Source: Acinetobacter wuhouensis
GTDB lineage: Bacteria; Pseudomonadota; Gammaproteobacteria; Pseudomonadales; Moraxellaceae
DNA length: 64,000 nucleotides
Direction: 5' to 3'
Assembly (NCBI RefSeq): GCF_001696605.3
Contig: NZ_CP031716.1
Span: 930,001 to 994,000 of the forward strand
Position 1 is the stretch's first letter. The number at the start of each line of letters is the position of its first letter. The notes under the pieces are model-generated. The model did not search any database. It was given only the letters and a program-made list of their open reading frames with translations, and was not told the origin of the DNA. Of this stretch, positions 1 through 64,000 are shown piece after piece. The position numbers and the translations under genes were made by a program.

Positions 1-211
1 TGTGATTTCAGATACTGAATCATTGGGTAAAACAGCGGGTAAAGATGAGCAAGTGGATAAATCAACTTATCCAGCATTGATGGGTTTAGAGAATGCTAAA
101 GCTTATGCACAGCAATTGCATGACCAAGCATTTCAGGCTTTAGAATATTTTGGTGATAATGCGAAAGAGCTGAATCAAATTTCTCAGTTTTTGTTGTCAC
201 GTAAGAGCTAA
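1..211 (+). CDS. ispA: Farnesyl diphosphate synthase, C-terminal fragment (cut by window edge)
   Basis: This is the last 69 codons of a polyprenyl synthase; the rest lies before the window. The fragment reads SDTESLGKTAGKDEQ followed by KSTYPALMGLE, the conserved end of short-chain trans-isoprenyl diphosphate synthases of the IspA type, where a Gly-Lys loop and a STYP block follow the second Asp-rich region. The enzyme condenses IPP with DMAPP and GPP to make FPP for ubiquinone and undecaprenyl synthesis in the cytosol. The first visible GTG is an internal valine codon, not a start. IspA is the best match; a longer-chain paralogue cannot be excluded from the C-terminus alone. Confidence 0.85.
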   Translation, partial: VISDTESLGKTAGKDEQVDKSTYPALMGLENAKAYAQQLHDQAFQALEYFGDNAKELNQISQFLLSRKS

Positions 212-242
212 ATTCTATTTCTTATTCAGTCTTAAATATTGT

Positions 243-280
243 AATAACAAAGGGGCATTTCGCCCCTTTGTTATTTTCTT
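243..280. terminator. Hairpin terminator between ispA and putP
   Basis: A 13-14 bp perfect stem (AATAACAAAGGGG paired with CCCCTTTGTTATT) with a short loop lies between two convergent genes and is followed by a T-rich stretch. It most likely ends ispA and may also serve putP from the other side. Confidence 0.85.
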
Positions 281-296
281 TATTTATTAAATCGGA

Positions 297-1793
297 TTAG
301 ACCGATTCTTTATAAATTTGATCTGCTTTATCAAATCGTTCAAGCATATCCGCTGTTGGTGCTTTACTGATTAAGCTGAATAGAATAATGGCAATGAATG
401 AGCAAATAAATCCTGGGATAATTTCATAGACACCTGTTGCAGCAAAAACAGGAATATTTTTCCAAAGAATCACCACCAAAGCACCGATAATCATACCTGC
501 AAGAGCCCCTGAAAGGGTCATACGCTTCCAGAACAGTGACAGAATAATCAATGGTCCAAATGCCGCACCAAAACCTGCCCATGCATAAGCGACAAGCCCG
601 AGCACCTTAGATTCTGGATTACTCGCAAGGACGATTGCAAGGATTGCGACCAGCAAAACCATCAAACGACCGACCCAAACCAATTCTTTCTGAGAAGCTG
701 TTTTACGAATAAAAGCTTTATAAAAATCTTCGGTTAAGGTACTTGAACAGACCAATAATTGACAACTTAACGTACTCATCACGGCCGCAAGAATCGCAGC
801 TAAGACGATACCTGCAATCCAAGGGTTAAACAGAATTTTAGTCAGTTCCATAAAGACGGTTTCAGGGTTTGCATTCACCGTAGCTGCTAACTCAGGATGG
901 ACTTGGAAATAAGCGATACCAAAGAAACCTGCTGCAACCGCACCACCTAAGCACAGTGTCATCCATGTCATACCGATGCGACGTGCATTGGGAATAGATT
1001 TCACAGAATCTGCCGCCATGAAACGGACAAGGATGTGAGGTTGACCAAAATAGCCTAAGCCCCATGCAAGCAAGGATAGAATTGCAACGGTGCTTAAGTC
1101 ATTGAATAAACTATAGGCTTGTGGGCGTGCAGCATCCAAAGCGGCATTGACAACACTCATATCACCTAAGCTTAAAATGGTGACGATAGGTGTTAATAAA
1201 AGTGCAAAAATCATCAACCCCGCTTGAATGGTATCTGTCCAACTCACCGCTAAGAAGCCACCAATAAACACATAGCTGATGGTTGCAATCGCACTGATCC
1301 AAAGTGCAGTACTATATGACAGCCCAAACATACTTTCGAATAAACGTGCACCTGCGACCATCCCAGAAGCACAGTAAATCGCGAAGAATATGAGAATCAC
1401 GACAGCGGAAACAATTCTTAGAATCTTTTTATGATCATTGAAACGATTGGAAAAATAATCGGGTAAGGTAAGCGCATTGTTTTGGATTTCGGTATGAATA
1501 CGTAAACGACCTGCAACCAATAACCAGTTGAGCCATGCACCAATGATCAAACCAATCGCAATCCACATTTCAGATAAACCTGACAGATAAATTGCACCTG
1601 GTAAGCCCATGAGTAGCCAACCACTCATGTCAGAAGCGCCTGCTGAAAGGGCAGTCACAAAACTCCCTAAACGACGTCCACCTAAAATATAGTCATCAAA
1701 ACTGGTTGTTGCACGATAGGCAATTAAGCCAATGATGACCATGGCAACTATATAAAATAGAAAGGTGATTAAGGTGGGGTTGAGGGAACTCAT
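297..1793 (-). CDS. putP: Sodium/proline symporter PutP
   Basis: A 498-residue protein of the solute:sodium symporter family, normal length for PutP. It is hydrophobic throughout with about 12-13 membrane segments. The signature GASDMSGWLLMGLPGAIYLSG near residues 51-71 carries the Ser and Asp residues of the Na+ site in transmembrane helix 2 and is characteristic of PutP. It imports proline with Na+ across the inner membrane. No putA lies beside it, so it is not in a put operon here. It is convergent with ispA, and a qmcA terminator lies just upstream, so it probably has its own promoter in 1794-1925. Confidence 0.93.
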   Translation of the reverse strand: MSSLNPTLITFLFYIVAMVIIGLIAYRATTSFDDYILGGRRLGSFVTALSAGASDMSGWLLMGLPGAIYLSGLSEMWIAIGLIIGAWLNWLLVAGRLRIHTEIQNNALTLPDYFSNRFNDHKKILRIVSAVVILIFFAIYCASGMVAGARLFESMFGLSYSTALWISAIATISYVFIGGFLAVSWTDTIQAGLMIFALLLTPIVTILSLGDMSVVNAALDAARPQAYSLFNDLSTVAILSLLAWGLGYFGQPHILVRFMAADSVKSIPNARRIGMTWMTLCLGGAVAAGFFGIAYFQVHPELAATVNANPETVFMELTKILFNPWIAGIVLAAILAAVMSTLSCQLLVCSSTLTEDFYKAFIRKTASQKELVWVGRLMVLLVAILAIVLASNPESKVLGLVAYAWAGFGAAFGPLIILSLFWKRMTLSGALAGMIIGALVVILWKNIPVFAATGVYEIIPGFICSFIAIILFSLISKAPTADMLERFDKADQIYKESV

Positions 1794-1925
1794 ACGATAT
1801 CCATATTCGTGGAAAGATGTAGATCTAAGGAAAATTTTTAAATAACGTGAAATTTAACCATAAATTACAAAAAATTACTGATTAAATCTTAAACGTTAAA
1901 ACTTAAGTGATCATTTTCAAGGTAA

Positions 1926-1956
1926 AAAAATAGGCAACATCAAGTTGCCTATTTTT
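1926..1956 (-). terminator. Terminator of the nfeD-qmcA operon
   Basis: A 13-bp inverted repeat (AAAAATAGGCAAC and GTTGCCTATTTTT) sits 15 bases after the qmcA stop codon. Read on the minus strand it gives a stable stem ending in a run of T, a standard intrinsic terminator. Confidence 0.9.
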
Positions 1957-1971
1957 ATTGCAATCGAGAAA

Positions 1972-2826
1972 TTAGTTATTTCTACCCATCACACCACGAA
2001 TGGTATTCATAATGTCAGCAGGAAGTACAACTGTTTTCGAGTTATTCGATTTCGCCATGTCTTGCATGGCTTTGACATATTGCTCACCCAGTAAGTAGGC
2101 AACAGGAACTTCTTTATCACCAACAGCAGAAGTGATCATTTCAATGGCTTTTTGAGATGATTCAGCTAAAACAACTTGAGCCTCAGCATCACGACGTGAA
2201 GCTTCTAGACGACCATCCGCTTCAAGAATCGCAGCTTGTTTTTCACCATCAGCTTTGGTCACTGTCGCACGACGTTGACGTTCAGCTGCTGCTTGCGCTT
2301 CCATCGCTGATTGCATGGTATGCGATGGCTGAATATCCTGAATTTCAACAGTTTTTAAAGTAATGCCCCAGTCTGAAATATCATCTGAAATTGCCGCTTT
2401 AAGCTTGGCTTTGATGTGATCACGTGATGAAAGTGCATCATCCAAATCCATTTCACCGACAATCGAACGGAGTGAGGTTTGTACAAGATTTTGAATTGCC
2501 CATGTATAATTTTCAATACCATAGACTGCTTTTTCAGGGGTAGTCAGATTGATATAGGCAACGGCATTCATCACCATTACCGCGTTATCTCTAGAAATTA
2601 CTTCTTGTGAAGGAATATCTAAAACAATATCTTTGGTGGTAACTTTGTACGCAACTTCGTCTACATAAGGGATAACAAAGTTTAGACCCGGATTAAGTGT
2701 GGTGTGATATTTACCTAAACGTTGTACGATCCATTTATAACCTTGCGGAACGATACGAACGCCTTTGAAAATCGTCACAGCGACGAAGGCAAATATGAAT
2801 AAAGCAACTATAGAACCAAAACCCAT
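1972..2826 (-). CDS. qmcA: SPFH/stomatin-like membrane protease-associated protein QmcA
   Basis: A 284-residue SPFH (stomatin/prohibitin/flotillin/HflK) protein. One N-terminal membrane helix (about residues 4-22) precedes RIVPQGYKWIVQRLGKYH, the start of the SPFH fold, then a coiled-coil rich in Ala, Glu and Gln (about residues 175-225, EAQAAAERQRRA). Such proteins form large rings in the inner membrane, organise microdomains and associate with FtsH-type proteases. The upstream nfeD-like gene ends 23 bases away; stomatin plus NfeD is a widely conserved two-gene unit, supporting a membrane quality-control role. The start follows a clear purine-rich ribosome site. Confidence 0.9.
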   Translation of the reverse strand: MGFGSIVALFIFAFVAVTIFKGVRIVPQGYKWIVQRLGKYHTTLNPGLNFVIPYVDEVAYKVTTKDIVLDIPSQEVISRDNAVMVMNAVAYINLTTPEKAVYGIENYTWAIQNLVQTSLRSIVGEMDLDDALSSRDHIKAKLKAAISDDISDWGITLKTVEIQDIQPSHTMQSAMEAQAAAERQRRATVTKADGEKQAAILEADGRLEASRRDAEAQVVLAESSQKAIEMITSAVGDKEVPVAYLLGEQYVKAMQDMAKSNNSKTVVLPADIMNTIRGVMGRNN

Positions 2827-2849
2827 TTAATTTTCCTCTTTATTTTTCA

Positions 2850-3314
2850 TTATGAAGATGAAGAATGTGGTTGTACCACTAAATCATTACCCAAAATATC
2901 TGTGACACGGACACGATCACCAACTTGCACAGGTGAAAGAGAGCGACAGTTCCATTCATCAGAACCTAAAACAGGCATCGGAAAACGAACGAGAATTTGT
3001 TCATGGTGTAGACCTGTTTGAATGACCATACCAATTTGACCAATGGTGGCTTCTCTTGATAGTCCTGCTTTGGTTTTGTCTATAGATAAGGGTTTGACAA
3101 ATTTAAACCAAACTACAGTACAGATGATGGATAATACGATCCAACATACGATTTGAAAGGTGAAACTCATACTTGGGAAGAGCCAATACAAAATACTGAC
3201 TACAATTGCGGCGATACCAAACCACAACGCAGCAAATGCGGGCAAAATGAGTTCGGATAAGATCAGCAATATGCCAAGTACAAACCAATGCCACGGTTCA
3301 AAAATAAAGTTCAT
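2850..3314 (-). CDS. NfeD family membrane protein
   Basis: A 154-residue protein of the short NfeD type: three or four hydrophobic helices in the first 75 residues (starting FEPWHWFVLGILLILSELI) and a C-terminal OB-fold-like domain (about residues 85-150) with the motif EWNCRSLSPVQVGDRVRVTDILG. Short NfeD proteins lack the serine protease domain and are thought to bind partner stomatins through the OB domain. It is the first gene of a two-gene operon with qmcA. YbbK/YbbL-type naming from E. coli would also fit. Confidence 0.88.
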   Translation of the reverse strand: MNFIFEPWHWFVLGILLILSELILPAFAALWFGIAAIVVSILYWLFPSMSFTFQIVCWIVLSIICTVVWFKFVKPLSIDKTKAGLSREATIGQIGMVIQTGLHHEQILVRFPMPVLGSDEWNCRSLSPVQVGDRVRVTDILGNDLVVQPHSSSS

Positions 3315-3450
3315 ACATCTACTCTAGTGATTATCATTGATATAGATGACGTATCATCTATATCAATGTAGCAGATGAATTCAATGCTGCATATAAAAAC
3401 GTGATTATTCTAGTTTATTCACTGTTTTTATTTGTTGGATTGAAATGCGC

Positions 3451-4368
3451 TTATATTCTCGCTCTTGGTGCAGGTTTTAATGCTGCAGGAGATTTTTTAA
3501 AGTTAGTGATTGCTGCTTGAATCGCCGTAATTTTCGCTTGAGCAGATTTCTCACCCTCTAAAATGGCTTGATTGCTCGATTTCAAATCTAAAGTCCCTAA
3601 GTGTCCAACTTTGGGTTGAATCACAATATTCGCCTGAGCCAATTCATTATTGATACTTTGTTGTCCCATGATATTAATCGTTTGGTCAAGTAAGCCCCAC
3701 ATATTCATCGGTTGGCTACCTGATGGACGTGCTGAAATATCGACTGCAATCACGATATCCGCACCCATATCACGTGCAGTTTGTACAGGAATCGGACTGA
3801 CTAAACCTCCATCGACATATTTTGTTCCACCAATGGTTGCTGGGACGAATACATTGGGAATACTGCATGAAGCTCGCACAGCTTGACCTGCATTGCCTTT
3901 GATAAATTCAGCCTTTTTACCATTGTCCAAACGTGTTGCAACAGCAGCGAAGCGAATCGGGAATTGTTCAATCGGCTTATTGGCAATATTACGATTGACA
4001 TAATCTTGTAGTTTTTGCCCCAGTACAATGCCTTGGCTATTCAAGGTTAAGTCACGTAGATCAGACTCTTTGAGTTGTTGCGCGATTTGTTGCATTTGAT
4101 AAGGGGTTTTACCACTGGCATAGATACTCCCAACGAAGCTTCCCGCACTTGTTCCAGTGACGATTTTAGGTTTTATGCCATGAGATTCTAGAACTTTAAG
4201 TACGCCGATATGCGCAAAACCTTTTGCACCACCGCCACCGAGTGCAATTGCAATCACAGGTTCTCGTGCCTTGATCGCTGTGGTTTGAGGAGGAGTTTTT
4301 GTTGTTTTATCACAGCCAACGAGGGCAAGACCCATTAAGCCTATAAAGCCAAGTTGTTTAAAACGCAT
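3451..4368 (-). CDS. Patatin-like phospholipase, predicted lipoprotein
   Basis: A 305-residue patatin-family protein resembling RssA. The N-terminus is a lipoprotein signal (hydrophobic run then LVGC, Cys at residue 19). The patatin fold follows: oxyanion loop GGGGAKGFAHIG (residues 44-55), nucleophile elbow GTSAG with Ser74, and the catalytic Asp in DGG near residue 187 (VDGGLVSPIP). These form the Ser-Asp dyad of a lipid acyl hydrolase. The lipid anchor places it at the periplasmic side of a membrane, unlike cytosolic RssA. Its substrate cannot be read from sequence. It lies upstream of nfeD on the same strand but about 135 bases away, so it is probably a separate unit. Confidence 0.88.
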   Translation of the reverse strand: MRFKQLGFIGLMGLALVGCDKTTKTPPQTTAIKAREPVIAIALGGGGAKGFAHIGVLKVLESHGIKPKIVTGTSAGSFVGSIYASGKTPYQMQQIAQQLKESDLRDLTLNSQGIVLGQKLQDYVNRNIANKPIEQFPIRFAAVATRLDNGKKAEFIKGNAGQAVRASCSIPNVFVPATIGGTKYVDGGLVSPIPVQTARDMGADIVIAVDISARPSGSQPMNMWGLLDQTINIMGQQSINNELAQANIVIQPKVGHLGTLDLKSSNQAILEGEKSAQAKITAIQAAITNFKKSPAALKPAPRARI

Positions 4369-4427
4369 ATCGTATTACTTTAGTCTAAAAAATATGCTGT
4401 CATCTGAACAGATTGTTGCTTTATTTT

Positions 4428-5054
4428 CTAGCTATTTTTCAATAGTTTTTGTAAAGGAATCGAGAGTAGTTTCGGATGCTTTGGTGAAAATTTTCCATTA
4501 AAACGATTTAAAATTTCTACTAAATCTTGGTCATAGTCACCAGTCGGCTGTAACGTCCCTAAGCAATGAATCAATTTCTTTTCATAATCAAAAGAAAAGA
4601 TTGCAATCGGGATATTGGCACCCATAGCAATGTGGTAAAAACCACTTTTGATTTTTTCTGCACGATTGCGCGTGCCTTCAGGTGCAATTGCAATCCAGAT
4701 TTTTTCTTGCTGATGAATCACATCCACAATCTGTTGAGTCAGCCCATGCGGTGAGTCACGCTCTACGGGAATCACACCAATCCATTCAAACAGACCTTTG
4801 AGTGGTGTTTTAAATAAACTGTCTTTACCGAAAATCGTGACTTTGACACCAATGCCAAGCATTGCAAGAAAAGCATATAAGCCATCAAAATTTGAGGTAT
4901 GAGGTGCGATGAAAACCACAGCTTTAGGTAAATTGGGAAATTCACCGACAAAGCCCCAACCTTGAGCGAGATAAAGCTTTTTGAATAAGTTACGGCTCGA
5001 TGTTGTGCCACGTTGTGGGACTTGATCTGGTATATTTGGAAAATTCTCTGACAT
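4428..5054 (-). CDS. PlsC-type 1-acyl-sn-glycerol-3-phosphate acyltransferase family protein
   Basis: A 208-residue lysophospholipid acyltransferase-like protein. The catalytic HX4D motif is HTSNFD (about residue 52), the FGKDSLFKTPLKGLFEWIGVIPVERD block binds the glycerophosphate, and APEGTRNR is motif III. It is shorter than canonical PlsC and has no N-terminal membrane helix, as in the small acyltransferases often found outside the main phospholipid pathway. It should transfer an acyl group onto a lysophospholipid or similar acceptor at the inner membrane. It sits 59 bases upstream of the patatin gene on the same strand, so acyl removal and acyl transfer may be linked; that is inference. 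Confidence 0.85.
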   Translation of the reverse strand: MSENFPNIPDQVPQRGTTSSRNLFKKLYLAQGWGFVGEFPNLPKAVVFIAPHTSNFDGLYAFLAMLGIGVKVTIFGKDSLFKTPLKGLFEWIGVIPVERDSPHGLTQQIVDVIHQQEKIWIAIAPEGTRNRAEKIKSGFYHIAMGANIPIAIFSFDYEKKLIHCLGTLQPTGDYDQDLVEILNRFNGKFSPKHPKLLSIPLQKLLKNS

Positions 5055-5253
5055 CGTATTCTTATGGCTTTGCTGTGATTGTATTTAAATTGGCGTATTT
5101 ACTTACTTTATTTTTTGCATAATAGTAAGCATTGGTGTAGTAAAGGTTGAACTATGGCAAATATTACAAAAATCACCGATGAATGCAATACACTTTGAAT
5201 GGGTGAATGAACTTATGAAATTGATCGGTATAAAAAGAATTAGAGATTAACCC

Positions 5254-6516
5254 ATGCCACAGAGCTATTTATTGTTATTTTCACTGTATTGGGCACAAGG
5301 TTTACCTGTTGGTTTTATGACTCATGCTTTGCCTGTGATTCTCCGTGCGCAAGGCGTTTCATTGACTCATATCGGTGGTTTTGGTCTGCTCATGGCACCG
5401 TGGGCACTCAAAGTGCTTTGGTCACCTTGGGTTGACAAATACGGACACTCGCAAAAAGGGCATTACCGAAGTTGGATTATTCCAACACAGGTTTTAACCA
5501 TTGTCATTTTAATCGTTCTTTCTTTTTTACCAATTCAATCTTTAAATCAACCCACTTATTTATTCGGATTTTTTATCGCTTTACTGTGTATGAATAGTGT
5601 GGGTGCGACGCAAGACATAGCGACAGATGGTTTGGCGGTTAAGATTCTGAAAGGCGATCAGCAACATATTGGAAATATGTTCCAAGTGATTGGTTCACGG
5701 CTGGGCTTCATCATCGGAGGTGGCGCTATTCTGTGGGCAATGGATTGGCTCACATGGCAGAGTACATTTTTGATTCTTGCTTTCATCGTGACCCTAAATA
5801 CGCTTCCGATTCTACTTTATAAAGAACCACAGCATTCTCCAAATTCAACGACAAATGCTGAACAGACAAGCATTCAGACCAAGCAGAATTTCTTGGTAAA
5901 ACTTAGAAAATATCTCAGTTATTTTTTTGAAAATAAACAGTTGAGCACTTGGTTTTGGGTGCTTTGTACCATCAAAATTGCAGATGGATTAACAGGCCCG
6001 ATTACCAAACCTTTGTTGGTCGATTTAGGATTAACACTTTCTCAAATCGGGATTTATATCACCATGATCGGTGCGTTTGCAGCACTGGTTGGTGCAGGTT
6101 TAGCAGGCTGGATGTTGAAGAACATTACAAGACGTCATGCTTTGATCATTTTCTCTATTCTTAAATTAATGAGTTTAGCTGGTTTTGTTGGTTTAGCATT
6201 CTTATTGCAAAATTCAGTGGAGATTGCTCCATGGATAATCTATGTAGTGAACGCTTTAGAAGATATGTTTGCTGCGATGCTATTGGTTGCAATTCTAACT
6301 TTGGTTATGCAATACAGTCGAACTGAAAGTGCAGGCACTGATTTTACTTTTCAAGTATCTGTGATGGCGACCATCAGTGGGGTTTTGTATACCGTGAGTG
6401 GAATCATTGGCGATTACTTAGGATATTCTGTTTTTTTAAGTTTGATTTTAATGGTGGGTGTGATCTGTTTAATTCCAATATTTCGTTGGGCAAGAATGAG
6501 TAGTGATGAAAACTAA
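5254..6516 (+). CDS. MFS transporter of the AmpG/PAT family
   Basis: A 420-residue transporter with about 12 predicted membrane helices. The N-terminus (LYWAQGLPVGFMTHALPVILRAQG, then GLLMAPWALKVLWSPWVDKYG) is typical of the peptide-acetyl-CoA transporter/AmpG group of the major facilitator superfamily, including the charged loop after helix 2. AmpG imports anhydromuropeptides for cell wall recycling, but several paralogues with unknown substrates exist in Acinetobacter. Divergent from the acyltransferase, with roughly 200 bases between. Confidence 0.8.
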   Translation: MPQSYLLLFSLYWAQGLPVGFMTHALPVILRAQGVSLTHIGGFGLLMAPWALKVLWSPWVDKYGHSQKGHYRSWIIPTQVLTIVILIVLSFLPIQSLNQPTYLFGFFIALLCMNSVGATQDIATDGLAVKILKGDQQHIGNMFQVIGSRLGFIIGGGAILWAMDWLTWQSTFLILAFIVTLNTLPILLYKEPQHSPNSTTNAEQTSIQTKQNFLVKLRKYLSYFFENKQLSTWFWVLCTIKIADGLTGPITKPLLVDLGLTLSQIGIYITMIGAFAALVGAGLAGWMLKNITRRHALIIFSILKLMSLAGFVGLAFLLQNSVEIAPWIIYVVNALEDMFAAMLLVAILTLVMQYSRTESAGTDFTFQVSVMATISGVLYTVSGIIGDYLGYSVFLSLILMVGVICLIPIFRWARMSSDEN

Positions 6517-6916
6517 TTTTAAAAACTATTATTTATTTAGGGTTAAATTCAAAATTAGATTTAATTATAAATTAAGTTAACTATTTATTGAGCTTTGTCA
6601 TAATAAAAATAAAAAAATTGAACTCTATATTTTTTTATTATTTTTTTGCAATTTTATATATTAATATTTTTTACTTTAAATTGTTTTTATTTTCTATTCT
6701 AATTTTATATAGTTATTTATATTATTTAGTAGAATACATTATTTTTCAGCCACTTGATTTAAAAACGTGGTTGTTTTTTATCAAAAAAATATTAAGATGC
6801 GAAGATTGAATGTAATAAAATACAATTCAAAAAATAAACTTAAATGACTTGAAGTAAATGAATTAAGAAAGATGAATAATCTACAAGCTATAAAATAATA
6901 TAATTTTATTTATATA

Positions 6917-6980
6917 AACTCCACATGATTTTTTTGTTTCTCAAAGTTTGAGAATTTAAAATCATTTATATGTGAGTTAA
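6917..6980. repeat. Nested imperfect inverted repeat upstream of pmrC
   Basis: An inner perfect palindrome (TTCTCAAA, one base, TTTGAGAA; 6938-6954) is framed by GATTTT and AAAATC, and outside that by AACTCcACAT and ATGTGAGTT, giving an imperfect hairpin of about 64 bases. It lacks the sequence of the dispersed repeats seen elsewhere in the window. It could be a terminator-like hairpin for the upstream transporter, an operator or a decayed insertion. Confidence 0.55.
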
Positions 6981-7006
6981 TGATTCAATATGCTTGGGGG
7001 AGTGCT

Positions 7007-7023
7007 TTTAAGTTCAATTTAAG
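7007..7023 (+). promoter_or_regulatory. Candidate PmrA-binding box for pmrCAB
   Basis: Two direct copies of TTTAAG separated by exactly five bases (TTCAA) match the known PmrA pattern YTTAAK-N5-YTTAAK. The site ends 47 bases before the pmrC ATG and is followed by a TATAAC-like -10 hexamer near 7031-7036, a spacing that would let PmrA replace a -35 element. This supports autoregulation of the operon by PmrA. Confidence 0.75.
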
Positions 7024-7070
7024 CTTCATTTTATAACTTAAAACAATTGAAGTGAGCTGTTGATAGAGTA

Positions 7071-8732
7071 ATGTCTAATTTCATACAACGAATAAAACAA
7101 CGTGAAGTGTCTATTTCACTTGCGACTTTTAACCTCATCATCGCCGTATGGTTGGGTTTTTGCCTCAATTTTGCCTTTTTTAATAAGATTAAAATGCTCA
7201 CGCCATATCAAGGCGTGAAAGTACAACTGTTCTTAGCTGCAACGGTCGTCGTCGTCGTCGCGTTATATAATTTATTATTGCAAATTCTAGACTGGAAATG
7301 GACAGCGAAATTTTTTTCAATCCTTTTGGTGTTTATTGGTGGCTTTAGTGCTTACTTTGTTAGCTCTTTAGGTGTGGTAATTTCACCTGATCAAATTCAA
7401 AACATTGTCCAAACTGATCCTTCAGAAGCATCTGATTTGATGTCCTTACAATTATTAACTTGGACATTAGCATTCGTTGTTTTACCAATAGTCTTGATTT
7501 TATGGGTCAGAATTAAACCACAAAGCCTAGCTAAGGTACTTATCTTTAAAGGTTTAAATATTGTTGCTTCACTCGCTATTATTGGCAGCTTACTGTTTGT
7601 TTTCTATGTCGATTACGCAGCGATCTTCCGTGAAAATCGTGATCTGAAAGGGATGATTTCACCACAAAATACAGTGGCATCTACGATTTCGTATTTTCAT
7701 AAAAAAGCACCTAAAAAAGATTTACCCTTAATTCGTTATGGTGAAGATGCGCATTTGGTTGAAGATATTGCAGCCAATAAAATACCAAAACTGATGGTTT
7801 TAGTGGTTGGTGAAACAGCACGTGCAGAAAGCTTTTCATTAAATGGTTATGCGAAAAATACCAATCCGTTATTGTCCAAACAACAAGGGCTCATGAATTT
7901 CACTCAAGTCAGTTCATGCGGAACGGCGACAGCAGTTTCTGTACCCTGTATGTTCTCTGGTATGCCTCGAGTTAACTATGATGAGCAGTTGGCGAGCCAC
8001 CGTGAAGGTTTACTCGATATTGCACAACGCGCAGGTTATAAAGTCACTTGGATTGATAATAATTCAGGCTGTAAAGGCACTTGTAATCGTGTTGAACAAT
8101 TTCAAATCCCTGAAACTTTGAAGCAAAAATGGTGTACAGATGGTGAATGTTTAGATGGTATTCTTGTGGATAGTTTGAATCTGTATATGAGCCAATTGCC
8201 AAAAAATGATACTCAGCCACATTTAGTTGTATTACATCAAATGGGAAGCCATGGACCTGCTTATTACAAACGTATACCGAGCGAATTTCAGAAATTTAAA
8301 CCAACGTGTGATACCAATGCGATTCAAGGGTGTTCTTCAGCTGAATTGATCAATAGTTATGACAATACAATTGCATATACAGACTATATTTTGAATCAAA
8401 TTGTGGATGTATTAAAAGCAAATACAAATTATCGTACTGGTTTTTGGTATTTATCCGATCATGGAGAATCTACAGGTGAGCATGGCATGTATTTACATGG
8501 TGCGCCGTATGCGATTGCACCTAGCCAACAAACGCATGTGCCGATGATGATGTGGTTTTCAGATGCTTGGAAAAGTACAGCACAAAAACAAGTGGATTGT
8601 TTAAATGAACAAAAAAGCACAAAATTAAGTCAAGATAACTTATTCCCAAGTCTTTTGAGTGTGTTAAATATTCAGACACATGTTATTGATCAGAACTACA
8701 ACATGTTGCATCAATGTGCAGTGAAAAGTTAA
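7071..8732 (+). CDS. pmrC: Lipid A phosphoethanolamine transferase PmrC (EptA family)
   Basis: A 553-residue inner membrane enzyme with five N-terminal helices (about residues 15-185) and a periplasmic alkaline-phosphatase-like domain. Catalytic Thr249 lies in VVGETARAESFSLNGY, and the zinc-binding region includes SDHGESTGEHGMYLHGAPY near the C-terminus. Several paired cysteines in the soluble domain match the disulfides of EptA/MCR enzymes. It moves phosphoethanolamine from phosphatidylethanolamine to lipid A phosphates, lowering negative charge and polymyxin binding. It is the first gene of pmrCAB; pmrA starts 15 bases after its stop. Length is close to that of A. baumannii PmrC. Confidence 0.95.
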   Translation: MSNFIQRIKQREVSISLATFNLIIAVWLGFCLNFAFFNKIKMLTPYQGVKVQLFLAATVVVVVALYNLLLQILDWKWTAKFFSILLVFIGGFSAYFVSSLGVVISPDQIQNIVQTDPSEASDLMSLQLLTWTLAFVVLPIVLILWVRIKPQSLAKVLIFKGLNIVASLAIIGSLLFVFYVDYAAIFRENRDLKGMISPQNTVASTISYFHKKAPKKDLPLIRYGEDAHLVEDIAANKIPKLMVLVVGETARAESFSLNGYAKNTNPLLSKQQGLMNFTQVSSCGTATAVSVPCMFSGMPRVNYDEQLASHREGLLDIAQRAGYKVTWIDNNSGCKGTCNRVEQFQIPETLKQKWCTDGECLDGILVDSLNLYMSQLPKNDTQPHLVVLHQMGSHGPAYYKRIPSEFQKFKPTCDTNAIQGCSSAELINSYDNTIAYTDYILNQIVDVLKANTNYRTGFWYLSDHGESTGEHGMYLHGAPYAIAPSQQTHVPMMMWFSDAWKSTAQKQVDCLNEQKSTKLSQDNLFPSLLSVLNIQTHVIDQNYNMLHQCAVKS

Positions 8733-8747
8733 TTAAGGATACATGCA

Positions 8748-9440
8748 ATGACCAAAATTTTGATGATTGAAGATGATTTTATGATTGCAGAATCATCTCA
8801 AACATTGTTGAAGTATCAAGGCTTTGATGTTGAGTGGGTGAATAATGGTTTAGATGGTTTAAAGCTACTTTCAGACAAACAATTTGATTTAGTTTTACTT
8901 GATCTGGGTTTACCGATGATGGATGGTATGCAAGTGTTAAAGCAAATCCGTCAACGTTCAGCTTTACCCGTTCTGATTATTTCAGCACGCGATCAGTTGC
9001 AAAATCGTGTTGACGGGTTGAATCAAGGTGCAGATGATTATCTGATTAAACCTTATGAGTTTGATGAACTTGTTGCGCGTATTCATGCACTATTACGTCG
9101 TACTGGCGATGTTGCAAAAGAAGCGCAAGGGCAAAGCTCTAACTTATTGAAAAATGGTGAAGTTGTTCTAGATGTTGAACAACATATTGCCACATTGCGT
9201 GGTGAGCCTGTGGATTTGTCCAATCGCGAATGGGCGATCCTGACACCGCTTATGACCCATCCCAATAAAATATTTTCTAAGTCCAATCTAGAAGATAAGT
9301 TGTATGCGTTTGACAGTGAAATCAATAGCAACACCATCGAAGTTTATGTACATCACATTCGTTCAAAACTGGGCAAAGACATTATTCGTACCATTCGTGG
9401 GTTAGGTTATCGTTTGGGGCAACCACAGAAAGTTGAATGA
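8748..9440 (+). CDS. pmrA: Response regulator PmrA
   Basis: A 230-residue OmpR-family regulator. The receiver domain (1-115) has the acidic pocket at Asp9/Asp10, phosphoacceptor Asp52 in LVLLDLGLPMMDG and Lys101 in DDYLIKPYEFDEL. The C-terminal winged helix (about 130-228) ends TIRGLGYRLG. It activates pmrCAB when phosphorylated by PmrB. The stop TGA lies just before the pmrB ATG, indicating translational coupling. Confidence 0.95.
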   Translation: MTKILMIEDDFMIAESSQTLLKYQGFDVEWVNNGLDGLKLLSDKQFDLVLLDLGLPMMDGMQVLKQIRQRSALPVLIISARDQLQNRVDGLNQGADDYLIKPYEFDELVARIHALLRRTGDVAKEAQGQSSNLLKNGEVVLDVEQHIATLRGEPVDLSNREWAILTPLMTHPNKIFSKSNLEDKLYAFDSEINSNTIEVYVHHIRSKLGKDIIRTIRGLGYRLGQPQKVE

Positions 9441-9441
9441 T

Positions 9442-10776
9442 ATGGAAACAACATTTTCTTTAAGAAAGCGTTTAATTCGTTATACCTCTATTTTTAGTGT
9501 TTTATTGGGCTGTGTATTGGTTTTCTCCGCTTATAAAATTTCATTAGAGGAAATTAACGAAATTCTTGATGCCCAAATGGTGTATTTGGCTGAACGTGTA
9601 GAATTGAATCCACGTCCCATCCAAAGTGATTTTGATGTACATAAACGTTATCATGAAGAAGATTTGTTTATCGATGTTTGGGCTTATGCTGATCAGAATC
9701 CAAGCAAAATCACATCACATCATGTGATTATAGAACCTAAACAAAAAGCAGGTTTTTATAGTCAAGATACCGTGCATGGGACGTGGATTACGTATATTTT
9801 ACCGACACCAAATTATCAGATCCAAATCAGTCAACAAGAGAAGGTGAGGGAGCATTTAGCACTTGAACTTGCGGGCAGTATGTTTCTTCCCTATTTGTTG
9901 ATTATTCCATTTGCACTCTTGGGTTTGGTTTACATTATTCGTCGTAGTATGAAGCCGTTAGAGGATTTTAAATCCGAACTGGCAAAACGTGATTCCAACT
10001 CTTTAGTGGCAATTCAAAATGGTCATTACCCCGCAGAACTCTTACCAACCATTCATGAAATGAATCATTTGTTTGAGCGAATTTCTGTTGCGCAACAAGA
10101 GCAACGGCAGTTTGTCGCAGATGCTGCCCATGAGTTACGTACACCACTCACAGCATTGAATTTGCAAACCAAAATCCTAATGAGCCAATTTCCAGAAGAG
10201 GGTAATTTACAAAATCTCAGCAAGGGTTTGGCGCGAATGCAACATTTGGTGACCCAGTTATTGGCATTGGCAAAACAAGATGCATCTTTGAGTCATGAAG
10301 TCCAAGTCACTCAGTTTAAACTGAATGATGTCGCACTCAGTTGTGTTGAGCAATTGATGAATTTGGCAATGGAAAAGGATATTGACTTAGGTTTTGTCCG
10401 AAATGAACCTGTGATTTTGAAAAGTGTCGAACATAGCATTCATTCGATTATTTTTAATCTGATTGATAATGCGATCAAATATACACCAGTCGCTGGCATG
10501 ATCAATGTTTCAGTTTTTGCGGATATACATGATTTTGCTTATGTTCTGATCGAGGATAGCGGTTCTGGTATAGATCCTGAAATGTACGATAAAGTATTAA
10601 AACGATTCTATCGTGTTCATCACCATTTGGAGGTGGGCAGTGGTTTAGGTTTATCGATTGTAGATAAAGCGATTCAACATCTCGGTGGAGATTTAACACT
10701 TTCACGGAGTGAAGAGTTGGGTGGTTTGAGCGTTTTGGTTAAGATACCGATTCAACCCAATGTAAAAGCTGATTGA
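9442..10776 (+). CDS. pmrB: Sensor histidine kinase PmrB
   Basis: A 444-residue membrane kinase with two transmembrane segments (about residues 12-32 and 147-167) around a periplasmic sensor loop, a HAMP-like linker, the dimerisation helix with phosphoacceptor His230 in ADAAHELRTPLTALN, and an HATPase domain with LIDNAIKYTP and GSGLGLSIV boxes. The sequence closely follows A. baumannii PmrB, including HEEDLFIDVWAY in the sensor loop. The ATG at 9442 is preferred; an in-frame TTG nine bases earlier overlaps pmrA. It senses signals such as metal ions and acid and phosphorylates PmrA. No frameshift or early stop is visible. Confidence 0.95.
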   Translation: METTFSLRKRLIRYTSIFSVLLGCVLVFSAYKISLEEINEILDAQMVYLAERVELNPRPIQSDFDVHKRYHEEDLFIDVWAYADQNPSKITSHHVIIEPKQKAGFYSQDTVHGTWITYILPTPNYQIQISQQEKVREHLALELAGSMFLPYLLIIPFALLGLVYIIRRSMKPLEDFKSELAKRDSNSLVAIQNGHYPAELLPTIHEMNHLFERISVAQQEQRQFVADAAHELRTPLTALNLQTKILMSQFPEEGNLQNLSKGLARMQHLVTQLLALAKQDASLSHEVQVTQFKLNDVALSCVEQLMNLAMEKDIDLGFVRNEPVILKSVEHSIHSIIFNLIDNAIKYTPVAGMINVSVFADIHDFAYVLIEDSGSGIDPEMYDKVLKRFYRVHHHLEVGSGLGLSIVDKAIQHLGGDLTLSRSEELGGLSVLVKIPIQPNVKAD

Positions 10777-10893
10777 ATTGAAGATTGTATTCGTAACGGT
10801 ATTGGACTCAAAAGTTTAACTATTAGTAAAGTTTAAGTCTTACTAAAATTTAACAAACACTATTTTGTGAAAAAATTTAATCGGGCGGAGATA

Positions 10894-10931
10894 AGATGAT
10901 GAATATCTATGATGTTCATCATCTTTTTTTG
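10894..10931 (+). terminator. Terminator of pmrCAB
   Basis: A 10-bp stem, AGATGATGAA pairing with TTCATCATCT, followed by a run of seven or more T. It lies about 117 bases after the pmrB stop. Confidence 0.88.
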
Positions 10932-11063
10932 ATTTTATGATTTATCGTGTTTTTGAGTGATCTACTAACGTCAGTTCGATAAGTTATTTTAATAATTTCA
11001 GTAGGGTAAGATTTTTGTAAGGTTCATTGTGACGGAGTCTGATCGGTTTTGTTCATATATTAG

Positions 11064-11290
11064 GATTAGCCTTCGGCTCGAGGCACTCTTACGAAACGAT
11101 GTTTCTCATTCGGCAAAATGAGCAGTGAAACTGCGCAAGGAAACCATCTTGCGAAGCTTTGCTTCTCACCGCAGAACTCGTCAGCTACCGAAATATATCA
11201 AGATTATCGCAAAAACATTAACTTATAAATCTTGCGCCATGACTGGCTCATGCCTCAAACAATTGTGAAGGACGTTTCCACGTATCAAAT
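11064..11290. repeat. Composite intergenic repeat with three copies of the TGAG/CGCAAG hairpin
   Basis: The segment contains, in order: GCCTTCGGCTCG (11069-11080); a plus-strand TGAG-CAGT-gaa-ACTG-CGCAAG element (11119-11139); the same element in opposite orientation with stem AAGC/GCTT (11148-11168); a shorter variant with stem CCA/TGG (11231-11250, minus); and a block 11169-11290 resembling 51280-51392 on the other strand. The first two elements face each other and can form a larger hairpin through CGCAAG and CTTGCG. No intact reading frame runs through it. Confidence 0.75.
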
Positions 11291-11409
11291 TTTTGGAAGA
11301 AATCAACTCCGAACTTAGGTTACTAAATTTAATTTAAAAACTATGTGCTTAAAACTCATCTTTTTAAAATGACTGTTTGATCGTTACATGTTTTATTTAC
11401 ATGTCACAT

Positions 11410-12093
11410 TTAACTAAGCTTTTTATAGAAAATTTTATACATCACCAAGTTAAAAGCAAAGACTACCCAACCTGTCCATAAGTTATGACTTAGGAAATGT
11501 GCGCCACGCATCATTTGTCCCCAACCCATTAAAAAACCGAGGCTTAAGCCTAAAAATAAGAATACATACGCGATCTTTGGTTTTGATGTTCTAAAGACAA
11601 AAAATCCGGTGATTAATGAAAAGCCTGAACTGGCATGACCGCCTGGAAAGCAGTGTCCGTTTGTTGCAGAAAAGTTCCAGACATAGCCTAAGGCAGTCGG
11701 TTCAGTCATTGACCATGGGCAGGCATGGGCTGAATGTGATTTAAGAATCCCAACGACAGCCGTAGATAGAATACTGATCCAAAACAGATAGCCCAATCGC
11801 CATTGATAAGGTTTTAATTTTAGATTTTTAAATGATGCAAGCCATGCCAAAAGGACAATGACATAGAATCCGATAATGATGTGTTTAACGAGTTTGTGGT
11901 TAATTTCGACGAGGAACCAATTATTTTTTAATGGGAATTTACCACTTGTATCAATCCACGGTTGAATAAAGTGCAGATCAATTGCACCACCCACAGGAAA
12001 TACAAACCATAGCACTAAAAATAATACCGCCAACAATAAACTATTTCTAAAGAAGAATTTATTTGAATCGGTATATAACATCAGGTGAATCAC
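11410..12093 (-). CDS. PAP2-superfamily membrane phosphatase
   Basis: A 227-residue integral membrane protein with about six helices and variant PAP2 motifs: K-SHSAHAC-PW for motif 1, CFPGGHASSGFS for motif 2 (usually PSGH) and RGAHFLSHNLWTGW for motif 3 with the catalytic His. This points to dephosphorylation of a lipid phosphate or diphosphate at the periplasmic face. Proteins of this subtype occur near phosphoethanolamine transferase genes in other proteobacteria (recollection of the family, not a search), and here pmrCAB is next door in the opposite orientation. A role in lipid A or undecaprenyl phosphate metabolism is plausible but not shown. Confidence 0.82.
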   Translation of the reverse strand: MIHLMLYTDSNKFFFRNSLLLAVLFLVLWFVFPVGGAIDLHFIQPWIDTSGKFPLKNNWFLVEINHKLVKHIIIGFYVIVLLAWLASFKNLKLKPYQWRLGYLFWISILSTAVVGILKSHSAHACPWSMTEPTALGYVWNFSATNGHCFPGGHASSGFSLITGFFVFRTSKPKIAYVFLFLGLSLGFLMGWGQMMRGAHFLSHNLWTGWVVFAFNLVMYKIFYKKLS

Positions 12094-12301
12094 TCTTTCT
12101 ATATTTTATTTGATGTTATTGGACAAAACTAAACTTAAATTGCTCTTAATTTTTGTAGACTGGTTGAGATTGAGCAATATATTTACTTGAATTTGATAGG
12201 TAAAAGTGTGTGTTTTAAATGTTATAAATGATTGTTTTTTTTATTGATTTAAATGTGGATCATTGCTGTGTGGTTTTTGAATCAAAGCGATTTAGAGCAA
12301 A

Positions 12302-12326
12302 TAAAAAAGCGGTCAATTTGACCGCT
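12302..12326 (-). terminator. Terminator of the amtB gene
   Basis: The inverted repeat AGCGGTCAA/TTGACCGCT, followed on the minus strand by a run of T, lies about 24 bases after the amtB stop codon. Confidence 0.87.
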
Positions 12327-12349
12327 AAATTAATTTACCCACATAGAGA

Positions 12350-13564
12350 TTAGAAAATCGCATCTTCCGAATTAGCCGAAATTTTATGAATAGATAAATC
12401 TGCACCACGAAATTCTTCTTCTTGACTCAAACGGATACCCATAGTCACTTTAAGGATGCCATAGACTGCAAATCCACCTGCAAGTGCAATGATGATTGCA
12501 AGTAGTGTTCCGATCAACTGAGACATCATTGAGACACCACCAAGCCCACCAAGCCATTGCTGACCAAAGAGTCCTACAGCGATTCCACCAAAAGCACCAC
12601 ATACGCCGTGGAGTGGCCAAACACCTAATACATCATCAATTTTGAGTTTGTTTTGGGTATAGGTGAACAATTTAACAAAGATAAAGCCCGCAAAGACACC
12701 GATCACCAATGCACCGATTGGATGCACAATATCTGAACCTGCACAGATTGCGACTAAACCTGCAAGTGGGCCATTATGTAAGAAACCTGGGTCTTCTTTT
12801 CCAAAGAAATTCGCTGAGAGTGTTCCACCGACCATAGCCATGAGTGAGTTAATTGCCACGAGACCAGAGATAGCATCTAAACGTTGTGCGCTCATCACGT
12901 TAAAGCCGAACCAACCCACAATCAGAATCCATGAACCCAGTGCAAGAAAGGGAATAGATGATGGTGGATGTGCACTGACGCGACCATCTTTTTTATAACG
13001 ACCATTACGCGCACCGAGTAATATCACCGCAGCCAGTGCAATCCATCCACCCATTGCATGTACCACGACTGAGCCTGCAAAATCATGGAAACTTGCGCCA
13101 AAAGTAGTTTCTAACCACTTTTGTAGACCAAGATTGCCATTCCATACGATTCCTTCAAAGAAAGGATAAACCAATGCCACGATAAACAGTGTTGCGATGG
13201 CTTGTGAACGCATTTTGGCACGTTCCGCGATTCCACCTGAAATGATTGCAGGAATTGCCGCGGCAAAGGTCAGTAAGAAGAAACAACGCATGAGGTTATA
13301 GCCATGTTCGGCTGAAAGCGTTGTTCCTGTATGGAAAAAATGCTGACCATAGGAAATATAGTAGCCAATAAAGAAGTAAGCGATCGCTGAAATAGAAAAA
13401 TCAGTGATAATTTTACTCAGTGCGTTGACTTGGTTTTTATGGCGAACTGTTCCCAGTTCTAAAAAAGCAAAGCCTGCATGCATCGCAAGTACAAGTACAG
13501 CGCCGAGGAGGAGGAAGAGTAAGTCTACATTTTGCATAGGATTCTTTTTGGTGCTAGTTGTCAC
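12350..13564 (-). CDS. amtB: Ammonium transporter AmtB
   Basis: A 404-residue Amt/MEP/Rh protein with eleven predicted helices. Recognisable blocks include the conserved DFAGSVVVHAMGGWIAL with its pore histidine, GWFGFN, and GVWPLHGVCGAFGG with the second pore His. It conducts NH3 or NH4+ across the inner membrane. No glnK lies beside it, unlike the usual glnK-amtB pair, so PII control must come from elsewhere. The open frame begins with GTG at 13564; an ATG at 13537 (MQNVDLLFLLLG) is equally possible and neither has a strong ribosome site. Confidence 0.93.
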   Translation of the reverse strand: MTTSTKKNPMQNVDLLFLLLGAVLVLAMHAGFAFLELGTVRHKNQVNALSKIITDFSISAIAYFFIGYYISYGQHFFHTGTTLSAEHGYNLMRCFFLLTFAAAIPAIISGGIAERAKMRSQAIATLFIVALVYPFFEGIVWNGNLGLQKWLETTFGASFHDFAGSVVVHAMGGWIALAAVILLGARNGRYKKDGRVSAHPPSSIPFLALGSWILIVGWFGFNVMSAQRLDAISGLVAINSLMAMVGGTLSANFFGKEDPGFLHNGPLAGLVAICAGSDIVHPIGALVIGVFAGFIFVKLFTYTQNKLKIDDVLGVWPLHGVCGAFGGIAVGLFGQQWLGGLGGVSMMSQLIGTLLAIIIALAGGFAVYGILKVTMGIRLSQEEEFRGADLSIHKISANSEDAIF

Positions 13565-13838
13565 AATTTGGTTCAGTATAGCGAAGCATTTTGTATATCG
13601 CAGTAGTTCGGATGTGGGAAAAAATGATTAAACAATTCAAATTTTTATCAAGACTCGATATAAAGCAAAGCGTTGCACTGTTTTAGATTTTCCGCACCAA
13701 TTTGATGCAATAATTTTATTTGTATTTCTTGCAAGCTATTGAATTTATTTTAATTGTTTTTTTGGACTTTTGATGTTTTCTTGGTTGGTGTGTTAAGGGT
13801 TGAAAATTATTTTGGATATTTTTTGTGGTGCTTTAAAA

Positions 13839-14444
13839 TTACGCATCACATTGTCCAGCATTATCGAAAGCACTCAAATACCATTGTTTGTCGATTTTAC
13901 TGAAATATAAATGTAGATCGTCACCGATGCTACGACTTTTACTAACATATTGAAGTTCAATAACTTGTTTTTCAAATAGTTTTAGCTGATTCAATTGATG
14001 TGTAACCTCTTCATTGCTTTGCTCAATGATAGGTTGGTTGGATTTGGTTAAGTCTGAAAATGGTTTTGTTGTTAAGGTCTTGTAGTAAAGCCCTGATTTA
14101 TTCCATTTTTGGCAATCCATTTCAGGTAATTGATTCGTTTTGATTAATTTTTCTTGGGCATTGGGTGCTTCATAGAACCATCGTGTTGATTCCGGCGAAT
14201 CTTGGTTAGGAAATTTAAATTCTGATTTTTGAAAGATACTTTGATTAATTGGAACTCCTATTTTATTCCAATAGATCACACCATATTGGGGATGTATATG
14301 CTGTTGCAGTAATTGATTGTCTTGAGTTTTAAAGCTTTTTAACACTGATTTGATTGTACTTTCTAGCAGAGGATCATTCTGCGCAAAACTGACAGAGCTT
14401 AGCCCTAGATTAATTAAAATTGTGAGTATAAGTTGCTTTATCAT
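13839..14444 (-). CDS. Secreted protein of unknown function
   Basis: A 201-residue protein I do not recognise. The first 22 residues are a classical signal peptide (hydrophobic LILTILINLGLSSV, cleavage after SFA), so the product is probably periplasmic. The mature part is polar, with two cysteines (CQKW and the final GQCDA) that could form a disulfide, and the ending QWYLSAFDNAGQ resembles small lipid- or wall-associated domains only loosely. It has its own promoter region and a repeat lies just upstream. Confidence 0.65.
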   Translation of the reverse strand: MIKQLILTILINLGLSSVSFAQNDPLLESTIKSVLKSFKTQDNQLLQQHIHPQYGVIYWNKIGVPINQSIFQKSEFKFPNQDSPESTRWFYEAPNAQEKLIKTNQLPEMDCQKWNKSGLYYKTLTTKPFSDLTKSNQPIIEQSNEEVTHQLNQLKLFEKQVIELQYVSKSRSIGDDLHLYFSKIDKQWYLSAFDNAGQCDA

Positions 14445-14763
14445 TTGTGTAGTTGTTTGTTTTGATAATAGATTTATACATTATTTTAGGGTGGAAAGTG
14501 GTTTTATTTTTGTGTGGTTTTTTGATTTGCTTCTCCTAAAACGAGAAGAACCTCTCCCTAACCCTCTCCTAAAAGGAGAGGGAACATCGTGTACCAAATC
14601 ATTTACGTGATACTCCCTCTCCCTATGGGGTGAGCAACATTGTTGCGCAAGGGGGGGAGGGTACTAGTCACGCATAAATAAGGACTTGGAGAGTTGGATA
14701 TGTCCTAAGTCTACAAGTTTGGTAATGGATGATACTTTTTTGATAGTCAAATTTTTTTAAATA
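14445..14763. repeat. Intergenic gap with C/G-rich palindromes and a TGAG/CGCAAG element
   Basis: Two palindromic blocks lie in this 319-base gap. The first (14551-14582) has CCCTCTCC facing GGAGAGGG. The second (14613-14659) has CTCCCTCTCCC facing GGGGGGAGGG with the element TGAG-CAAC-att-GTTG-CGCAAG (14631-14651) at its tip. The layout matches 27308-27431 closely. No gene is supported here. Confidence 0.75.
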
Positions 14764-15450
14764 TTATATCAAGGAATAAAGGCTAGACTTCGTCACAGGT
14801 ATTTCTTCTAGTTCATACTTTTCTAGAATCGATTTAATTATAGGCAAAACTAAATTATCAGCATAAGGTGAAATATGAACATGCTTAATTAATTTTTTTA
14901 TATCGATATCTAAGTTGATACCTTTTTCGTGTACCCATGACATATTTGGTTGTAGAGGTTCATTTTCTACTGGAACATGCCAGTAAATAGCTCGATACTC
15001 TTGTTCGTGCAGAAATGATTTGCGTTTGTAAGCTAAAATATCATGGATATTTAAAGTACCAGTTTTTGTGAAGCATAGATCTATAATTGAGTCAGTTTGA
15101 TAATCAATATAGTCTACTTTGTGTAGATAAACTCTTGAAGGAAGGAGTTCCGAAAGAGTTTTTATATTTGTCTCAATGGCTATTGAATCATTAATTACGC
15201 CGTATAGTTTCCACATTGCAGCTGATTCATAGGCATTTTGATGCCAACAATTAATAAATGTTGTTGATCGTTGAATTATCATTTCAAGGCTAGGATTCTG
15301 TTTTAATTTTTCTTGATCAGATTTAGTGAGTATTCCCTCATATACATCTTCGTAATTGTCAGCTCTGTTAAAATATATGCTTTTATTAATTATAAGAGCA
15401 AGGAATTTTGTTAAATCCATATAACGCCACAACTTTTCATTATCTGACAT
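14764..15450 (-). CDS. DUF2971 domain protein
   Basis: A 228-residue protein matching the DUF2971 pattern: KLWRYMDLTKFLALI near the N-terminus, then FNRADNYEDVYEG, FINCWHQNAYESAAMWKLYG, and a central basic-hydrophobic block KRKSFLHEQEYRAIYW. The conserved W and charged residues suggest an enzyme, but the function is unknown; members occur sporadically and often beside mobile or defence genes. Here it stands alone between housekeeping genes. Its codons are more AT-rich than those of neighbouring gatB, consistent with acquisition, which is inference. Confidence 0.78.
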   Translation of the reverse strand: MSDNEKLWRYMDLTKFLALIINKSIYFNRADNYEDVYEGILTKSDQEKLKQNPSLEMIIQRSTTFINCWHQNAYESAAMWKLYGVINDSIAIETNIKTLSELLPSRVYLHKVDYIDYQTDSIIDLCFTKTGTLNIHDILAYKRKSFLHEQEYRAIYWHVPVENEPLQPNMSWVHEKGINLDIDIKKLIKHVHISPYADNLVLPIIKSILEKYELEEIPVTKSSLYSLI

Positions 15451-15470
15451 ATTTATTTAATTTCCTAAAT

Positions 15471-15497
15471 TAAAAACCCCGCATTAAGCGAGGTTTT
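15471..15497 (-). terminator. Terminator of gatCAB
   Basis: On the minus strand AAACCTCGC pairs with GCGGGGTTT (one G-T wobble) around a 5-base loop and is followed by T residues, about 32 bases after the gatB stop. Confidence 0.83.
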
Positions 15498-15528
15498 ATA
15501 ACATGAAATCAATTGATTGACGAATAAA

Positions 15529-17010
15529 TTAACCAATCAGTTTCTTCATCAATTCATTCACTTGTGCAGGGTTAGCTTTACCCTTAGACGCTTTCATCAC
15601 TTGACCAACAAGACCATTGAACGCTTTGTCTTTACCCGACTTATACTCTTCAACCATCTTCTCATTTGCCGCAAGCACTTCTTTAATAATCGCTTCAATC
15701 GCGCCTGTATCAGTTTCCTGTTTCAAGCCTTTTTCAGCAATAATTTCATCCGCAGTTTTGCCTTCATCCCACATAAAGCCAAACACTTGTTTCGCAATCT
15801 TACCGCTAATTGTGTTATCAACAATACGTGCAATCATGCCACCCAATTGCTCAGCTGACACAGGAGAATCATGAAGTTCTAGGTTAGCCTTGTTTAAAGC
15901 ACCAGAGAATTCACCCATCACCCAGTTTGCAGAAACTTTACCTTGAGCAGCACCGCCAGCAGCAGTCACGACAGCTTCATAAAAGTCTGCCATTTCACGA
16001 GAAAGCGTAAGTACATGCGCATCATACTCAGTCACAGCAAAGTCAGCGATAAAACGCGCACGACGTGCTTTAGGTAACTCAGGAAGATTCGCTTTCGCTT
16101 CCTCAATTTGAGCATCAGGAATGATCACAGGAAGCAAGTCAGGATCAGGGAAGTAGCGGTAATCGTTCGCTTCTTCTTTTGAACGCATAGAACGCGTTTC
16201 CATCTTCACAGTATCAAACAAACGTGTTTCTTGGTCGATCTTACCGCCATCTTCCAAGATTTCCATTTGACGTTGAATTTCAACATTGATCGCTTGTTCG
16301 ATGAAACGGAAAGAGTTGATGTTTTTCAATTCACAACGCGTACCAAACTCATCACCTGGTTGGCGTAAAGATACGTTACAGTCACAACGGAATGAACCTT
16401 CCGCCATGTTACCGTCAGAAATACCTAACCAACGCACCAATGTGTGAATCGCTTTGATATAAGCCAAAGCTTCTTCAACCGAACGCATATCAGGTTCAGA
16501 TACGATTTCAAGCAAAGGCGTACCGGCACGGTTTAAGTCGATGCCTGACATACCTTCAAACTGATCGTGAATCGATTTACCCGCATCTTCTTCCAAATGC
16601 GCACGTGTCACGCCTATACGCTTCACAGTACCATCTTCAAGCTGAATGTCGATATGACCTAGCCCAACGATCGGATTGTCCATTTGGCTGATTTGGTAGC
16701 CTTTCGGAGAGTCAGGATAAAAATAGTTTTTACGTGCAAATACAGACGCTTGGTCGATATAGGCATCAATCCCCAAACCAAAACGAATCGCAAGATCAAC
16801 CACTTCCTTGTTTAAAACTGGAAGTACACCTGGCATTGCTAAATCAACAAGGCTGGCTTGTGTATTTGGGTCTTGACCAAAAGTCGTTGAAGAACCTGAG
16901 AAAATTTTAGAATTGGTCGCAAGTTGCGTATGGATTTCGATACCAATAACGACTTCCCAACCATCGATCAAGTTTGACTTAGGTTTTACTGCTTTTTGAG
17001 CTTGAGCCAT
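15529..17010 (-). CDS. gatB: Asp/Glu-tRNA amidotransferase subunit B
   Basis: A 493-residue GatB. The kinase-like catalytic core holds [25 protein letters not shown] and [14 protein letters not shown]; the C-terminal helical YqeY-like tail (last 100 residues) binds tRNA. With GatA and GatC it converts Glu-tRNA(Gln) or Asp-tRNA(Asn) to the amide using glutamine-derived ammonia and ATP. The correct start is the ATG at 17010, which overlaps the gatA stop (TAATG) after GGAG; the frame runs on upstream but that part overlaps gatA. Confidence 0.96.
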
Positions 17011-18488
17011 TATGCATTCTCCTCCGCAATTGCCGCACGTTTGGTATGCCAATCTGTATTTTGTTGATATTGATGAACAATCGACAACAATTGAGATTCT
17101 GACCAATAATTACCAATCAACTGTAAACCTACAGGTAAGCTGTTTGCATCAAAACCAACAGGGGCATTGATTGCAGGCAGACCTGCCAAGTTCACAGCAA
17201 GGGTGTAAATGTCACCTAAGTACATTTCAGTCGGGCTAAGATTCGCACCGATTTTATAAGCTGTAGTTGGCGCAGATGGTGCAGCAATCACATCGACATT
17301 TTCAAAGGCTTTTAAGAAGTCTTGTTGGATTAAACGACGTACTTTTTGTGCTTTGACATAATACGCATCGTAATAACCCGCAGAAAGCGCGTATGTACCA
17401 ATCAAGATACGACGCTGAACTTCAGCACCAAAACCTTCAGAACGTGAACGTTTATAAAGATCTAAAATGTCAGTTGGGTTTTCACAACGGTAACCGTAGC
17501 GAACGCCATCAAAACGTGACAAGTTAGAAGAAGCTTCAGCAGGCGCAATCAAATAATAAGTTGGTACATAAGCTTCGCTCATGGTGAGATCAATCTCAAC
17601 CAAGGTCGCGCCCATGTCTTCCAATTTTTTCAAAGATTCTTCAACGCGCGCTTTAACGTCAGCATCTAAACCTTGAACATTGAAGTATTGTTTAGGAATA
17701 CCAATACGTAAGCCTTTAACCGCAGTGCCATTCAAGTTTGCAACGTAGTCATCAACTTCTTTATTGATCGATGTTGAGTCTTTTTCATCATGACCCGCCA
17801 TGACATTCATCAAATAAGCACAGTCTTCTGCAGAACGTGCCATTGGACCACCTTGGTCCATAGATGATGCGTAGGCAATCATACCGAAACGTGAAACACG
17901 ACCATAAGTTGGTTTAAGACCTGTTAGACCACAGAATGATGCAGGTTGACGAATTGAACCGCCTGTATCCGTACCTGTTGCAAAAGGTGCAAGGTCAGCA
18001 GCAACAACGGCAGCAGAACCACCAGAAGACCCCCCAGGTACGTGTTCTAAATTCCACGGGTTTTTAGTCGCACCAAAAAACGGGTTTTCAGAAGTTGATC
18101 CCATGGCAAATTCATCCATGTTCACTTTACCGAGTGTCACAAGTCCATCTGTTTTACCTTTCGCAACGACAGTTGCATCATAAGGAGAGACAAAGTTATT
18201 CAGCATTTTTGAACCCGCTGTGGTTTTAATGCCGTGGGTACAAAAAATATCTTTATGGGCAATCGGTACACCAGTCAATGCAGTCGCATTACCAGTTTTA
18301 AGTGCAGCATCAGCAGCATCAGCTTGAGCCAATGCTTGCTCAGCAGTTACCGTAATGTATGAATTGACACGATCATCAATTTTAGCAATACGGTTTAAAT
18401 AATGTTGAGTCAATTCGCGTGATGAAAACTGAGCGCTTTTTAAGCCTTCTGCCATTTCACGAATCGATAAACGGTGTAAATCAGTCAT
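17010..18488 (-). CDS. gatA: Asp/Glu-tRNA amidotransferase subunit A
   Basis: A 492-residue amidase-signature enzyme. The Ser-cisSer-Lys triad is visible: Lys in [17 protein letters not shown] (cis-Ser) and [11 protein letters not shown] (nucleophile Ser). It releases ammonia from glutamine for GatB. It is translationally coupled to gatB by a one-base overlap and lies 52 bases after gatC, so gatC-gatA-gatB is one operon. Confidence 0.97.
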
Positions 18489-18540
18489 GAGTACAATTCT
18501 TTACGATTAATTTTTAAAAATAAGTTTAACTGATCAAATA

Positions 18541-18855
18541 TTATTCAATCACACGTGGAACGAGGTACAAACCGTCCTGAATAGCAGGGGCAACGGCTTG
18601 ATATTCTTCACGATGGTTCTCTTCAGTCACCACATCAGGGCGAAGAGGTTGAGGGTTGTCAAAAGGGTTCTTTAGCGGCTCAACACCATCAGTATTGATC
18701 GCTTTTAAGCTCTCCATCATCCCTAAGATTTTATTTAAACTTTGAGCATATTCAGCAGATTGCGTATCATTAAGCGACAATCGAGCAAGATTGGCGATTT
18801 GCGATACAGTTTGTGCATTTAATTCTGCAGAATGCTGAGCATCTGAACTTGACAT
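18541..18855 (-). CDS. gatC: Asp/Glu-tRNA amidotransferase subunit C
   Basis: A 104-residue GatC, normal length, with VSQIANLARLSLNDTQ and the C-terminal PLRPDVVTEENHREEYQAVAPAIQDGLYLVPRVIE. GatC wraps around GatA and stabilises the complex. It is the first gene of the operon and is divergent from mreB, with both promoters in the 135-base gap. Confidence 0.95.
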   Translation of the reverse strand: MSSSDAQHSAELNAQTVSQIANLARLSLNDTQSAEYAQSLNKILGMMESLKAINTDGVEPLKNPFDNPQPLRPDVVTEENHREEYQAVAPAIQDGLYLVPRVIE

Positions 18856-18981
18856 GATGTCTCACCTAATCAGTTTTAAAAAAATTCAAAATATCGTGCG
18901 TTATAATAAGCGATTGACTTGTTCAAATCATCACATTTAGTTAAAGTTGCCATCTTGCGTCCATACTAAAGTTTAAACTGA

Positions 18982-20031
<1,050 letters not shown>

Positions 20032-20077
20032 ACTTTAGTAGATTACGATTTTAGTAGATTAAGTTAAGGACGAGGCG

Positions 20078-20935
20078 GTGCAACCGAATCTCTTTTCAAG
20101 ACAACCGCCATCTTTTCGCTCGTTCATCATTGCGGTGATCACTTGTTTTGTTGTGCTGTTTTTTAACTGGCGCATGCCACAAGTGGTTCAACCCGCAAGA
20201 GATGTCTTGTATGCGGCATATAATCCGATTTATGCCTTAGCAAGTTATCCTGTATTGTCGAAAGAATGGCTGAATCAACAAACCAAATCTGAAGCTCAAT
20301 TGCGTCGTGAAAATACCTCGATGCAAGCTGAACTGCTTCAAGCGCAAGTGCGTCTGCAAAAACTCTCAGAACTCTCAGCTGAAAATACCCGACTTCGTGG
20401 ATTACTCGATACGCCATTGATTATTGATGGACGTATGGAGATTGCTGAAGTCATAGGGACAGATGCTGATCCTTTACGTCATATCATTATCATCAACCGT
20501 GGTGCAGCGAGTCAGCTAAAAGTGGGTCAAACTGTTTTAGATGATAAAGGGATCATGGGGCAAGTCATTAATGTATATCCGCATAGTAGTCGTGTGATGT
20601 TATTGTCAGATAAAGAGCACTCTTTATCTGTACGCTTAGAAAGCTCTGGTATGCGCGCGATTGTGACAGGTACAGGTGATTTGGGGCATTTGAAAATGGA
20701 ATATGTTCCAACCAGTGCCAATATTAAAGTAGGGGATAAGGTGTATAGTTCTGGTTTAGGACAGCATTTCCCTGCAGGGTACTTAGTCGGTTCGGTTTCA
20801 AAAGTGATGCGTCATAATACGGGTGAATTTGCTCAAATTGATGTTGTTCCTGCTGCACAGTTGGCAGGTGGTCATCATGTCGTTGTACTGTTTTCCGATT
20901 CACTAGCGATGGAGCAGCCAAATGTTGATCGCTAA
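20078..20935 (+). CDS. mreC: Rod-shape-determining protein MreC
   Basis: A 285-residue MreC: one N-terminal transmembrane helix (about residues 15-33), a coiled coil rich in Leu, Gln and Arg (residues 70-108) and the periplasmic beta domain with VIGTDADPLRHIIIINRG and VYSSGLGQHFPAGYLVG. It links MreB with PBP2 in the elongasome. GTG start after AAGGACGAGG. Its 3' end overlaps mreD by 14 bases. Confidence 0.95.
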   Translation: MQPNLFSRQPPSFRSFIIAVITCFVVLFFNWRMPQVVQPARDVLYAAYNPIYALASYPVLSKEWLNQQTKSEAQLRRENTSMQAELLQAQVRLQKLSELSAENTRLRGLLDTPLIIDGRMEIAEVIGTDADPLRHIIIINRGAASQLKVGQTVLDDKGIMGQVINVYPHSSRVMLLSDKEHSLSVRLESSGMRAIVTGTGDLGHLKMEYVPTSANIKVGDKVYSSGLGQHFPAGYLVGSVSKVMRHNTGEFAQIDVVPAAQLAGGHHVVVLFSDSLAMEQPNVDR

Positions 20936-21419
20936 GAAATTACCTTCAGAAAAGCAACGCAAAGATCCAATTTTCCTGATTGTGATTTCAGTGATTATTT
21001 GTTCTATTCTAGTGGTCTACCCAATGTCCTATGCTTTTGCGGGCTGGCGACCACTGTATATGCTGATGATCATGCTATTTTGGGTGCTCTGCCAACCGAC
21101 GTGGTGTGGGGTTTGGTTTGCGTTTACCATGGGCTTATTTACGGATTTATTGCTTGATGCCCCGTTGGGTATGAATGCATTAAGTTATGTATTGATTGCT
21201 TTTTTAACACGATATTTCATTCGCGAGCGCCGTGTACTGACATTTAGTAATCTATGGATTATTAGTATGTTCGCAATACTGGCGCATTTAGTATTTACTT
21301 TTATGGCGCAAGTGATGATCGGTGTACATTTTTCGCTTGCACGACATTGGCAACCTTTGGTTTCTAGTATTTTCTGTTGGCCAATTCTTTACTATTTATT
21401 AAAAAGATGGCGCATTTAA
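20922..21419 (+). CDS. mreD: Rod-shape-determining protein MreD
   Basis: A 165-residue membrane protein with about five helices, matching MreD (GLFTDLLLDAPLGMNALSYVLIAF is the conserved core). It completes the MreBCD complex. It overlaps mreC at the start and maf at the end, so the genes are translationally coupled. Confidence 0.92.
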   Translation: MLIAKKLPSEKQRKDPIFLIVISVIICSILVVYPMSYAFAGWRPLYMLMIMLFWVLCQPTWCGVWFAFTMGLFTDLLLDAPLGMNALSYVLIAFLTRYFIRERRVLTFSNLWIISMFAILAHLVFTFMAQVMIGVHFSLARHWQPLVSSIFCWPILYYLLKRWRI

Positions 21420-21973
21420 TTCTTGCTTCGAGTTCGCCTCGGCGTAAAGAGCTGTTACAACAAGTTGGGTTGGAATTTACAGTTCATAGCCCTGATATTG
21501 ACGAGTCTGTACTTGAAAATGAGCAGATCGAACAATATGTTCAGCGTTTAGCAAAAACTAAAGCGCAAGCAGTGTTAACATTAAAGCCACAGGGTACAGT
21601 CATCGCTGCAGATACCAGTTTGGTTTTTGCTGATCAGATTATTGGTAAACCTGAATCGAAACAACATGCTTTTGAAATTTGGACATTGTTGTCAGGTCAG
21701 ACGCATGAAGTACTCACAGGTGTTTGCGTTGCAAATGCTCAGCAGTTATTGAGTACTGTGGTTCGTACCGAAGTTGAGTTTCAAATACTCAGTCCTAATG
21801 ATATGGAAGAATATTGGGCAACGGGCGAACCAATAGGTAAAGCGGGTGCGTATGCAATACAAGGTATTGCAGCAAAATTTGTGACCCGTATGAATGGTAG
21901 TTATAGTAATGTGGTAGGGCTACCATTACATGAAACAATACAGTTACTTGATCGTCTAGATCAACGCAGTTGA
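21407..21973 (+). CDS. maf: Maf-family nucleoside triphosphate pyrophosphatase
   Basis: A 188-residue Maf protein, starting at the ATG 21407 (MAHLILASSSPRRKELL) inside the end of mreD. ASSSPRRKELL, AADTSLVFADQIIGKP and SYSNVVGLPL are the three family motifs. It hydrolyses non-canonical or specific NTPs (dTTP/UTP in the YhdE group) and is linked to septum control. Sits between mreD and rng as in many proteobacteria. Confidence 0.93.
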   Translation: MAHLILASSSPRRKELLQQVGLEFTVHSPDIDESVLENEQIEQYVQRLAKTKAQAVLTLKPQGTVIAADTSLVFADQIIGKPESKQHAFEIWTLLSGQTHEVLTGVCVANAQQLLSTVVRTEVEFQILSPNDMEEYWATGEPIGKAGAYAIQGIAAKFVTRMNGSYSNVVGLPLHETIQLLDRLDQRS

Positions 21974-22024
21974 GGCACTAAATTAACTGCTGAAAAGAAT
22001 TTTTATAATGTTTTGAGTTTAGTT

Positions 22025-23479
22025 ATGTCTGACGAGTTATTGATTAATGTCACACCTATGGAATGTCGTGTGGCGTTAATTCAAAATGGGACGGTCAATG
22101 AGTTATTTGTTGAGCGGACTGTTAAACGTGGGTTAGTCGGAAATATTTACAAAGGCAAAGTGGTGCGTGTACTTCCTGGTATGCAAGCGGCTTTTGTGGA
22201 TATTGGTTTGTCTCGTACCGCATTTTTGCATATCAACGATATGGTTTGGCCACGTCACCAACCTACACCGAATGTATTTGAATTATTACAACCAGGTCAA
22301 ATTCTCACTGTGCAAGTGATGAAAGATATGCTGGGAACCAAAGGTGCTCGCTTAAGTACAGATCTTTCAATTCCATCTCGTTATCTTGTTTTGATGCCGT
22401 ATGGCAATCATATCGGTGTATCACAACGCATTGAGTCTGAAGAAGAACGTGATCGTTTACGTTCTATGATTGAGCGTATTCAAACTGAGCATAAATTACC
22501 AGGTTCAGTGATTGTCCGTACTGCGGCAGATGGTATAGATGAAGCATCGATTGCTCAAGATATGGCGTACCTTGCCAAGCTTTGGGAATATATTCAGAAA
22601 AAACAAAAAATTATTGCAGTGCCTTCTTTAATCTTTGAAGAACTTCCATTGCCACAACGTGTGATTCGTGATTTGGCAAATGAAGAAACCGCCAATATCT
22701 ATGTTGATTCACGTGAAATACACGGCAAGCTACAAGAGTTTGTGTGTGAATTTGTCCCAAGCATGCAAAGTCGTTTGCAACATTATCCAGGTGAACGCCC
22801 GTTATTTGACTTATACAATGTTGAAGAAGATATTCAAAAGGCATTGCAGACTCGCGTAGCGCTTAAGTCTGGTGGTTATTTGATGATTGATCAAACCGAA
22901 GCCATGACCACGATTGATGTCAATACGGGTTCATACGTCGGCGGACGTAGCTTAGAAGATACTGTGTTCAAAACCAATATGGAAGCAACACAGGTCATTG
23001 CTCGTCAGTTACGTCTACGTAATTTGGGGGGCATTATCATCATTGACTTTATTGATATGCAGGAAGCTGTGCATCGTGAAGAAGTGATGAAACAGTTTGA
23101 GAAAAATCTCGAACGTGATCATGCGAAAACCAAGATTACTCAAGTCTCTGAGCTTGGTTTGGTTGAAATGACACGTAAACGTACTCGTGAATCACTCGAA
23201 CATTTATTGTGTGAGTCATGCCCGACATGTCAGGGACGCGGATATGTCAAAACAGCTGAGACAGTATGTTACGAAATCTTTCGTGAAATACTAAGATATA
23301 CCCGTGCTTATGAATCTCAGAGTGGCTTTACTGTTATTGCGCATCCATCTGTGATTGATCGGCTTTTAACGGCAGAAGCCCCAGCTGTGGCGGATTTAGA
23401 GCATTTCATTCATCGTGTGATTAAATTCCAAGTGGAAAATTTATATACTCAAGAGCAATACGATATCATTTTAAGTTAA
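22025..23479 (+). CDS. rng: Ribonuclease G
   Basis: A 484-residue RNase E/G family endoribonuclease. The N-terminal S1 domain (VGNIYKGKVVRVLPGMQAAFVDIG), DNase I-like catalytic site (TTIDVNTGSYVG with its Asp, and IIIIDFIDM) and the zinc-link CESCPTCQGRG are all present. It lacks the long RNase E tail, so RNase G is the right call. It matures the 16S rRNA 5' end and degrades some mRNAs. ATG at 22025 preferred; an in-frame TTG lies 12 bases upstream. Confidence 0.95.
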   Translation: MSDELLINVTPMECRVALIQNGTVNELFVERTVKRGLVGNIYKGKVVRVLPGMQAAFVDIGLSRTAFLHINDMVWPRHQPTPNVFELLQPGQILTVQVMKDMLGTKGARLSTDLSIPSRYLVLMPYGNHIGVSQRIESEEERDRLRSMIERIQTEHKLPGSVIVRTAADGIDEASIAQDMAYLAKLWEYIQKKQKIIAVPSLIFEELPLPQRVIRDLANEETANIYVDSREIHGKLQEFVCEFVPSMQSRLQHYPGERPLFDLYNVEEDIQKALQTRVALKSGGYLMIDQTEAMTTIDVNTGSYVGGRSLEDTVFKTNMEATQVIARQLRLRNLGGIIIIDFIDMQEAVHREEVMKQFEKNLERDHAKTKITQVSELGLVEMTRKRTRESLEHLLCESCPTCQGRGYVKTAETVCYEIFREILRYTRAYESQSGFTVIAHPSVIDRLLTAEAPAVADLEHFIHRVIKFQVENLYTQEQYDIILS

Positions 23480-23482
23480 AAT

Positions 23483-23532
23483 TGTAACAGGATGTCGTTA
23501 AACAGTTGTTACATCTGAAATTTTACTTTCAG
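23483..23532 (+). other. Two hairpins between rng and the PA1571-type gene
   Basis: TGTAACA (23483-23489) faces TGTTACA (23507-23513), and CTGAAA (23515-23520) faces TTTCAG (23527-23532) right after. Neither is followed by a run of T, so they are not standard terminators. They may form a leader or an mRNA 3' structure of rng. Confidence 0.45.
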
Positions 23533-23609
23533 CGTTGATTTGACAATACTAAGACTAAAGGTAGCCAAAGACTTTCTCCCTTTAACAGTCTTAGCAAGTG
23601 AGGTCAATA

Positions 23610-23783
23610 ATGAGCGTAAGTGAACAATTAATAACTCGTGGTATCAAACATGTATTGGAAAACCAACCTAAAAATACATGTGTAATGTTGGATGACAATG
23701 GTCAAGAAATTAAAATCACCAAAGATATGGTGGTGAATGTTTGTCACCAATTACTGAATAAATGTCGTAATGTTAAAAATTAA
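23610..23783 (+). CDS. PA1571-type small protein of unknown function
   Basis: A 57-residue protein with ATG at 23610 behind a GAGGT ribosome site; an in-frame GTG upstream is less likely. The C-terminal half, CVMLDDNGQEIKITKDMVVNVCHQLLNKC, follows the pattern of the small PA1571 family of Pseudomonas and Acinetobacter (acid-G-x-E-I-x-I-T then helix with Cys). No function is known. It has its own strong terminator, so it is likely transcribed as a single short mRNA. Confidence 0.7.
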   Translation: MSVSEQLITRGIKHVLENQPKNTCVMLDDNGQEIKITKDMVVNVCHQLLNKCRNVKN

Positions 23784-23811
23784 GAGGCTAAAATAAGCCT
23801 CTTATTTTTTT
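23782..23811 (+). terminator. Terminator of the PA1571-type gene
   Basis: TAAGAGGCT pairs with AGCCTCTTA and is followed by a run of T. The stem begins inside the stop codon. Confidence 0.9.
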
Positions 23812-23903
23812 GTAGGATGTTTTATTTCAAAAGATCAAAAATTATAAAAATCTATAAAATAATATGCTCAATATTTATATTTAAAATTTAGCAAAATAAA
23901 AAA

Positions 23904-23927
23904 CAAAAGCCCTTATGAGGGCTTTTG
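23904..23927 (-). terminator. Terminator overlapping the end of atfA
   Basis: CAAAAGCCC pairs with GGGCTTTTG and is followed on the minus strand by GTTTTTT. The atfA stop codon (23913-23915) is in the loop, so the 5' arm encodes the last residues of the protein. Confidence 0.88.
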
Positions 23928-25355
23928 TGTTTGGATAGATTCTTCAATTACATTGTTGGTTTTCAATGGAATTTCAACTGGAGTTTGTTCAGATACCTGT
24001 GTTTTTTGAGGAATTAACTGCTCAAACTTTTGGATTTCATTTTCTAAATGCGTCAATAAATTTTGCAATTTAGGCAATGATTTACGGCAACCCGTCAATC
24101 CTACTTCCAATTTATCCAAATAACTGGTCATGGTGATGTTCAGTGCCTGTCCATCCAAAACAATAGATGCAGGGTAGAGTGCATCTAGTTTCGCACCATT
24201 CCAGTACAAAGGTTCACGAGGACCTGGTACATTGGAAATGATGACGTTGAAAGCTTGGTGTTTTGGTAATAGCCCCGATGCAATATTGACTCCGGCAGCA
24301 CCATATACAAAAGCACTGTAGTTTAAAATTTGATTTGAGGTCATGCGCTTAAAGCGATTTTTAGAGTTCTGTACACTACGTTGAATGATTTCTAAACGTT
24401 CTAAAGGTTGCTCTTTATGTGTGCCTAAATTTGCTAAAATCATGGTGATACGGTTACTCATGTCTGAGTCGTCATCACGTAAGGATGCTGGAACCATTGC
24501 GATGAGTGGTTTCTTTGGCAAGGCATTTTGAGTAATCAGATAATCACGGAGTGCACCAGAACAAACAGCCAAAACGACATCATTAATCGTTACACCCAGC
24601 GCTTTAGAAATATCTCTGAAACGATCTAGTTCAAACGATTGAGCGGCAAAGCGGCGTGAAGAACTGACACGTTGGTTAAACAGACTGCTCGGTGCTTGGA
24701 AAGTTGAAACATAGTCAGGGTTTTTGCCCATTTCTTTGAAAATGGTCTGACACAATTCCTGAGTCACTTTCGGAGCCGCTTCAACTTGTCCTTTGAGACC
24801 TTCAAAAACTTTCTTGATTTTTCCTAATTTGGTTTCTTTTAAACGCTTGGCACGTTTACCTTCTACACACCATGGTGGAATGATGGTCTTAGAATTTGAA
24901 TCTTTAGAGAATGACTTTTCGAGTAAGCGCATACCTGCAACACCATCAATCATGGCATGATGGATTTTGAAATACATGGCAAAGCGATTGCCTTCAATCC
25001 CTTCGATGATATGACAAGTCCATAAAGGTTTTGCACGATCAATCAAAGCACTGTGCTCTTGCGAAATATAGACCAATAATTCACGAATACGGCCTGGGTG
25101 TGGTAGGGCAATATGACGGAAGTGATGATCAATATCGAACTCTTCATCTTCATCCCAAAAAAAACCATTTAAGCGGTTATTAAAAGGTGGAACAGGGATA
25201 GATTTCGAATTACGAATATCAGCCACTAGATCTTGAATAAATGTAGATGGGGCATGGTCTGGAATTTGGAATAAGAATAATCCCCCCACGTGCATTGGCT
25301 GTTGGCGTTTTTCTAAATTTAAGAAAATAAAATCGATCGGGTGTAATGGGCGCAT
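23913..25355 (-). CDS. atfA: Wax ester synthase/diacylglycerol acyltransferase AtfA
   Basis: A 480-residue WS/DGAT enzyme very similar to A. baylyi AtfA along its whole length. It starts at the ATG 25355 (MRPLHPIDFIFLNLEKRQQP); the frame extends 13 codons upstream but that part is not conserved. The catalytic HHxxxDG motif is HHAMIDG at residues 132-138. The C-terminal domain carries NVPGPREPLYWNGAKLDALYP. The enzyme makes wax esters and triacylglycerols from acyl-CoA on the membrane or lipid droplets for storage. The last 25 or so residues are a Gln/Thr-rich tail beyond the conserved fold. Confidence 0.96.
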   Translation of the reverse strand: MRPLHPIDFIFLNLEKRQQPMHVGGLFLFQIPDHAPSTFIQDLVADIRNSKSIPVPPFNNRLNGFFWDEDEEFDIDHHFRHIALPHPGRIRELLVYISQEHSALIDRAKPLWTCHIIEGIEGNRFAMYFKIHHAMIDGVAGMRLLEKSFSKDSNSKTIIPPWCVEGKRAKRLKETKLGKIKKVFEGLKGQVEAAPKVTQELCQTIFKEMGKNPDYVSTFQAPSSLFNQRVSSSRRFAAQSFELDRFRDISKALGVTINDVVLAVCSGALRDYLITQNALPKKPLIAMVPASLRDDDSDMSNRITMILANLGTHKEQPLERLEIIQRSVQNSKNRFKRMTSNQILNYSAFVYGAAGVNIASGLLPKHQAFNVIISNVPGPREPLYWNGAKLDALYPASIVLDGQALNITMTSYLDKLEVGLTGCRKSLPKLQNLLTHLENEIQKFEQLIPQKTQVSEQTPVEIPLKTNNVIEESIQTQKPS

Positions 25356-25488
25356 AATTTTTGATGCCTCACTGCAAAAACTACAACAACTCATTCCTGA
25401 GTGTTGGATTGTTAGAATTATAAAACCTAATTGTAGTATAGATCTTTTTTATAGAGAAAATCCAAGCATTTTGATGAATGAATAGTAC

Positions 25489-25520
25489 AAAAAAAGTCAC
25501 TAAATTGAGTGACTTTTTTT
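25489..25520 (-). terminator. Terminator of cysH
   Basis: AAAAGTCACT pairs with AGTGACTTTT around a short loop, with T-runs on both sides, about 28 bases after the cysH stop. The minus-strand reading fits cysH. Confidence 0.9.
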
Positions 25521-25547
25521 TACCAAGAAAATTATTTTATCAGGCTG

Positions 25548-26282
25548 TTATTTTTTTAGGTTACCTGCATGTAAACCACACTCTTTGTGAGTTGCTTCTT
25601 CCCACCACCAGCGACCTTCACGTTCATGTTGGTTAGGTAGAACAGGACGTGTACATGGTTCACAGCCAATAGAAATATAACCTTTCTCATGCAGTGGGTT
25701 ATACGGAATTTCCATCATACGAATATAGTTCCAAACATCCGCACTTGACCAATTTGCCAAAGGATTATATTTAATCAATTGTTTGCCTTCACCCGAAAAA
25801 CCAGCATCAGCTTGAACCACTGGAATTTCAGTACGTGTGCCTGGACTTTGATCTTTACGTTGACCCGTAATCCAACCATCTAAAGTGGCTAACTTTTTAC
25901 GTAAGGGCTGAACTTTACGAATACCACAACATTCTTTATGGTCGTCTTGATAAAAGCTAAACAAGCCTTTTTCATTCACCAACTTTTGTACGGCATCAGA
26001 TTCTGGAAAACAGATCTCAATCTGAATGCCATAATGTTTGCGTACAGTTTCAAGAAATTGATAAGTTTCTGCATGCAAACGCCCTGTATCCAAACTGAAT
26101 ACTCGAAAGGGTTTACCGAGATTGTGTGCCATATCGATCAGCACCACATCTTCTGCACCAGAAAATGAAATCGCAATTTCACCTTGTTGAGAAAGTGCTA
26201 GCTCTAAAATTTCAGAAGGGGATTTATCAGCATATTCTGCTGCAAGTGCATCTACTTGATCAATTGTAGGAATAACAGTCAT
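25548..26282 (-). CDS. cysH: Assimilatory adenylyl-sulfate (APS) reductase, CysH family
   Basis: A 244-residue PAPS/APS reductase. The PP-loop [13 protein letters not shown] binds the nucleotide, and the C-terminal KECGLH holds the catalytic Cys. Two cysteine pairs, KECCGIRK and GCEPC, are the ligands of a [4Fe-4S] cluster, which marks the thioredoxin-dependent APS-reducing type rather than the cluster-free E. coli PAPS enzyme. It reduces APS to sulfite in cysteine synthesis. It stands alone, not in a cysDN or cysIJ cluster. Confidence 0.93.
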
Positions 26283-26635
26283 TTGTTGCCTCTGGCTATA
26301 GCTTGAAGCTAGGTTTACTTAAAAGTAGTCAACACTTTAAAAAGTATTTAAAAAATTAGTTCTCAAAAGATCTGTAAATTTAAGCATTTTGGCGAAAAAT
26401 AAGCCAATACGACTTTGTATGTATAAATGCTTTTGAATGTCATGCTATTTTAAAGTAAATAAAATATGCTTCTTAGCAGATTTATGAAAATACTTATGAA
26501 TTAAAAAGATTTAAACAGAGTCGAAATCCTCATTGATAAGTTTTCATTTGCTGAAGTATCAAAATCTTTCAGCATTTTTTTTAAACTTTAATGCTATGAT
26601 ACGCCAAAATTTACAACTAACATTTGGGAGAACCC
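26283..26635. other. Gap between divergent cysH and thrH
   Basis: This 353-base AT-rich gap carries the promoters of both genes and, unexpectedly, a plus-strand terminator hairpin at 26549-26582 just ahead of thrH. A TATGAT hexamer at 26595-26600 could be the thrH -10. No open frame of interest is seen. Confidence 0.55.
26549..26582 (+). terminator. Terminator-like hairpin upstream of thrH
   Basis: TGCTGAA pairs perfectly with TTCAGCA around a 12-base loop and is followed by eight T. It lies 54 bases before the thrH start, after the start of divergent cysH, so no annotated plus-strand gene precedes it within the gap. It could end a small RNA or act as an attenuator in a thrH leader. Confidence 0.7.
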
Positions 26636-27253
26636 ATGGAAATCGTATGTCTTGATCTTGAGGGTGTTTTGGTTCCAGAAATCTGGATCAATTTTGCTAA
26701 AAAAACAGGGATCAAAGAATTAGAAGCAACAACTCGTGATATTCCAGACTACGATGTGTTGATGACTCAACGTTTAAATATCCTAAAACAACATGGTTTA
26801 GGTTTAAACGATATTCAAGCTGTGATTGCAGACATGGGGCCTTTTGAAGGTGCAAAAGAGTTTGTGGAATGGGTGCGCACGCATTTCCAATTGATTATTC
26901 TTTCAGATACGTTCTATGAATTTGCTCATCCTTTGATGCAACAACTGGGTTGGCCAACCATTTTCTGCCATAAATTAGAAACTGATGAAAATGGCATGAT
27001 TACTGCGTATAAATTGCGTCAGCCTGATCAAAAGCGTGAAGCTGTGAAAGCACTTCATGGTTTGAATTATCGTGTGATTGCAGCAGGTGATTCGTATAAC
27101 GATACCACGATGTTGGGTGAAGCTGACAAAGGTTTCTTGTTTGATGCGCCTGAAAATGTGATTCGTGAATTTCCACAATTCCCACCGATTCATGGTTATG
27201 CAGCGTTGAAAGAGGCGATTCGTAATGCTTCTGTACGTGACATTCCAGCTTAA
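26636..27253 (+). CDS. thrH: Bifunctional phosphoserine phosphatase/homoserine phosphotransferase ThrH
   Basis: A 205-residue HAD-family protein. The nucleophile motif is DLEGVLVPE, with Glu in place of the second Asp as in ThrH. Motif II is the SDT of LIILSDTFYEF, and motif III is AAGDSYNDTTML. ThrH removes phosphate from phosphoserine and can pass it to homoserine. ATG at 26636 follows GGGAGA; the in-frame TTG upstream is weaker. Confidence 0.92.
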   Translation: MEIVCLDLEGVLVPEIWINFAKKTGIKELEATTRDIPDYDVLMTQRLNILKQHGLGLNDIQAVIADMGPFEGAKEFVEWVRTHFQLIILSDTFYEFAHPLMQQLGWPTIFCHKLETDENGMITAYKLRQPDQKREAVKALHGLNYRVIAAGDSYNDTTMLGEADKGFLFDAPENVIREFPQFPPIHGYAALKEAIRNASVRDIPA

Positions 27254-27307
27254 GCTTGGATGGTGAGAAAAGATGCTGAGGCGTAATGCTAGTTAGCTAA
27301 GAATTGT

Positions 27308-27431
27308 TGAATCCTCCCCCGACCCTCCTTTTTAAAGGAGGGAGCTTTCATTACTGAAAATCAATTTAGTCACGATAAGTTCCCCTCTTTTTTAAAGATG
27401 AGTAGCTAGGCTACGCAAGAGGTGAGATTTT
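27308..27431. repeat. C/G-rich palindromes with a TGAG/CGCAAG element, after thrH
   Basis: First palindrome: CCCTCCTTT facing AAAGGAGGG (27324-27343). Second: CCCCTCTT facing AAGAGGTG, with TGAG-TAGC-tag-GCTA-CGCAAG (27399-27419) at the tip. The same two-palindrome order occurs at 14551-14659. It lies between the convergent ends of thrH and tesA and could act as a shared 3' structure. Confidence 0.75.
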
Positions 27432-27516
27432 AGAAATTTTTCCAATAATTTTGCTTAACTAATCAGCATTACGCTGAAGCATCTTTTTTTTATATTTTTA
27501 ATTGCAAATAAATAAT

Positions 27517-28137
27517 TTAATCAATCAATGCTCCTTTAATCAACGGATAAGCATTGTTCAATAAAACTTTCTGCGCAGTTGCATTTGGATGAATTAAATC
27601 CTTTTGCATTAAATTCGGATGACCTGCCACGCCTTCCATAAAAAATGGATGCATTTTCACTTTATATTGCTGACTTAAAATCTTGTAATTATTTTCAAAA
27701 GCCGTGCTATAGGCTGTGCCGTAGTTTGGTGGAATCTTCATTCCCAGTAAAACTACCATTGCTTTACTTTTCTGACTTTGTTGAATAAGTTGTGCCAAAT
27801 TTTTTTGAATCATTTGCGGTGGCTGACCACGTAAGCCATCATTTCCACCCAGTTCGATGACCACTACATTTGGCTTATGGGTTTGTAAGAGTTTCGGCAA
27901 ACGTGCCAAAGCACCACTGGTGGTTTCTCCACTCACACTGGCATTCACGACTTTATGTTGTTTGGGAAAGTCTTGATTTAGACGTAATTGTAATAAATTC
28001 ACCCAACCCTGTTGCGGTGTGATGCCATAGCCTGCACTTAAACTATCGCCTACGATCATGATGGTTTTTGCAAAACTACTAATCGGCAATAGACAGATCG
28101 TGCTAAAGAATAAACAATGAGGGAGTTTTTTCATCAT
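27517..28137 (-). CDS. tesA: Periplasmic GDSL lysophospholipase/thioesterase TesA
   Basis: An SGNH hydrolase of 206 residues from the ATG at 28137, with a signal peptide ending SFA before KTIMIVGDSLSAGYG. The block I Ser (GDSLS), block III GGNDGLRG and block V DLIHPNA (Asp-His) are present. TesA hydrolyses acyl thioesters and lysophospholipids in the periplasm. It is divergent from ybbA, the same order as tesA-ybbAP in E. coli. The frame continues upstream; starts at 28134 and 28167 are also possible. Confidence 0.9.
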   Translation of the reverse strand: MMKKLPHCLFFSTICLLPISSFAKTIMIVGDSLSAGYGITPQQGWVNLLQLRLNQDFPKQHKVVNASVSGETTSGALARLPKLLQTHKPNVVVIELGGNDGLRGQPPQMIQKNLAQLIQQSQKSKAMVVLLGMKIPPNYGTAYSTAFENNYKILSQQYKVKMHPFFMEGVAGHPNLMQKDLIHPNATAQKVLLNNAYPLIKGALID

Positions 28138-28179
28138 TTTAAAATTTAACGATTTTTTGATTTGCATATAGGGTACTTT

Positions 28180-28929
28180 ATGATGTCTAAGGTTCAGAAT
28201 GATTCGGTTTCTCCCATCATGCCACAAGTGATAATTTCTGCACAGCAACTGACACAAAAGATTGAACTCCCACATCAAACACTTACAATTTTTGAAAATT
28301 TGAACTTAGAAATTCAGGCAGGGGAACAGGTTGCCATTACAGGACGTTCAGGCTCAGGAAAATCAACATTATTAGGTATTCTGGCAACTTTGGATCAAGC
28401 CAGTGCAGGGCAGTTAACGGTATGCGGTGAGTCTGTTGAACATTTAAATGAAGAGCAACGCGCATTGGTTCGGTTAAAACATATTGGTTTTGTATTCCAG
28501 TCTTTTCAATTATTGACACACTTATCTGCACTTGAAAATGTCATGCTGCCTCTGCGCTTACAAAAAGATTTTAACTACGCAGCCGCTGAACAAAAAGCAT
28601 TGGCTCTGCTCGCCAAAGTAGGTCTAGAGCGCCAAAGTCAACAGACCCCAAAAGTATTATCAGGGGGGGAACAGCAACGTGTAGCAATTGCACGGGCGCT
28701 CATTTCTGAGCCAAAAATTATTTTTGCTGATGAACCCACAGGGAATTTAGACAGTCATACTGCACATGAAATTGAACAGCTTTTGTTTAGCTTAAATCAA
28801 GAAATGGGCACAACACTTGTACTCGTGACACATGATCCTGCTTTGGCAGCACAATGCCAACGCCATTATGAGTTAAAAGAAGGGCAACTCATTGAACATT
28901 TACATCAAACTCAGCCAGAGGGTGTGTAA
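28180..28929 (+). CDS. ybbA: ABC transporter ATP-binding protein YbbA
   Basis: A 249-residue ATPase of the LolD/MacB group. Walker [11 protein letters not shown]-loop VFQSFQLL, signature LSGGEQQR and Walker [14 protein letters not shown] are intact. With YbbP it forms a type VII ABC system that works on the cell envelope rather than as a classical importer. Start at ATG 28180 or 28183; only about 42 bases separate it from tesA. The stop overlaps the ybbP ATG by one base. Confidence 0.92.
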
Positions 28930-31466
28930 TGTTCAATTTATTTAAGCCACTTTTGAGGCAAAGTTTTGCCAATTCAGGGATTTATTTACTGATTGTAGCC
29001 ATGTGTTTAGCGATCAGTGCTACGACTGCATTGAAATTTAGCAATGACCAAGTGCAGCAAGCAGTGACCTTGCAAGCTGCCAAGATGCAAGCTGCTGATT
29101 TAGTTCTGAGTGATACCAATCCGATTGATTCAAAATGGATTCAATCTGCAAATGAATTAAAGCTCAAACAGTCCCATGTCACCATGTTTGGTTCAATGGC
29201 ATCAACGCATGATCAATTTGTCATGGTGAATGTCAAAGCGATTGATACATCATTTCCACTGCGCGGTGATTTAAAAATTCAGCCTGCACAAAAATTGCAA
29301 AGTGGTGGAATTTGGTTAAGTAAACGTGCGCAAGAATTACTCAAATTAAATGTCGGTGACGATGTACAACTGGCTGATGGTCAATTCAAAGTCACTGGAA
29401 TTATCGAACATGATTCCAATCAAGAATTAGGTTTTTCGGCATTTTCACCAACCGTCATCATTTCGCAAGCGGATGTGGCTAAAACCAATGCAATTCAAGT
29501 GGGCAGTCGTATTGATTACCGTCTTCTTTTGGCGGGAGAGCCTCAATCCATTGAAAAATTTCAGCAAATTTATAAGACAGAGATTGAAACTGAAAAGCAA
29601 AAATATGCCAAAGCAAATGACCAAAAATCTGATCAGGATTCAGCTACAGATCAATCTGTTCAAGCCATGTCGAATGAAGAGCAAAGCTTCGATCAACAAA
29701 GCAATTTAAAGCTACGCAGTGCCGATGAGGGAAATTCGCGTTTAATTAAGCCGATAGAAAACTTAGATACTTTTCTACAACTCGCCAATATTCTCACGAT
29801 TTTACTGTGTGGTTTAGCGATAGCCTTGACCAGTCAGCGTTATGTGCAACAAAACCAAGATCATATTGCTTTGATGCGTTGTATGGGGGCAAGTAAATCT
29901 CAGATTCTGCAAACCTATTTAGCACTATTAGCTGTCGTGAGCGTGATTGCGATTGTGATCGGTAGTGGTCTAGGCATGATATTGGGCTATGCGCTTTTGC
30001 AACTGATGTTACAGATGATCCCGAATCTAGAACTGCAATTCTCAATGTTTGAAATGTTGCTTGGTCCTTTACCAATTGCCATTTTTACCAGTGCCATTGT
30101 TTTGATCGGTTTTATTTTGCCGAGTTTGTGGCAATTGTTAAATACGCCTCCAATTCGTGTAATTCGTCAACAACAAAAATCTACCCGTTCAATGGTGTGG
30201 ATGATGTCTTTTGGCATATTAAGTCTGATCATTTTTAGTTTGGTATTGACTGAAAATATTGTACTGACTGGATTGGTCATGGGTGCGGTCATTGTCCTCA
30301 CGGCAGTGCTATATGTACTGGTTTGGTCAATTTTGAAATTGCTTAAATCGCTACGTAACCAAATGTCTAGTTATGTACGCTCGCCATCACAAACAGCATT
30401 GCAAATTACTGCATTGGCATTGGGTTTAAGTTTGATTACGGTTTTAGCCGTGTTACGTACTGATTTGCTGGAGCGTTGGCAACAGCAATTGCCTGAGGGA
30501 ACACCAAATCAATTCATTTATGGTTTACCGCCTTTTGAATTAGACCAATTTAAGCAACAATTGGCGCAACGTCATTGGAAAAGTACGCCTTTATATCCAA
30601 ATATTAAAGGGCGTTTAATTGCGAAAAATGATCAGCCTTTTTCAGCGCAATTGTTAAAGGAAAATAATTCTTTACGCCGTGAATTAAATTTGACTCAAAC
30701 AGATCAATATCCGCAAGATAATGTGATTGTATCGGGTCAAGCTAAACTGACTAAAGTTGGGCAAGTTTCAGTTGAAGCAAAACTTGCGGATGAATTAGGT
30801 ATCAAAATTGGTGATCAACTGACGTTTAGTTTGCCAGAGGGGCAATTAAAAGCTGAAGTTGTCAATTTACGTACTGTTGAATGGCAAAGTTTTAGTCCGA
30901 ATTTTTTCTTTATTTTTACCCCAAAGACTTTGGATGAAAATGCAGGGAGCTATCTCGGTAGTTTTTATGTGCCAGCGACTGAAAAAACCAAAATGGTCAG
31001 TTTGATTCAGCAATTTTCCAATACTGTATTTATTGATGTGTCTTTGATTTTTGATGAGATTAAACGCCTTGTGAGTGTTCTCGTACAAATCATTACAGTG
31101 CTTGCTGTATTAGTGAGTTTGTCTGGTTTTCTTGTGTTGATTGCATGTATCAATTTACTGATGGATGAGCGGAAACGTGAAGTGGCGTTATTACGTTCTT
31201 TTGGCAGTTCGAAGCGTCAGCTCAAAAATATGATGATGCTTGAAATTGGTTTTATTGGATTATTGGCAGGGATTGTGTCATGTATTTTTGCTGAGGTGAT
31301 TAGTGCAGTTGCGAGTTATCGGATGGATATGATAGTGCAATTGCATTGGGAAATTTGGTTGATTTTACCACTGGTAATGGCAGTGCTGTGTGCATTGATC
31401 GGGCGTTATCGTTTGAGTTATCTGTCTGATATTCCGCCGTTGCAAAGTTTGAGAGAGTTGGGGTGA
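28929..31466 (+). CDS. ybbP: ABC transporter permease YbbP
   Basis: An 845-residue membrane protein with two FtsX-like domains. One helix near residue 20 is followed by a periplasmic part, three helices at about 285-415, two central helices, a second periplasmic part and three final helices (about 710-830). The FtsX segments contain RQLKNMMMLEIGFIGLLAGI and ASKSQILQTYLALLAVVSV. A Gln/Ser-rich linker (residues 215-260) in the first periplasmic domain looks variable. Partner of YbbA; role likely in lipid or envelope homeostasis beside TesA. Confidence 0.9.
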   Translation: MFNLFKPLLRQSFANSGIYLLIVAMCLAISATTALKFSNDQVQQAVTLQAAKMQAADLVLSDTNPIDSKWIQSANELKLKQSHVTMFGSMASTHDQFVMVNVKAIDTSFPLRGDLKIQPAQKLQSGGIWLSKRAQELLKLNVGDDVQLADGQFKVTGIIEHDSNQELGFSAFSPTVIISQADVAKTNAIQVGSRIDYRLLLAGEPQSIEKFQQIYKTEIETEKQKYAKANDQKSDQDSATDQSVQAMSNEEQSFDQQSNLKLRSADEGNSRLIKPIENLDTFLQLANILTILLCGLAIALTSQRYVQQNQDHIALMRCMGASKSQILQTYLALLAVVSVIAIVIGSGLGMILGYALLQLMLQMIPNLELQFSMFEMLLGPLPIAIFTSAIVLIGFILPSLWQLLNTPPIRVIRQQQKSTRSMVWMMSFGILSLIIFSLVLTENIVLTGLVMGAVIVLTAVLYVLVWSILKLLKSLRNQMSSYVRSPSQTALQITALALGLSLITVLAVLRTDLLERWQQQLPEGTPNQFIYGLPPFELDQFKQQLAQRHWKSTPLYPNIKGRLIAKNDQPFSAQLLKENNSLRRELNLTQTDQYPQDNVIVSGQAKLTKVGQVSVEAKLADELGIKIGDQLTFSLPEGQLKAEVVNLRTVEWQSFSPNFFFIFTPKTLDENAGSYLGSFYVPATEKTKMVSLIQQFSNTVFIDVSLIFDEIKRLVSVLVQIITVLAVLVSLSGFLVLIACINLLMDERKREVALLRSFGSSKRQLKNMMMLEIGFIGLLAGIVSCIFAEVISAVASYRMDMIVQLHWEIWLILPLVMAVLCALIGRYRLSYLSDIPPLQSLRELG

Positions 31467-31840
31467 TTCACTTGGATTTAATAGTCATGTAAATATACAA
31501 ACTGGATGAACGATATCAATAACGAGCGCTGTTAGTGATTTCAATATGGTTGGTGCTATCACGTTTGGCGACATGGATGTCGCCGTTGGGTTGGGGTTCA
31601 GGTCACTTGCGAAGCCTTGCTTCTCATTACCCAACAAAGGATTTTTGTCCCTCTTACGGAATATATTCCTTATCCTTCAAAAGGGAGGCATCGCCTACGT
31701 AAATTAATTAAACTTTGTAAAACAGGTGGGGCTATGCTGTTTCAAGAACAATACTTGATTTATTTTTTAATGATTAACTCTGATTTAATTTTTATAAGTT
31801 TCAAAATGTTAGGTTTGAGGTAATGAGCATTCATGATGCT
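31467..31840. repeat. Gap with palindromes and a TGAG/CGCAAG element, after ybbP
   Basis: Between convergent ybbP and the dedA-like gene lies a perfect palindrome GGCGACAT-gg-ATGTCGCC (31567-31584), then GTTGGGT and ACCCAAC flanking a minus-strand element with stem AAGC/GCTT (31606-31626), then a short TCCTTCAAAAGGGAGG palindrome. A 68-codon open frame across the repeat is judged spurious. Confidence 0.72.
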
Positions 31841-32440
31841 TTAGCCATTTTTTCTTTTTTTAAACCAAAGATAAACTACGAACAAGGCAACAATAGCCAC
31901 AATCATATAGCCAACATTGCTAAAAATTTGCTGCATCAGTGCAGTATTGTTCCCAAAGTAATACCCGACGGTTGCTAAAAAAGTCGTCCAAATCACCGTG
32001 CCAAGCATACTATAAGTCATGAATTTCCAAAAAGGCATATGACTCATCCCAGCAGGAATGCTAATCAACGATCGAACGGCAGGAATCATCCGTCCAAAGA
32101 AAACCACACGATGCCCATATTTTTCAAACCAATCTAAGGCTTTTTTAACATCATCTGCTTTGATAAAGAGATATTTTCCATACTGATTGACCCAACGGAA
32201 CAAGGCATCATGAGATATTTTACGCCCGATCCAATATAGTGCTGCGGCTGCAATCAAAGAACCAAGACTACCTGCAACGATGACACCGATTAGACTGAGT
32301 TGTCCTTGTGCAGCGGTAAAACCAGCAGAGGGCATGATCACTTCTGAGGGAATAGGCGGAAAAACATTATCAAGAAACATGAGTAAGGCAATACCGAGGT
32401 AGCCTAATTGCTCCATGATGTTAATAATCCATTCACTCAT
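31841..32440 (-). CDS. DedA family membrane protein
   Basis: A 199-residue DedA/SNARE-associated (VTT) protein. FLDNVFPPIPSEVIMPSAGF with its acidic residue and GRMIPAVRSLISIPAGMSHMPFWKF with the Arg pair are the family signature, and four to five helices are seen. DedA proteins act in lipid carrier (undecaprenyl phosphate or PE) flipping and affect polymyxin sensitivity in several species. The substrate here is not known. Confidence 0.9.
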   Translation of the reverse strand: MSEWIINIMEQLGYLGIALLMFLDNVFPPIPSEVIMPSAGFTAAQGQLSLIGVIVAGSLGSLIAAAALYWIGRKISHDALFRWVNQYGKYLFIKADDVKKALDWFEKYGHRVVFFGRMIPAVRSLISIPAGMSHMPFWKFMTYSMLGTVIWTTFLATVGYYFGNNTALMQQIFSNVGYMIVAIVALFVVYLWFKKRKNG

Positions 32441-32516
32441 TGCTGTGTCGATATAATTGAAAGAATAAATATTATTTTTTATAGACTTAAAAAGATAGTA
32501 GTAATTTGTAGAGTAA

Positions 32517-32545
32517 AAAAAACCGCAGATTATTCTACGGTTTTT
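32517..32545 (-). terminator. Terminator of trhO
   Basis: On the minus strand AACCGTAGA pairs with TCTGCGGTT (one mismatch or wobble) and is followed by a run of eight T, 29 bases after the trhO stop. Confidence 0.87.
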
Positions 32546-32573
32546 ATGAATATTGAAGATTCAGCGAAACGAA

Positions 32574-33506
32574 TTATAAACGTTTACGTTTTGCAGCCGT
32601 AATCTGTGACTGACGCATACGGAAACCTTCTTTTTGTTTTTCAGAAGTTTTATCGATGCAGTACTTACAAGACACGCCATGCTCATAGCTTGGTAAAGCC
32701 ACTTCTTCAGGAATTAAAGGCCAGCCACATGCGTGACATTTGGTATTTTCACCTTCTTCCATCCCATGAGTCACCGCAGTACGACCATCAAAGACGAAAC
32801 ATTCACCTTCCCACATGCTTTCATCAGCAGGAGTTTCTTCGAGGTATTTTAAAATACCGCCTTTCAAGTGATAGACCTCATTGAAACCTTCTTGAAGAAG
32901 TAAAGAGGTCGATTTTTCACAACGGATACCACCAGTACAGAACATCGCAATTTTTTTATCTTTATGCTGTTCTAATTCTTTTTTCACGTAATCTGGAAAT
33001 TCACGGAAAGTTTCAGTTTTAGGGTCAATTGCGCCCTTAAACGTACCTGCTTTATATTCATAATCATTACGTGTATCGATCAAGATCACATCATCACGTG
33101 CGATTAACTCATTCCATTCTTTAGGATCAAGATAGTGTCCAACCAAGTCACGTGGTTTAACTTCAACACCTAAAGTGACGATTTCTTTTTTATGTTTAAT
33201 CTTCATTTTACGGAACGGTTTTTCTTCACTGTGCGATTCTTTATATTCCATCGCTGTGAAGCCTTCGTCTAAAAGGAATTGATGAATCACATCAATCGCT
33301 TTACGATCACCTGCAACTGTTCCGTTAATACCTTCATCTGCAACAATTAGAGTACCACATAGGTTGATGGTTTTTACCAAGTCTAAAAGACGTTGTTGAA
33401 GATCGGCAGAATCTTGAACTTCTTTGAATTGATAAAGTGCGGCAACAACCCAACCAGAGGTCGCTTGCTGTTCTACAGGTGCAAGCTGTTCTACAGTAGC
33501 GTTCAT
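32574..33506 (-). CDS. trhO: tRNA uridine(34) hydroxylase TrhO (rhodanese-like)
   Basis: A 310-residue YceA-type protein. An N-terminal acylphosphatase-like domain (DEGINGTVAG), a rhodanese domain with the active loop MFCTGGIRCEKST, and a C-terminal zinc site (KCHACGWPL and CKYC) are in order. TrhO makes 5-hydroxyuridine at tRNA position 34 with oxygen. The ATG at 33506 follows GGAG by seven bases; the longer frame upstream lacks support. Confidence 0.93.
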   Translation of the reverse strand: MNATVEQLAPVEQQATSGWVVAALYQFKEVQDSADLQQRLLDLVKTINLCGTLIVADEGINGTVAGDRKAIDVIHQFLLDEGFTAMEYKESHSEEKPFRKMKIKHKKEIVTLGVEVKPRDLVGHYLDPKEWNELIARDDVILIDTRNDYEYKAGTFKGAIDPKTETFREFPDYVKKELEQHKDKKIAMFCTGGIRCEKSTSLLLQEGFNEVYHLKGGILKYLEETPADESMWEGECFVFDGRTAVTHGMEEGENTKCHACGWPLIPEEVALPSYEHGVSCKYCIDKTSEKQKEGFRMRQSQITAAKRKRL

Positions 33507-33741
33507 GGAGTACTCCAAATGTATAAATATAGGATAAAATTTAAGGCGCATATTTTAACGTGATTTAGTTGAATAAGCGAGAAATCCATACGCTGTGTAG
33601 TGTTTTTTTATTCCATGTGAAAATTATGGATTTTTATACTAAATATAGTGCTTTAAAATATCATACATACAATATATAGTGTGATACACACATCAAGATG
33701 CCATAGAAAATGGTAAAATCTGTTTATTTAAGGAGTTTATT

Positions 33742-34227
33742 TTGAGCAACGAACGTCGAATACCTACGTTAACACCATGCGCTGGTCGTTGTTCAACGGT
33801 ATTTGGTGATGCTGTATGTCGTGGTTGTCGTCGTTTTAACCATGAAGTGATTCAATGGAATACCTATAATGCGGAACAACGATTAGCGGTTTGGAAGCGT
33901 TTGGATGCACAACTTGATCAAATCTTAGTGCCATTATTACCATTTGCAGATTTAAAACATATCGAAGGTTTTATTCAAGGTAAACGTGTTCGTGTTTTAG
34001 ACACAGCCTCGAAAGGACGTAAGTTGTATCATGCTTTAAAAATCTGTGAAAAGAATAAAAACCTAGCAGATGAAAGTGGTTTAGGCATTCAACCTAAGCA
34101 AGTTAAACCATTGTGGGATGAATTTGAACGCCGTGTTCTGGCATTGGCAAAAGCCAGTTATGATTTTGCTTGGTTACGTGCTGATGGTATTCGCCAAAGT
34201 ATTTTACATTTGGAAGATGTTGAATAG
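33742..34227 (+). CDS. DUF1289 domain protein
   Basis: A 161-residue protein with the DUF1289 signature at the N-terminus: PCAGRCSTVFGDAVCRGCRRFNHEVIQWNTY, four cysteines likely to bind a metal or cluster, then EQRLAVWKRL. The remaining 110 residues are helical and without known domain. The start is TTG at 33742 behind AAGGAG, seven bases away. Function unknown. It lies divergent from trhO and convergent with the TetR gene. Confidence 0.83.
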   Translation: MSNERRIPTLTPCAGRCSTVFGDAVCRGCRRFNHEVIQWNTYNAEQRLAVWKRLDAQLDQILVPLLPFADLKHIEGFIQGKRVRVLDTASKGRKLYHALKICEKNKNLADESGLGIQPKQVKPLWDEFERRVLALAKASYDFAWLRADGIRQSILHLEDVE

Positions 34228-34244
34228 GGGGATTCTTATTCATC

Positions 34245-34784
34245 TCACTCAAGGCTTCGAATAATAAATGCACGTTGTTGGGATGCAATGTCTGGGTTAA
34301 AGCCTTCAACTAAAAAACGGCTCATAAGCCCTTCAATCAAAAGATAAATCAGTTCACCAATGGCTGGATTTGAGTTGATTGAATCTGCATAGTGATGGAT
34401 TAATCCTCTTAACCATATCTTATGCTCAATAGATATATTTTTAATATCTAGATCTTCTGTATTTGATTCAGCAACCGCACGTACAAATAAACATCCTTTA
34501 AAATCATCAGTTTGAAACCAATTTATATGCCAATCAAAAATTTTCTTAATGGCTTCAATATCCTGCGATGTTCCGACATATTCGGTCAGACTCTCTCTAA
34601 AATTTTGGTCACGTTGTTTTAAGACTTCATTGATCAATTGTTGCTTATTTTTAAAATAGGTGTACATGGTCGTTTTCGAACAACCAGATTGATCGCGGAT
34701 GAGATCGACACCAACGCCAGTAAAACTATGTTGGTTAAAAAGCATTTCCGCGGTGGTTAAAATTTTATGGGCTGATTTTGACAT
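34245..34784 (-). CDS. TetR family transcriptional regulator
   Basis: A 179-residue TetR-type repressor. The helix-turn-helix lies at about residues 20-50 (GVDLIRDQSGCSKTTMYTYFKNKQQLI), followed by an all-helical ligand domain. It is divergent from the HPP gene, and the gap holds a nearly ideal palindrome (34822-34845) that is the obvious operator. It therefore likely represses itself and the HPP gene; the ligand is unknown. Confidence 0.9.
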   Translation of the reverse strand: MSKSAHKILTTAEMLFNQHSFTGVGVDLIRDQSGCSKTTMYTYFKNKQQLINEVLKQRDQNFRESLTEYVGTSQDIEAIKKIFDWHINWFQTDDFKGCLFVRAVAESNTEDLDIKNISIEHKIWLRGLIHHYADSINSNPAIGELIYLLIEGLMSRFLVEGFNPDIASQQRAFIIRSLE

Positions 34785-34821
34785 AAATGAAATACATAAA
34801 TGGATTTAAAAAAAATATTGC

Positions 34822-34845
34822 AAATAGTACAGACCTGTACTATTT
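34822..34845. promoter_or_regulatory. Candidate TetR operator, 11-bp arms
   Basis: AAATAGTACAG and CTGTACTATTT are exact inverted arms separated by two bases. The site is 37 bases before the TetR start and 59 before the HPP start, between two divergent genes, the usual place for a TetR operator. Confidence 0.85.
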
Positions 34846-34904
34846 TTATTTTAGCGCGCTAATTCTCATAAATCAATCTATTCATTCAGATGTAGGAATT
34901 ACTC

Positions 34905-35435
34905 ATGTCGATCTTATTTGGTAAAGAAAAATTAGCTCCGCGACCCAGAAATTTGGAGATCTTACGTGCTCTTGTTGGTGGTGCAGTCAGTATATTTATT
35001 TTATTGGTACTGAGTAAGCTCTCACATAATCCATGGATTATGGCACCGTTTGGAGCAAGTTGCGTCATTCTCTATGCTGTTTCTCAGTCGCCTTTGGCAC
35101 AACCACGCAATGTGATTTTTGGGCATTTCATCTCAGCACTGGTGGGTTTATGCTTTTTGAAATGGTTTGGTGTTCATGATTTAAGCATTGCCTTTTCAGT
35201 TGGTGTGGCAATTGCTTTAATGATGTATTTTCGCTGTGTACATCCGCCTGCAGGGGCGAATCCATTGGTGATTTTATTAACAGCTCAAACGATCCATTAT
35301 GAATGGTCGTTTTTACTTTTTCCCGTGCTTACTGGTGCAATTGCGTTAGTCATTGTTGCTTATGTTGTAAATAATTTTAAATCTACGCAAAAATGGCCGA
35401 GTTATGGTTTGGCTATTTTCGGTAGTAAGAATTAA
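34905..35435 (+). CDS. HPP family membrane protein
   Basis: A 176-residue protein with four to five helices and the motif CVHPPAGANPLV that names the HPP family; GASCVILYAVSQSPLAQPRN is also conserved. HPP proteins have been linked to nitrite transport in chloroplasts and cyanobacteria, but bacterial members are mostly uncharacterised. Probably controlled by the divergent TetR regulator. Confidence 0.85.
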   Translation: MSILFGKEKLAPRPRNLEILRALVGGAVSIFILLVLSKLSHNPWIMAPFGASCVILYAVSQSPLAQPRNVIFGHFISALVGLCFLKWFGVHDLSIAFSVGVAIALMMYFRCVHPPAGANPLVILLTAQTIHYEWSFLLFPVLTGAIALVIVAYVVNNFKSTQKWPSYGLAIFGSKN

Positions 35436-35454
35436 AGGGTTTTATAAGGCTAAA

Positions 35455-35495
35455 AACTTCCCTCATCCTAACCTTCTCCCAAAGGGAGAAGGGAC
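35455..35495. repeat. C/G-rich palindrome after the HPP gene
   Basis: CCTAACCTTCTCCC faces GGGAGAAGGG around three A. It resembles the first palindromes at 14551 and 27324 but lacks the TGAG/CGCAAG tip element. Located between convergent genes; may work as a terminator-like 3' structure. Confidence 0.6.
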
Positions 35496-35551
35496 TTCTA
35501 GGATATAAACTACTTTGTAGCGATTCAAAACATTGATTTTAAAATTATGGT

Positions 35552-36211
35552 TTAAACATTATGTGTTAAACGGTACTGAACCAGTTCTTCAATGGTAATT
35601 AAAGTCAAATTATGAGTTTGCGCATAAGAAAGGACTTGAATACCTGAAGCCATTGTCCCGTCAGGATTGGTGACTTCACACAGTACACCAGCGGGTTTTA
35701 AACCTGCTAAACGAGCAAGATCAATCGAACCTTCAGTATGACCACGGCGGTTGAGCACACCACCACGACGACCACGTAAAGGAAAGACATGCCCAGGACG
35801 GTTTAGATCACTGGCAACAGCACCATCTTTGATTGCAGCATGAATCGTTGTAGTGCGGTCTTTGGCAGATACGCCAGTGGTTACACCTTCAGCTGCTTCA
35901 ATGGTGATGGTAAATGCGGTTTTAAATTGACTTGAGTTATCTTGAACCATCGGAGGTAAAGCAAGGTGATCAGCAAGCTCGTCAGTCAGTGTTAAACACA
36001 CAATCCCAGAACCGTCACGGATCATACGTGCCATGGTTTCGACATTAAGGGTTTCTGCAGCAACGATCAAATCTGCTTCATTTTCACGATCAAAATCGTC
36101 CATGACCAAGACAGGTTTGCCTTGGCGCATATCTTCTAAAGCTTGTTGAATACGTTGTTCAGCAGGGGAAAGTGCGGAAAAGAAAATTTCTGGTTGAATT
36201 AAACTAGACAT
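35552..36211 (-). CDS. ribB: 3,4-dihydroxy-2-butanone-4-phosphate synthase RibB
   Basis: A 219-residue RibB. The acidic loop [12 protein letters not shown] binds Mg2+, and [24 protein letters not shown] holds the catalytic His and substrate residues. It converts ribulose 5-phosphate to DHBP for riboflavin synthesis. No GTP cyclohydrolase II domain is fused. The true start is ATG 36211; the frame extends into the FMN riboswitch leader and that part should be dropped. Confidence 0.95.
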
Positions 36212-36320
36212 TGAAACGCTCTCGTAAAAAATAAATACGGTTGAACATTTCAGGACATGTGAAATAGTGGCGTTACAAAACATGTTCCAATACATAGCAT
36301 TGGAATTTTTACTGTGACGT

Positions 36321-36474
36321 CGTCTTCTTTCATCCGGACTATACCGTCGGCTTTGGAATCTCACCAAATCTGCGAATCACTGTAGCAGTGATAGGCTCGT
36401 GGGCTATTGAAAGACCAAGGTTGAATGATCATTTCAAATTACCACCGGTGGGGAATTGCACCCCGCCCTGAAGC
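36321..36474 (-). promoter_or_regulatory. FMN riboswitch (RFN element) controlling ribB
   Basis: On the minus strand the leader shows the RFN core: CTTCAGGGCGGGGTGCAATT, then CCCCACCGGTGGTAATT, a variable arm, and finally GATTCCAAAGCCGACGGTATA and GTCCGGATGAAAGAAGACG. These are the conserved strands of the FMN aptamer. It ends about 110 bases before the ribB ATG. High FMN should lower ribB expression. Confidence 0.95.
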
Positions 36475-36615
36475 GATGTAGGATCATTATAGACACATTT
36501 TTTAAAAATAATGCATTTTTATTTAGAATGATCAGTACTATAGATAGAACAATCTATGCTAAAGCGCAGTGTATAAAAATGTTGAATAATCAAGAATAAA
36601 GGTGAGGTATTTGTA

Positions 36616-38400
36616 TTGATCAGGATTCAACAGGAAGTATTCTCATGGCAGGATCAAAAATTTGTTCAGCATTTACAAATTTTTGGTTTTAGTTTAATCG
36701 CAATTAGCATTTTATATCTGGTTGCTGCAAATTGGTTTATGTTACCGCAGTTCATACAGTTGGTGACTCCGCAACTTTTATTACTATTGAGCGCGCTATC
36801 TAGTGTTTTTCTAGTCAAAAATGATTCTTTAATCCAGTGTTTACATGCGATTTGTGGCTTGATGATCGGGCTAAGTTTGGCGGTGATTGGACAGATATAT
36901 CAAACCGGTGCAGACAGTTATTTACTTTTTTTGATTTGGTCAGTCTTGCTGCTGCCTTGGTTATATCGCTCCAATATTGGCATCTTTTTGATGCTGTGTA
37001 TTGTCAGTCAGATTGCTTTATTTTTGTTTTTTAAACAAACCTTTTGGGGAGATGAATATCCTACAGTTTTCTTGTTGTGTATTCACTTCTATGCCTTATT
37101 ACAGTTTTTATTCTGTATTCGATATTATCCAAAATTAAAATATTTATTTATCACGTATTTTGCCGTACTTTCCGTATGGAGCATGCTGACGTTCTTATAT
37201 ATGGATAAAGGCTGGGTCTACTTGATATGTTCATTGAGCTTACTCAGTATCGCATTCGTTTATTTTTATAAGAAAAATGATCAATTGTGCAGTGTATTAT
37301 CCGCTGTTGCTTTAGGCATTACATTCACCTTAATCATTGTGAAATGGCTCGATGCGTTGTTTAGACAATCTGAAATTATGGGCTTGTTGATCATTGCTGT
37401 GATTATTTTTGCTTGGTTTGCATTGATCACATTTTTACTGATTAAGTTAATTCCAAACAGCCGTTTTAATAATATTCCTCTGGCTGTTGGTGCGTGGACT
37501 TCTGGGCTTGTACTGTCTTCATTGATGCTGACATTTTGGGGTAATTTTTCCTTAATTATGGGCATTATTTTTGTCGCTTTTGCTGCCTATATATTGAAAA
37601 TAAAGCAAAATCTCTTTTTAAGACAACTGGCTTACTGCCTATTTGTTGCAGGGCAGGTCGCGATCCTGTTTCATACTTATGATTTAATAGAAGAAGTCTA
37701 TCCACTGTTATTGATTCAAATTATTGCTTTAGTTTTGGCATATTGGGTCAGAACTCACTGGTTCTTTGTTTTTGTTCAGTTATTGGCACTCTATGCTTTG
37801 GGTGTTGCCATGATCTGGCAGGACAATTCAGCACATTTCTGGATGGGAAATGTTGAAAATTTTGCTTATCTGACACTGCTGACGTATGTTTTTTATACGG
37901 CACTGTTGTGGATTCAAAAGATTCAACCGCAACAATATCAAAGAAGTTTGATGCTTTCTAATTTAGTAATTACTGTTTTCTCTGTTGGTTTTTATGTTTT
38001 TTTAGGGAAAAGTGAATTAGGTGATATTCATCCCATTCCTTTACTCACGTATGGTCTGCCAATTGTATGGTGTGTCTGCTTTATATTTTTACATATTCAC
38101 AATCAATTTAATCTTTTAGCGCAAGGCGTTCTGGCAGTTTTCGGCGCTGTACTGATTTATTATGGTTATTTTGAAATATTCATTGTTTTAGCTGTACTTT
38201 CATGGGCTTTGATGAAAAAGGACAAAGTAATTTATGCTTTTGCTTTATTGGCATTCATCGTCATTCTGTGGTGTTTATATTATTCATTAGACCTTACATT
38301 CCTTGTCAAAAGTCTAAGTATTTTTATTTCGGGTACAAGCTTGCTATTGCTGAGTCTGTGTTTAATGCGTTTTAAAAATAAAGTGGGGATAGCACAATGA
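36616..38400 (+). CDS. DUF2157 membrane protein
   Basis: A 594-residue protein with about 18 predicted helices and few charged residues. The N-terminal part (HLQIFGFSLIAISILYLVAANW, then PQLLLLLSALSSVF and GLMIGLSLAVIGQIYQTGADSYLLFLIWSVLLLPW) fits the DUF2157 family; a DUF4401-like second half is likely. Start TTG at 36616 after GGTGAGG. Function unknown. It overlaps the following GDYXXLXY gene by four bases (ATGA), so the two are coupled and probably form one membrane complex. Confidence 0.82.
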   Translation: MIRIQQEVFSWQDQKFVQHLQIFGFSLIAISILYLVAANWFMLPQFIQLVTPQLLLLLSALSSVFLVKNDSLIQCLHAICGLMIGLSLAVIGQIYQTGADSYLLFLIWSVLLLPWLYRSNIGIFLMLCIVSQIALFLFFKQTFWGDEYPTVFLLCIHFYALLQFLFCIRYYPKLKYLFITYFAVLSVWSMLTFLYMDKGWVYLICSLSLLSIAFVYFYKKNDQLCSVLSAVALGITFTLIIVKWLDALFRQSEIMGLLIIAVIIFAWFALITFLLIKLIPNSRFNNIPLAVGAWTSGLVLSSLMLTFWGNFSLIMGIIFVAFAAYILKIKQNLFLRQLAYCLFVAGQVAILFHTYDLIEEVYPLLLIQIIALVLAYWVRTHWFFVFVQLLALYALGVAMIWQDNSAHFWMGNVENFAYLTLLTYVFYTALLWIQKIQPQQYQRSLMLSNLVITVFSVGFYVFLGKSELGDIHPIPLLTYGLPIVWCVCFIFLHIHNQFNLLAQGVLAVFGAVLIYYGYFEIFIVLAVLSWALMKKDKVIYAFALLAFIVILWCLYYSLDLTFLVKSLSIFISGTSLLLLSLCLMRFKNKVGIAQ

Positions 38401-38984
38401 AAAAAAATATCCCTATCGTACTCGCTGTGTTGAGTGTGGTATTTTTTCTTGGATTGATCCTGAAAAATGAGCAACATTTCAAACACAGTGACAGTATTTT
38501 TATTCGACTTGCACCTGTAGATCCACGTTCTCTGATTCAAGGGGATTATATGGTACTCAATTATGATTTAAGTTTTGCTGGGCTTCCTGTGCAAAATAGT
38601 CAGATTGATATTCCCACGAGTGTTACAGTGATTCAAAATAAGCCTAAGTTGATGGCTTATGTGCTATTGGATGATCAGCGACGTGTGGTGAAAACTGGTT
38701 TTGATCCACGTTTATTGGACATGTACCCAAAGTCTAGTCATCGACTTGTGCTAAAGAATCCAAGCAATCGTTTAAATGCTTTGTATCCTGCATCGAATAG
38801 CTTTTTATTCGCTGAGGGATTGGCTGAGTGCTATCAAGCTGCACAATATGCTGAATTTAAAGTAGATGAAAAGGGCAATCCTTTACTTGCTTCGTTGCGT
38901 GGGGAGGATTTAAAAGATCTAGCCTGTGAAGATCGCAAAAAATGGTGGCGTGGGAATTTACCTATTTTGATGCATAAAGATTGA
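38397..38984 (+). CDS. GDYXXLXY domain protein
   Basis: A 195-residue protein with one N-terminal helix (IPIVLAVLSVVFFLGLI) and an extracytoplasmic domain. The family motif appears as PRSLIQGDYMVLNYDLS, and FLFAEGLAECYQAAQYAEFKVDEKG is also conserved. It is the usual partner of DUF2157 genes. The complex has no assigned function. Confidence 0.85.
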   Translation: MKKNIPIVLAVLSVVFFLGLILKNEQHFKHSDSIFIRLAPVDPRSLIQGDYMVLNYDLSFAGLPVQNSQIDIPTSVTVIQNKPKLMAYVLLDDQRRVVKTGFDPRLLDMYPKSSHRLVLKNPSNRLNALYPASNSFLFAEGLAECYQAAQYAEFKVDEKGNPLLASLRGEDLKDLACEDRKKWWRGNLPILMHKD

Positions 38985-38996
38985 ACTTTAATATAT

Positions 38997-39024
38997 AAAA
39001 AAACCCGCATGAAGCGGGTTTTTT
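38997..39024. terminator. Bidirectional terminator
   Basis: AAACCCGC pairs with GCGGGTTT around ATGAA, with A and T runs on both sides, between the convergent GDYXXLXY gene and panD. Confidence 0.92.
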
Positions 39025-39047
39025 AGAATCTTTGCGTACTGTGCTAA

Positions 39048-39428
39048 TTAAGCCACTTGAACAGGAATACAGTTCGCTGTGTGATTCACAGTATTGTCTG
39101 GATTTGCATACACAAGACGTGGTTTATGTGCATCTGCTTCAGCATTGGTAAAGTCACCAAATGTTGCAATAATCATCAGATCACCAACATCTGCTTGAAG
39201 TGCAGCGCCACCATTGACAGAAATGATGCCTGAACCTTCTTCACCACGAATCGCATAAGTTGTGAAGCGCTTGCCATTGGTGACATTCCACATGTGAATT
39301 TCTTCGTATTCGCGGATACCTGCTAAATCTAAAAGGATACCGTCGATTGCACAAGAACCTTCATAATGGAGTTCTGCTTGTGTAACCACACAACGGTGGA
39401 TTTTTGCTTTTAATAAACGAGATAGCAT
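39048..39428 (-). CDS. panD: Aspartate 1-decarboxylase precursor PanD
   Basis: A 126-residue PanD. The self-cleavage site is EGSCAID, where Gly-Ser splits to give the pyruvoyl group on Ser25. [18 protein letters not shown] and [13 protein letters not shown] are conserved. It makes beta-alanine for pantothenate. Single gene with its own terminator; panB and panC are not here. Confidence 0.96.
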
Positions 39429-39583
39429 GATTTGCGTCTCCAGAAATAGCCCTTACGATTGTTATCTTGTGATGAATCAACAATTTTCAATAGGCGGGAT
39501 ACATTTGAAAGCGCATTTTGCTCTTAAAAATGAATCATGGCAAGAAAAATTGTTTAACAAGGAATATAAATTATTATTGGAAA

Positions 39584-40162
39584 TTATGGTTTATAAGCAT
39601 TGATTTGATTCATCGCTTGTTGAATCTCACCATTAACCAATAATTTAGTTCGCCCTAAAGCATGATGAATTGCATCATCCATCAAAGTCTGTTCACTGCT
39701 TGGCGCTTTGCCCAAAACGTGACCCGAAACTTTTTCTTTAGAACCAGGATGACCAATACCAATGCGTAAACGATGAAAATTAGCGCCGATATGTGGAACA
39801 ATGTCGCGTAGACCGTTGTGACCACCATGACCACCGCCTGTTTTTAAACGAATGACGCCAGGATCCATATCCAGTTCATCATGAGCAATCAGAATTTCTT
39901 CAGGCTTAATTTGATAGAATTTTGCGAAAGGAACAACGCTTTGACCCGAAAGGTTCATAAAGGTTGTTGGCAATAGCAGACGAACGTCTTGCCCTTCGAT
40001 ATTACCACGACCACTGATTCCTTTATATTTAGAATCAGTTTTTAAATGGATGCCATATTGTTCTGCAAGGCGTTCAACGAACCAGAAGCCTGCATTATGG
40101 CGGGTTTGGGCATATTCAGAACCTGGATTACCCAAACCAACAATCAGTGAAAGTTTACTCAC
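39584..40162 (-). CDS. pth: Peptidyl-tRNA hydrolase Pth
   Basis: A 192-residue Pth. IVGLGNPGSEYAQTRHNAGFWFV includes the catalytic His, and LLLPTTFMNLSGQSV, AHDELDMDPG and GGGHGGHNGLRD are the other core motifs. It frees tRNA from dropped-off peptidyl-tRNA. It follows rplY by 20 bases, the common prs-rplY-pth order. Confidence 0.97.
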   Translation of the reverse strand: MSKLSLIVGLGNPGSEYAQTRHNAGFWFVERLAEQYGIHLKTDSKYKGISGRGNIEGQDVRLLLPTTFMNLSGQSVVPFAKFYQIKPEEILIAHDELDMDPGVIRLKTGGGHGGHNGLRDIVPHIGANFHRLRIGIGHPGSKEKVSGHVLGKAPSSEQTLMDDAIHHALGRTKLLVNGEIQQAMNQINAYKP

Positions 40163-40182
40163 TCATTTACACCATTTAACAC

Positions 40183-40479
40183 TTATGCGCGTTTGAAGTC
40201 AGCGTGCATTGGCGTGTTTTTAGAAGGGTGACGTTGTAAAGCTTGGATTTTAACGCTTTCAACTTTACCTTCGATGTTGATTTCAACAACTTCTTCAAAG
40301 AAAGCATTGCTTTCTAAAGCTTTAACAAGCTCACGAAGTTCTAAAGTTACAGCAACAGGAGCAGCTTCACCACCGTAGATGATCGCTGGTACTTTGTTTT
40401 GAAGACGAAGGCGGCGGCTCGAACCTTTCCCTTGAACTGCTTCTTCACGTGCTACTGCATTTAATACGAAGTTTGCCAT
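40183..40479 (-). CDS. rplY: 50S ribosomal protein L25
   Basis: A 98-residue short-form L25 without the C-terminal CTC domain, starting MANFVLNAVAREE. SSRRLRLQNKVPAIIYGG is the conserved 5S rRNA-binding segment. Start at 40479 preferred over the in-frame ATG 9 bases upstream. Confidence 0.95.
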   Translation of the reverse strand: MANFVLNAVAREEAVQGKGSSRRLRLQNKVPAIIYGGEAAPVAVTLELRELVKALESNAFFEEVVEINIEGKVESVKIQALQRHPSKNTPMHADFKRA

Positions 40480-40508
40480 GATAGACATTCCTAATTTAAG
40501 TTTAATTG

Positions 40509-40562
40509 ACTAGACCTTCGACCAGTCTAGTGATAGAAAGCCCCACCAAAAGGCAGGGCTTT
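40509..40562 (-). promoter_or_regulatory. Two hairpins between prs and rplY
   Basis: AAAGCCC/GGGCTTT (40537-40562) lies right after the prs stop, and ACTAGAC/GTCTAGT (40509-40531) ends 29 bases before the rplY start. Neither is followed by a T-run, so full termination is doubtful. They may be an RNA-processing site or leader for rplY. Confidence 0.5.
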
Positions 40563-40578
40563 GAAATTCAGCGCTATA

Positions 40579-41532
40579 TTATAGATAAGAATCGAACATT
40601 GCGCTAATAGATTCTTCGTTGTTAATACGACGAATTGTTTCAGCAACCATACTTGCTACTGAAACTTGGCGAATCTTACCAAGTTTTAATGCTTCATCTG
40701 AAAGTGGAATGGTGTCAGTAACAACCAATTCATCAATCACAGAGTTGCTTAAATTTTCTAGTGCTTTACCTGAAAGTACTGGGTGTGTTGCATAAGCAAC
40801 AACTTTACGCGCACCGAATTTTTTCAATGCATCAGCAGCTTTACACAATGTACCAGCTGTATCAACCATATCATCGACGATGACACAATCACGATCTTTC
40901 ACATCACCAATCAAATGCATCACTTGTGATTCATTCGCTTTTTGACGACGTTTATCAATGATTGCAAGGTCAATATCACCCATTTGTTTAGCAACAGCAC
41001 GTGCACGAACTACACCACCAACGTCAGGTGAAACCACCATCAAGTTGTCATGTGATTGTTGACGTAAGTCAGCAAGTAATGCAGGAGTACCGTAGATGTT
41101 GTCTACAGGGATATCGAAGAAACCTTGGATTTGGTCAGCGTGCAAGTCGATCATCACAACACGGTCAATCCCTACAGTTGTGAGCATATCTGCAACAACT
41201 TTAGCAGTAATTGGAACACGAGTTGAACGAGGACGACGGTCTTGACGTGCATAACCGAAGTAAGGAATCACAGCAGTAATACGACCAGCACTTGCACGAC
41301 GCAAAGCGTCAGCCATTACTAAGATTTCCATGAGGTTATCATTGGTAGGGGCACAAGTAGGTTGTACGATAAATACGTCTTTACCACGTACGTTTTCAGT
41401 AATTTCAACAGTGATTTCACCGTCAGAAAATTTACCTACAGCGGCAGCACCCAGAGGGATATGCAAATGGCTAACGACTTTTTGGGCGAATTGTGGATGC
41501 GCAGTTCCACTAAAAACGACAAGATTGGGCAT
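40579..41532 (-). CDS. prs: Ribose-phosphate pyrophosphokinase
   Basis: A 317-residue PRPP synthetase. [28 protein letters not shown] (Mg-binding) and the PRPP loop [17 protein letters not shown] are intact. It makes PRPP from ribose 5-phosphate and ATP. The start is ATG 41532, only 36 bases after the last tRNA-Gln, so it is likely co-transcribed with the tRNAs and ispE. Confidence 0.96.
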
Positions 41533-41568
41533 GAAGCACCCTTGGCGGTTGGCAGATTTAAAAATAGA

Positions 41569-41643
41569 TGGCAGGGGCGGCTGGATTCGAACCAACGGAT
41601 GCCGAGATCAAAACCCGGTGCCTTACCACTTGGCGACGCCCCT
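41569..41643 (-). tRNA. tRNA-Gln(TTG), copy 1
   Basis: A 75-base tRNA with encoded CCA, acceptor stem AGGGGCG/CGCCCCT, anticodon TTG in the loop TTTTGAT and the T-arm GGTTCGAATCC. It is the copy nearest prs. All four copies have the same sequence. Confidence 0.96.
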
Positions 41644-41736
41644 AATGCGGCAGAATTTTAGTATTTTTACATGTTTATGTCAAGGTAAATTGACTGAAAA
41701 TGTAAATTACCATGTTCTGTCTTTTTTGAAAATAGA

Positions 41737-41811
41737 TGGCAGGGGCGGCTGGATTCGAACCAACGGATGCCGAGATCAAAACCCGGTGCCTTACCACTTG
41801 GCGACGCCCCT
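41737..41811 (-). tRNA. tRNA-Gln(TTG), copy 2
   Basis: Identical to copy 1, with encoded CCA. The bases just after the CCA (ATCTATTTT on the minus strand) also match copy 1, so the duplication included flanking DNA. Confidence 0.96.
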
Positions 41812-41841
41812 AAAACGATGTGTTGTTCGATGTATAAGTAA

Positions 41842-41916
41842 TGGCAGGGGCGGCTGGATTCGAACCAACGGATGCCGAGATCAAAACCCGGTGCCTTACC
41901 ACTTGGCGACGCCCCT
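41842..41916 (-). tRNA. tRNA-Gln(TTG), copy 3
   Basis: Identical to the other copies. The spacers on either side are 30 and 38 bases and differ in sequence. Confidence 0.96.
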
Positions 41917-41954
41917 ATTACTTAGATGAACAAACATCTTACAGATGAAAATGA

Positions 41955-42029
41955 TGGCAGGGGCGGCTGGATTCGAACCAACGGATGCCGAGATCAAAAC
42001 CCGGTGCCTTACCACTTGGCGACGCCCCT
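41955..42029 (-). tRNA. tRNA-Gln(TTG), copy 4
   Basis: Identical to the others and first in the direction of transcription. Its 5' end lies only four bases after the ispE stop codon, so it must be cut out of the ispE transcript by RNase P if co-transcribed. Confidence 0.96.
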
Positions 42030-42033
42030 ATCA

Positions 42034-42870
42034 TTACACTTTAAAATGAACTAAAGGTGATTCATTTAAACTGTTCACAATGTAAGCTTTACACGGTGAA
42101 TGTTTTAAAATTTCATCTACATTCATTTGTTCAGTGATTTCAACAAAAACACAAGCACCTGTACCTGTAAGCTTTGCTGTACCGAACTGATCTAAATACT
42201 GCATGGCTTCATCGACTTCAGGATATAGACTTCTTGCCAAAGGCTCAAAGTTATTTCCAAAATCAGATGGCTTTAGCTGATAGGCGCAAAATTTAGTAGG
42301 CTTCGTATCTCTTGTCAATGTTTTTTGTGAAAATAGTAGCTGAGTGCTGATAAAACAGTCAGGTTTTAACACAATGTATTGTTTTTGATCTAAGTCTATG
42401 AATGTTAAGTGTTCGCCAATGCCTTCCGCCCAAGCATTTCGTCCATGCACAAAGATTGGTACATCTGCACCTAATTGAACACCGAGTTCTGCCAACTGAT
42501 CAATTGTTAAACCACACTGCCAAAGTTGATTGACCACGATCAGCGTGGTCGCAGCATTGGATGAGCCACCGCCTAAACCTGCACCCATTGGAATGGTTTT
42601 TTCGATTCTAATTTTTAAGCCCGTTATTGCTTTGGCAAAAGGTTTTAAAATTTGTGTGGCTTTATAGATTAAGTTTTGTTCAATATCGACACTATTCAAT
42701 CCATCAATTGAAATCTGATGATCTTCTGTTTGCGTAAACTCCAACCAATCATACAAATCGATCAGTTGGAAAATGCTTTGCAACTCGTGATAACCATTGT
42801 CACGACGACCAGTAATGTGCAAAAACAGATTAAGTTTTGCAGGCGAGGGTACACGAATCATAGCTTTCAT
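42034..42870 (-). CDS. ispE: 4-diphosphocytidyl-2-C-methyl-D-erythritol kinase IspE
   Basis: A 278-residue GHMP kinase. SPAKLNLFLHITGRR, the ATP loop PMGAGLGGGSSNAATTL and LTGTGACVFVE near the C-terminus are the three family motifs. It acts in the MEP isoprenoid pathway. It follows lolB by 21 bases and precedes the tRNA-Gln array. Confidence 0.96.
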   Translation of the reverse strand: MKAMIRVPSPAKLNLFLHITGRRDNGYHELQSIFQLIDLYDWLEFTQTEDHQISIDGLNSVDIEQNLIYKATQILKPFAKAITGLKIRIEKTIPMGAGLGGGSSNAATTLIVVNQLWQCGLTIDQLAELGVQLGADVPIFVHGRNAWAEGIGEHLTFIDLDQKQYIVLKPDCFISTQLLFSQKTLTRDTKPTKFCAYQLKPSDFGNNFEPLARSLYPEVDEAMQYLDQFGTAKLTGTGACVFVEITEQMNVDEILKHSPCKAYIVNSLNESPLVHFKV

Positions 42871-42891
42871 TGTCTAAATTGAATTCAATAC

Positions 42892-43500
42892 TTAACGATT
42901 TTGAATCACCATTGTAATACGATTTTCTTGATCATTTTCCAATGTTTGTTTCAAAATCAATTTATTGGGGAGTGTTGCCTTATCATTGTAGCTGAAATCT
43001 ACCACCCAACCATCTTCAACCAATTGTACAATCCGTTGTGAAGTATCACGTTGAATTTGGGCATTTTCAGTTGCAGGGAATGCCTGTACCCAATTGATAA
43101 TATGAGTAATGGGTGCAACCCAACCTGTGGCTTTTTCAAGTAATTCTTCTGGATTTTCAGCGCTAATTAAACCTGTTTTGGTACTATTTAGCATGACCTC
43201 ACCAGATTTTCCTTCGATGATGGTCTTTCCAATTCCGAGGATACCGTTCAGTTGAATATTGAAATTCTCTTGGTCTTGAGACCATGTATAGAATGCGCTG
43301 CCCGATTGTTTGGGGGTTTTCACTCCAATTTTACCTTGTAAATCAAATTGATTACTTGGCTTTTGAAGTGATGGTGTGCTTTCTGTTGGTGCTTCAACAG
43401 TCGTTGTCGTTTGAGTAGGTTTAACAACTTGTTGGCAGCCTGCGAAACTCAGTGTTGCTGTCGCTGTCAGGGTGAAAATAAGCTTTTGAATATGACGCAT
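42892..43500 (-). CDS. lolB: Outer membrane lipoprotein receptor LolB
   Basis: A 202-residue lipoprotein: signal LTATATLSFAGC with Cys at residue 22, a Thr/Pro linker, and the LolB barrel with FDLQGKIGVKTPKQSGSAFYTWSQ and the WVAPITHIINWVQAFP region. LolB takes lipoproteins from LolA and puts them in the outer membrane. lolB-ispE is a common gene order. Confidence 0.93.
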   Translation of the reverse strand: MRHIQKLIFTLTATATLSFAGCQQVVKPTQTTTTVEAPTESTPSLQKPSNQFDLQGKIGVKTPKQSGSAFYTWSQDQENFNIQLNGILGIGKTIIEGKSGEVMLNSTKTGLISAENPEELLEKATGWVAPITHIINWVQAFPATENAQIQRDTSQRIVQLVEDGWVVDFSYNDKATLPNKLILKQTLENDQENRITMVIQNR

Positions 43501-43508
43501 ACCCGTAA

Positions 43509-45191
43509 TTAACTCTTTTTAATCTGTGGCGGTAATATTAATGAATCTAATTGATTTAATTGCGGATCATTTGGATGATTTTGTTTGAGTTGTTGTAACA
43601 CTTCATTAAATTCTGGCAATGCACCTTGCATATACAATGCTTTTGCATAGCGCACGCCAATATTGACGCTGTGACTCAAGCTATAAGCTTTACTCAGAAT
43701 ATTTGACGCTGCATCAAAGTCATTTTGTAAGAAGGTAATATAACCAAGTGTATCTAAGATCGAAGCTTGGTCTGGTGCGTACTCCAAAGCATGTTCTGCA
43801 TAGCTTCGTGCCTCACCTAAACGTCTGTTTTGTAACGCCAATGTATAGGCGTAGGCATTGAGGTAAGCAGGGTTGTTTGGTTCAATATTTAATAGCTGTT
43901 TCAATGCTTTATCGAGTTGATCACGATCTTCAAAAGGATCAAGCAATAATACTTCTGAGTAAAGTAGTTCTGGATCATCGGGAAGATTTTTAACTGCTTC
44001 TTTGAGTAGACGCAATGCTGCTTTTTTATTGTCCATGCGCTTTAAAATTTCAGCCTGAGCTTGGTATAAAAAACTCGCATGTTGCGGATAATTCACACGT
44101 TCTTGAGTGAGAAAACGCAAAGCATCATTCATTTTGTTTTGGCGATCATAAATTGAAATTAGATTACGTCTAGAAACTGTATATAAATTTCCATCGACCA
44201 AACGATAATAAGCTTTGGCTGTTTCATCATTTTGCTTACGTTCAGCATTGACTGCTAAATAATAATAGGCTTCATTTTGGTAGCGTGATGAGTAACGAAG
44301 TTCGACTAAATATTGTTCAGCTTGATCCAGTTTTTTTAAATCAATCGCAGTTAAACCCGCAATAAATAAAGCTTCTTCTGCATCTGGCCAAGTTTTTATC
44401 ATCTTTTCTAACTTTTCAAGTGCTTGCTCAGATTGATGAATTTTAATCAGATATTTAACTTCAGCAAGTCGAATATCATAGTTAAATTTATTCTTTCGGC
44501 TACTACGATCATACCAGTCCGCAGTTGCTTCTTGGTCACCTAAAGCTTCCAATAAATTGGCTTTCATCAAAATAAAACCAGTGACTTTCGGACGCTTTTT
44601 GAGTGCTTTGTTGACGGTCACTAAAGCTTGTTCAATATTGTCATTTTGGGCTTCTAAGCCAGCAATCAAAATGAGTACCGAGGGATTATTCTTTTCTTTA
44701 CTGGCATTGAGTGTATTGAGTAAGTCAATTCGATCGGTTTCGGAGTCAGGTGCAATTCCTTCTAGGATTTTTTCTAAATCCGCATTGGAATCAATATTTA
44801 AAATACTATCCAATGTTTGTGCAGCAAGCTCATACTCATGAGATTTTAAGGCAATATGTGCTAAATAAAATTTTGCAGGAACGTCATCAGGTTCTTGTAC
44901 AACCCAATGCGTTGCAATGTCTAAAGCTGCCTGTAAATCATTTTGTTCAATGGCAATGTTTAAAGCACGTTGTTTGATTGTCGTCGAGTTACTGCGAATC
45001 GCAAGTACAGTATAGTTGTGCAGTGCTGTTGCTGTATCGTGATAAGCCAACGAAAATTCGGCAATAATGCTTTGCTTTAATGCGTCAGTATTATATTTTG
45101 CATGATAAAATTCTCCAGATGCTCTAATATGAGCACTAGAAGCCATGCTACCAACCAGTAAGAATGTGGTAGAATATTGCTTAATTGTCAT
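43509..45191 (-). CDS. Secreted TPR protein
   Basis: A 560-residue tetratricopeptide protein starting at ATG 45191 with a signal-like segment (TTFLLVGSMASSAH). At least ten helical pairs with the TPR pattern run from residue 60 to the end, e.g. YAYTLALQNRRLGEARSYAEHALEYAPDQ and ILDTLGYITFLQNDFDAASNIL. It lies eight bases before lolB in the operon. Such proteins upstream of lolB are common in gamma-proteobacteria; a role in envelope assembly is likely but unproven. The open frame reaches a TTG at 45236. Confidence 0.85.
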   Translation of the reverse strand: MTIKQYSTTFLLVGSMASSAHIRASGEFYHAKYNTDALKQSIIAEFSLAYHDTATALHNYTVLAIRSNSTTIKQRALNIAIEQNDLQAALDIATHWVVQEPDDVPAKFYLAHIALKSHEYELAAQTLDSILNIDSNADLEKILEGIAPDSETDRIDLLNTLNASKEKNNPSVLILIAGLEAQNDNIEQALVTVNKALKKRPKVTGFILMKANLLEALGDQEATADWYDRSSRKNKFNYDIRLAEVKYLIKIHQSEQALEKLEKMIKTWPDAEEALFIAGLTAIDLKKLDQAEQYLVELRYSSRYQNEAYYYLAVNAERKQNDETAKAYYRLVDGNLYTVSRRNLISIYDRQNKMNDALRFLTQERVNYPQHASFLYQAQAEILKRMDNKKAALRLLKEAVKNLPDDPELLYSEVLLLDPFEDRDQLDKALKQLLNIEPNNPAYLNAYAYTLALQNRRLGEARSYAEHALEYAPDQASILDTLGYITFLQNDFDAASNILSKAYSLSHSVNIGVRYAKALYMQGALPEFNEVLQQLKQNHPNDPQLNQLDSLILPPQIKKS

Positions 45192-45298
45192 GCCGTTGAA
45201 ACGGCTGTTTGTTTGACGCAATTTTTTCGAATCCAAGTATGCTTTTTATGACACCGTTATTGCACAATAACATAAATTTAGCGAAATGATGATCTGAT

Positions 45299-46585
45299 AT
45301 GTCTTTCTTTGCATTGGGTGTCAACCATCAAACTGCTTCTGTTGAGCTACGTGAACAAATCGCTTTTAATCCAGAACGATTAAAAGATCTACTTGTTACG
45401 CAAAGTCACCAATCAAATTTAAATGATATGGTGGTGGTTTCAACATGTAACCGTACTGAAGTCTATGCCATGGCTGAAAATGCCGATATGGTATTGAATT
45501 GGCTCGCCCAAACCAATGGTATTGATGTAAAGCAATTGTCAAATCATGTATATCGTTATGAAAATACCGATGCAGTATCGCATTTGATGCGTGTTGCCAG
45601 TGGTTTAGATTCTTTGATGCTTGGTGAACCGCAAATTCTAGGGCAAGTCAAAACAGCATTATCTTTAGCCAAAGATGCTGAAATTGTTTCGCAAAATCTC
45701 AATCAAATTTTTGAATATGCTTTCTATGCAGCAAAACGGGTACGTTCTGAAACTGCGGTAGGAAGTCATGCTGTTTCAATGGGTTATGCTGTTGCTCAGT
45801 TGGCATTGCAAGTCTTTAGTAAGCCCGAAAAATTGACGATTATGGTGGTCGCTGCAGGGGAAATGAATAGCCTAGTGGCAAAACACTTAGCTGAAATGGG
45901 CGTTGCAAAAATTCTGATTTGCAACCGTAGTCGTGAGCGTGCTGAAAAATTAGCCCAAGAAATCGCACATCGTGTTGAAGTTGAAATTATTCCTTTTGAT
46001 GAATTGGCTGAAAATTTATATCGTGCCGATGTCATTTCAAGCTGTACGGGGAGTCTGCACCAAGTGATTGCATTTGCAGATGTGAAGGCGGCGCTGAAAA
46101 AGCGTCGTTATAAGCAAATGCTCATGGTCGATTTAGCTGTTCCTCGTGATATAGATCCAAAAGTTGAAAGCTTGGATGGAGTGTATCTATACGGTGTAGA
46201 TGACTTGCAGACTGTGATTGACGAGAATCTTGCGCAACGTCGCCAAGCCGCTGTTGAGGCAGAAGTGATGGTGAATCAGCTGGTTACGCAGATGATCACG
46301 CAACAGAAAGTCAAAGAAGCAGGTAGTACTATTCAACTGTTTCGTGAGCATGGTGAAGATCAAAGTCAGATTGAATTGGCAAGTGCGATGGAACGGATTC
46401 AGTCAGGGGAAGATACGCAACATGTGATGGCGGATTTTGCGCATCGTTTAACGCAAAAGCTTCTACATCCAACGTCTATTTTATTGCGTGAAGCGGCTCA
46501 ACATGAAGATCCTTCACATTTTGAATGGATGAAAGACAATATTCAGGATATTTTTGAGCAAGAACGAAAGCCGAAGGCAAAATAA
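45299..46585 (+). CDS. hemA: Glutamyl-tRNA reductase
   Basis: A 428-residue HemA. The catalytic Cys is in [12 protein letters not shown], the [10 protein letters not shown] block and the NADPH fold ([15 protein letters not shown]) follow, and the C-terminal dimerisation helix is complete. It starts tetrapyrrole synthesis from Glu-tRNA. It is divergent from the TPR-lolB operon and convergent, with six bases between, with the dnaG-linked gene. Confidence 0.96.
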
Positions 46586-46591
46586 AAAGCA

Positions 46592-47011
46592 TTACTCATC
46601 TCTTGAATACGTTTCGTGAATTGCAAATTGTTTTTGTGCAATAAACTCACAGAAGCAATGTTGCCCGATGATTAAAAAACGAGTGAGATCAAGTCGGTTG
46701 AGTGGGTCATAATCTTTCATTTTATCGAGATCACTCTGATCGCATCTAAAAATTCCACGATAGCCATTTTCGATAATTGTTGATAAATCATATTTCTGAT
46801 CAAGCGCTTCTGCCCACATCTCATTATTTTCATAATAAAAACATGCGACATGTTTAAAATTCAGCTCAAAATAGACAATATTTTCTGAACCCTGATAACC
46901 ACCATCCAGTGTGATTTTTAAATGTTCTTGCTGTTGTGAAATATCAATTTTAAAATCACAGCCTTCTAGAAAAACATCGTCTAAATCAATTGAAATAAGC
47001 GGTTGGGGCAT
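46592..47011 (-). CDS. Hypothetical protein downstream of dnaG
   Basis: A 139-residue acidic protein I do not recognise. It is soluble, with no signal peptide, and has two aromatic-rich segments (KHVACFYYENNEMW and GQHCFCEFIAQKQF). It starts 22 bases after dnaG on the same strand and probably shares its transcript. Its end nearly touches hemA. Any role in replication would be guesswork. Confidence 0.7.
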   Translation of the reverse strand: MPQPLISIDLDDVFLEGCDFKIDISQQQEHLKITLDGGYQGSENIVYFELNFKHVACFYYENNEMWAEALDQKYDLSTIIENGYRGIFRCDQSDLDKMKDYDPLNRLDLTRFLIIGQHCFCEFIAQKQFAIHETYSRDE

Positions 47012-47033
47012 TTTAAATTTACATCCTTTGTAT

Positions 47034-48941
47034 CTAGCTATGTACTAATTTTAAACTAATTTTCTTGGTCAATTCGTTCAATTGTTTACGCAGATTACGT
47101 GATTCACTCAAAGACGTTGGGGCTTTGAGTTTTTGTTTTAAATACTTTTCTTGAAGTGAGAGAGAGTATTCCGAAGCCAATTTATCCGCCAGTTCTGGTG
47201 CTTCTGTTAAAGCTTGAATATTTGTACGTTGCATGATTTCAGCAAGTTCCAAATGATATGCACCACAAGCGCCTAAAATATAATAAGTTGCTAAGTCTTG
47301 ATCATCAGGTAATTCGTCAAAAACTGAATCAAATACCGCTAAAATCTGTGCCAATAATTCATCATTTGGAATGATTGCGCGCAAAACTTCAAAGTGAATA
47401 TAGAGAAATGGATGTTGCATCAAAATCGCAACAGCAAAGTCTTCATCTTTGGTACGAATATTAAAAGACAGCGAGGCATCTACACTGACTTGAGGTTGCC
47501 ATTTACGGTTAAAGCCGAGTTTTTCTTTAAAGAATTGACGAAGCAAATAACGATAAGAACCTTGTTTCGGTAACAGTTCAGTCAGTTGATTGAGTTCAGC
47601 CATGACCTGACTTTTTCCTTCAGGTGTAGTCACATCATAGTTTTGACTGAGTAAGGCAAAGACAAAATCTGATAGTAAAGGCGATTGTTGCCAAATTCGA
47701 TGGAAAGTTTCTAAACCTTCTTTACGAATCAATGAGTCAGGATCGTGTTCTTTAGGTAAGACAAAGAATTTCAGCTCACGACCATCATTGAGTAAGGGGA
47801 GAGCAATTTCTAAAGTACGTCTTGCAGCTTTTTGACCTGCGGCATCACCATCAAATGCGATGGTAATTTGGCTATTTTGCTTAAATAGAATATTGAGATG
47901 GTCAGCATTACTGGCTGTACCGAGAGTTGCAGTCGCACCTGAAATGCCATTTTGCTGTAGTGCAATGACATCCATATAACCTTCAACCATGAGCCAATTT
48001 TGCGCACGGTCTTTACGACCCTCATATAAACCATACAGCAGTTGGTTTTTATGAAACACTTCCGAATCAGGCGAGTTGATGTATTTGGGCTTAATTTCAT
48101 CATTTAGCGCACGACCACCAAAACCAACCACACGACCTTTACTGTCTCGAATTGGGAAAATGACTCGATCACGCAGTAAGTCAAAGTCACGACCACTATC
48201 ACTGGTACGAATTAACCCAAGAAGTTTTAAACCTTCAATATCTTGAGGAAAGGCTTTTTCTAAATGTTGCCAATCTTCAGGTGCATAACCTAAACGCCAA
48301 TATTGGATGGTGTCAGCACTTAAGCCACGATGTTTAAAATAGTTCTGAGCAACTTTACTACTTGGCAGTTGCTTTTCGTAGAACTGGGCAATGTTTTCAA
48401 GCAGGTCATACAGGTTGCCATCTTGAGGAATTTGCTCAAAGGCTTGATTAAATTGCGTAGGATCAAAATCCTCTGGATCAGGATATTGGCTAAATGCTTC
48501 AAATGGGTCTATTTCAAAAGATTGGTTATTTATCTGCTCTTTAGTTTGTACAACGTCTTTTGGCTTTTGCTCAACAGACTTAGTCTCCGCTTTAGGTTGC
48601 GTTTTAACTGCTTCACGCTTATAAGAAATTTTTTTATTATCAAAATTATCTTTGGGAAGTTCTACACCTGCATGACTCGAAAGCTCTTTCATGACATCGA
48701 TAAAATTACGATTATCAATGTCCATCAAGAAGCGAATCGCATTTCCGTTCGCTTGGCAACCAAAGCAGTGATAATACTGTTTGTCACGATAAACGTGAAA
48801 AGAGGGCGATTTTTCCTGATGAAAAGGACAGCAACCTGAGTAGGTGCGACCTGTCTTTTTCAATTTCACACGTTGACCGATTAGATCGACGATATCGGTA
48901 CGATCTAAGATTTGATCAATAGTGTGCTGAGGAATTGCCAT
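47034..48941 (-). CDS. dnaG: DNA primase DnaG
   Basis: A 635-residue primase. The CHC2 zinc finger (CCPFHQEKSPSFHVYRDKQY, then HCFGC), the RNAP core (YLMVEGYMDVIALQ and AFDGDAAGQKAA of the TOPRIM fold) and a C-terminal helicase-binding domain are in order. Between zinc finger and core is an unusually long polar linker (about residues 100-175) rich in Lys, Gln, Asp and Pro. It makes RNA primers at the fork. Confidence 0.95.
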   Translation of the reverse strand: MAIPQHTIDQILDRTDIVDLIGQRVKLKKTGRTYSGCCPFHQEKSPSFHVYRDKQYYHCFGCQANGNAIRFLMDIDNRNFIDVMKELSSHAGVELPKDNFDNKKISYKREAVKTQPKAETKSVEQKPKDVVQTKEQINNQSFEIDPFEAFSQYPDPEDFDPTQFNQAFEQIPQDGNLYDLLENIAQFYEKQLPSSKVAQNYFKHRGLSADTIQYWRLGYAPEDWQHLEKAFPQDIEGLKLLGLIRTSDSGRDFDLLRDRVIFPIRDSKGRVVGFGGRALNDEIKPKYINSPDSEVFHKNQLLYGLYEGRKDRAQNWLMVEGYMDVIALQQNGISGATATLGTASNADHLNILFKQNSQITIAFDGDAAGQKAARRTLEIALPLLNDGRELKFFVLPKEHDPDSLIRKEGLETFHRIWQQSPLLSDFVFALLSQNYDVTTPEGKSQVMAELNQLTELLPKQGSYRYLLRQFFKEKLGFNRKWQPQVSVDASLSFNIRTKDEDFAVAILMQHPFLYIHFEVLRAIIPNDELLAQILAVFDSVFDELPDDQDLATYYILGACGAYHLELAEIMQRTNIQALTEAPELADKLASEYSLSLQEKYLKQKLKAPTSLSESRNLRKQLNELTKKISLKLVHS

Positions 48942-49018
48942 AGAAAAGCCAAACAGTATTCTGTATTACGAGTAAGGCAAAGTGTACCTTAGTTTGAAAT
49001 TTAAAAATATCTAAGCAT

Positions 49019-49043
49019 AAAAAAGACGGGTAAAAACCCGTCT
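49019..49043 (-). terminator. Terminator of bamD
   Basis: AGACGGG pairs with CCCGTCT and is followed on the minus strand by a T run, about 21 bases after the bamD stop. Confidence 0.9.
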
Positions 49044-49064
49044 GATGATGTCGCAATTAAATGA

Positions 49065-50108
49065 TTATTTATTGCGTTGGCTATCATATAAACTTTCATC
49101 TGCACGTGCAGGTTCAGCCGATACTTCACGATTTGGACGATCTAATAAACCAAAAGTCATTTTGTTTAAAAGACTTGATTTTTGTTCGGTATTGGCAGAA
49201 GTTTCAGCATTTTCTTCATTCGACATGTTTGCATCTTTAGATACATCTGCTTTATCACCACGACCTAAGATACCCAGTGTTGCACGGTTCCACCAGCTTG
49301 CTTCTTTACGTGCAGCACGTAGATTCACTTCACCATTGGATTTGACCAAGTTTGGATAATTCAGTTTTAAAACTTCGATATATTGTTGAGCTGTCGCTTT
49401 ATCCCCAAGTTTGTTGTAGCCATACGCCATGGTTGCTAAAGCTTCAGGTACTTGAGGAGTCTGCGGATAATGCTCAACCACCCATTGTGAACGTTCAACA
49501 GCAGCAAGATACGCTTTACGTTGAATATTAAAACGAGCCGCATTCATTTCACTTTCAGCCAACTCTTGACCAATAAATTTCATACGTTGCGCTGCATCAA
49601 CTGAGTATTGGCTAGATGGATAGCGACGAATCAAATCGACAAAGTTTTGATAAGCAACTTTTAAGTAGCCTAAGTCACGGTGCGCCTGCTTAAGTGAAGT
49701 ATAACGAAGCAAGCTGTCATAGTTTTGCTCCATATTTGCCACGCCACGTACATAATATGCATAGTCTAAATTCGGATGTTGAGGATTCAAGCGAATAAAG
49801 CGATCTGCAAGTGCAATTGTGCCTTCATAATCTTTTTGCTTAAATTTTGTATAAAGCAATTCCAATTGAGCTTGTTGTGCATATTGCCCTGTTGGGAAGT
49901 AAGTATCCATTGCCTCTAAGGCTTTTGCAGCATCGCCATATTGTCCTTTATCGAGGGACTTCATCGCATTATTGAAATAAGTCTGCTCATTTGATTTAGG
50001 ACCCGTATCAACAACATCCTTCTTCGGATTGCTGCTACAGCCTACAAATGCAGTTGCTAAGCCTACAGTTAAAGCAAGCATTGTGACTTTATAACGTGGT
50101 AGCGACAT
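49065..50108 (-). CDS. bamD: Outer membrane assembly lipoprotein BamD
   Basis: A 347-residue lipoprotein: signal with lipobox FVGC (Cys24), then five TPR-like repeats (residues 40-250) including LDYAYYVRGVANMEQNYDSLLRY and RYPSSQYSVDAAQRM, the BamD hallmark. It is about 100 residues longer than E. coli BamD because of a C-terminal tail with a repeated motif (WNRATLGILGR and LNKMTFGLLDR). BamD works with BamA in beta-barrel insertion. It follows GAGGAAT at the start and is divergent from rluD. Confidence 0.94.
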   Translation of the reverse strand: MSLPRYKVTMLALTVGLATAFVGCSSNPKKDVVDTGPKSNEQTYFNNAMKSLDKGQYGDAAKALEAMDTYFPTGQYAQQAQLELLYTKFKQKDYEGTIALADRFIRLNPQHPNLDYAYYVRGVANMEQNYDSLLRYTSLKQAHRDLGYLKVAYQNFVDLIRRYPSSQYSVDAAQRMKFIGQELAESEMNAARFNIQRKAYLAAVERSQWVVEHYPQTPQVPEALATMAYGYNKLGDKATAQQYIEVLKLNYPNLVKSNGEVNLRAARKEASWWNRATLGILGRGDKADVSKDANMSNEENAETSANTEQKSSLLNKMTFGLLDRPNREVSAEPARADESLYDSQRNK

Positions 50109-50179
50109 AAAAATTCCTCTGTTTATACGGGCAATAGGCTACAATTGCGCTATTAAACCACTTTTGTCCGAATGAGCAA

Positions 50180-51232
50180 ATGACTTCAGCACACTCTTCT
50201 AATTCTAATTTCTCAGAAAATGATTTCAATCTACTTGAAGATTCTGAGGATGCAGATAATCATAATTCTGCGCCGACTGCAACACGTTTATCGTTGCAAT
50301 TTCAACTGGATGAAAGCTATTTAGGACTGCGTATCGACCAAGTAGCAGCAACCGTTTGGAGTGAATTTTCACGTGAAAAACTCAAACAATGGTTGAAAGA
50401 AGGTCATTTGTTGGTAAATGGTAACATTGTTAAACCTAAGTATAAATGCGAAGGAAATGAGCTACTTACTTTAGAAGTTGAGCTAGAAGCGCAAACTTCT
50501 GCACAGCCTGAAAATATTCCGTTAAATATTGTTTATGAAGACGATGACATTATCGTGATTAATAAACCTGTTGGAATGGTCGTTCATCCAGGTGCAGGAA
50601 ATCCAAATGGTACGCTTGTAAATGCATTACTTTACCATTTTCCTAAATCTGCGGAATTAACACGTGCAGGCTTAGTTCATCGTATCGATAAAGATACCAG
50701 TGGTCTATTGGTGGTTGCGAAAAATCTTGAAGCACAATTTTCTTTGAGTAAGCAACTTGCCAAAAAATCGGTCTATCGTGTTTATGACTTGATTTGTTAT
50801 GGCAATATCATTGCAGGCGGAACAATTGATGAACCGATTAAACGCCATCCAGTCGATCGTGTCAAAATGGCAATTCTTCCAGGTGGGCGTGATGCAGTGA
50901 CGCATTATAATGTGAAAGAACGCTTCCAGCATTTCACTCGTGTTCAAGCTCAACTGGAAACAGGGCGTACGCATCAGATTCGTATCCATTTCACTTATAT
51001 CGGTTATCCATTGGTGGGTGATCCTGTGTATATGAGTCGTGTTAAAGTTCCTGCAGGTGCATCTGAAAAGTTAACAACAACTTTAAGAGCATTTAAACGT
51101 CAGGCTTTACATGCATCTAAACTGGGCTTGATTCATCCTCGTACCAAAGAAGAAATGATGTTTGAAGCACCGTGGGCGGAAGATTTTACTGCATTGGTTG
51201 AAGTACTACGTTCTGAAAATAAAGCGTATTAA
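50180..51232 (+). CDS. rluD: 23S rRNA pseudouridine synthase RluD
   Basis: A 350-residue RluA-family enzyme with an N-terminal acidic extension (1-35), an S4 domain (GLRIDQVAATVWSEFSREKLKQWLKEGHLLVNG), the catalytic Asp in GLVHRIDKDTSGLLVVAK and RTHQIRIHF. It makes pseudouridines in helix 69 of 23S rRNA. bamD-rluD divergence and pgeF downstream are the usual arrangement; here an IS sits between rluD and pgeF. Confidence 0.95.
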   Translation: MTSAHSSNSNFSENDFNLLEDSEDADNHNSAPTATRLSLQFQLDESYLGLRIDQVAATVWSEFSREKLKQWLKEGHLLVNGNIVKPKYKCEGNELLTLEVELEAQTSAQPENIPLNIVYEDDDIIVINKPVGMVVHPGAGNPNGTLVNALLYHFPKSAELTRAGLVHRIDKDTSGLLVVAKNLEAQFSLSKQLAKKSVYRVYDLICYGNIIAGGTIDEPIKRHPVDRVKMAILPGGRDAVTHYNVKERFQHFTRVQAQLETGRTHQIRIHFTYIGYPLVGDPVYMSRVKVPAGASEKLTTTLRAFKRQALHASKLGLIHPRTKEEMMFEAPWAEDFTALVEVLRSENKAY

Positions 51233-51279
51233 TCTCTGATGTTACGTAGTAATGTCAAATATCAATTGTCCGTTGATAT

Positions 51280-51392
51280 GAAGTGGATACGCGATAACGT
51301 CATCCACAGGTGTTTGAGGCAAGACTACTTTTAATTGAAAATGTTTTTGCGACATATTCAATATTTTGACGGTAGCTGACGAGTTTTGTGGA
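51280..51392 (-). repeat. Block of a composite intergenic repeat beside the IS
   Basis: Read on the minus strand this block resembles 11169-11290: shared words include AACTCGTCAGCTACCG, TCGCAAAAACATT, GCCTCAAAC and CGTATC in the same order. An 18-base segment with a TGAG/CGCAAG-like hairpin present at 11231-11250 is missing here. A 62-codon open frame covers it but starts at TTG inside the IS end and is not convincing as a gene. Confidence 0.65.
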
Positions 51393-51465
51393 TGACAATG
51401 GTTTAGAGGTGGTCCCACTTGTTTGAACAACTAAAAGCGTATTTATAAGTGATATTCCGCTCTAG

Positions 51466-52338
51466 TTAAGCCACCTTGTTTTGTTGGGGTAGCTGATCAT
51501 AGTAAAACTCATTTGGTGTCATTTTGTCTAGACTCGAATGAGGTCGTTTCAAATTATAAAACTCAAAATATGCACTTAATTGCTTTTTCGCATCTGTGAC
51601 ACTGCTATAAGCTTTGAGATACACCTCTTCATATTTAACGCTCCGCCATAATCGTTCAACCATCACATTATCTACCCATCGACCTTTACCATCCATACTG
51701 ATTTGAATGCCATTTGATTTCAATACATCAATAAATGCATCACTGGTAAACTGGCTGCCTTGGTCTGTATTAAATATTTCAGGTCGACCATATTTTTCAA
51801 TCGCTTCATTTAAAGCCGAAATACAAAAATCCACCTCCATACTAATCGATACCCTATGCGCAAGTACCTTGCGGCTATGCCAATCAATCACAGCACATAA
51901 ATAAACAAAGCCTTTTGCCATAGGGATATACGTTATATCCGTAGACCACACTTGATTACTGCGCTGAATAGCCAACCCTTTGAGCAGATATGGATATTTA
52001 CGGTGAGCTTGATTAGCCTGGCTTAAATTTGGTTTGCAATATAACGCCTGAATACCCATTTTCTTCATTAAAGTACGTGTATGACGTCGTCCTATATGAT
52101 GTCCTTGACGATTCAACAAATCACGCATCATACGACTGCCTGCAAAAGGATATTGCATATGTAATTCATCAATACATCGCATCAGCTTCAGATCTGATGC
52201 ACTCACAGGTTTTGGGCGATAGTAATAACAACCACGGGAGACTTTCAGCAGCTTAGCTTGCTTAGATACTGAAATCTGAAGTGAGTCGTCGATTAACTTT
52301 TGTGGTTGAAGCGGCCCAGTTTCTTCAACACACCTTCT
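51466..52338 (-). CDS. IS3-family transposase OrfB
   Basis: DDE integrase-type catalytic subunit, made as an OrfAB fusion by a -1 frameshift at T-TTT-TTA (52338-52344) in orfA; the -1 frame is open from there. Read alone from ATG 52206 it has 246 residues. The rve domain has WSTDITYIP (first Asp), FNTDQGSQFTS (second Asp) and NVMVERLWRSVKYEEVYL (Glu). All catalytic residues are present. Confidence 0.9.
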   Translation of the reverse strand, partial: RRCVEETGPLQPQKLIDDSLQISVSKQAKLLKVSRGCYYYRPKPVSASDLKLMRCIDELHMQYPFAGSRMMRDLLNRQGHHIGRRHTRTLMKKMGIQALYCKPNLSQANQAHRKYPYLLKGLAIQRSNQVWSTDITYIPMAKGFVYLCAVIDWHSRKVLAHRVSISMEVDFCISALNEAIEKYGRPEIFNTDQGSQFTSDAFIDVLKSNGIQISMDGKGRWVDNVMVERLWRSVKYEEVYLKAYSSVTDAKKQLSAYFEFYNLKRPHSSLDKMTPNEFYYDQLPQQNKVA

Positions 52339-52610
52339 AAAAAATCAATTTCTAATGCCTGCTCACCGATTTTTGCATGTAGTTTTTTTAGATCGATGGG
52401 TGGTTCTGTTGGAGCTTTTGATTGATCGAAAGCTTGCGAGGAAGCTGAGATCAATTGATTTTTCCAGTCAATAATTTGGTTTTGATGAACATCAAACTCA
52501 GCACTCAATTCAGCAAGTGTTTTTTCTGCTTTAATCGCAGCAAGTGCTACCTTAGCTTTAAAATCATTTGAATGATTTCTTCTTGGTCTACGTGCCATAA
52601 AATACTCCAT
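52293..52610 (-). CDS. IS3-family transposase OrfA
   Basis: A 105-residue protein with the helix-turn-helix FKAKVALAAIKAEKTLAELSAEFDVHQNQIIDWKNQL followed by a leucine-zipper-like helix. It binds the IS ends and regulates. Starts at the second Met (52598) or at 52610. Confidence 0.88.
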   Translation of the reverse strand: MEYFMARRPRRNHSNDFKAKVALAAIKAEKTLAELSAEFDVHQNQIIDWKNQLISASSQAFDQSKAPTEPPIDLKKLHAKIGEQALEIDFLEGVLKKLGRFNHKS

Positions 52611-52692
52611 ATATTGATGTTTATAACATCATTTGAGGAGCAGAATATCACTTATAGGAGTTGTTCAAATTTACGGATCCATCTCTGTTTTG

Positions 52693-52735
52693 CCTACTTT
52701 TCCCGAAAGAAAAGTAGGTCGAGCCGAAGGCAAGT
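52693..52735. repeat. Palindrome and CGAGCCGAAGGC word right of the IS
   Basis: CCTACTTTTC pairs with GAAAAGTAGG around six bases (52693-52718), followed by CGAGCCGAAGGC (52720-52731), whose reverse complement occurs at 11069-11080. It is probably the other half of the composite repeat the IS interrupts. Confidence 0.65.
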
Positions 52736-52861
52736 TCCTAAATCAAAACTTCTGATGTAAGACTCCAGCGAATAAGCTTTAAAATAATGCTGTTTTTGAA
52801 GTGAGTAACATTAGCTAATTACTTAGATAAGTAAGGTTGGAATAAAAGATTGGAGATTGAC

Positions 52862-53614
52862 ATGCAATTTGTTCAAGGATTACCTGATGGTGTGTACGTG
52901 GGACAAACCCATATTCAACATGATCAAGCTTTGCCCTCGGTACAGCCTGAACTTGAAGGTTTTAATTTAGCTTTGCATGTCAATGATGATCCGAAACGTG
53001 TGCAACAGCATCGTATGATTTTATTGGATGAATTTGCCGAATTTGGTGTTAACAAAATCACATGGATGACGCAAACCCATAGCACCATTTGTCATACCAT
53101 TAATGATGAAATAACCTTTGAAGCATTAGAAGGTGATGGTTTGGTGACTCAAACTCAAGGTCATGCCTTGATGATGATGACTGCGGATTGTTTGCCAATC
53201 GTGCTTGGAAATGCAGATGGTTCTGAAATTGCCAATTTACATGCCGGTTGGCGTGGTCTTGCTGGCGGTATTGTTGAAAATACCATTACAGAAATGAAGA
53301 GCGCACCGACTTGGGCATGGTTAGGTGCTGCCATCAGCCAACCATGTTTTGAAATTGGTGCAGAAGTGAAACAAGCTTTTTGTGAAAAATATCCTGAACT
53401 TGAAACTGCATTTAAAGCAGGGGAAAAGTCAGGTAAATATTTTGCAGACTTATATGCGATTGCATGTTTTATTCTCAAATTACATGGTGTGGAAAATGTG
53501 ACGGGTGGTGATCAGTGTTCATATTTACAAGAACAGGATTTTTATTCTTATCGACGTCATGCCAAAACAGGACGTATGGCAACATTTGTATTTATGAAAA
53601 ATGCAAATGCGTGA
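52862..53614 (+). CDS. pgeF: Purine nucleoside phosphorylase / laccase-domain protein PgeF (YfiH)
   Basis: A 250-residue YfiH/LACC1-family protein. TQTHSTICH, MTADCLPIVL and NLHAGWRGLAGGIVENTI provide the His, Cys and His of the active site. The family acts on adenosine and inosine and corrects misincorporated amino acids in peptidoglycan precursors. ATG 52862 follows GGAG by eight bases. It normally follows rluD directly; here the IS lies between, so the gene needs a promoter in or after the IS. Confidence 0.92.
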   Translation: MQFVQGLPDGVYVGQTHIQHDQALPSVQPELEGFNLALHVNDDPKRVQQHRMILLDEFAEFGVNKITWMTQTHSTICHTINDEITFEALEGDGLVTQTQGHALMMMTADCLPIVLGNADGSEIANLHAGWRGLAGGIVENTITEMKSAPTWAWLGAAISQPCFEIGAEVKQAFCEKYPELETAFKAGEKSGKYFADLYAIACFILKLHGVENVTGGDQCSYLQEQDFYSYRRHAKTGRMATFVFMKNANA

Positions 53615-53731
53615 TTTAAAATGCTTATATTCATTTTAAATCGTCTTGTATCGAATTTTATCAACTTTGCAAGAATTGTTTAAAACTGAATTAATGCTAA
53701 ACTTGACTAAATCTGTTTGTTTTTAATTGAT

Positions 53732-54280
53732 ATGTCTTTGTCCAAATCTATCGCGATTGTTTATCACAGCCCTTATGGGCATACGGCAAAAGTTGCTAAC
53801 TGTATTGCTCAAGGTGCAATGAAAGTAGGCGCGCACGTATCTGAAATGGATATTGAACATATTGATTGGGATGTTTTAGATAAAGCCGATGCAATTGTTT
53901 TTGGCTGTCCAACCTACATGGGCAATTTAACCTCTGGATTGAAATTGTTTATGGAGCAGTCATCGAAGCGTTGGCTGGCGCGAGCATGGCAGGGCAAACT
54001 TGCAGCAGGTTTTACCAATGGTGGTGGGTTGAGTGGTGATAAACTGGCTGTTTTACAACAAATCAATTTATTCGCGATGCAACATGGCATGCTTTGGACA
54101 GGTTTACCGTTGATGCCGACAGGGCGTAGTACTCATGATTTAAATCGTATGTCGAGCTTTCTTGGTTTAATGACTCAGTCAGATAATGCACCTGTGGAAG
54201 TAACACCACCCGCTGGTGATCTTGAAACCGCAGTATGGTTTGGTGAGTACATTGGATTGATGCTGAATCGGATTCTGTGA
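53732..54280 (+). CDS. Flavodoxin-like NAD(P)H:quinone oxidoreductase (WrbA-related)
   Basis: A 182-residue flavodoxin-fold protein. IVYHSPYGHTAKVANCIAQGA is the FMN phosphate loop, FGCPTYMGNLTSGLKLFMEQSS a WrbA-like second loop and FTNGGGLSGDKLAVL the third. It likely moves two electrons from NAD(P)H to quinones. ATG 53732 chosen; there is no strong ribosome site. Confidence 0.82.
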   Translation: MSLSKSIAIVYHSPYGHTAKVANCIAQGAMKVGAHVSEMDIEHIDWDVLDKADAIVFGCPTYMGNLTSGLKLFMEQSSKRWLARAWQGKLAAGFTNGGGLSGDKLAVLQQINLFAMQHGMLWTGLPLMPTGRSTHDLNRMSSFLGLMTQSDNAPVEVTPPAGDLETAVWFGEYIGLMLNRIL

Positions 54281-54846
54281 ATTCGACTTTGACTACTTAT
54301 GTCTAGATTTTTATATTGCCTTTCATCAGATTGGCATTTAATACCAAGAAAACTTAGTGTCTAAATGAGTTGTTGAATGTAAAAATATGTTGGTGTATTT
54401 AAAAAATATATAAAAATCAGTTAATTATTTTTAATTCTTTGAATTAAGATGTATCAAATTTAAACTTTTTAGGTACATGAATTTACATTCCAAATGTTTT
54501 ATAGAAAATAATCTTAGGAATAAAGTTGAAAGTGAATGTTATTTATCTTTTTGTAGTGATAAAAAATTAGAAGAAAAAAATTGACTATTAATATGTGGTA
54601 TGAATAAGTTTAAAAAAAATAATTAGTTATTTAGCTTTATTAAAAAATAAAAATTCATTTGTTTAATTTGAAAAATATTTTCACATTAATTTTTATGAAT
54701 TTTATTGACAGAATATTCACTTAATTAATCCAGTATATAAAATTGTGTAGTTTTTAGCCAATGAGATTTAATCTTAATTAAATAATATCTAATAACTTAT
54801 GTTTCGAGGAAGAAACAAAATAATAAATAAATGAAATGGTGAGGTT
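54281..54846 (+). other. AT-rich gap upstream of the filA-like gene
   Basis: The 566-base gap is strongly AT-rich and holds the filA promoter region. A TTGACA word occurs near 54707, but no -10 stands at a good distance. No hairpin, repeat or gene was found. GGTGAGG serves as the filA ribosome site. Confidence 0.5.
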
Positions 54847-56028
54847 ATGAATAAGAAAATCTCAATAAAAATTTTGCAAAGTCTATTTTTATTGACAGGT
54901 TCAATGGCAATTGCAGAAGCTGAACAGATCAAACTACAGGAAATGACAGATTCTGAGATGTCGAATGTGAATGGACAGGCTTTAATGAGCTTATCTTATA
55001 TTGCACCAAAGGATACAGCTAATCCAATGAAAAATATCACTGACAATAATGTTGGTTTTTATAAACTGGGTTTAGAGGCTGAATTGGAGTTGAATGCGAA
55101 CATCAAAAATTTGCAACTCGGTTGTGGTGGCTCAAATGGTGAGGGTGCGTGTGATATTGACATTAAAAATTTAGCATTGAGTGGTTTACCAGATTCTTAT
55201 GATGCAGATGGAGTACCTGTATATAAAGATGGACGACCTTCTACCAGTGGAAAAATTACGAATCCATTTATGGAATTTGCAATTAGTAACCCAAATTCTG
55301 CTTCTACACGTGAAATGAAAGGTATTCGTTTCAGTGCAGAAAAGATTAGTGCATTACTTACAGCTGGTTTACAAAACGATTCGGCCCCATCAACGACAGA
55401 TGGGATACAGCGTTTAAGTGGATTTATGCAAATAGCAGGAACAACGGGTACAGCTCGTACGAAGGAGACTAAGTTTGGTTTAGTAAGTAATGAGCTTGGC
55501 GCTAGTGCTAATGATCAGCAATTGCAAGGTTATGCAGATTTACATGTTTGCGCTATATTTTGTATTATACCTATTGCTGATACCAATATACGATTTGTCA
55601 GTCGAACAGGTTCTGACAGTACAGGGATTACTGTACCATCTGTTGCAGCAAATTTTAAGCTTGATCCATTTGTTGTAAATGGTAAAAGAAAAACCCAAGC
55701 TGAAATCTATAATATCAAAACAAAATTAGAAACTATTCCGATTGCTGCAAACGGTAGTTCAGAATTTCCATCCTCTATGTTTGCGAAAGATCAGCTAAGA
55801 GTTGATTTGTTTTGTGATGCACCAGGAAAGAGTTACGGTTGTGGCCTAGTAACAGCACTAAAACCAAATGCTAAATTTAAAATGGCAGATGGTTCTGCAA
55901 TCAATAATCTAAATTTGAATATTGATTTTACTCAGTCATTAAGTATGTTTCATAATATTCCCTTAACAGGAACAGGTGGGTATTTATCTTTACAGTCCAT
56001 TCCACTTCTATGGCCAGGTGCTAAAGTT
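54847..56028 (+). pseudogene. filA: FilA-like surface protein, N-terminal part, split by an IS
   Basis: The first 394 codons of a FilA-like protein with signal peptide (ILQSLFLLTGSMAIAEA) and MTDSEMSNVNGQALMSLSYIAPKD, as in A. baumannii FilA. ELNANIKNLQLGCGG, then GEGACDIDIKNLALSGLP, and the GTGGYLSLQSIPLLWPGA block are conserved. The frame meets a TGA three bases into an IS. The second part resumes at 57270 in the same frame after removing the IS and one GTT. FilA belongs to the Fil group linked to pili or adhesion. A truncated product could still be secreted. Confidence 0.88.
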
Positions 56029-56101
56029 TGATCCTAGACAAAATAATGGACAGCACGTCCCTCTAAAGATAACGTAACTTTAATCTTTGGAGATTCAAGA
56101 A

Positions 56102-56395
56102 ATGGCTAAACGTTTTAGTCCCGAATTTAAACAGCAAGCGATTGATTATGCACTTTCAAACTCACACGAGTCTGTAGCTGCAATCGCCCAGAAATTAGGT
56201 GTGGGTTATTCAACATTAGATAAATGGATTCGTGAAACCAATCCGGCAGGTTCAAGCAAACGTCAACTTTCACCAGAACAACAGCGGATCGTGGAATTAG
56301 AGAAAGAAGTCAAACAGCTCAAGGAAGCCAATGACATCTTAAAAAAAGCGCATGTGTACTTTCTAACAGATCATGCCAAGAAAAGTACACGGTAA
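56102..56395 (+). CDS. IS3-family transposase OrfA (second IS)
   Basis: A 97-residue protein, MAKRFSPEFKQQAIDYALSN..., with helix-turn-helix (VAAIAQKLGVGYSTLDKWIRE) and a coiled coil (VELEKEVKQLKEANDILKKA). A slippery A-AAA-AAA stretch at 56341-56347 allows the -1 shift into orfB. Confidence 0.92.
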   Translation: MAKRFSPEFKQQAIDYALSNSHESVAAIAQKLGVGYSTLDKWIRETNPAGSSKRQLSPEQQRIVELEKEVKQLKEANDILKKAHVYFLTDHAKKSTR

Positions 56396-57261
56396 TTCAA
56401 GATCTAGATATGAATGAAGTCACCGTATCTTCTGCCTGTAAATACCTAGGTGTCAGCACTTCAGGCTATTATGCCTGGCGAAAACGTCAAGCCAATACGG
56501 CACAGAAATATAATGACTTAAAAGCCGTATATTGGCAGCATCATGCACGATTGGGTGCACCTTCATTAGTACATGACATGCATGATTTAGGTTACAACAT
56601 GAGCGAACGTACTATTGGAAGGATGCTAAAAAAGCTTGGTTTACGTAGCAGGATTGCGCGTAAATACAAGCATACGACTGATTCAACCCATCGTTTGCCT
56701 ACAGCACCCAACTTGTTGGATCGCCAATTTACAGTTACTCAGCCTAATAAAGTCTGGACAACAGACATTACCTATATCCGCACTAAAGAAGGTTGGTTGT
56801 ATTTATGTGTGATGCTAGATTTATTTAGCCGTCGTATCGTGGGGTGGCAAACCAGCCATCGAATAGACCGCCAGTTGGTGTGTGATACGTTTAACTATGC
56901 AATGGCTCGTCAGGGTTATCCAACTGGTGTTATGGTTCATTCGGACCAAGGCTCACAGTACTGTAGTCGTGATTTTAGAGCGCTGTTACTGAAAAATGAT
57001 TGTACTCAGAGTATGTCTAGACGTGGAAACTGTTGGGATAATGCAGTGACTGAAAGCTTCTTTCATACATTAAAAGGTCATGTGGTACATGGCAGTGTGT
57101 TTTCGACTCGAAAAGAGGCGAATGCGGTCTTGTTTGATTATATTGAGATTTATTACAATCGGGTCAGAAGGCATTCTGCAAACGGCTGGTTAAGTCCAGA
57201 AGCCTTTGAACAGAAATATTTCAAGAATTTAGAGGGATCGATTGTCCACGATACTGTCTAG
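56347..57261 (+). CDS. IS3-family transposase OrfB (second IS)
   Basis: The catalytic frame, open from the frameshift site; an ATG at 56410 would give 283 residues. DDE residues are in VWTTDITYIRT, MVHSDQGSQYCS and NAVTESFFHTLK. HTH_21 domain at the N-terminus. It appears intact, so the element may be mobile. Confidence 0.93.
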   Translation, partial: SACVLSNRSCQEKYTVIQDLDMNEVTVSSACKYLGVSTSGYYAWRKRQANTAQKYNDLKAVYWQHHARLGAPSLVHDMHDLGYNMSERTIGRMLKKLGLRSRIARKYKHTTDSTHRLPTAPNLLDRQFTVTQPNKVWTTDITYIRTKEGWLYLCVMLDLFSRRIVGWQTSHRIDRQLVCDTFNYAMARQGYPTGVMVHSDQGSQYCSRDFRALLLKNDCTQSMSRRGNCWDNAVTESFFHTLKGHVVHGSVFSTRKEANAVLFDYIEIYYNRVRRHSANGWLSPEAFEQKYFKNLEGSIVHDTV

Positions 57262-57269
57262 GATCAGTT

Positions 57270-57662
57270 GCCAGTGGTGATGCTAATAAAAATAGTTTAA
57301 CTGGCATGACAGAGAGTACTGATGTAGCTCAAACAGGCTGGTGGATGTCATTTAATGAACCAGTACAATTGGGTAAATTAAATGTAACTCAACCAATTAT
57401 TTTAGATAATAATATTCTTAAGCAAGTTGCAGAAAGAGTAACAGAGACTTTATTGGTATTAGGACCTAATACTCCTAAAGCTGAGGCTAATGGTTTAGGT
57501 GAGCTTATTAGTTTATTGGCTGATCAACCTTTATCTTCAAAAGTTGTTGCTGACTTAGATTCGGCAACCAAAAATAATCCAGTTTATTTTAAATTACAAA
57601 ACCAACAATTAGGTAATCAAAACGTAGTTTCAAACTGTTACGGCTCTCTAAAATTCTGCTAG
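57270..57662 (+). pseudogene. filA: FilA-like protein, C-terminal part after the IS
   Basis: Codons 395-524 of the interrupted gene: it continues ASGDANKNSLTGMTEST, then GWWMSFNEPVQLGKLNVTQP and the conserved C-terminal NCYGSLKFC. The first in-frame ATG (57306) has no ribosome site, so this half is likely not translated. Confidence 0.9.
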
Positions 57663-57670
57663 TTGATCTG

Positions 57671-57698
57671 AAAAAACCTCCAAATTTGGAGGTTTTTT
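57671..57698. terminator. Bidirectional terminator between filA and smpB
   Basis: AAAAAACCTCCAAA pairs with TTTGGAGGTTTTTT with almost no loop; it ends both convergent genes. Confidence 0.92.
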
Positions 57699-57706
57699 AT
57701 TGCGGA

Positions 57707-58183
57707 TTACTTATGCATAATTCGTGCTTTATCACGTTGCCAATCACGGTCTTTTTCAGTGGCACGTTTATCATGCAATTGCTTACCTTTTACTAAAGCA
57801 ATTTCAAGTTTTGCCAAATGACCTTTCCAGTAACACGCAAGTGGTACACAGGTATAACCTTTTTGATTAACTGCGCCCATGAGCTTTTCAAGCTCACGAC
57901 GTGACAATAACAATTTACGGGTACGAGTTGCTTCAGGCACGACATGTGTAGACGCTGAAAGGAGCGGTTGAATTTGAGCACCAAACAGGAAAGCTTCATT
58001 ATTCTTAAACGTAATATAGCTTTCAGTAATGGTCATACGTCCAGCACGTAATGACTTTACTTCCCAGCCTTGTAAGGAAAGTCCAGCTTCAAATTTTTCT
58101 TCAATAAAATAATCGTGGCGCGCACGTTTATTTTGCGCAATCGTACCACCATTATTTTTTTTAACGACAATCTTATTCGACAT
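57707..58183 (-). CDS. smpB: SsrA-binding protein SmpB
   Basis: A 158-residue Smp[31 protein letters not shown] and the basic tail [25 protein letters not shown] are typical. It brings tmRNA to stalled ribosomes. No tmRNA gene is seen in the window. Confidence 0.97.
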
Positions 58184-58307
58184 AATACAAATATTCCAAG
58201 AATAGCCTTATTTTGCCTCAAACTTGGCTTCAGGTGAAGTCATTTCACAATTAAAAGCTGTCTGTAAATTGCTTGAGGTTATTCGCTAATAATTGAGTTT
58301 TTGTTAA

Positions 58308-58835
<528 letters not shown>

Positions 58836-58836
58836 T

Positions 58837-59100
58837 GTGTCTTTAATTATCACAGATGAATGCATCAATTGTGATGTGTGTGAACCTGTATGTCCAAATG
58901 AAGCAATTTTCATGGGTGAATTGATTTATGAAATCAATCCAAACCTATGTACAGAATGTGTTGGGCATCATGACAAACCGCAGTGTGCTTTGTTCTGTCC
59001 AGTCGATTGTATTCCGCTTGATCCAAATCATGTCGAAAGTCAAGATGACTTGATGGAAAAGTATAAAAAACTGATTGCTCAAAAAAGCGCAAGCAATTAA
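58837..59100 (+). CDS. YfhL-type 4Fe-4S ferredoxin
   Basis: An 87-residue ferredoxin with two cluster motifs: CINCDVCEPVCPNEAI and CTECVGHHDKPQCALFCPVDCI, the second with the extended YfhL loop. Start GTG at 58837, one base after the coaD stop, so the pair is co-translated. Electron carrier of unknown partner. Confidence 0.92.
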   Translation: MSLIITDECINCDVCEPVCPNEAIFMGELIYEINPNLCTECVGHHDKPQCALFCPVDCIPLDPNHVESQDDLMEKYKKLIAQKSASN

Positions 59101-59126
59101 GTCTAAAATTTGTTAGGATACGCCCC

Positions 59127-59500
<374 letters not shown>

Positions 59501-59524
59501 AATGAATTTTATTATAATTAATGC

Positions 59525-59553
59525 TTGACGTATGCGTGTTTACAGCAGATAAT
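59525..59553 (+). promoter_or_regulatory. Promoter of tRNA-Met
   Basis: TTGACG, exactly 17 bases, then GATAAT, followed by the GC-rich GCGCGC, as in stringently controlled stable-RNA promoters. It starts just after rnpB. Confidence 0.88.
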
Positions 59554-59568
59554 GCGCGCACAGTTTTA

Positions 59569-59645
59569 GGCTATGTAGCTCAGTTGGTTAGAGCACCGCA
59601 CTCATAATGCGGGGGTCACAGGTTCAAGTCCCGTCATAGCCACCA
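59569..59645 (+). tRNA. tRNA-Met(CAT), elongator type
   Basis: A 77-base tRNA with encoded CCA. The anticodon is CAT in loop CTCATAA. The acceptor GGCTATG/CATAGCC is fully paired, so it is not an initiator, and the body matches E. coli elongator Met. A lysidine-type Ile tRNA is unlikely. Confidence 0.93.
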
Positions 59646-59653
59646 TTTTTATA

Positions 59654-59684
59654 GACCATGCTTCCAAAAGCATGGTCTTTTTTT
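59654..59684 (+). terminator. Terminator of tRNA-Met
   Basis: GACCATGCTT pairs with AAGCATGGTC, followed by seven T. Confidence 0.93.
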
Positions 59685-59723
59685 ATCTGTAGATTTTGTT
59701 TAATGAGTTGGTTGTTGAAAAAA

Positions 59724-60683
59724 TTAGAATCCAAACGAGATTGCAGAATTTTCACCACTAAATTCGAGTCGAGGTTGGTTTTGATTTAAGCTGAAATCAT
59801 AAGTTTTTGAGCGTGAAATCTTTGTCGCACCAAATTGATAAGCAAAATTTAAATTTACTTTGTTAATTTTATAAGTTGAAAATAAGTCGGGATGCTGTGT
59901 ATGTAGGTCTTGAATTAATGTTTCAGCGATTTCTTGCTGATTTAAATATTTTGGCGTGGATAGAGTTAAAACAAGAATTTGATTATTTGATATTGCTTGA
60001 CCGATTGAAGTGCTTTGGTTGACTACTTGAATGTTTGTGATATCACCTGAAAATTGATTTTTTAGGTCATTTGAAAGTGGTGCATTTTGTTGGTAAGTCC
60101 ATAGGTTGGCAGCAAAGATTATTACAGTCAGTGCACTCATGATGTAATAGTGAACTGACCATACTGCGTGATATGGAATAGTTGATTGTGAGTTTCTTAA
60201 GATCTGAGTTTTACTGAATATATCATGTAAGGATTGTTGACTGTTTCTATTGAAAATAGCTAGATAGAAACAGGCGAATACGATACTTTGAAAGAGGGCT
60301 ACAAGCAGAGTTATACTCAGTTGATTACTCGATTGTTGTTGTAAGTATCCAATAAAGCACAGTGGAATAATCAAAATACTTGAGCGTATAAGGGAGTGGA
60401 ATGTTGAAATAGAGAAACCCATTAAATTTGTTACTCTGATTTTACAAACCATTTTCCCAATTGTTTTGCCTTGACCAATACTACTATTCAATGCAGCGAA
60501 ATAAAATAAGCAAATCAATGTGCCGATACATTGAAAAATAAAAGGTGAATTTTCAAGATAAGGGTATAGAGATTTACCAACGACCATGCCCGTCACGCCG
60601 AGGACAATACAGTCAATGATAAACGCAAAAATTCGTGGAAATCTTGGAATGCTTACTTTTGAATTGGATATTAAATCAGTCAT
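59724..60683 (-). CDS. RDD family membrane protein
   Basis: A 319-residue protein. The RDD domain (residues 12-155) begins IPRFPRIFAFIIDCIVLG and has GQGKTIGKMVCKIRV; a fifth helix near 175 precedes an extracytoplasmic tail of about 120 residues. RDD proteins are linked to ion balance or signalling, but no function can be given here. The tail is not a known domain. Confidence 0.8.
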   Translation of the reverse strand: MTDLISNSKVSIPRFPRIFAFIIDCIVLGVTGMVVGKSLYPYLENSPFIFQCIGTLICLFYFAALNSSIGQGKTIGKMVCKIRVTNLMGFSISTFHSLIRSSILIIPLCFIGYLQQQSSNQLSITLLVALFQSIVFACFYLAIFNRNSQQSLHDIFSKTQILRNSQSTIPYHAVWSVHYYIMSALTVIIFAANLWTYQQNAPLSNDLKNQFSGDITNIQVVNQSTSIGQAISNNQILVLTLSTPKYLNQQEIAETLIQDLHTQHPDLFSTYKINKVNLNFAYQFGATKISRSKTYDFSLNQNQPRLEFSGENSAISFGF

Positions 60684-60860
60684 TGTTGTTCATTCTAATT
60701 AAGTTTATGAAAATTTATATAATAATTTAGTTCTTCTATTCTAAATATTTTAATGAGAAATTGCTAGAAAATGAGCTAATTTGAAAGATTGTTCAAAAAT
60801 GCATATGCTGTGAATCATTGAAAACTTTAATTCTTCTTATTACACATCAGTTCCAGACAT

Positions 60861-60882
60861 AAAAAAACCTGCATATTGCAGG
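60861..60882 (-). terminator. Terminator of tRNA-Leu
   Basis: CCTGCA pairs with TGCAGG and is followed on the minus strand by seven T, about 35 bases after the tRNA end. Confidence 0.88.
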
Positions 60883-60916
60883 ATTCTTTATTGCACCATT
60901 TTAAGAAGTATTAAAA

Positions 60917-61002
60917 TGGTGCCCGAGGCCAGACTCGAACTGGCACGCTTTGTGGGCGGGGGATTTTAAATCCCCTGTGTCTACCGATTTCACCACTCGG
61001 GC
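60917..61002 (-). tRNA. tRNA-Leu(TAA)
   Basis: An 86-base class II tRNA with encoded CCA, acceptor GCCCGAG/CTCGGGC, anticodon TAA in loop TTTAAAA, and a long variable arm. Confidence 0.95.
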
Positions 61003-61117
61003 ATGTGCGCAATAATATAGGACAGTTTTTTACTTGGCAAGCGTATTTGAAGCGATTTGCTTTCTTTTCAATCAATTCATGTGTTTATGTTTGAAAATAA
61101 AACAATTTAAGTAGAAC

Positions 61118-61145
61118 TTATCATGATTTGTCATGTTTTCTTCAT
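61118..61145 (+). promoter_or_regulatory. Candidate Pho-box-like repeats upstream of phoD
   Basis: Three TCAT words at 61121, 61131 and 61142 occur in TTATCAT, TTGTCAT and TCTTCAT, spaced 10 and 11 bases, similar to the 11-bp repeat of PhoB boxes (TGTCAT units). They end 72 bases before the phoD ATG. Confidence 0.5.
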
Positions 61146-61216
61146 GGTTTTGAGATTAAAACGAAATATTCCCCAACTACATTGATTGAGAAAAAACCTT
61201 GGGGAAATCTTAGATC

Positions 61217-62980
61217 ATGCCAAATTCAATATCGCGCCGTGAATTAATTCAAAAATCATTAGCCAGTTTCGGTGCTTTATCTTTACCTGTTTCACTCACT
61301 GCTTGTGGTAGTGATGACGATTCGACATCTGAAACAAAAGTGGAATTTTTACATGGGGTTGCTAGTGGCGATCCACTCAAAGATCGCGTGATTCTATGGA
61401 CGCGTGTTACGCCACAAGATACATCATTGCGTTTAGAGGTGGTTTGGGAAATTGCGACTGATGATAAATTTAGCCAAATCATCAATACTGGCAAAGTTCA
61501 AACAGCAAAAGCGCAAGATTTTACAATCAAAGTGGATGCCGACAAGCTTAAATCTGGGCAAGCTTATTATTATCGTTTTAAATTCGGTTCAGTGATTTCA
61601 ACAGTTGGACGGACTAAAACCTTGCCTGAAACGACTAATTCGGTGCAATTTGCGGTATGTTCATGTTCGAATTATCCAGCCGGCTATTTCTATGTTTATA
61701 AAGAAATGGCAAAGCAAGAAGTGGATGCCATCATTCATTTGGGTGACTATATTTATGAATATGGCAAAGATGGTTATGCCACAGAAGATGCAGCTAAATT
61801 AGGACGTACGTTAGCTGCTGATAATGATAAAGAAATTATTAAATTAGACGATTATCGTAAACGCTATGCTTTATATCATACCGATTTAGATTTACAGGCA
61901 GCGCATGCACGTCACCCGTTCATCGTGATTTGGGATGATCATGAGTTGGCAAATGATGCATGGAAAGAAGGTGCTGAAAATCATCAGCCTGCAACCGAAG
62001 GAAGTTTCTTAGATCGAAAATTAGCAGCGTTACAGGCTTATTTCGAGTGGATGCCGATTCGTCCAGTTTCAGCCACTGATCACTTGAATATTTATCGTCA
62101 ATTTGATTATGGCACATTGGTTCAACTCACCATGCTCGATACGCGTATTTTAGCGCGTGATCAACAGTTGGAATACGCCAACTATATGACAGCGACTGGT
62201 TTAGATATTGCAAAATTTCAAGCAGATTTGACCAGTACTACTCGTACACTCATGGGGTATACACAACGTGAATGGTTGCAAAAGAAATTAGCGCAATCTA
62301 CTGCAACTTGGAATGTGTTGGGTCAGCAAGTGTTGATGTCAAAAATGTTGATTCCTGCTGAATTGCTTATGTCTTTAGCTGCAATTACCAGTGGAAATGT
62401 CACGACTGAAACATTAACAAAAATGAATCAGCAAATTACTGAATTGGTGACATTAAAAGTGCGGATGCAAAAGGGTGATCCTACTTTAACTGCAACTGAG
62501 AAAGCACGTATTACGACGGTAGCACCTTATAATTTAGATGCGTGGGATGGTTATTATGCGGAGCGTGAAATTTTGTATGGCACGCTTAAGACCTTGAACA
62601 AAAAAGTGGTCGTTTTAGCAGGGGATACTCATAATGCATGGGCTTCTAATTTGCATACGCAAACAGGGGATTTTGTCGGGGTCGAGTTGGCAACCAGTTC
62701 GGTGTCTTCACCTGGGATGGAAAAGTATCTTAATATTCCTTTGGCACAGCTACAGCAGTTTGAGTTTGCATTCACAACTTTGATTGATGAATTAAATTAT
62801 ACCAATTTAAATCAACGCGGTTATTTGAAAGTAGGTTTTACGGCACAACAGGTTCAAGCTGATTGGATTTTTGTGGATAGTATTAAAGAAAAAACCTATA
62901 CCATCGACGCTAATCGTAAACATCAAGTGATATTGAATAATGCTTTGCAGGATGTAAGTACTGTTCAAAAGAGTGCGTAG
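61217..62980 (+). CDS. phoD: Alkaline phosphatase D (PhoD)
   Basis: A 587-residue PhoD-family phosphodiesterase/phosphatase. The N-terminus combines a Tat-like SRREL with a lipobox LTAC (Cys30), so the enzyme may be an exported lipoprotein. The PhoD fold shows HGVASGDPLKDRVILWTRV, HLGDYIYEYG, WDDHE and LAGDTHNAW, the metal ligands. It releases phosphate outside the cytoplasm under phosphate limitation. Confidence 0.93.
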   Translation: MPNSISRRELIQKSLASFGALSLPVSLTACGSDDDSTSETKVEFLHGVASGDPLKDRVILWTRVTPQDTSLRLEVVWEIATDDKFSQIINTGKVQTAKAQDFTIKVDADKLKSGQAYYYRFKFGSVISTVGRTKTLPETTNSVQFAVCSCSNYPAGYFYVYKEMAKQEVDAIIHLGDYIYEYGKDGYATEDAAKLGRTLAADNDKEIIKLDDYRKRYALYHTDLDLQAAHARHPFIVIWDDHELANDAWKEGAENHQPATEGSFLDRKLAALQAYFEWMPIRPVSATDHLNIYRQFDYGTLVQLTMLDTRILARDQQLEYANYMTATGLDIAKFQADLTSTTRTLMGYTQREWLQKKLAQSTATWNVLGQQVLMSKMLIPAELLMSLAAITSGNVTTETLTKMNQQITELVTLKVRMQKGDPTLTATEKARITTVAPYNLDAWDGYYAEREILYGTLKTLNKKVVVLAGDTHNAWASNLHTQTGDFVGVELATSSVSSPGMEKYLNIPLAQLQQFEFAFTTLIDELNYTNLNQRGYLKVGFTAQQVQADWIFVDSIKEKTYTIDANRKHQVILNNALQDVSTVQKSA

Positions 62981-63019
62981 TCTTTTTTCTAACACAAGCA
63001 ATGGCTATATAGCGAAGCC

Positions 63020-63050
63020 AGCCAAGATTTAATTTAAGTCTTGGCTTTTT
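63020..63050 (+). terminator. Terminator of phoD
   Basis: GCCAAGA pairs with TCTTGGC, followed by five T. Confidence 0.88.
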
Positions 63051-63102
63051 CGTTTACGCTATTTTGTTTTTACTATTTGATTTAAATGAATTATTTTAGT
63101 GA

Positions 63103-63969
63103 CTAAGTTTTTAAATGCTGTGCTAAAGAGCCATTATCTCCAAATAATTTTTTACGATACTCAGCTTCAAGTTGTTCTGTTTGCATATTACGCGGATTAA
63201 AATCGTATTGTGTTACTTCAAACATACCTAAGGCTGCTCGAGTCAAAATTCCTAGTCGATTAACACCACCAAAACCTAGATAAAAACAATCATTTAAATC
63301 ACGTAAAGAGAACTTAATATCTTTACGTTTTAAAATTTTATACCAGTGTCCAAATAGAACAGGCGTGAGATGCTTCGTAATCCGTAATAGGGCAATACTT
63401 CTATTCCGTGGCGTATTACCACCCACTGCGGTTAAAACATCATAAGCCACAGATTTGTGCTCAAGCTCTTCTAGTGCATGCCACTCCCAAAGATCACGCT
63501 TTTCTTGCGTGGTTTTTTTCTGAATTAAACCATCTGTCAATAATAATCGTGCAAGGGTTGCAGTAAAGTGCTCCATGACTACTGTCGCAGCCAACTGGTC
63601 TATTTTATTTAACTTTCTAAATTGATCGAGGACACGTTTAGTTTGAGCTTCAATCTCTAAAACTTCGGAAAATTGTGAATCTAATAAATGCTTGTTTAAA
63701 GACTGATGTTCTCGACTATGAAACGCTTCTTGTGCAATAAATGTTTGAATATCTTTGCATAGTTGCTCATCGGAAATTTGATGACGCACATTACGTATAC
63801 TTTCGATAAAGAACATTTCACCAGGTGGAAACATTGCAGATAAAATAACGAATAATGAGGAAACAACAGTATTATCTTCATAATAAAAAGAAAACCTTTC
63901 TTCTTTTCGATGAGAAAGAATGACATTCCTTCGTACCATTTTCTCTATAGGATTATAAATTGTATTCAT
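63103..63969 (-). CDS. Predicted metal-dependent hydrolase (PF10118 family)
   Basis: A 288-residue all-helical protein. EAFHSREHQ and WHALEELEHKSVAYDV give the Glu and His ligands of a probable di-metal centre, and FFIESIRNVRHQISD is also typical. Members are common in Acinetobacter as multiple paralogues with unknown substrates. The start lies close to the window end. Confidence 0.82.
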   Translation of the reverse strand: MNTIYNPIEKMVRRNVILSHRKEERFSFYYEDNTVVSSLFVILSAMFPPGEMFFIESIRNVRHQISDEQLCKDIQTFIAQEAFHSREHQSLNKHLLDSQFSEVLEIEAQTKRVLDQFRKLNKIDQLAATVVMEHFTATLARLLLTDGLIQKKTTQEKRDLWEWHALEELEHKSVAYDVLTAVGGNTPRNRSIALLRITKHLTPVLFGHWYKILKRKDIKFSLRDLNDCFYLGFGGVNRLGILTRAALGMFEVTQYDFNPRNMQTEQLEAEYRKKLFGDNGSLAQHLKT

Positions 63970-64000
63970 TGTTTTGACCTTTATCGGCTATATTTGTAAA

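Follow-up and report, generated by a model that had tools for sequence, protein, structure and literature searches.

Several families of short bacterial palindromes resemble the element described here. Closest are the GTAG-class REPs and REPINs, which are likewise scattered hairpins (20-40 nt), mainly intergenic, found in inverted pairs and sometimes within ORFs, according to PMC3733652; alternative complementary stem bases and, for some families, a seat within palindromes are further likenesses given there. In E. coli, REPs require a stem mismatch (PMC8266576). CGTC-class REPs and the Rickettsia palindromic elements are also comparable, being palindromes without a dedicated transposase, some of them within genes (PMC3733652). 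Acinetobacter has MITEs such as MITEAba12, 111-114 bp long with 9-bp duplications (PMC6382973). Because insertions of REP-like palindromes are rarely caught with a clean before and after, little is settled about how they spread.

The window, i.e. the whole stretch of 64,000 nt that was analysed, holds eight hairpins, five exact 21-mers of the TGAG..CGCAAG type and three variant copies (Table 1). The five 21-base copies listed in the initial annotation, and the shorter sixth at 11231-11250 (- strand), were all recovered, and two further variants were added at 11088-11108 (-) and 31653-31672 (-). The - strand hairpin at 11148..11168 is the inverted partner of the + strand one at 11119..11139, with an 8-nt spacer. 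When up to one mismatch to the pattern was allowed, the window gave 9 matches versus 2.65 expected from shuffles, and none of 100 shuffles reached 9. As annotated, convergent genes flank three of the four loci (ORFs 10776(+)/11410(-), 27253(+)/27517(-) and 31466(+)/31841(-)); the 14631 locus is flanked by two - strand ORFs.

Table 1. Hairpins and host repeats of the window; "empty" gives the bases found in their place in copies lacking the hairpin
Feature	Position	Strand	Remarks
Variant hairpin TGAG..CGTAAG	11088..11108	-	stem AAAC/GTTT; slot A4; empty, 5 nt ACAAA
Hairpin	11119..11139	+	stem CAGT/ACTG; slot A1 of family-A repeat; empty, 6 nt GTAGGC
Hairpin	11148..11168	-	stem AAGC/GCTT; slot A2; empty, ATGACA (hairpin strand)
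20-nt hairpin TGAGCCAGTCATGGCGCAAG	11231..11250	-	slot A6; empty, 7 nt GGACTAC
Family-A dispersed repeat	11033..11250		four filled slots; ends approximate, by eye; elsewhere spans CGGAGTCTT to GTAGTCCT
Hairpin	14631..14651	+	stem CAAC/GTTG; within CCCTCTCCC..GGGGAGGG palindrome; empty form not found by filled/empty comparison
C-unit imperfect target duplication, left copy GCTGAGGC	27275..27282		by eye
Family-C MITE-like repeat	27284..27471		terminal inverted repeats of TAATGCTGATCAGTTAAG type; seated in terminator hairpin
Hairpin	27399..27419	+	stem TAGC/GCTA; slot C-gamma; empty, 6 nt GGGGTT
C-unit imperfect target duplication, right copy GCTGAAGC	27473..27480		by eye
Family-B dispersed repeat stretch	31551..31738		common to other copies in own and related genomes
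Hairpin	31606..31626	-	stem AAGC/GCTT; within family-B repeat; no empty counterpart found by filled/empty comparison
Variant hairpin TAAGGAATATATTCCGTAAG (TAAG..CGTAAG)	31653..31672	-	slot B1; empty, 5 nt (TCAAA), 6 nt in half of variants

A comparison of the pattern with controls had been called for by the initial annotation: over the whole source genome TGAG-N11-CGCAAG has 54 exact matches and its reversed-pattern control one, a clear excess. The stem is a perfect 4-bp one in 48 matches, has one mismatch in three, and three or four mismatches, a chance-like outcome, in the other three; when the 3' arms were re-dealt among the 54 matches, perfect stems numbered 8.4 on average and 20 at most. 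For the 32 distinct 21-mers, taken without selection for pairing, 31 cells were changed on both sides versus 8.4 in shuffles (0 of 500), covariation was strong, with a score of 0.551 versus 0.195 after shuffling, and the signal was lost when the pairing partner was slid. The claim that the stems vary and still pair is thus borne out. The flanking strands, first described as an asymmetric internal loop, are indeed fixed but not simply unpaired: in the ssDNA fold, ((.(((((...))))).)).., TG is paired with CA so as to enclose a fixed A.G mismatch, and a 3' AG tail is left over. This fold was obtained for the isolated hairpin and for three of the four window loci. At the 11 kb locus another fold was best and stability was no greater than that of shuffles (z = -0.19), against z values of -2.70, -1.91 and -1.46 at the remaining three. 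The outer flank pair (176 loci: G-C 147, A-T 5, G-T 6) owes its G-C dominance partly to the way in which loci were fetched, and its G-C/A-T covariation is only suggestive. The unit is one hairpin, usually of 20-21 nt, which reads T(G/A)A, a variable stem-loop, then G(C/T)AAG; its T(G/A)AG start was fixed by the search design and is no independent result. The genome has eight inverted pairs with an 8-nt spacer. Among its 51 hairpins, 47 lie outside ORFs of at least 90 aa, and the ORF context is convergent for 20, tandem for 25 and divergent for 2. The hairpin is essentially confined to Acinetobacter.

The larger inverted repeats with variable arms noted at the outset do exist around the copies, but they are pre-existing palindromic targets and not part of the element; the palindromes around the hairpins are mostly older dispersed repeats serving as host sites. 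About 40 of the 51 genome hairpins, judged by eye, sit in four such families, A to D. The C units, which have terminal inverted repeats and target duplications of about 10 nt (by eye), are MITE-like; A, B and D may be likewise. At the orthologous locus, the C unit of the 27 kb region was absent from all six relatives compared. In the stretches taken from six relatives, the flanking genes of the 11 kb and 14 kb loci were not found, and one of the two flanking the 31 kb locus was. Families A, B and C gave no match on plasmids.

Comparison of filled sites with homologous empty ones gave 21 target positions, and at all 21 the hairpin replaces 5-7 bases, without any target duplication. Fifteen are in the four repeat families, two elsewhere and four in an IS3-family element, three of the latter inside the transposase gene and one just before its annotated start, with 6, 6, 6 and 7 nt replaced. 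These 21 positions result from merging slots by hand, and A4 and A5, 1 nt apart, could be one; the replaced length at A1, A3, B1, C-alpha, C-beta, C-gamma' and I3 varies by 1-2 nt with the copy compared, always within 5-7. At I1 the bases right after the hairpin differ from the empty copies too. On a larger scale, 193 hairpin sites led to 135 homologous places where the gap was 5-7 nt, while gaps of -10 to 4 or 8-16 nt were not seen at all; these places include overlapping loci, hence are not independent, and come from a locus sample biased toward hairpin-bearing places. When the sites were displaced by 70 nt as a control, some gaps (5-8, 15-19, 24, 32-36 and 60 nt) turned up as well, probably owing to neighbouring slots at about that distance in the same repeats. 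Two different hairpins entered the same D unit at points 2 nt from each other, with 7 nt replaced in each case (GAGGGTT and GGGTTAG), and the D1/D2/D3 slots were seen in states 000, 001, 100, 101, 110 and 111.

In the empty forms the palindromes, or an annotated reading frame, are whole; the empty form is ancestral, because filled copies interrupt the palindromes or the IS3 transposase gene. Filled and empty copies are identical over 197 of 200 flanking bases at I2, I3 and I4, and over 196 at A6, and movement is therefore recent. The hairpin is found in either orientation at numerous unrelated sites, and from these alignments it appears to enter new ones by short-segment replacement. Targets often fall within the arm or loop of a hairpin already present: of 19 tested, 12 ranked among the most stable 10% for local ssDNA folding (not all independent, D1a/D1b, A1/A4 and C-gamma/C-gamma' each sharing one hairpin), and seven (A2, A3, A6, C-beta, I1, I2 and I3) were outside it. 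In 41 distinct contexts, the +1 base was a purine in 36 and the -1 base was other than T in 40.

A profile search for Y1_Tnp (PF01797) gave 0 matches in the source genome. Among 149 genomes, 26 have a PF01797 match; the 16 strong Y1 proteins tested were without exception IS200/IS605 transposases, and eight other genomes have fragments or weak matches that lie outside this set. A link to IS200/IS605 TnpA genes was rejected by eye, since the hairpin-rich genomes G063, G096, G143, G014 and G002 have no match. RAYT-like genes were recognised in two of the 149 genomes (G077 and G065); the hairpins beside them differ in sequence from the TGAG..CGCAAG element, and partnership was rejected for both. 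A REPtron-like gene bracketed by hairpins was also rejected: in the loci examined, no ORF of at least 90 aa had one of these hairpins on each side at a distance of up to about 260 nt.

The initial annotation had hesitated between a 3' UTR motif, a protein-binding hairpin and a REP-like mobile unit, and the last is now favoured because the 21 filled/empty positions show movement. We regard the element as very probably, on sequence grounds, a very small non-autonomous mobile DNA hairpin of Acinetobacter, RAYT-independent and inserting by short-segment replacement. The unit would move as single-stranded DNA at the replication fork, with element and target both folded, and would take the place of roughly half a helical turn of the target strand. 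Either a putative single-strand nuclease or transposase provided in trans or template-switching at the fork could bring this about. The spacing of two strand breaks would set the constant 6+/-1-nt footprint, and stems would remain paired because unpaired copies would not move. Most copies in the genome would come from later copying of host repeats A-D, not from separate insertion. It is very improbable that the hairpins are mere passengers of these MITE-like repeats, never moving alone. The location of about 40 of 51 copies (by eye), and the terminal inverted repeats and roughly 10-nt duplications of the C units, speak for that reading; against it, one hairpin type occupies 15 positions in four families, two elsewhere and four in the IS3-family element, and slots of one family (D1/D2/D3) are filled in many combinations. 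As an account of how the slots arose it is already refuted; for most of the growth in copy number it remains true.

An RNA motif selected at gene ends (a 3' UTR hairpin, an mRNA 3'-end protector or a protein-binding site) would account for the covarying stems and for the near absence of divergent contexts (2 of 51, versus 20 convergent and 25 tandem), an avoidance expected of any insertion harmful to promoters. We find it quite improbable: presence is polymorphic between near-identical copies, and a purely RNA-level 3' UTR motif fails to account for the inverted pairs, for the presence of the hairpin in either orientation at sites of one kind and for the insertion within a transposase gene. 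Improbable too, and disfavoured, is an ordinary GTAG-class REP spread by a RAYT since lost from the source genome, whose present copies would be relics. The small intergenic hairpin, its fixed stem mismatch and the inverted pairs with 8-nt spacer are as expected of a REP, and REPtron loss is allowed for in PMC3733652. Yet no fixed GTAG/GTGG precedes the hairpin, the RAYT-like genes of two among 149 genomes both stand beside other hairpins, every one of the 16 strong Y1 proteins tested belongs to IS200/IS605, and G063, with 53 hairpins, has no PF01797 match; the near-identity of the flanks at recent insertions also points to a live process. Movement without any dedicated enzyme is a possible, if rather unlikely, explanation: the hairpin would spread through template switching in replication or through short-patch illegitimate recombination that involves single-stranded fragments, the naturally transformable Acinetobacter being prone to such events. 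Replacement in place of insertion is an outcome of short-patch double illegitimate recombination, many targets are hairpin-prone, and stem changes leave both arms paired. However, microhomology junctions should vary, and both the ends TGAG/CGCAAG and the replaced length, 5-7 nt at all 21 positions, are more constant than such junctions would allow; the +1 purine preference suggests a recognised junction.

Under the preferred reading of a mobile hairpin, the before state is kept at 21 positions which obey one rule, 20-21 nt in and 5-7 nt out, and this constrains any mechanism. Mobility is open to test in the transformable A. baylyi, and the hairpins form a layer of small, recent and easily typed insertions in a genus studied in hospitals.

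As to known systems, the hairpin lies outside all eight gathering-level matches of Rfam covariance models in the window, so that the Rfam comparison proposed earlier makes it no Rfam family, and it is no intrinsic terminator, which would be a GC-rich hairpin with a run of T after it: its AAG end is followed by A or G in 36 of 41 contexts. No title or abstract that we found describes a TGAG..CGCAAG repeat; the main text of PMC3733652 does not mention Acinetobacter, nor that of PMC5312590 the term SPDIR. MITEs are also short and non-autonomous, but are bounded by terminal inverted repeats and flanked by target duplications, both missing in the 21-nt hairpin, which costs its target 5-7 nt at 21 of 21 positions with no duplication. 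Loss of target bases is not known for IS200/IS605 insertion. IS200/IS605 subterminal hairpins are alike in that the Y1 transposase recognises a single-strand hairpin and that no larger target duplication arises (PMC2817692), but the source genome has no Y1 gene. CGTC-class REPs and Rickettsia palindromic elements differ in tag and sequence: here TGAG and CGCAAG form the ends, and the bases beside them are variable. With GTAG-class REPs the hairpin shares a short palindrome, many copies, an extragenic location and frequent inverted pairs. It differs from REP-RAYT (TnpA-REP) systems in having no 5' GTAG/GTGG tag (sought within 2 nt of the hairpin: the 41 contexts vary, with 0 GTAG and one GTGG, at locus L029) and no RAYT in its own genome; no RAYT flanked by the same hairpins was found there or among the 149 genomes. 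The available portions of PMC3116915, PMC3733652, PMC8266576 and PMC6006769 report no 5-7-nt replacement for REPs. It may even be, with the balance tilted slightly against it, that we are dealing with a new mode of DNA mobility, in which a 21-nt folded strand displaces about 6 nt of a target strand, in many cases where another hairpin stands. Such spread, genus-wide and on plasmids, would involve no REP transposase and would be driven either by an enzyme of single-strand exchange not yet recognised or by nothing more than the replication/repair machinery. The hairpin resembles REP elements but lacks two of their defining features, the tag and, in its own genome, the RAYT/Y1 transposase. The rule seen at the 21 positions suggests that palindromes of the REP kind can spread without relying on a RAYT.

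As the initial annotation had it, the window carries five 21-base TGAG hairpins, each of them exact at the position given, and the shorter sixth copy corresponds to one of three variant hairpins, for a total of eight. The excess of the pattern was borne out in the 3.96-Mb source genome: TGAG-N11-CGCAAG was found 54 times, against once for the reversed-pattern control. The 4-bp stem was perfect in 48 of these 54 matches, had one mismatch in three and three or four in the last three, while re-dealing the arms gave on the average 8.4 and at most 20 pairings out of 54. The covariation score (0.551 versus a shuffled mean of 0.195) fell to 0.14 or less when the partner was slid by 1-3 columns, so that the differing yet pairing stems do covary, as proposed. 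Folded as ssDNA, the isolated hairpin and three of the four window loci have TG paired with CA on the outer side of an invariant A.G mismatch, with the 3' AG left over; at the 11-kb locus, a different ssDNA fold was best, and the stretch was no more stable than its shuffles. Eight inverted pairs with an 8-nt spacer exist in the source genome, plus one with a wider spacer. At L021 (G000:C8 ~1557420-1557512), 70 nt are duplicated in tandem, and each copy bears a GTCC../..GGAC palindrome tipped by a TGAG..CGCAAG hairpin (stem AGGC/GCCT).

About 40 of 51 source-genome hairpins lie, by eye, inside the dispersed repeats A, B, C or D. Family C is MITE-like, with terminal inverted repeats of the TAATGCTGATCAGTTAAG type and ~10-nt target duplications (by eye; L007, L037 and L038). 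Several C units, including the window copy at 27284-27471, are seated in terminator-like hairpins. None of the six relatives compared has a C unit at this locus: three have a short intergenic region (71-108 nt), two a longer stretch of different sequence, and G087 a family-A repeat without the A1 and A2 hairpins. Family A has two slots; a slot measures 6 nt when short and, as a rule, 21 nt when filled. Whole matches are of 42-43, 58 or 71-73 nt, 71 corresponding to one slot with a longer hairpin. The latter, with the same ends (TGAGGATCCTCAAAATATATTTTGAGTCCG(C/T)AAG or close), occupies slot A2 in place of the 21-nt form, with gaps of 34-35 nt (G073:C99:53577-53647, L014, L026, L030 and L040).

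These slot lengths led to a general comparison of filled and empty sites, in which homologues of the 40 nt on each side of every hairpin were sought in the loci set, on both strands and with any intervening length. A first pass covered 149 contexts; the second covered 187, in 85 slots, 26 of which had empty counterparts. Merging slots by hand and adding D units gave 17 target positions outside the IS3-family element. With the four slots inside the latter, the preferred reading for the 21 positions is a replacement of 5 nt at 3, 6 nt at 11 and 7 nt at 7; at A1, A3, B1, C-alpha, C-beta and C-gamma' the length varies by 1-2 with the copy compared, never outside 5-7. In the final run (193 sites), gaps of 5, 6 and 7 nt were found at 24, 54 and 57 places and the next gap length was only at 17; filled sites peaked at 20-22 nt, with a few places at 34-40. 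No pure insertion or target duplication was found among the 193 sites. For control sites displaced by 70 nt, the peak was at 21, yet some short and long gaps were also seen, which probably stem from neighbouring slots.

Variant hairpins of the window, and bases replaced by the hairpin at each slot
Feature	Position	Strand	Location	Replaced
Variant hairpin	11088-11108	-	window	
Variant hairpin (sixth copy)	11231-11250	-	window	
Variant hairpin	31653-31672	-	window	
A1				GTAGGC
A2				ATGACA
A3				TATTTT
A4				ACAAA
A5				CAAAA
A6				GGACTAC
B1				TCAAA
C-alpha				AGGGTTG
C-beta				GCTTTTC
C-gamma				GGGGTT
C-gamma'				CTCTTT
D1a				GAGGGTT
D1b				GGGTTAG
D2				AAAGGG
D3				GAAGGCT
X1				TAAATC
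X2				CCACTT
I1-I4			IS3-family element, Acinetobacter plasmids and viral contig	6, 6, 6, 7 nt (I3: 5 in one comparison)

The empty form is the ancestral one. At A1, C-alpha, D1a, D2 and D3, a palindrome is complete when the slot is empty and broken when it is filled, and the four transposase-annotated IS3-family copies used are all without hairpin. D1a and D1b hold differently stemmed hairpins with entry points 2 nt apart in the same repeat; that both decayed to one common empty sequence is impossible. The fill states found for D1/D2/D3 were 000, 001, 100, 101, 110 and 111. Flank identity in the best filled/empty pairs was 197/200 at I2, I3 and I4 and 196/200 at A6 (161-181 of 200 for six other slots compared); some movement is therefore recent. 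For the IS3-family element, 14 of the 18 available loci were used; three slots are inside the transposase gene and one is just ahead of its annotated start. Identical positions were hit in copies of differing background, which suggests hot spots or exchange between copies. Copies resembling ISAba18/19/34 have up to three TGAG hairpins in or beside the transposase gene (L173; plasmid loci L283-L288, L291, L293 and L294).

The folding test was feasible at 19 of the 21 positions. When local ssDNA folds were ranked within 300 nt, 12 targets, several of which share one hairpin, were in the most stable 10% and seven outside it (median rank 0.045). Among 41 distinct contexts, the element was followed by a purine in 36 and preceded by T in one (background T, 0.317). 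Of 51 source-genome hairpins, 25 lie between tandem ORFs, 20 between convergent and two between divergent ones; four are inside an ORF, of at most 105 aa in three cases. At L017 (G000:C8 ~1356988), a palindromic repeat that contains a TGAG hairpin with one stem mismatch lies inside an unbroken 992-codon open frame, a situation resembling the in-frame palindromic elements of Rickettsia. The window also contains four consecutive tRNA genes of equal scores (41572-42029, minus strand), an FMN riboswitch (36318-36478, minus strand) and RNase P RNA (59127-59504).

Within the genus, 147 of 149 genomes had at least one match (0 to 54 per genome) and 20, including the source genome, had at least 20, against at most six for the reversed pattern; low counts say little, because many matches listed for these genomes have unpaired stems. 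An order-level search (293 genomes, 291 outside the genus) gave at most 18 matches outside the genus, in two genomes whose reversed-pattern counts were 9 and 7. Ten further genomes of the family yielded 70 matches, of which two had a perfect stem, both identical and both in the non-Acinetobacter G188 (TGAGGAGCACTGCTCCGCAAG at G188:C1:765716 and 1359736); these were perhaps brought in on a mobile element. Across an 84,980-species collection, the paired form (two inverted hairpins with a spacer of 8 nt; 20 fixed bases) turned up in 39 stretches, 38 of them from Acinetobacter. The exception, Sporosarcina L159, has non-pairing stems and is roughly at the level of chance (~0.2 expected, i.e. 257 billion bases/4^20).

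The comparisons of filled and empty sites show that the hairpin is a mobile DNA element, of partly recent movement, which stands in place of 5-7 nt. The folded single strand would change places with a few nucleotides of the target, probably while the replication fork passes. As to the agent, an exchange enzyme outside those recognised here is our tentative candidate, held at somewhat less than even confidence; exchange without any enzyme, by template switching or illegitimate recombination, is possible though rather unlikely. That a RAYT once did the work and was then lost from the genome appears improbable. The search for an enzyme gave none. The Y1_Tnp profile PF01797 had no match in the source genome (the E. 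coli positive control matched) and matched in 26 of the 149 genus genomes, where all 16 strong full-length proteins tested were IS200/IS605 transposases. Two weak matches were RAYT-like: G077 (NF047646, 155.1 bits for a cut-off of 80) and G065 (60.6 bits, below that cut-off). The G077 gene (L068 2100-2780) has GTAG/CTAC-tagged hairpins on either side and the G065 gene (L070 2100-2800) related ones, with CTAC on at least one: both are candidate classical REPtrons. No TGAG hairpin was found near either gene.

Our searches of the literature outside subscription journals showed no description of the TGAG repeat. The word Acinetobacter is absent from the main text of PMC3733652, PMC8266576, PMC6006769 and PMC2817692, and the available passages of these four and of PMC3116915, PMC6382973 and PMC5312590 describe no 5-7-nt replacement. 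According to these passages, REPs are marked by a GTAG or GTGG tag, that class also by RAYTs; CGTC REPs are without dedicated transposase, and some REP families are seated in palindromes. The TGAG hairpin behaves like a REP but was negative for both the REP tag and RAYT, and we therefore do not class it as one.
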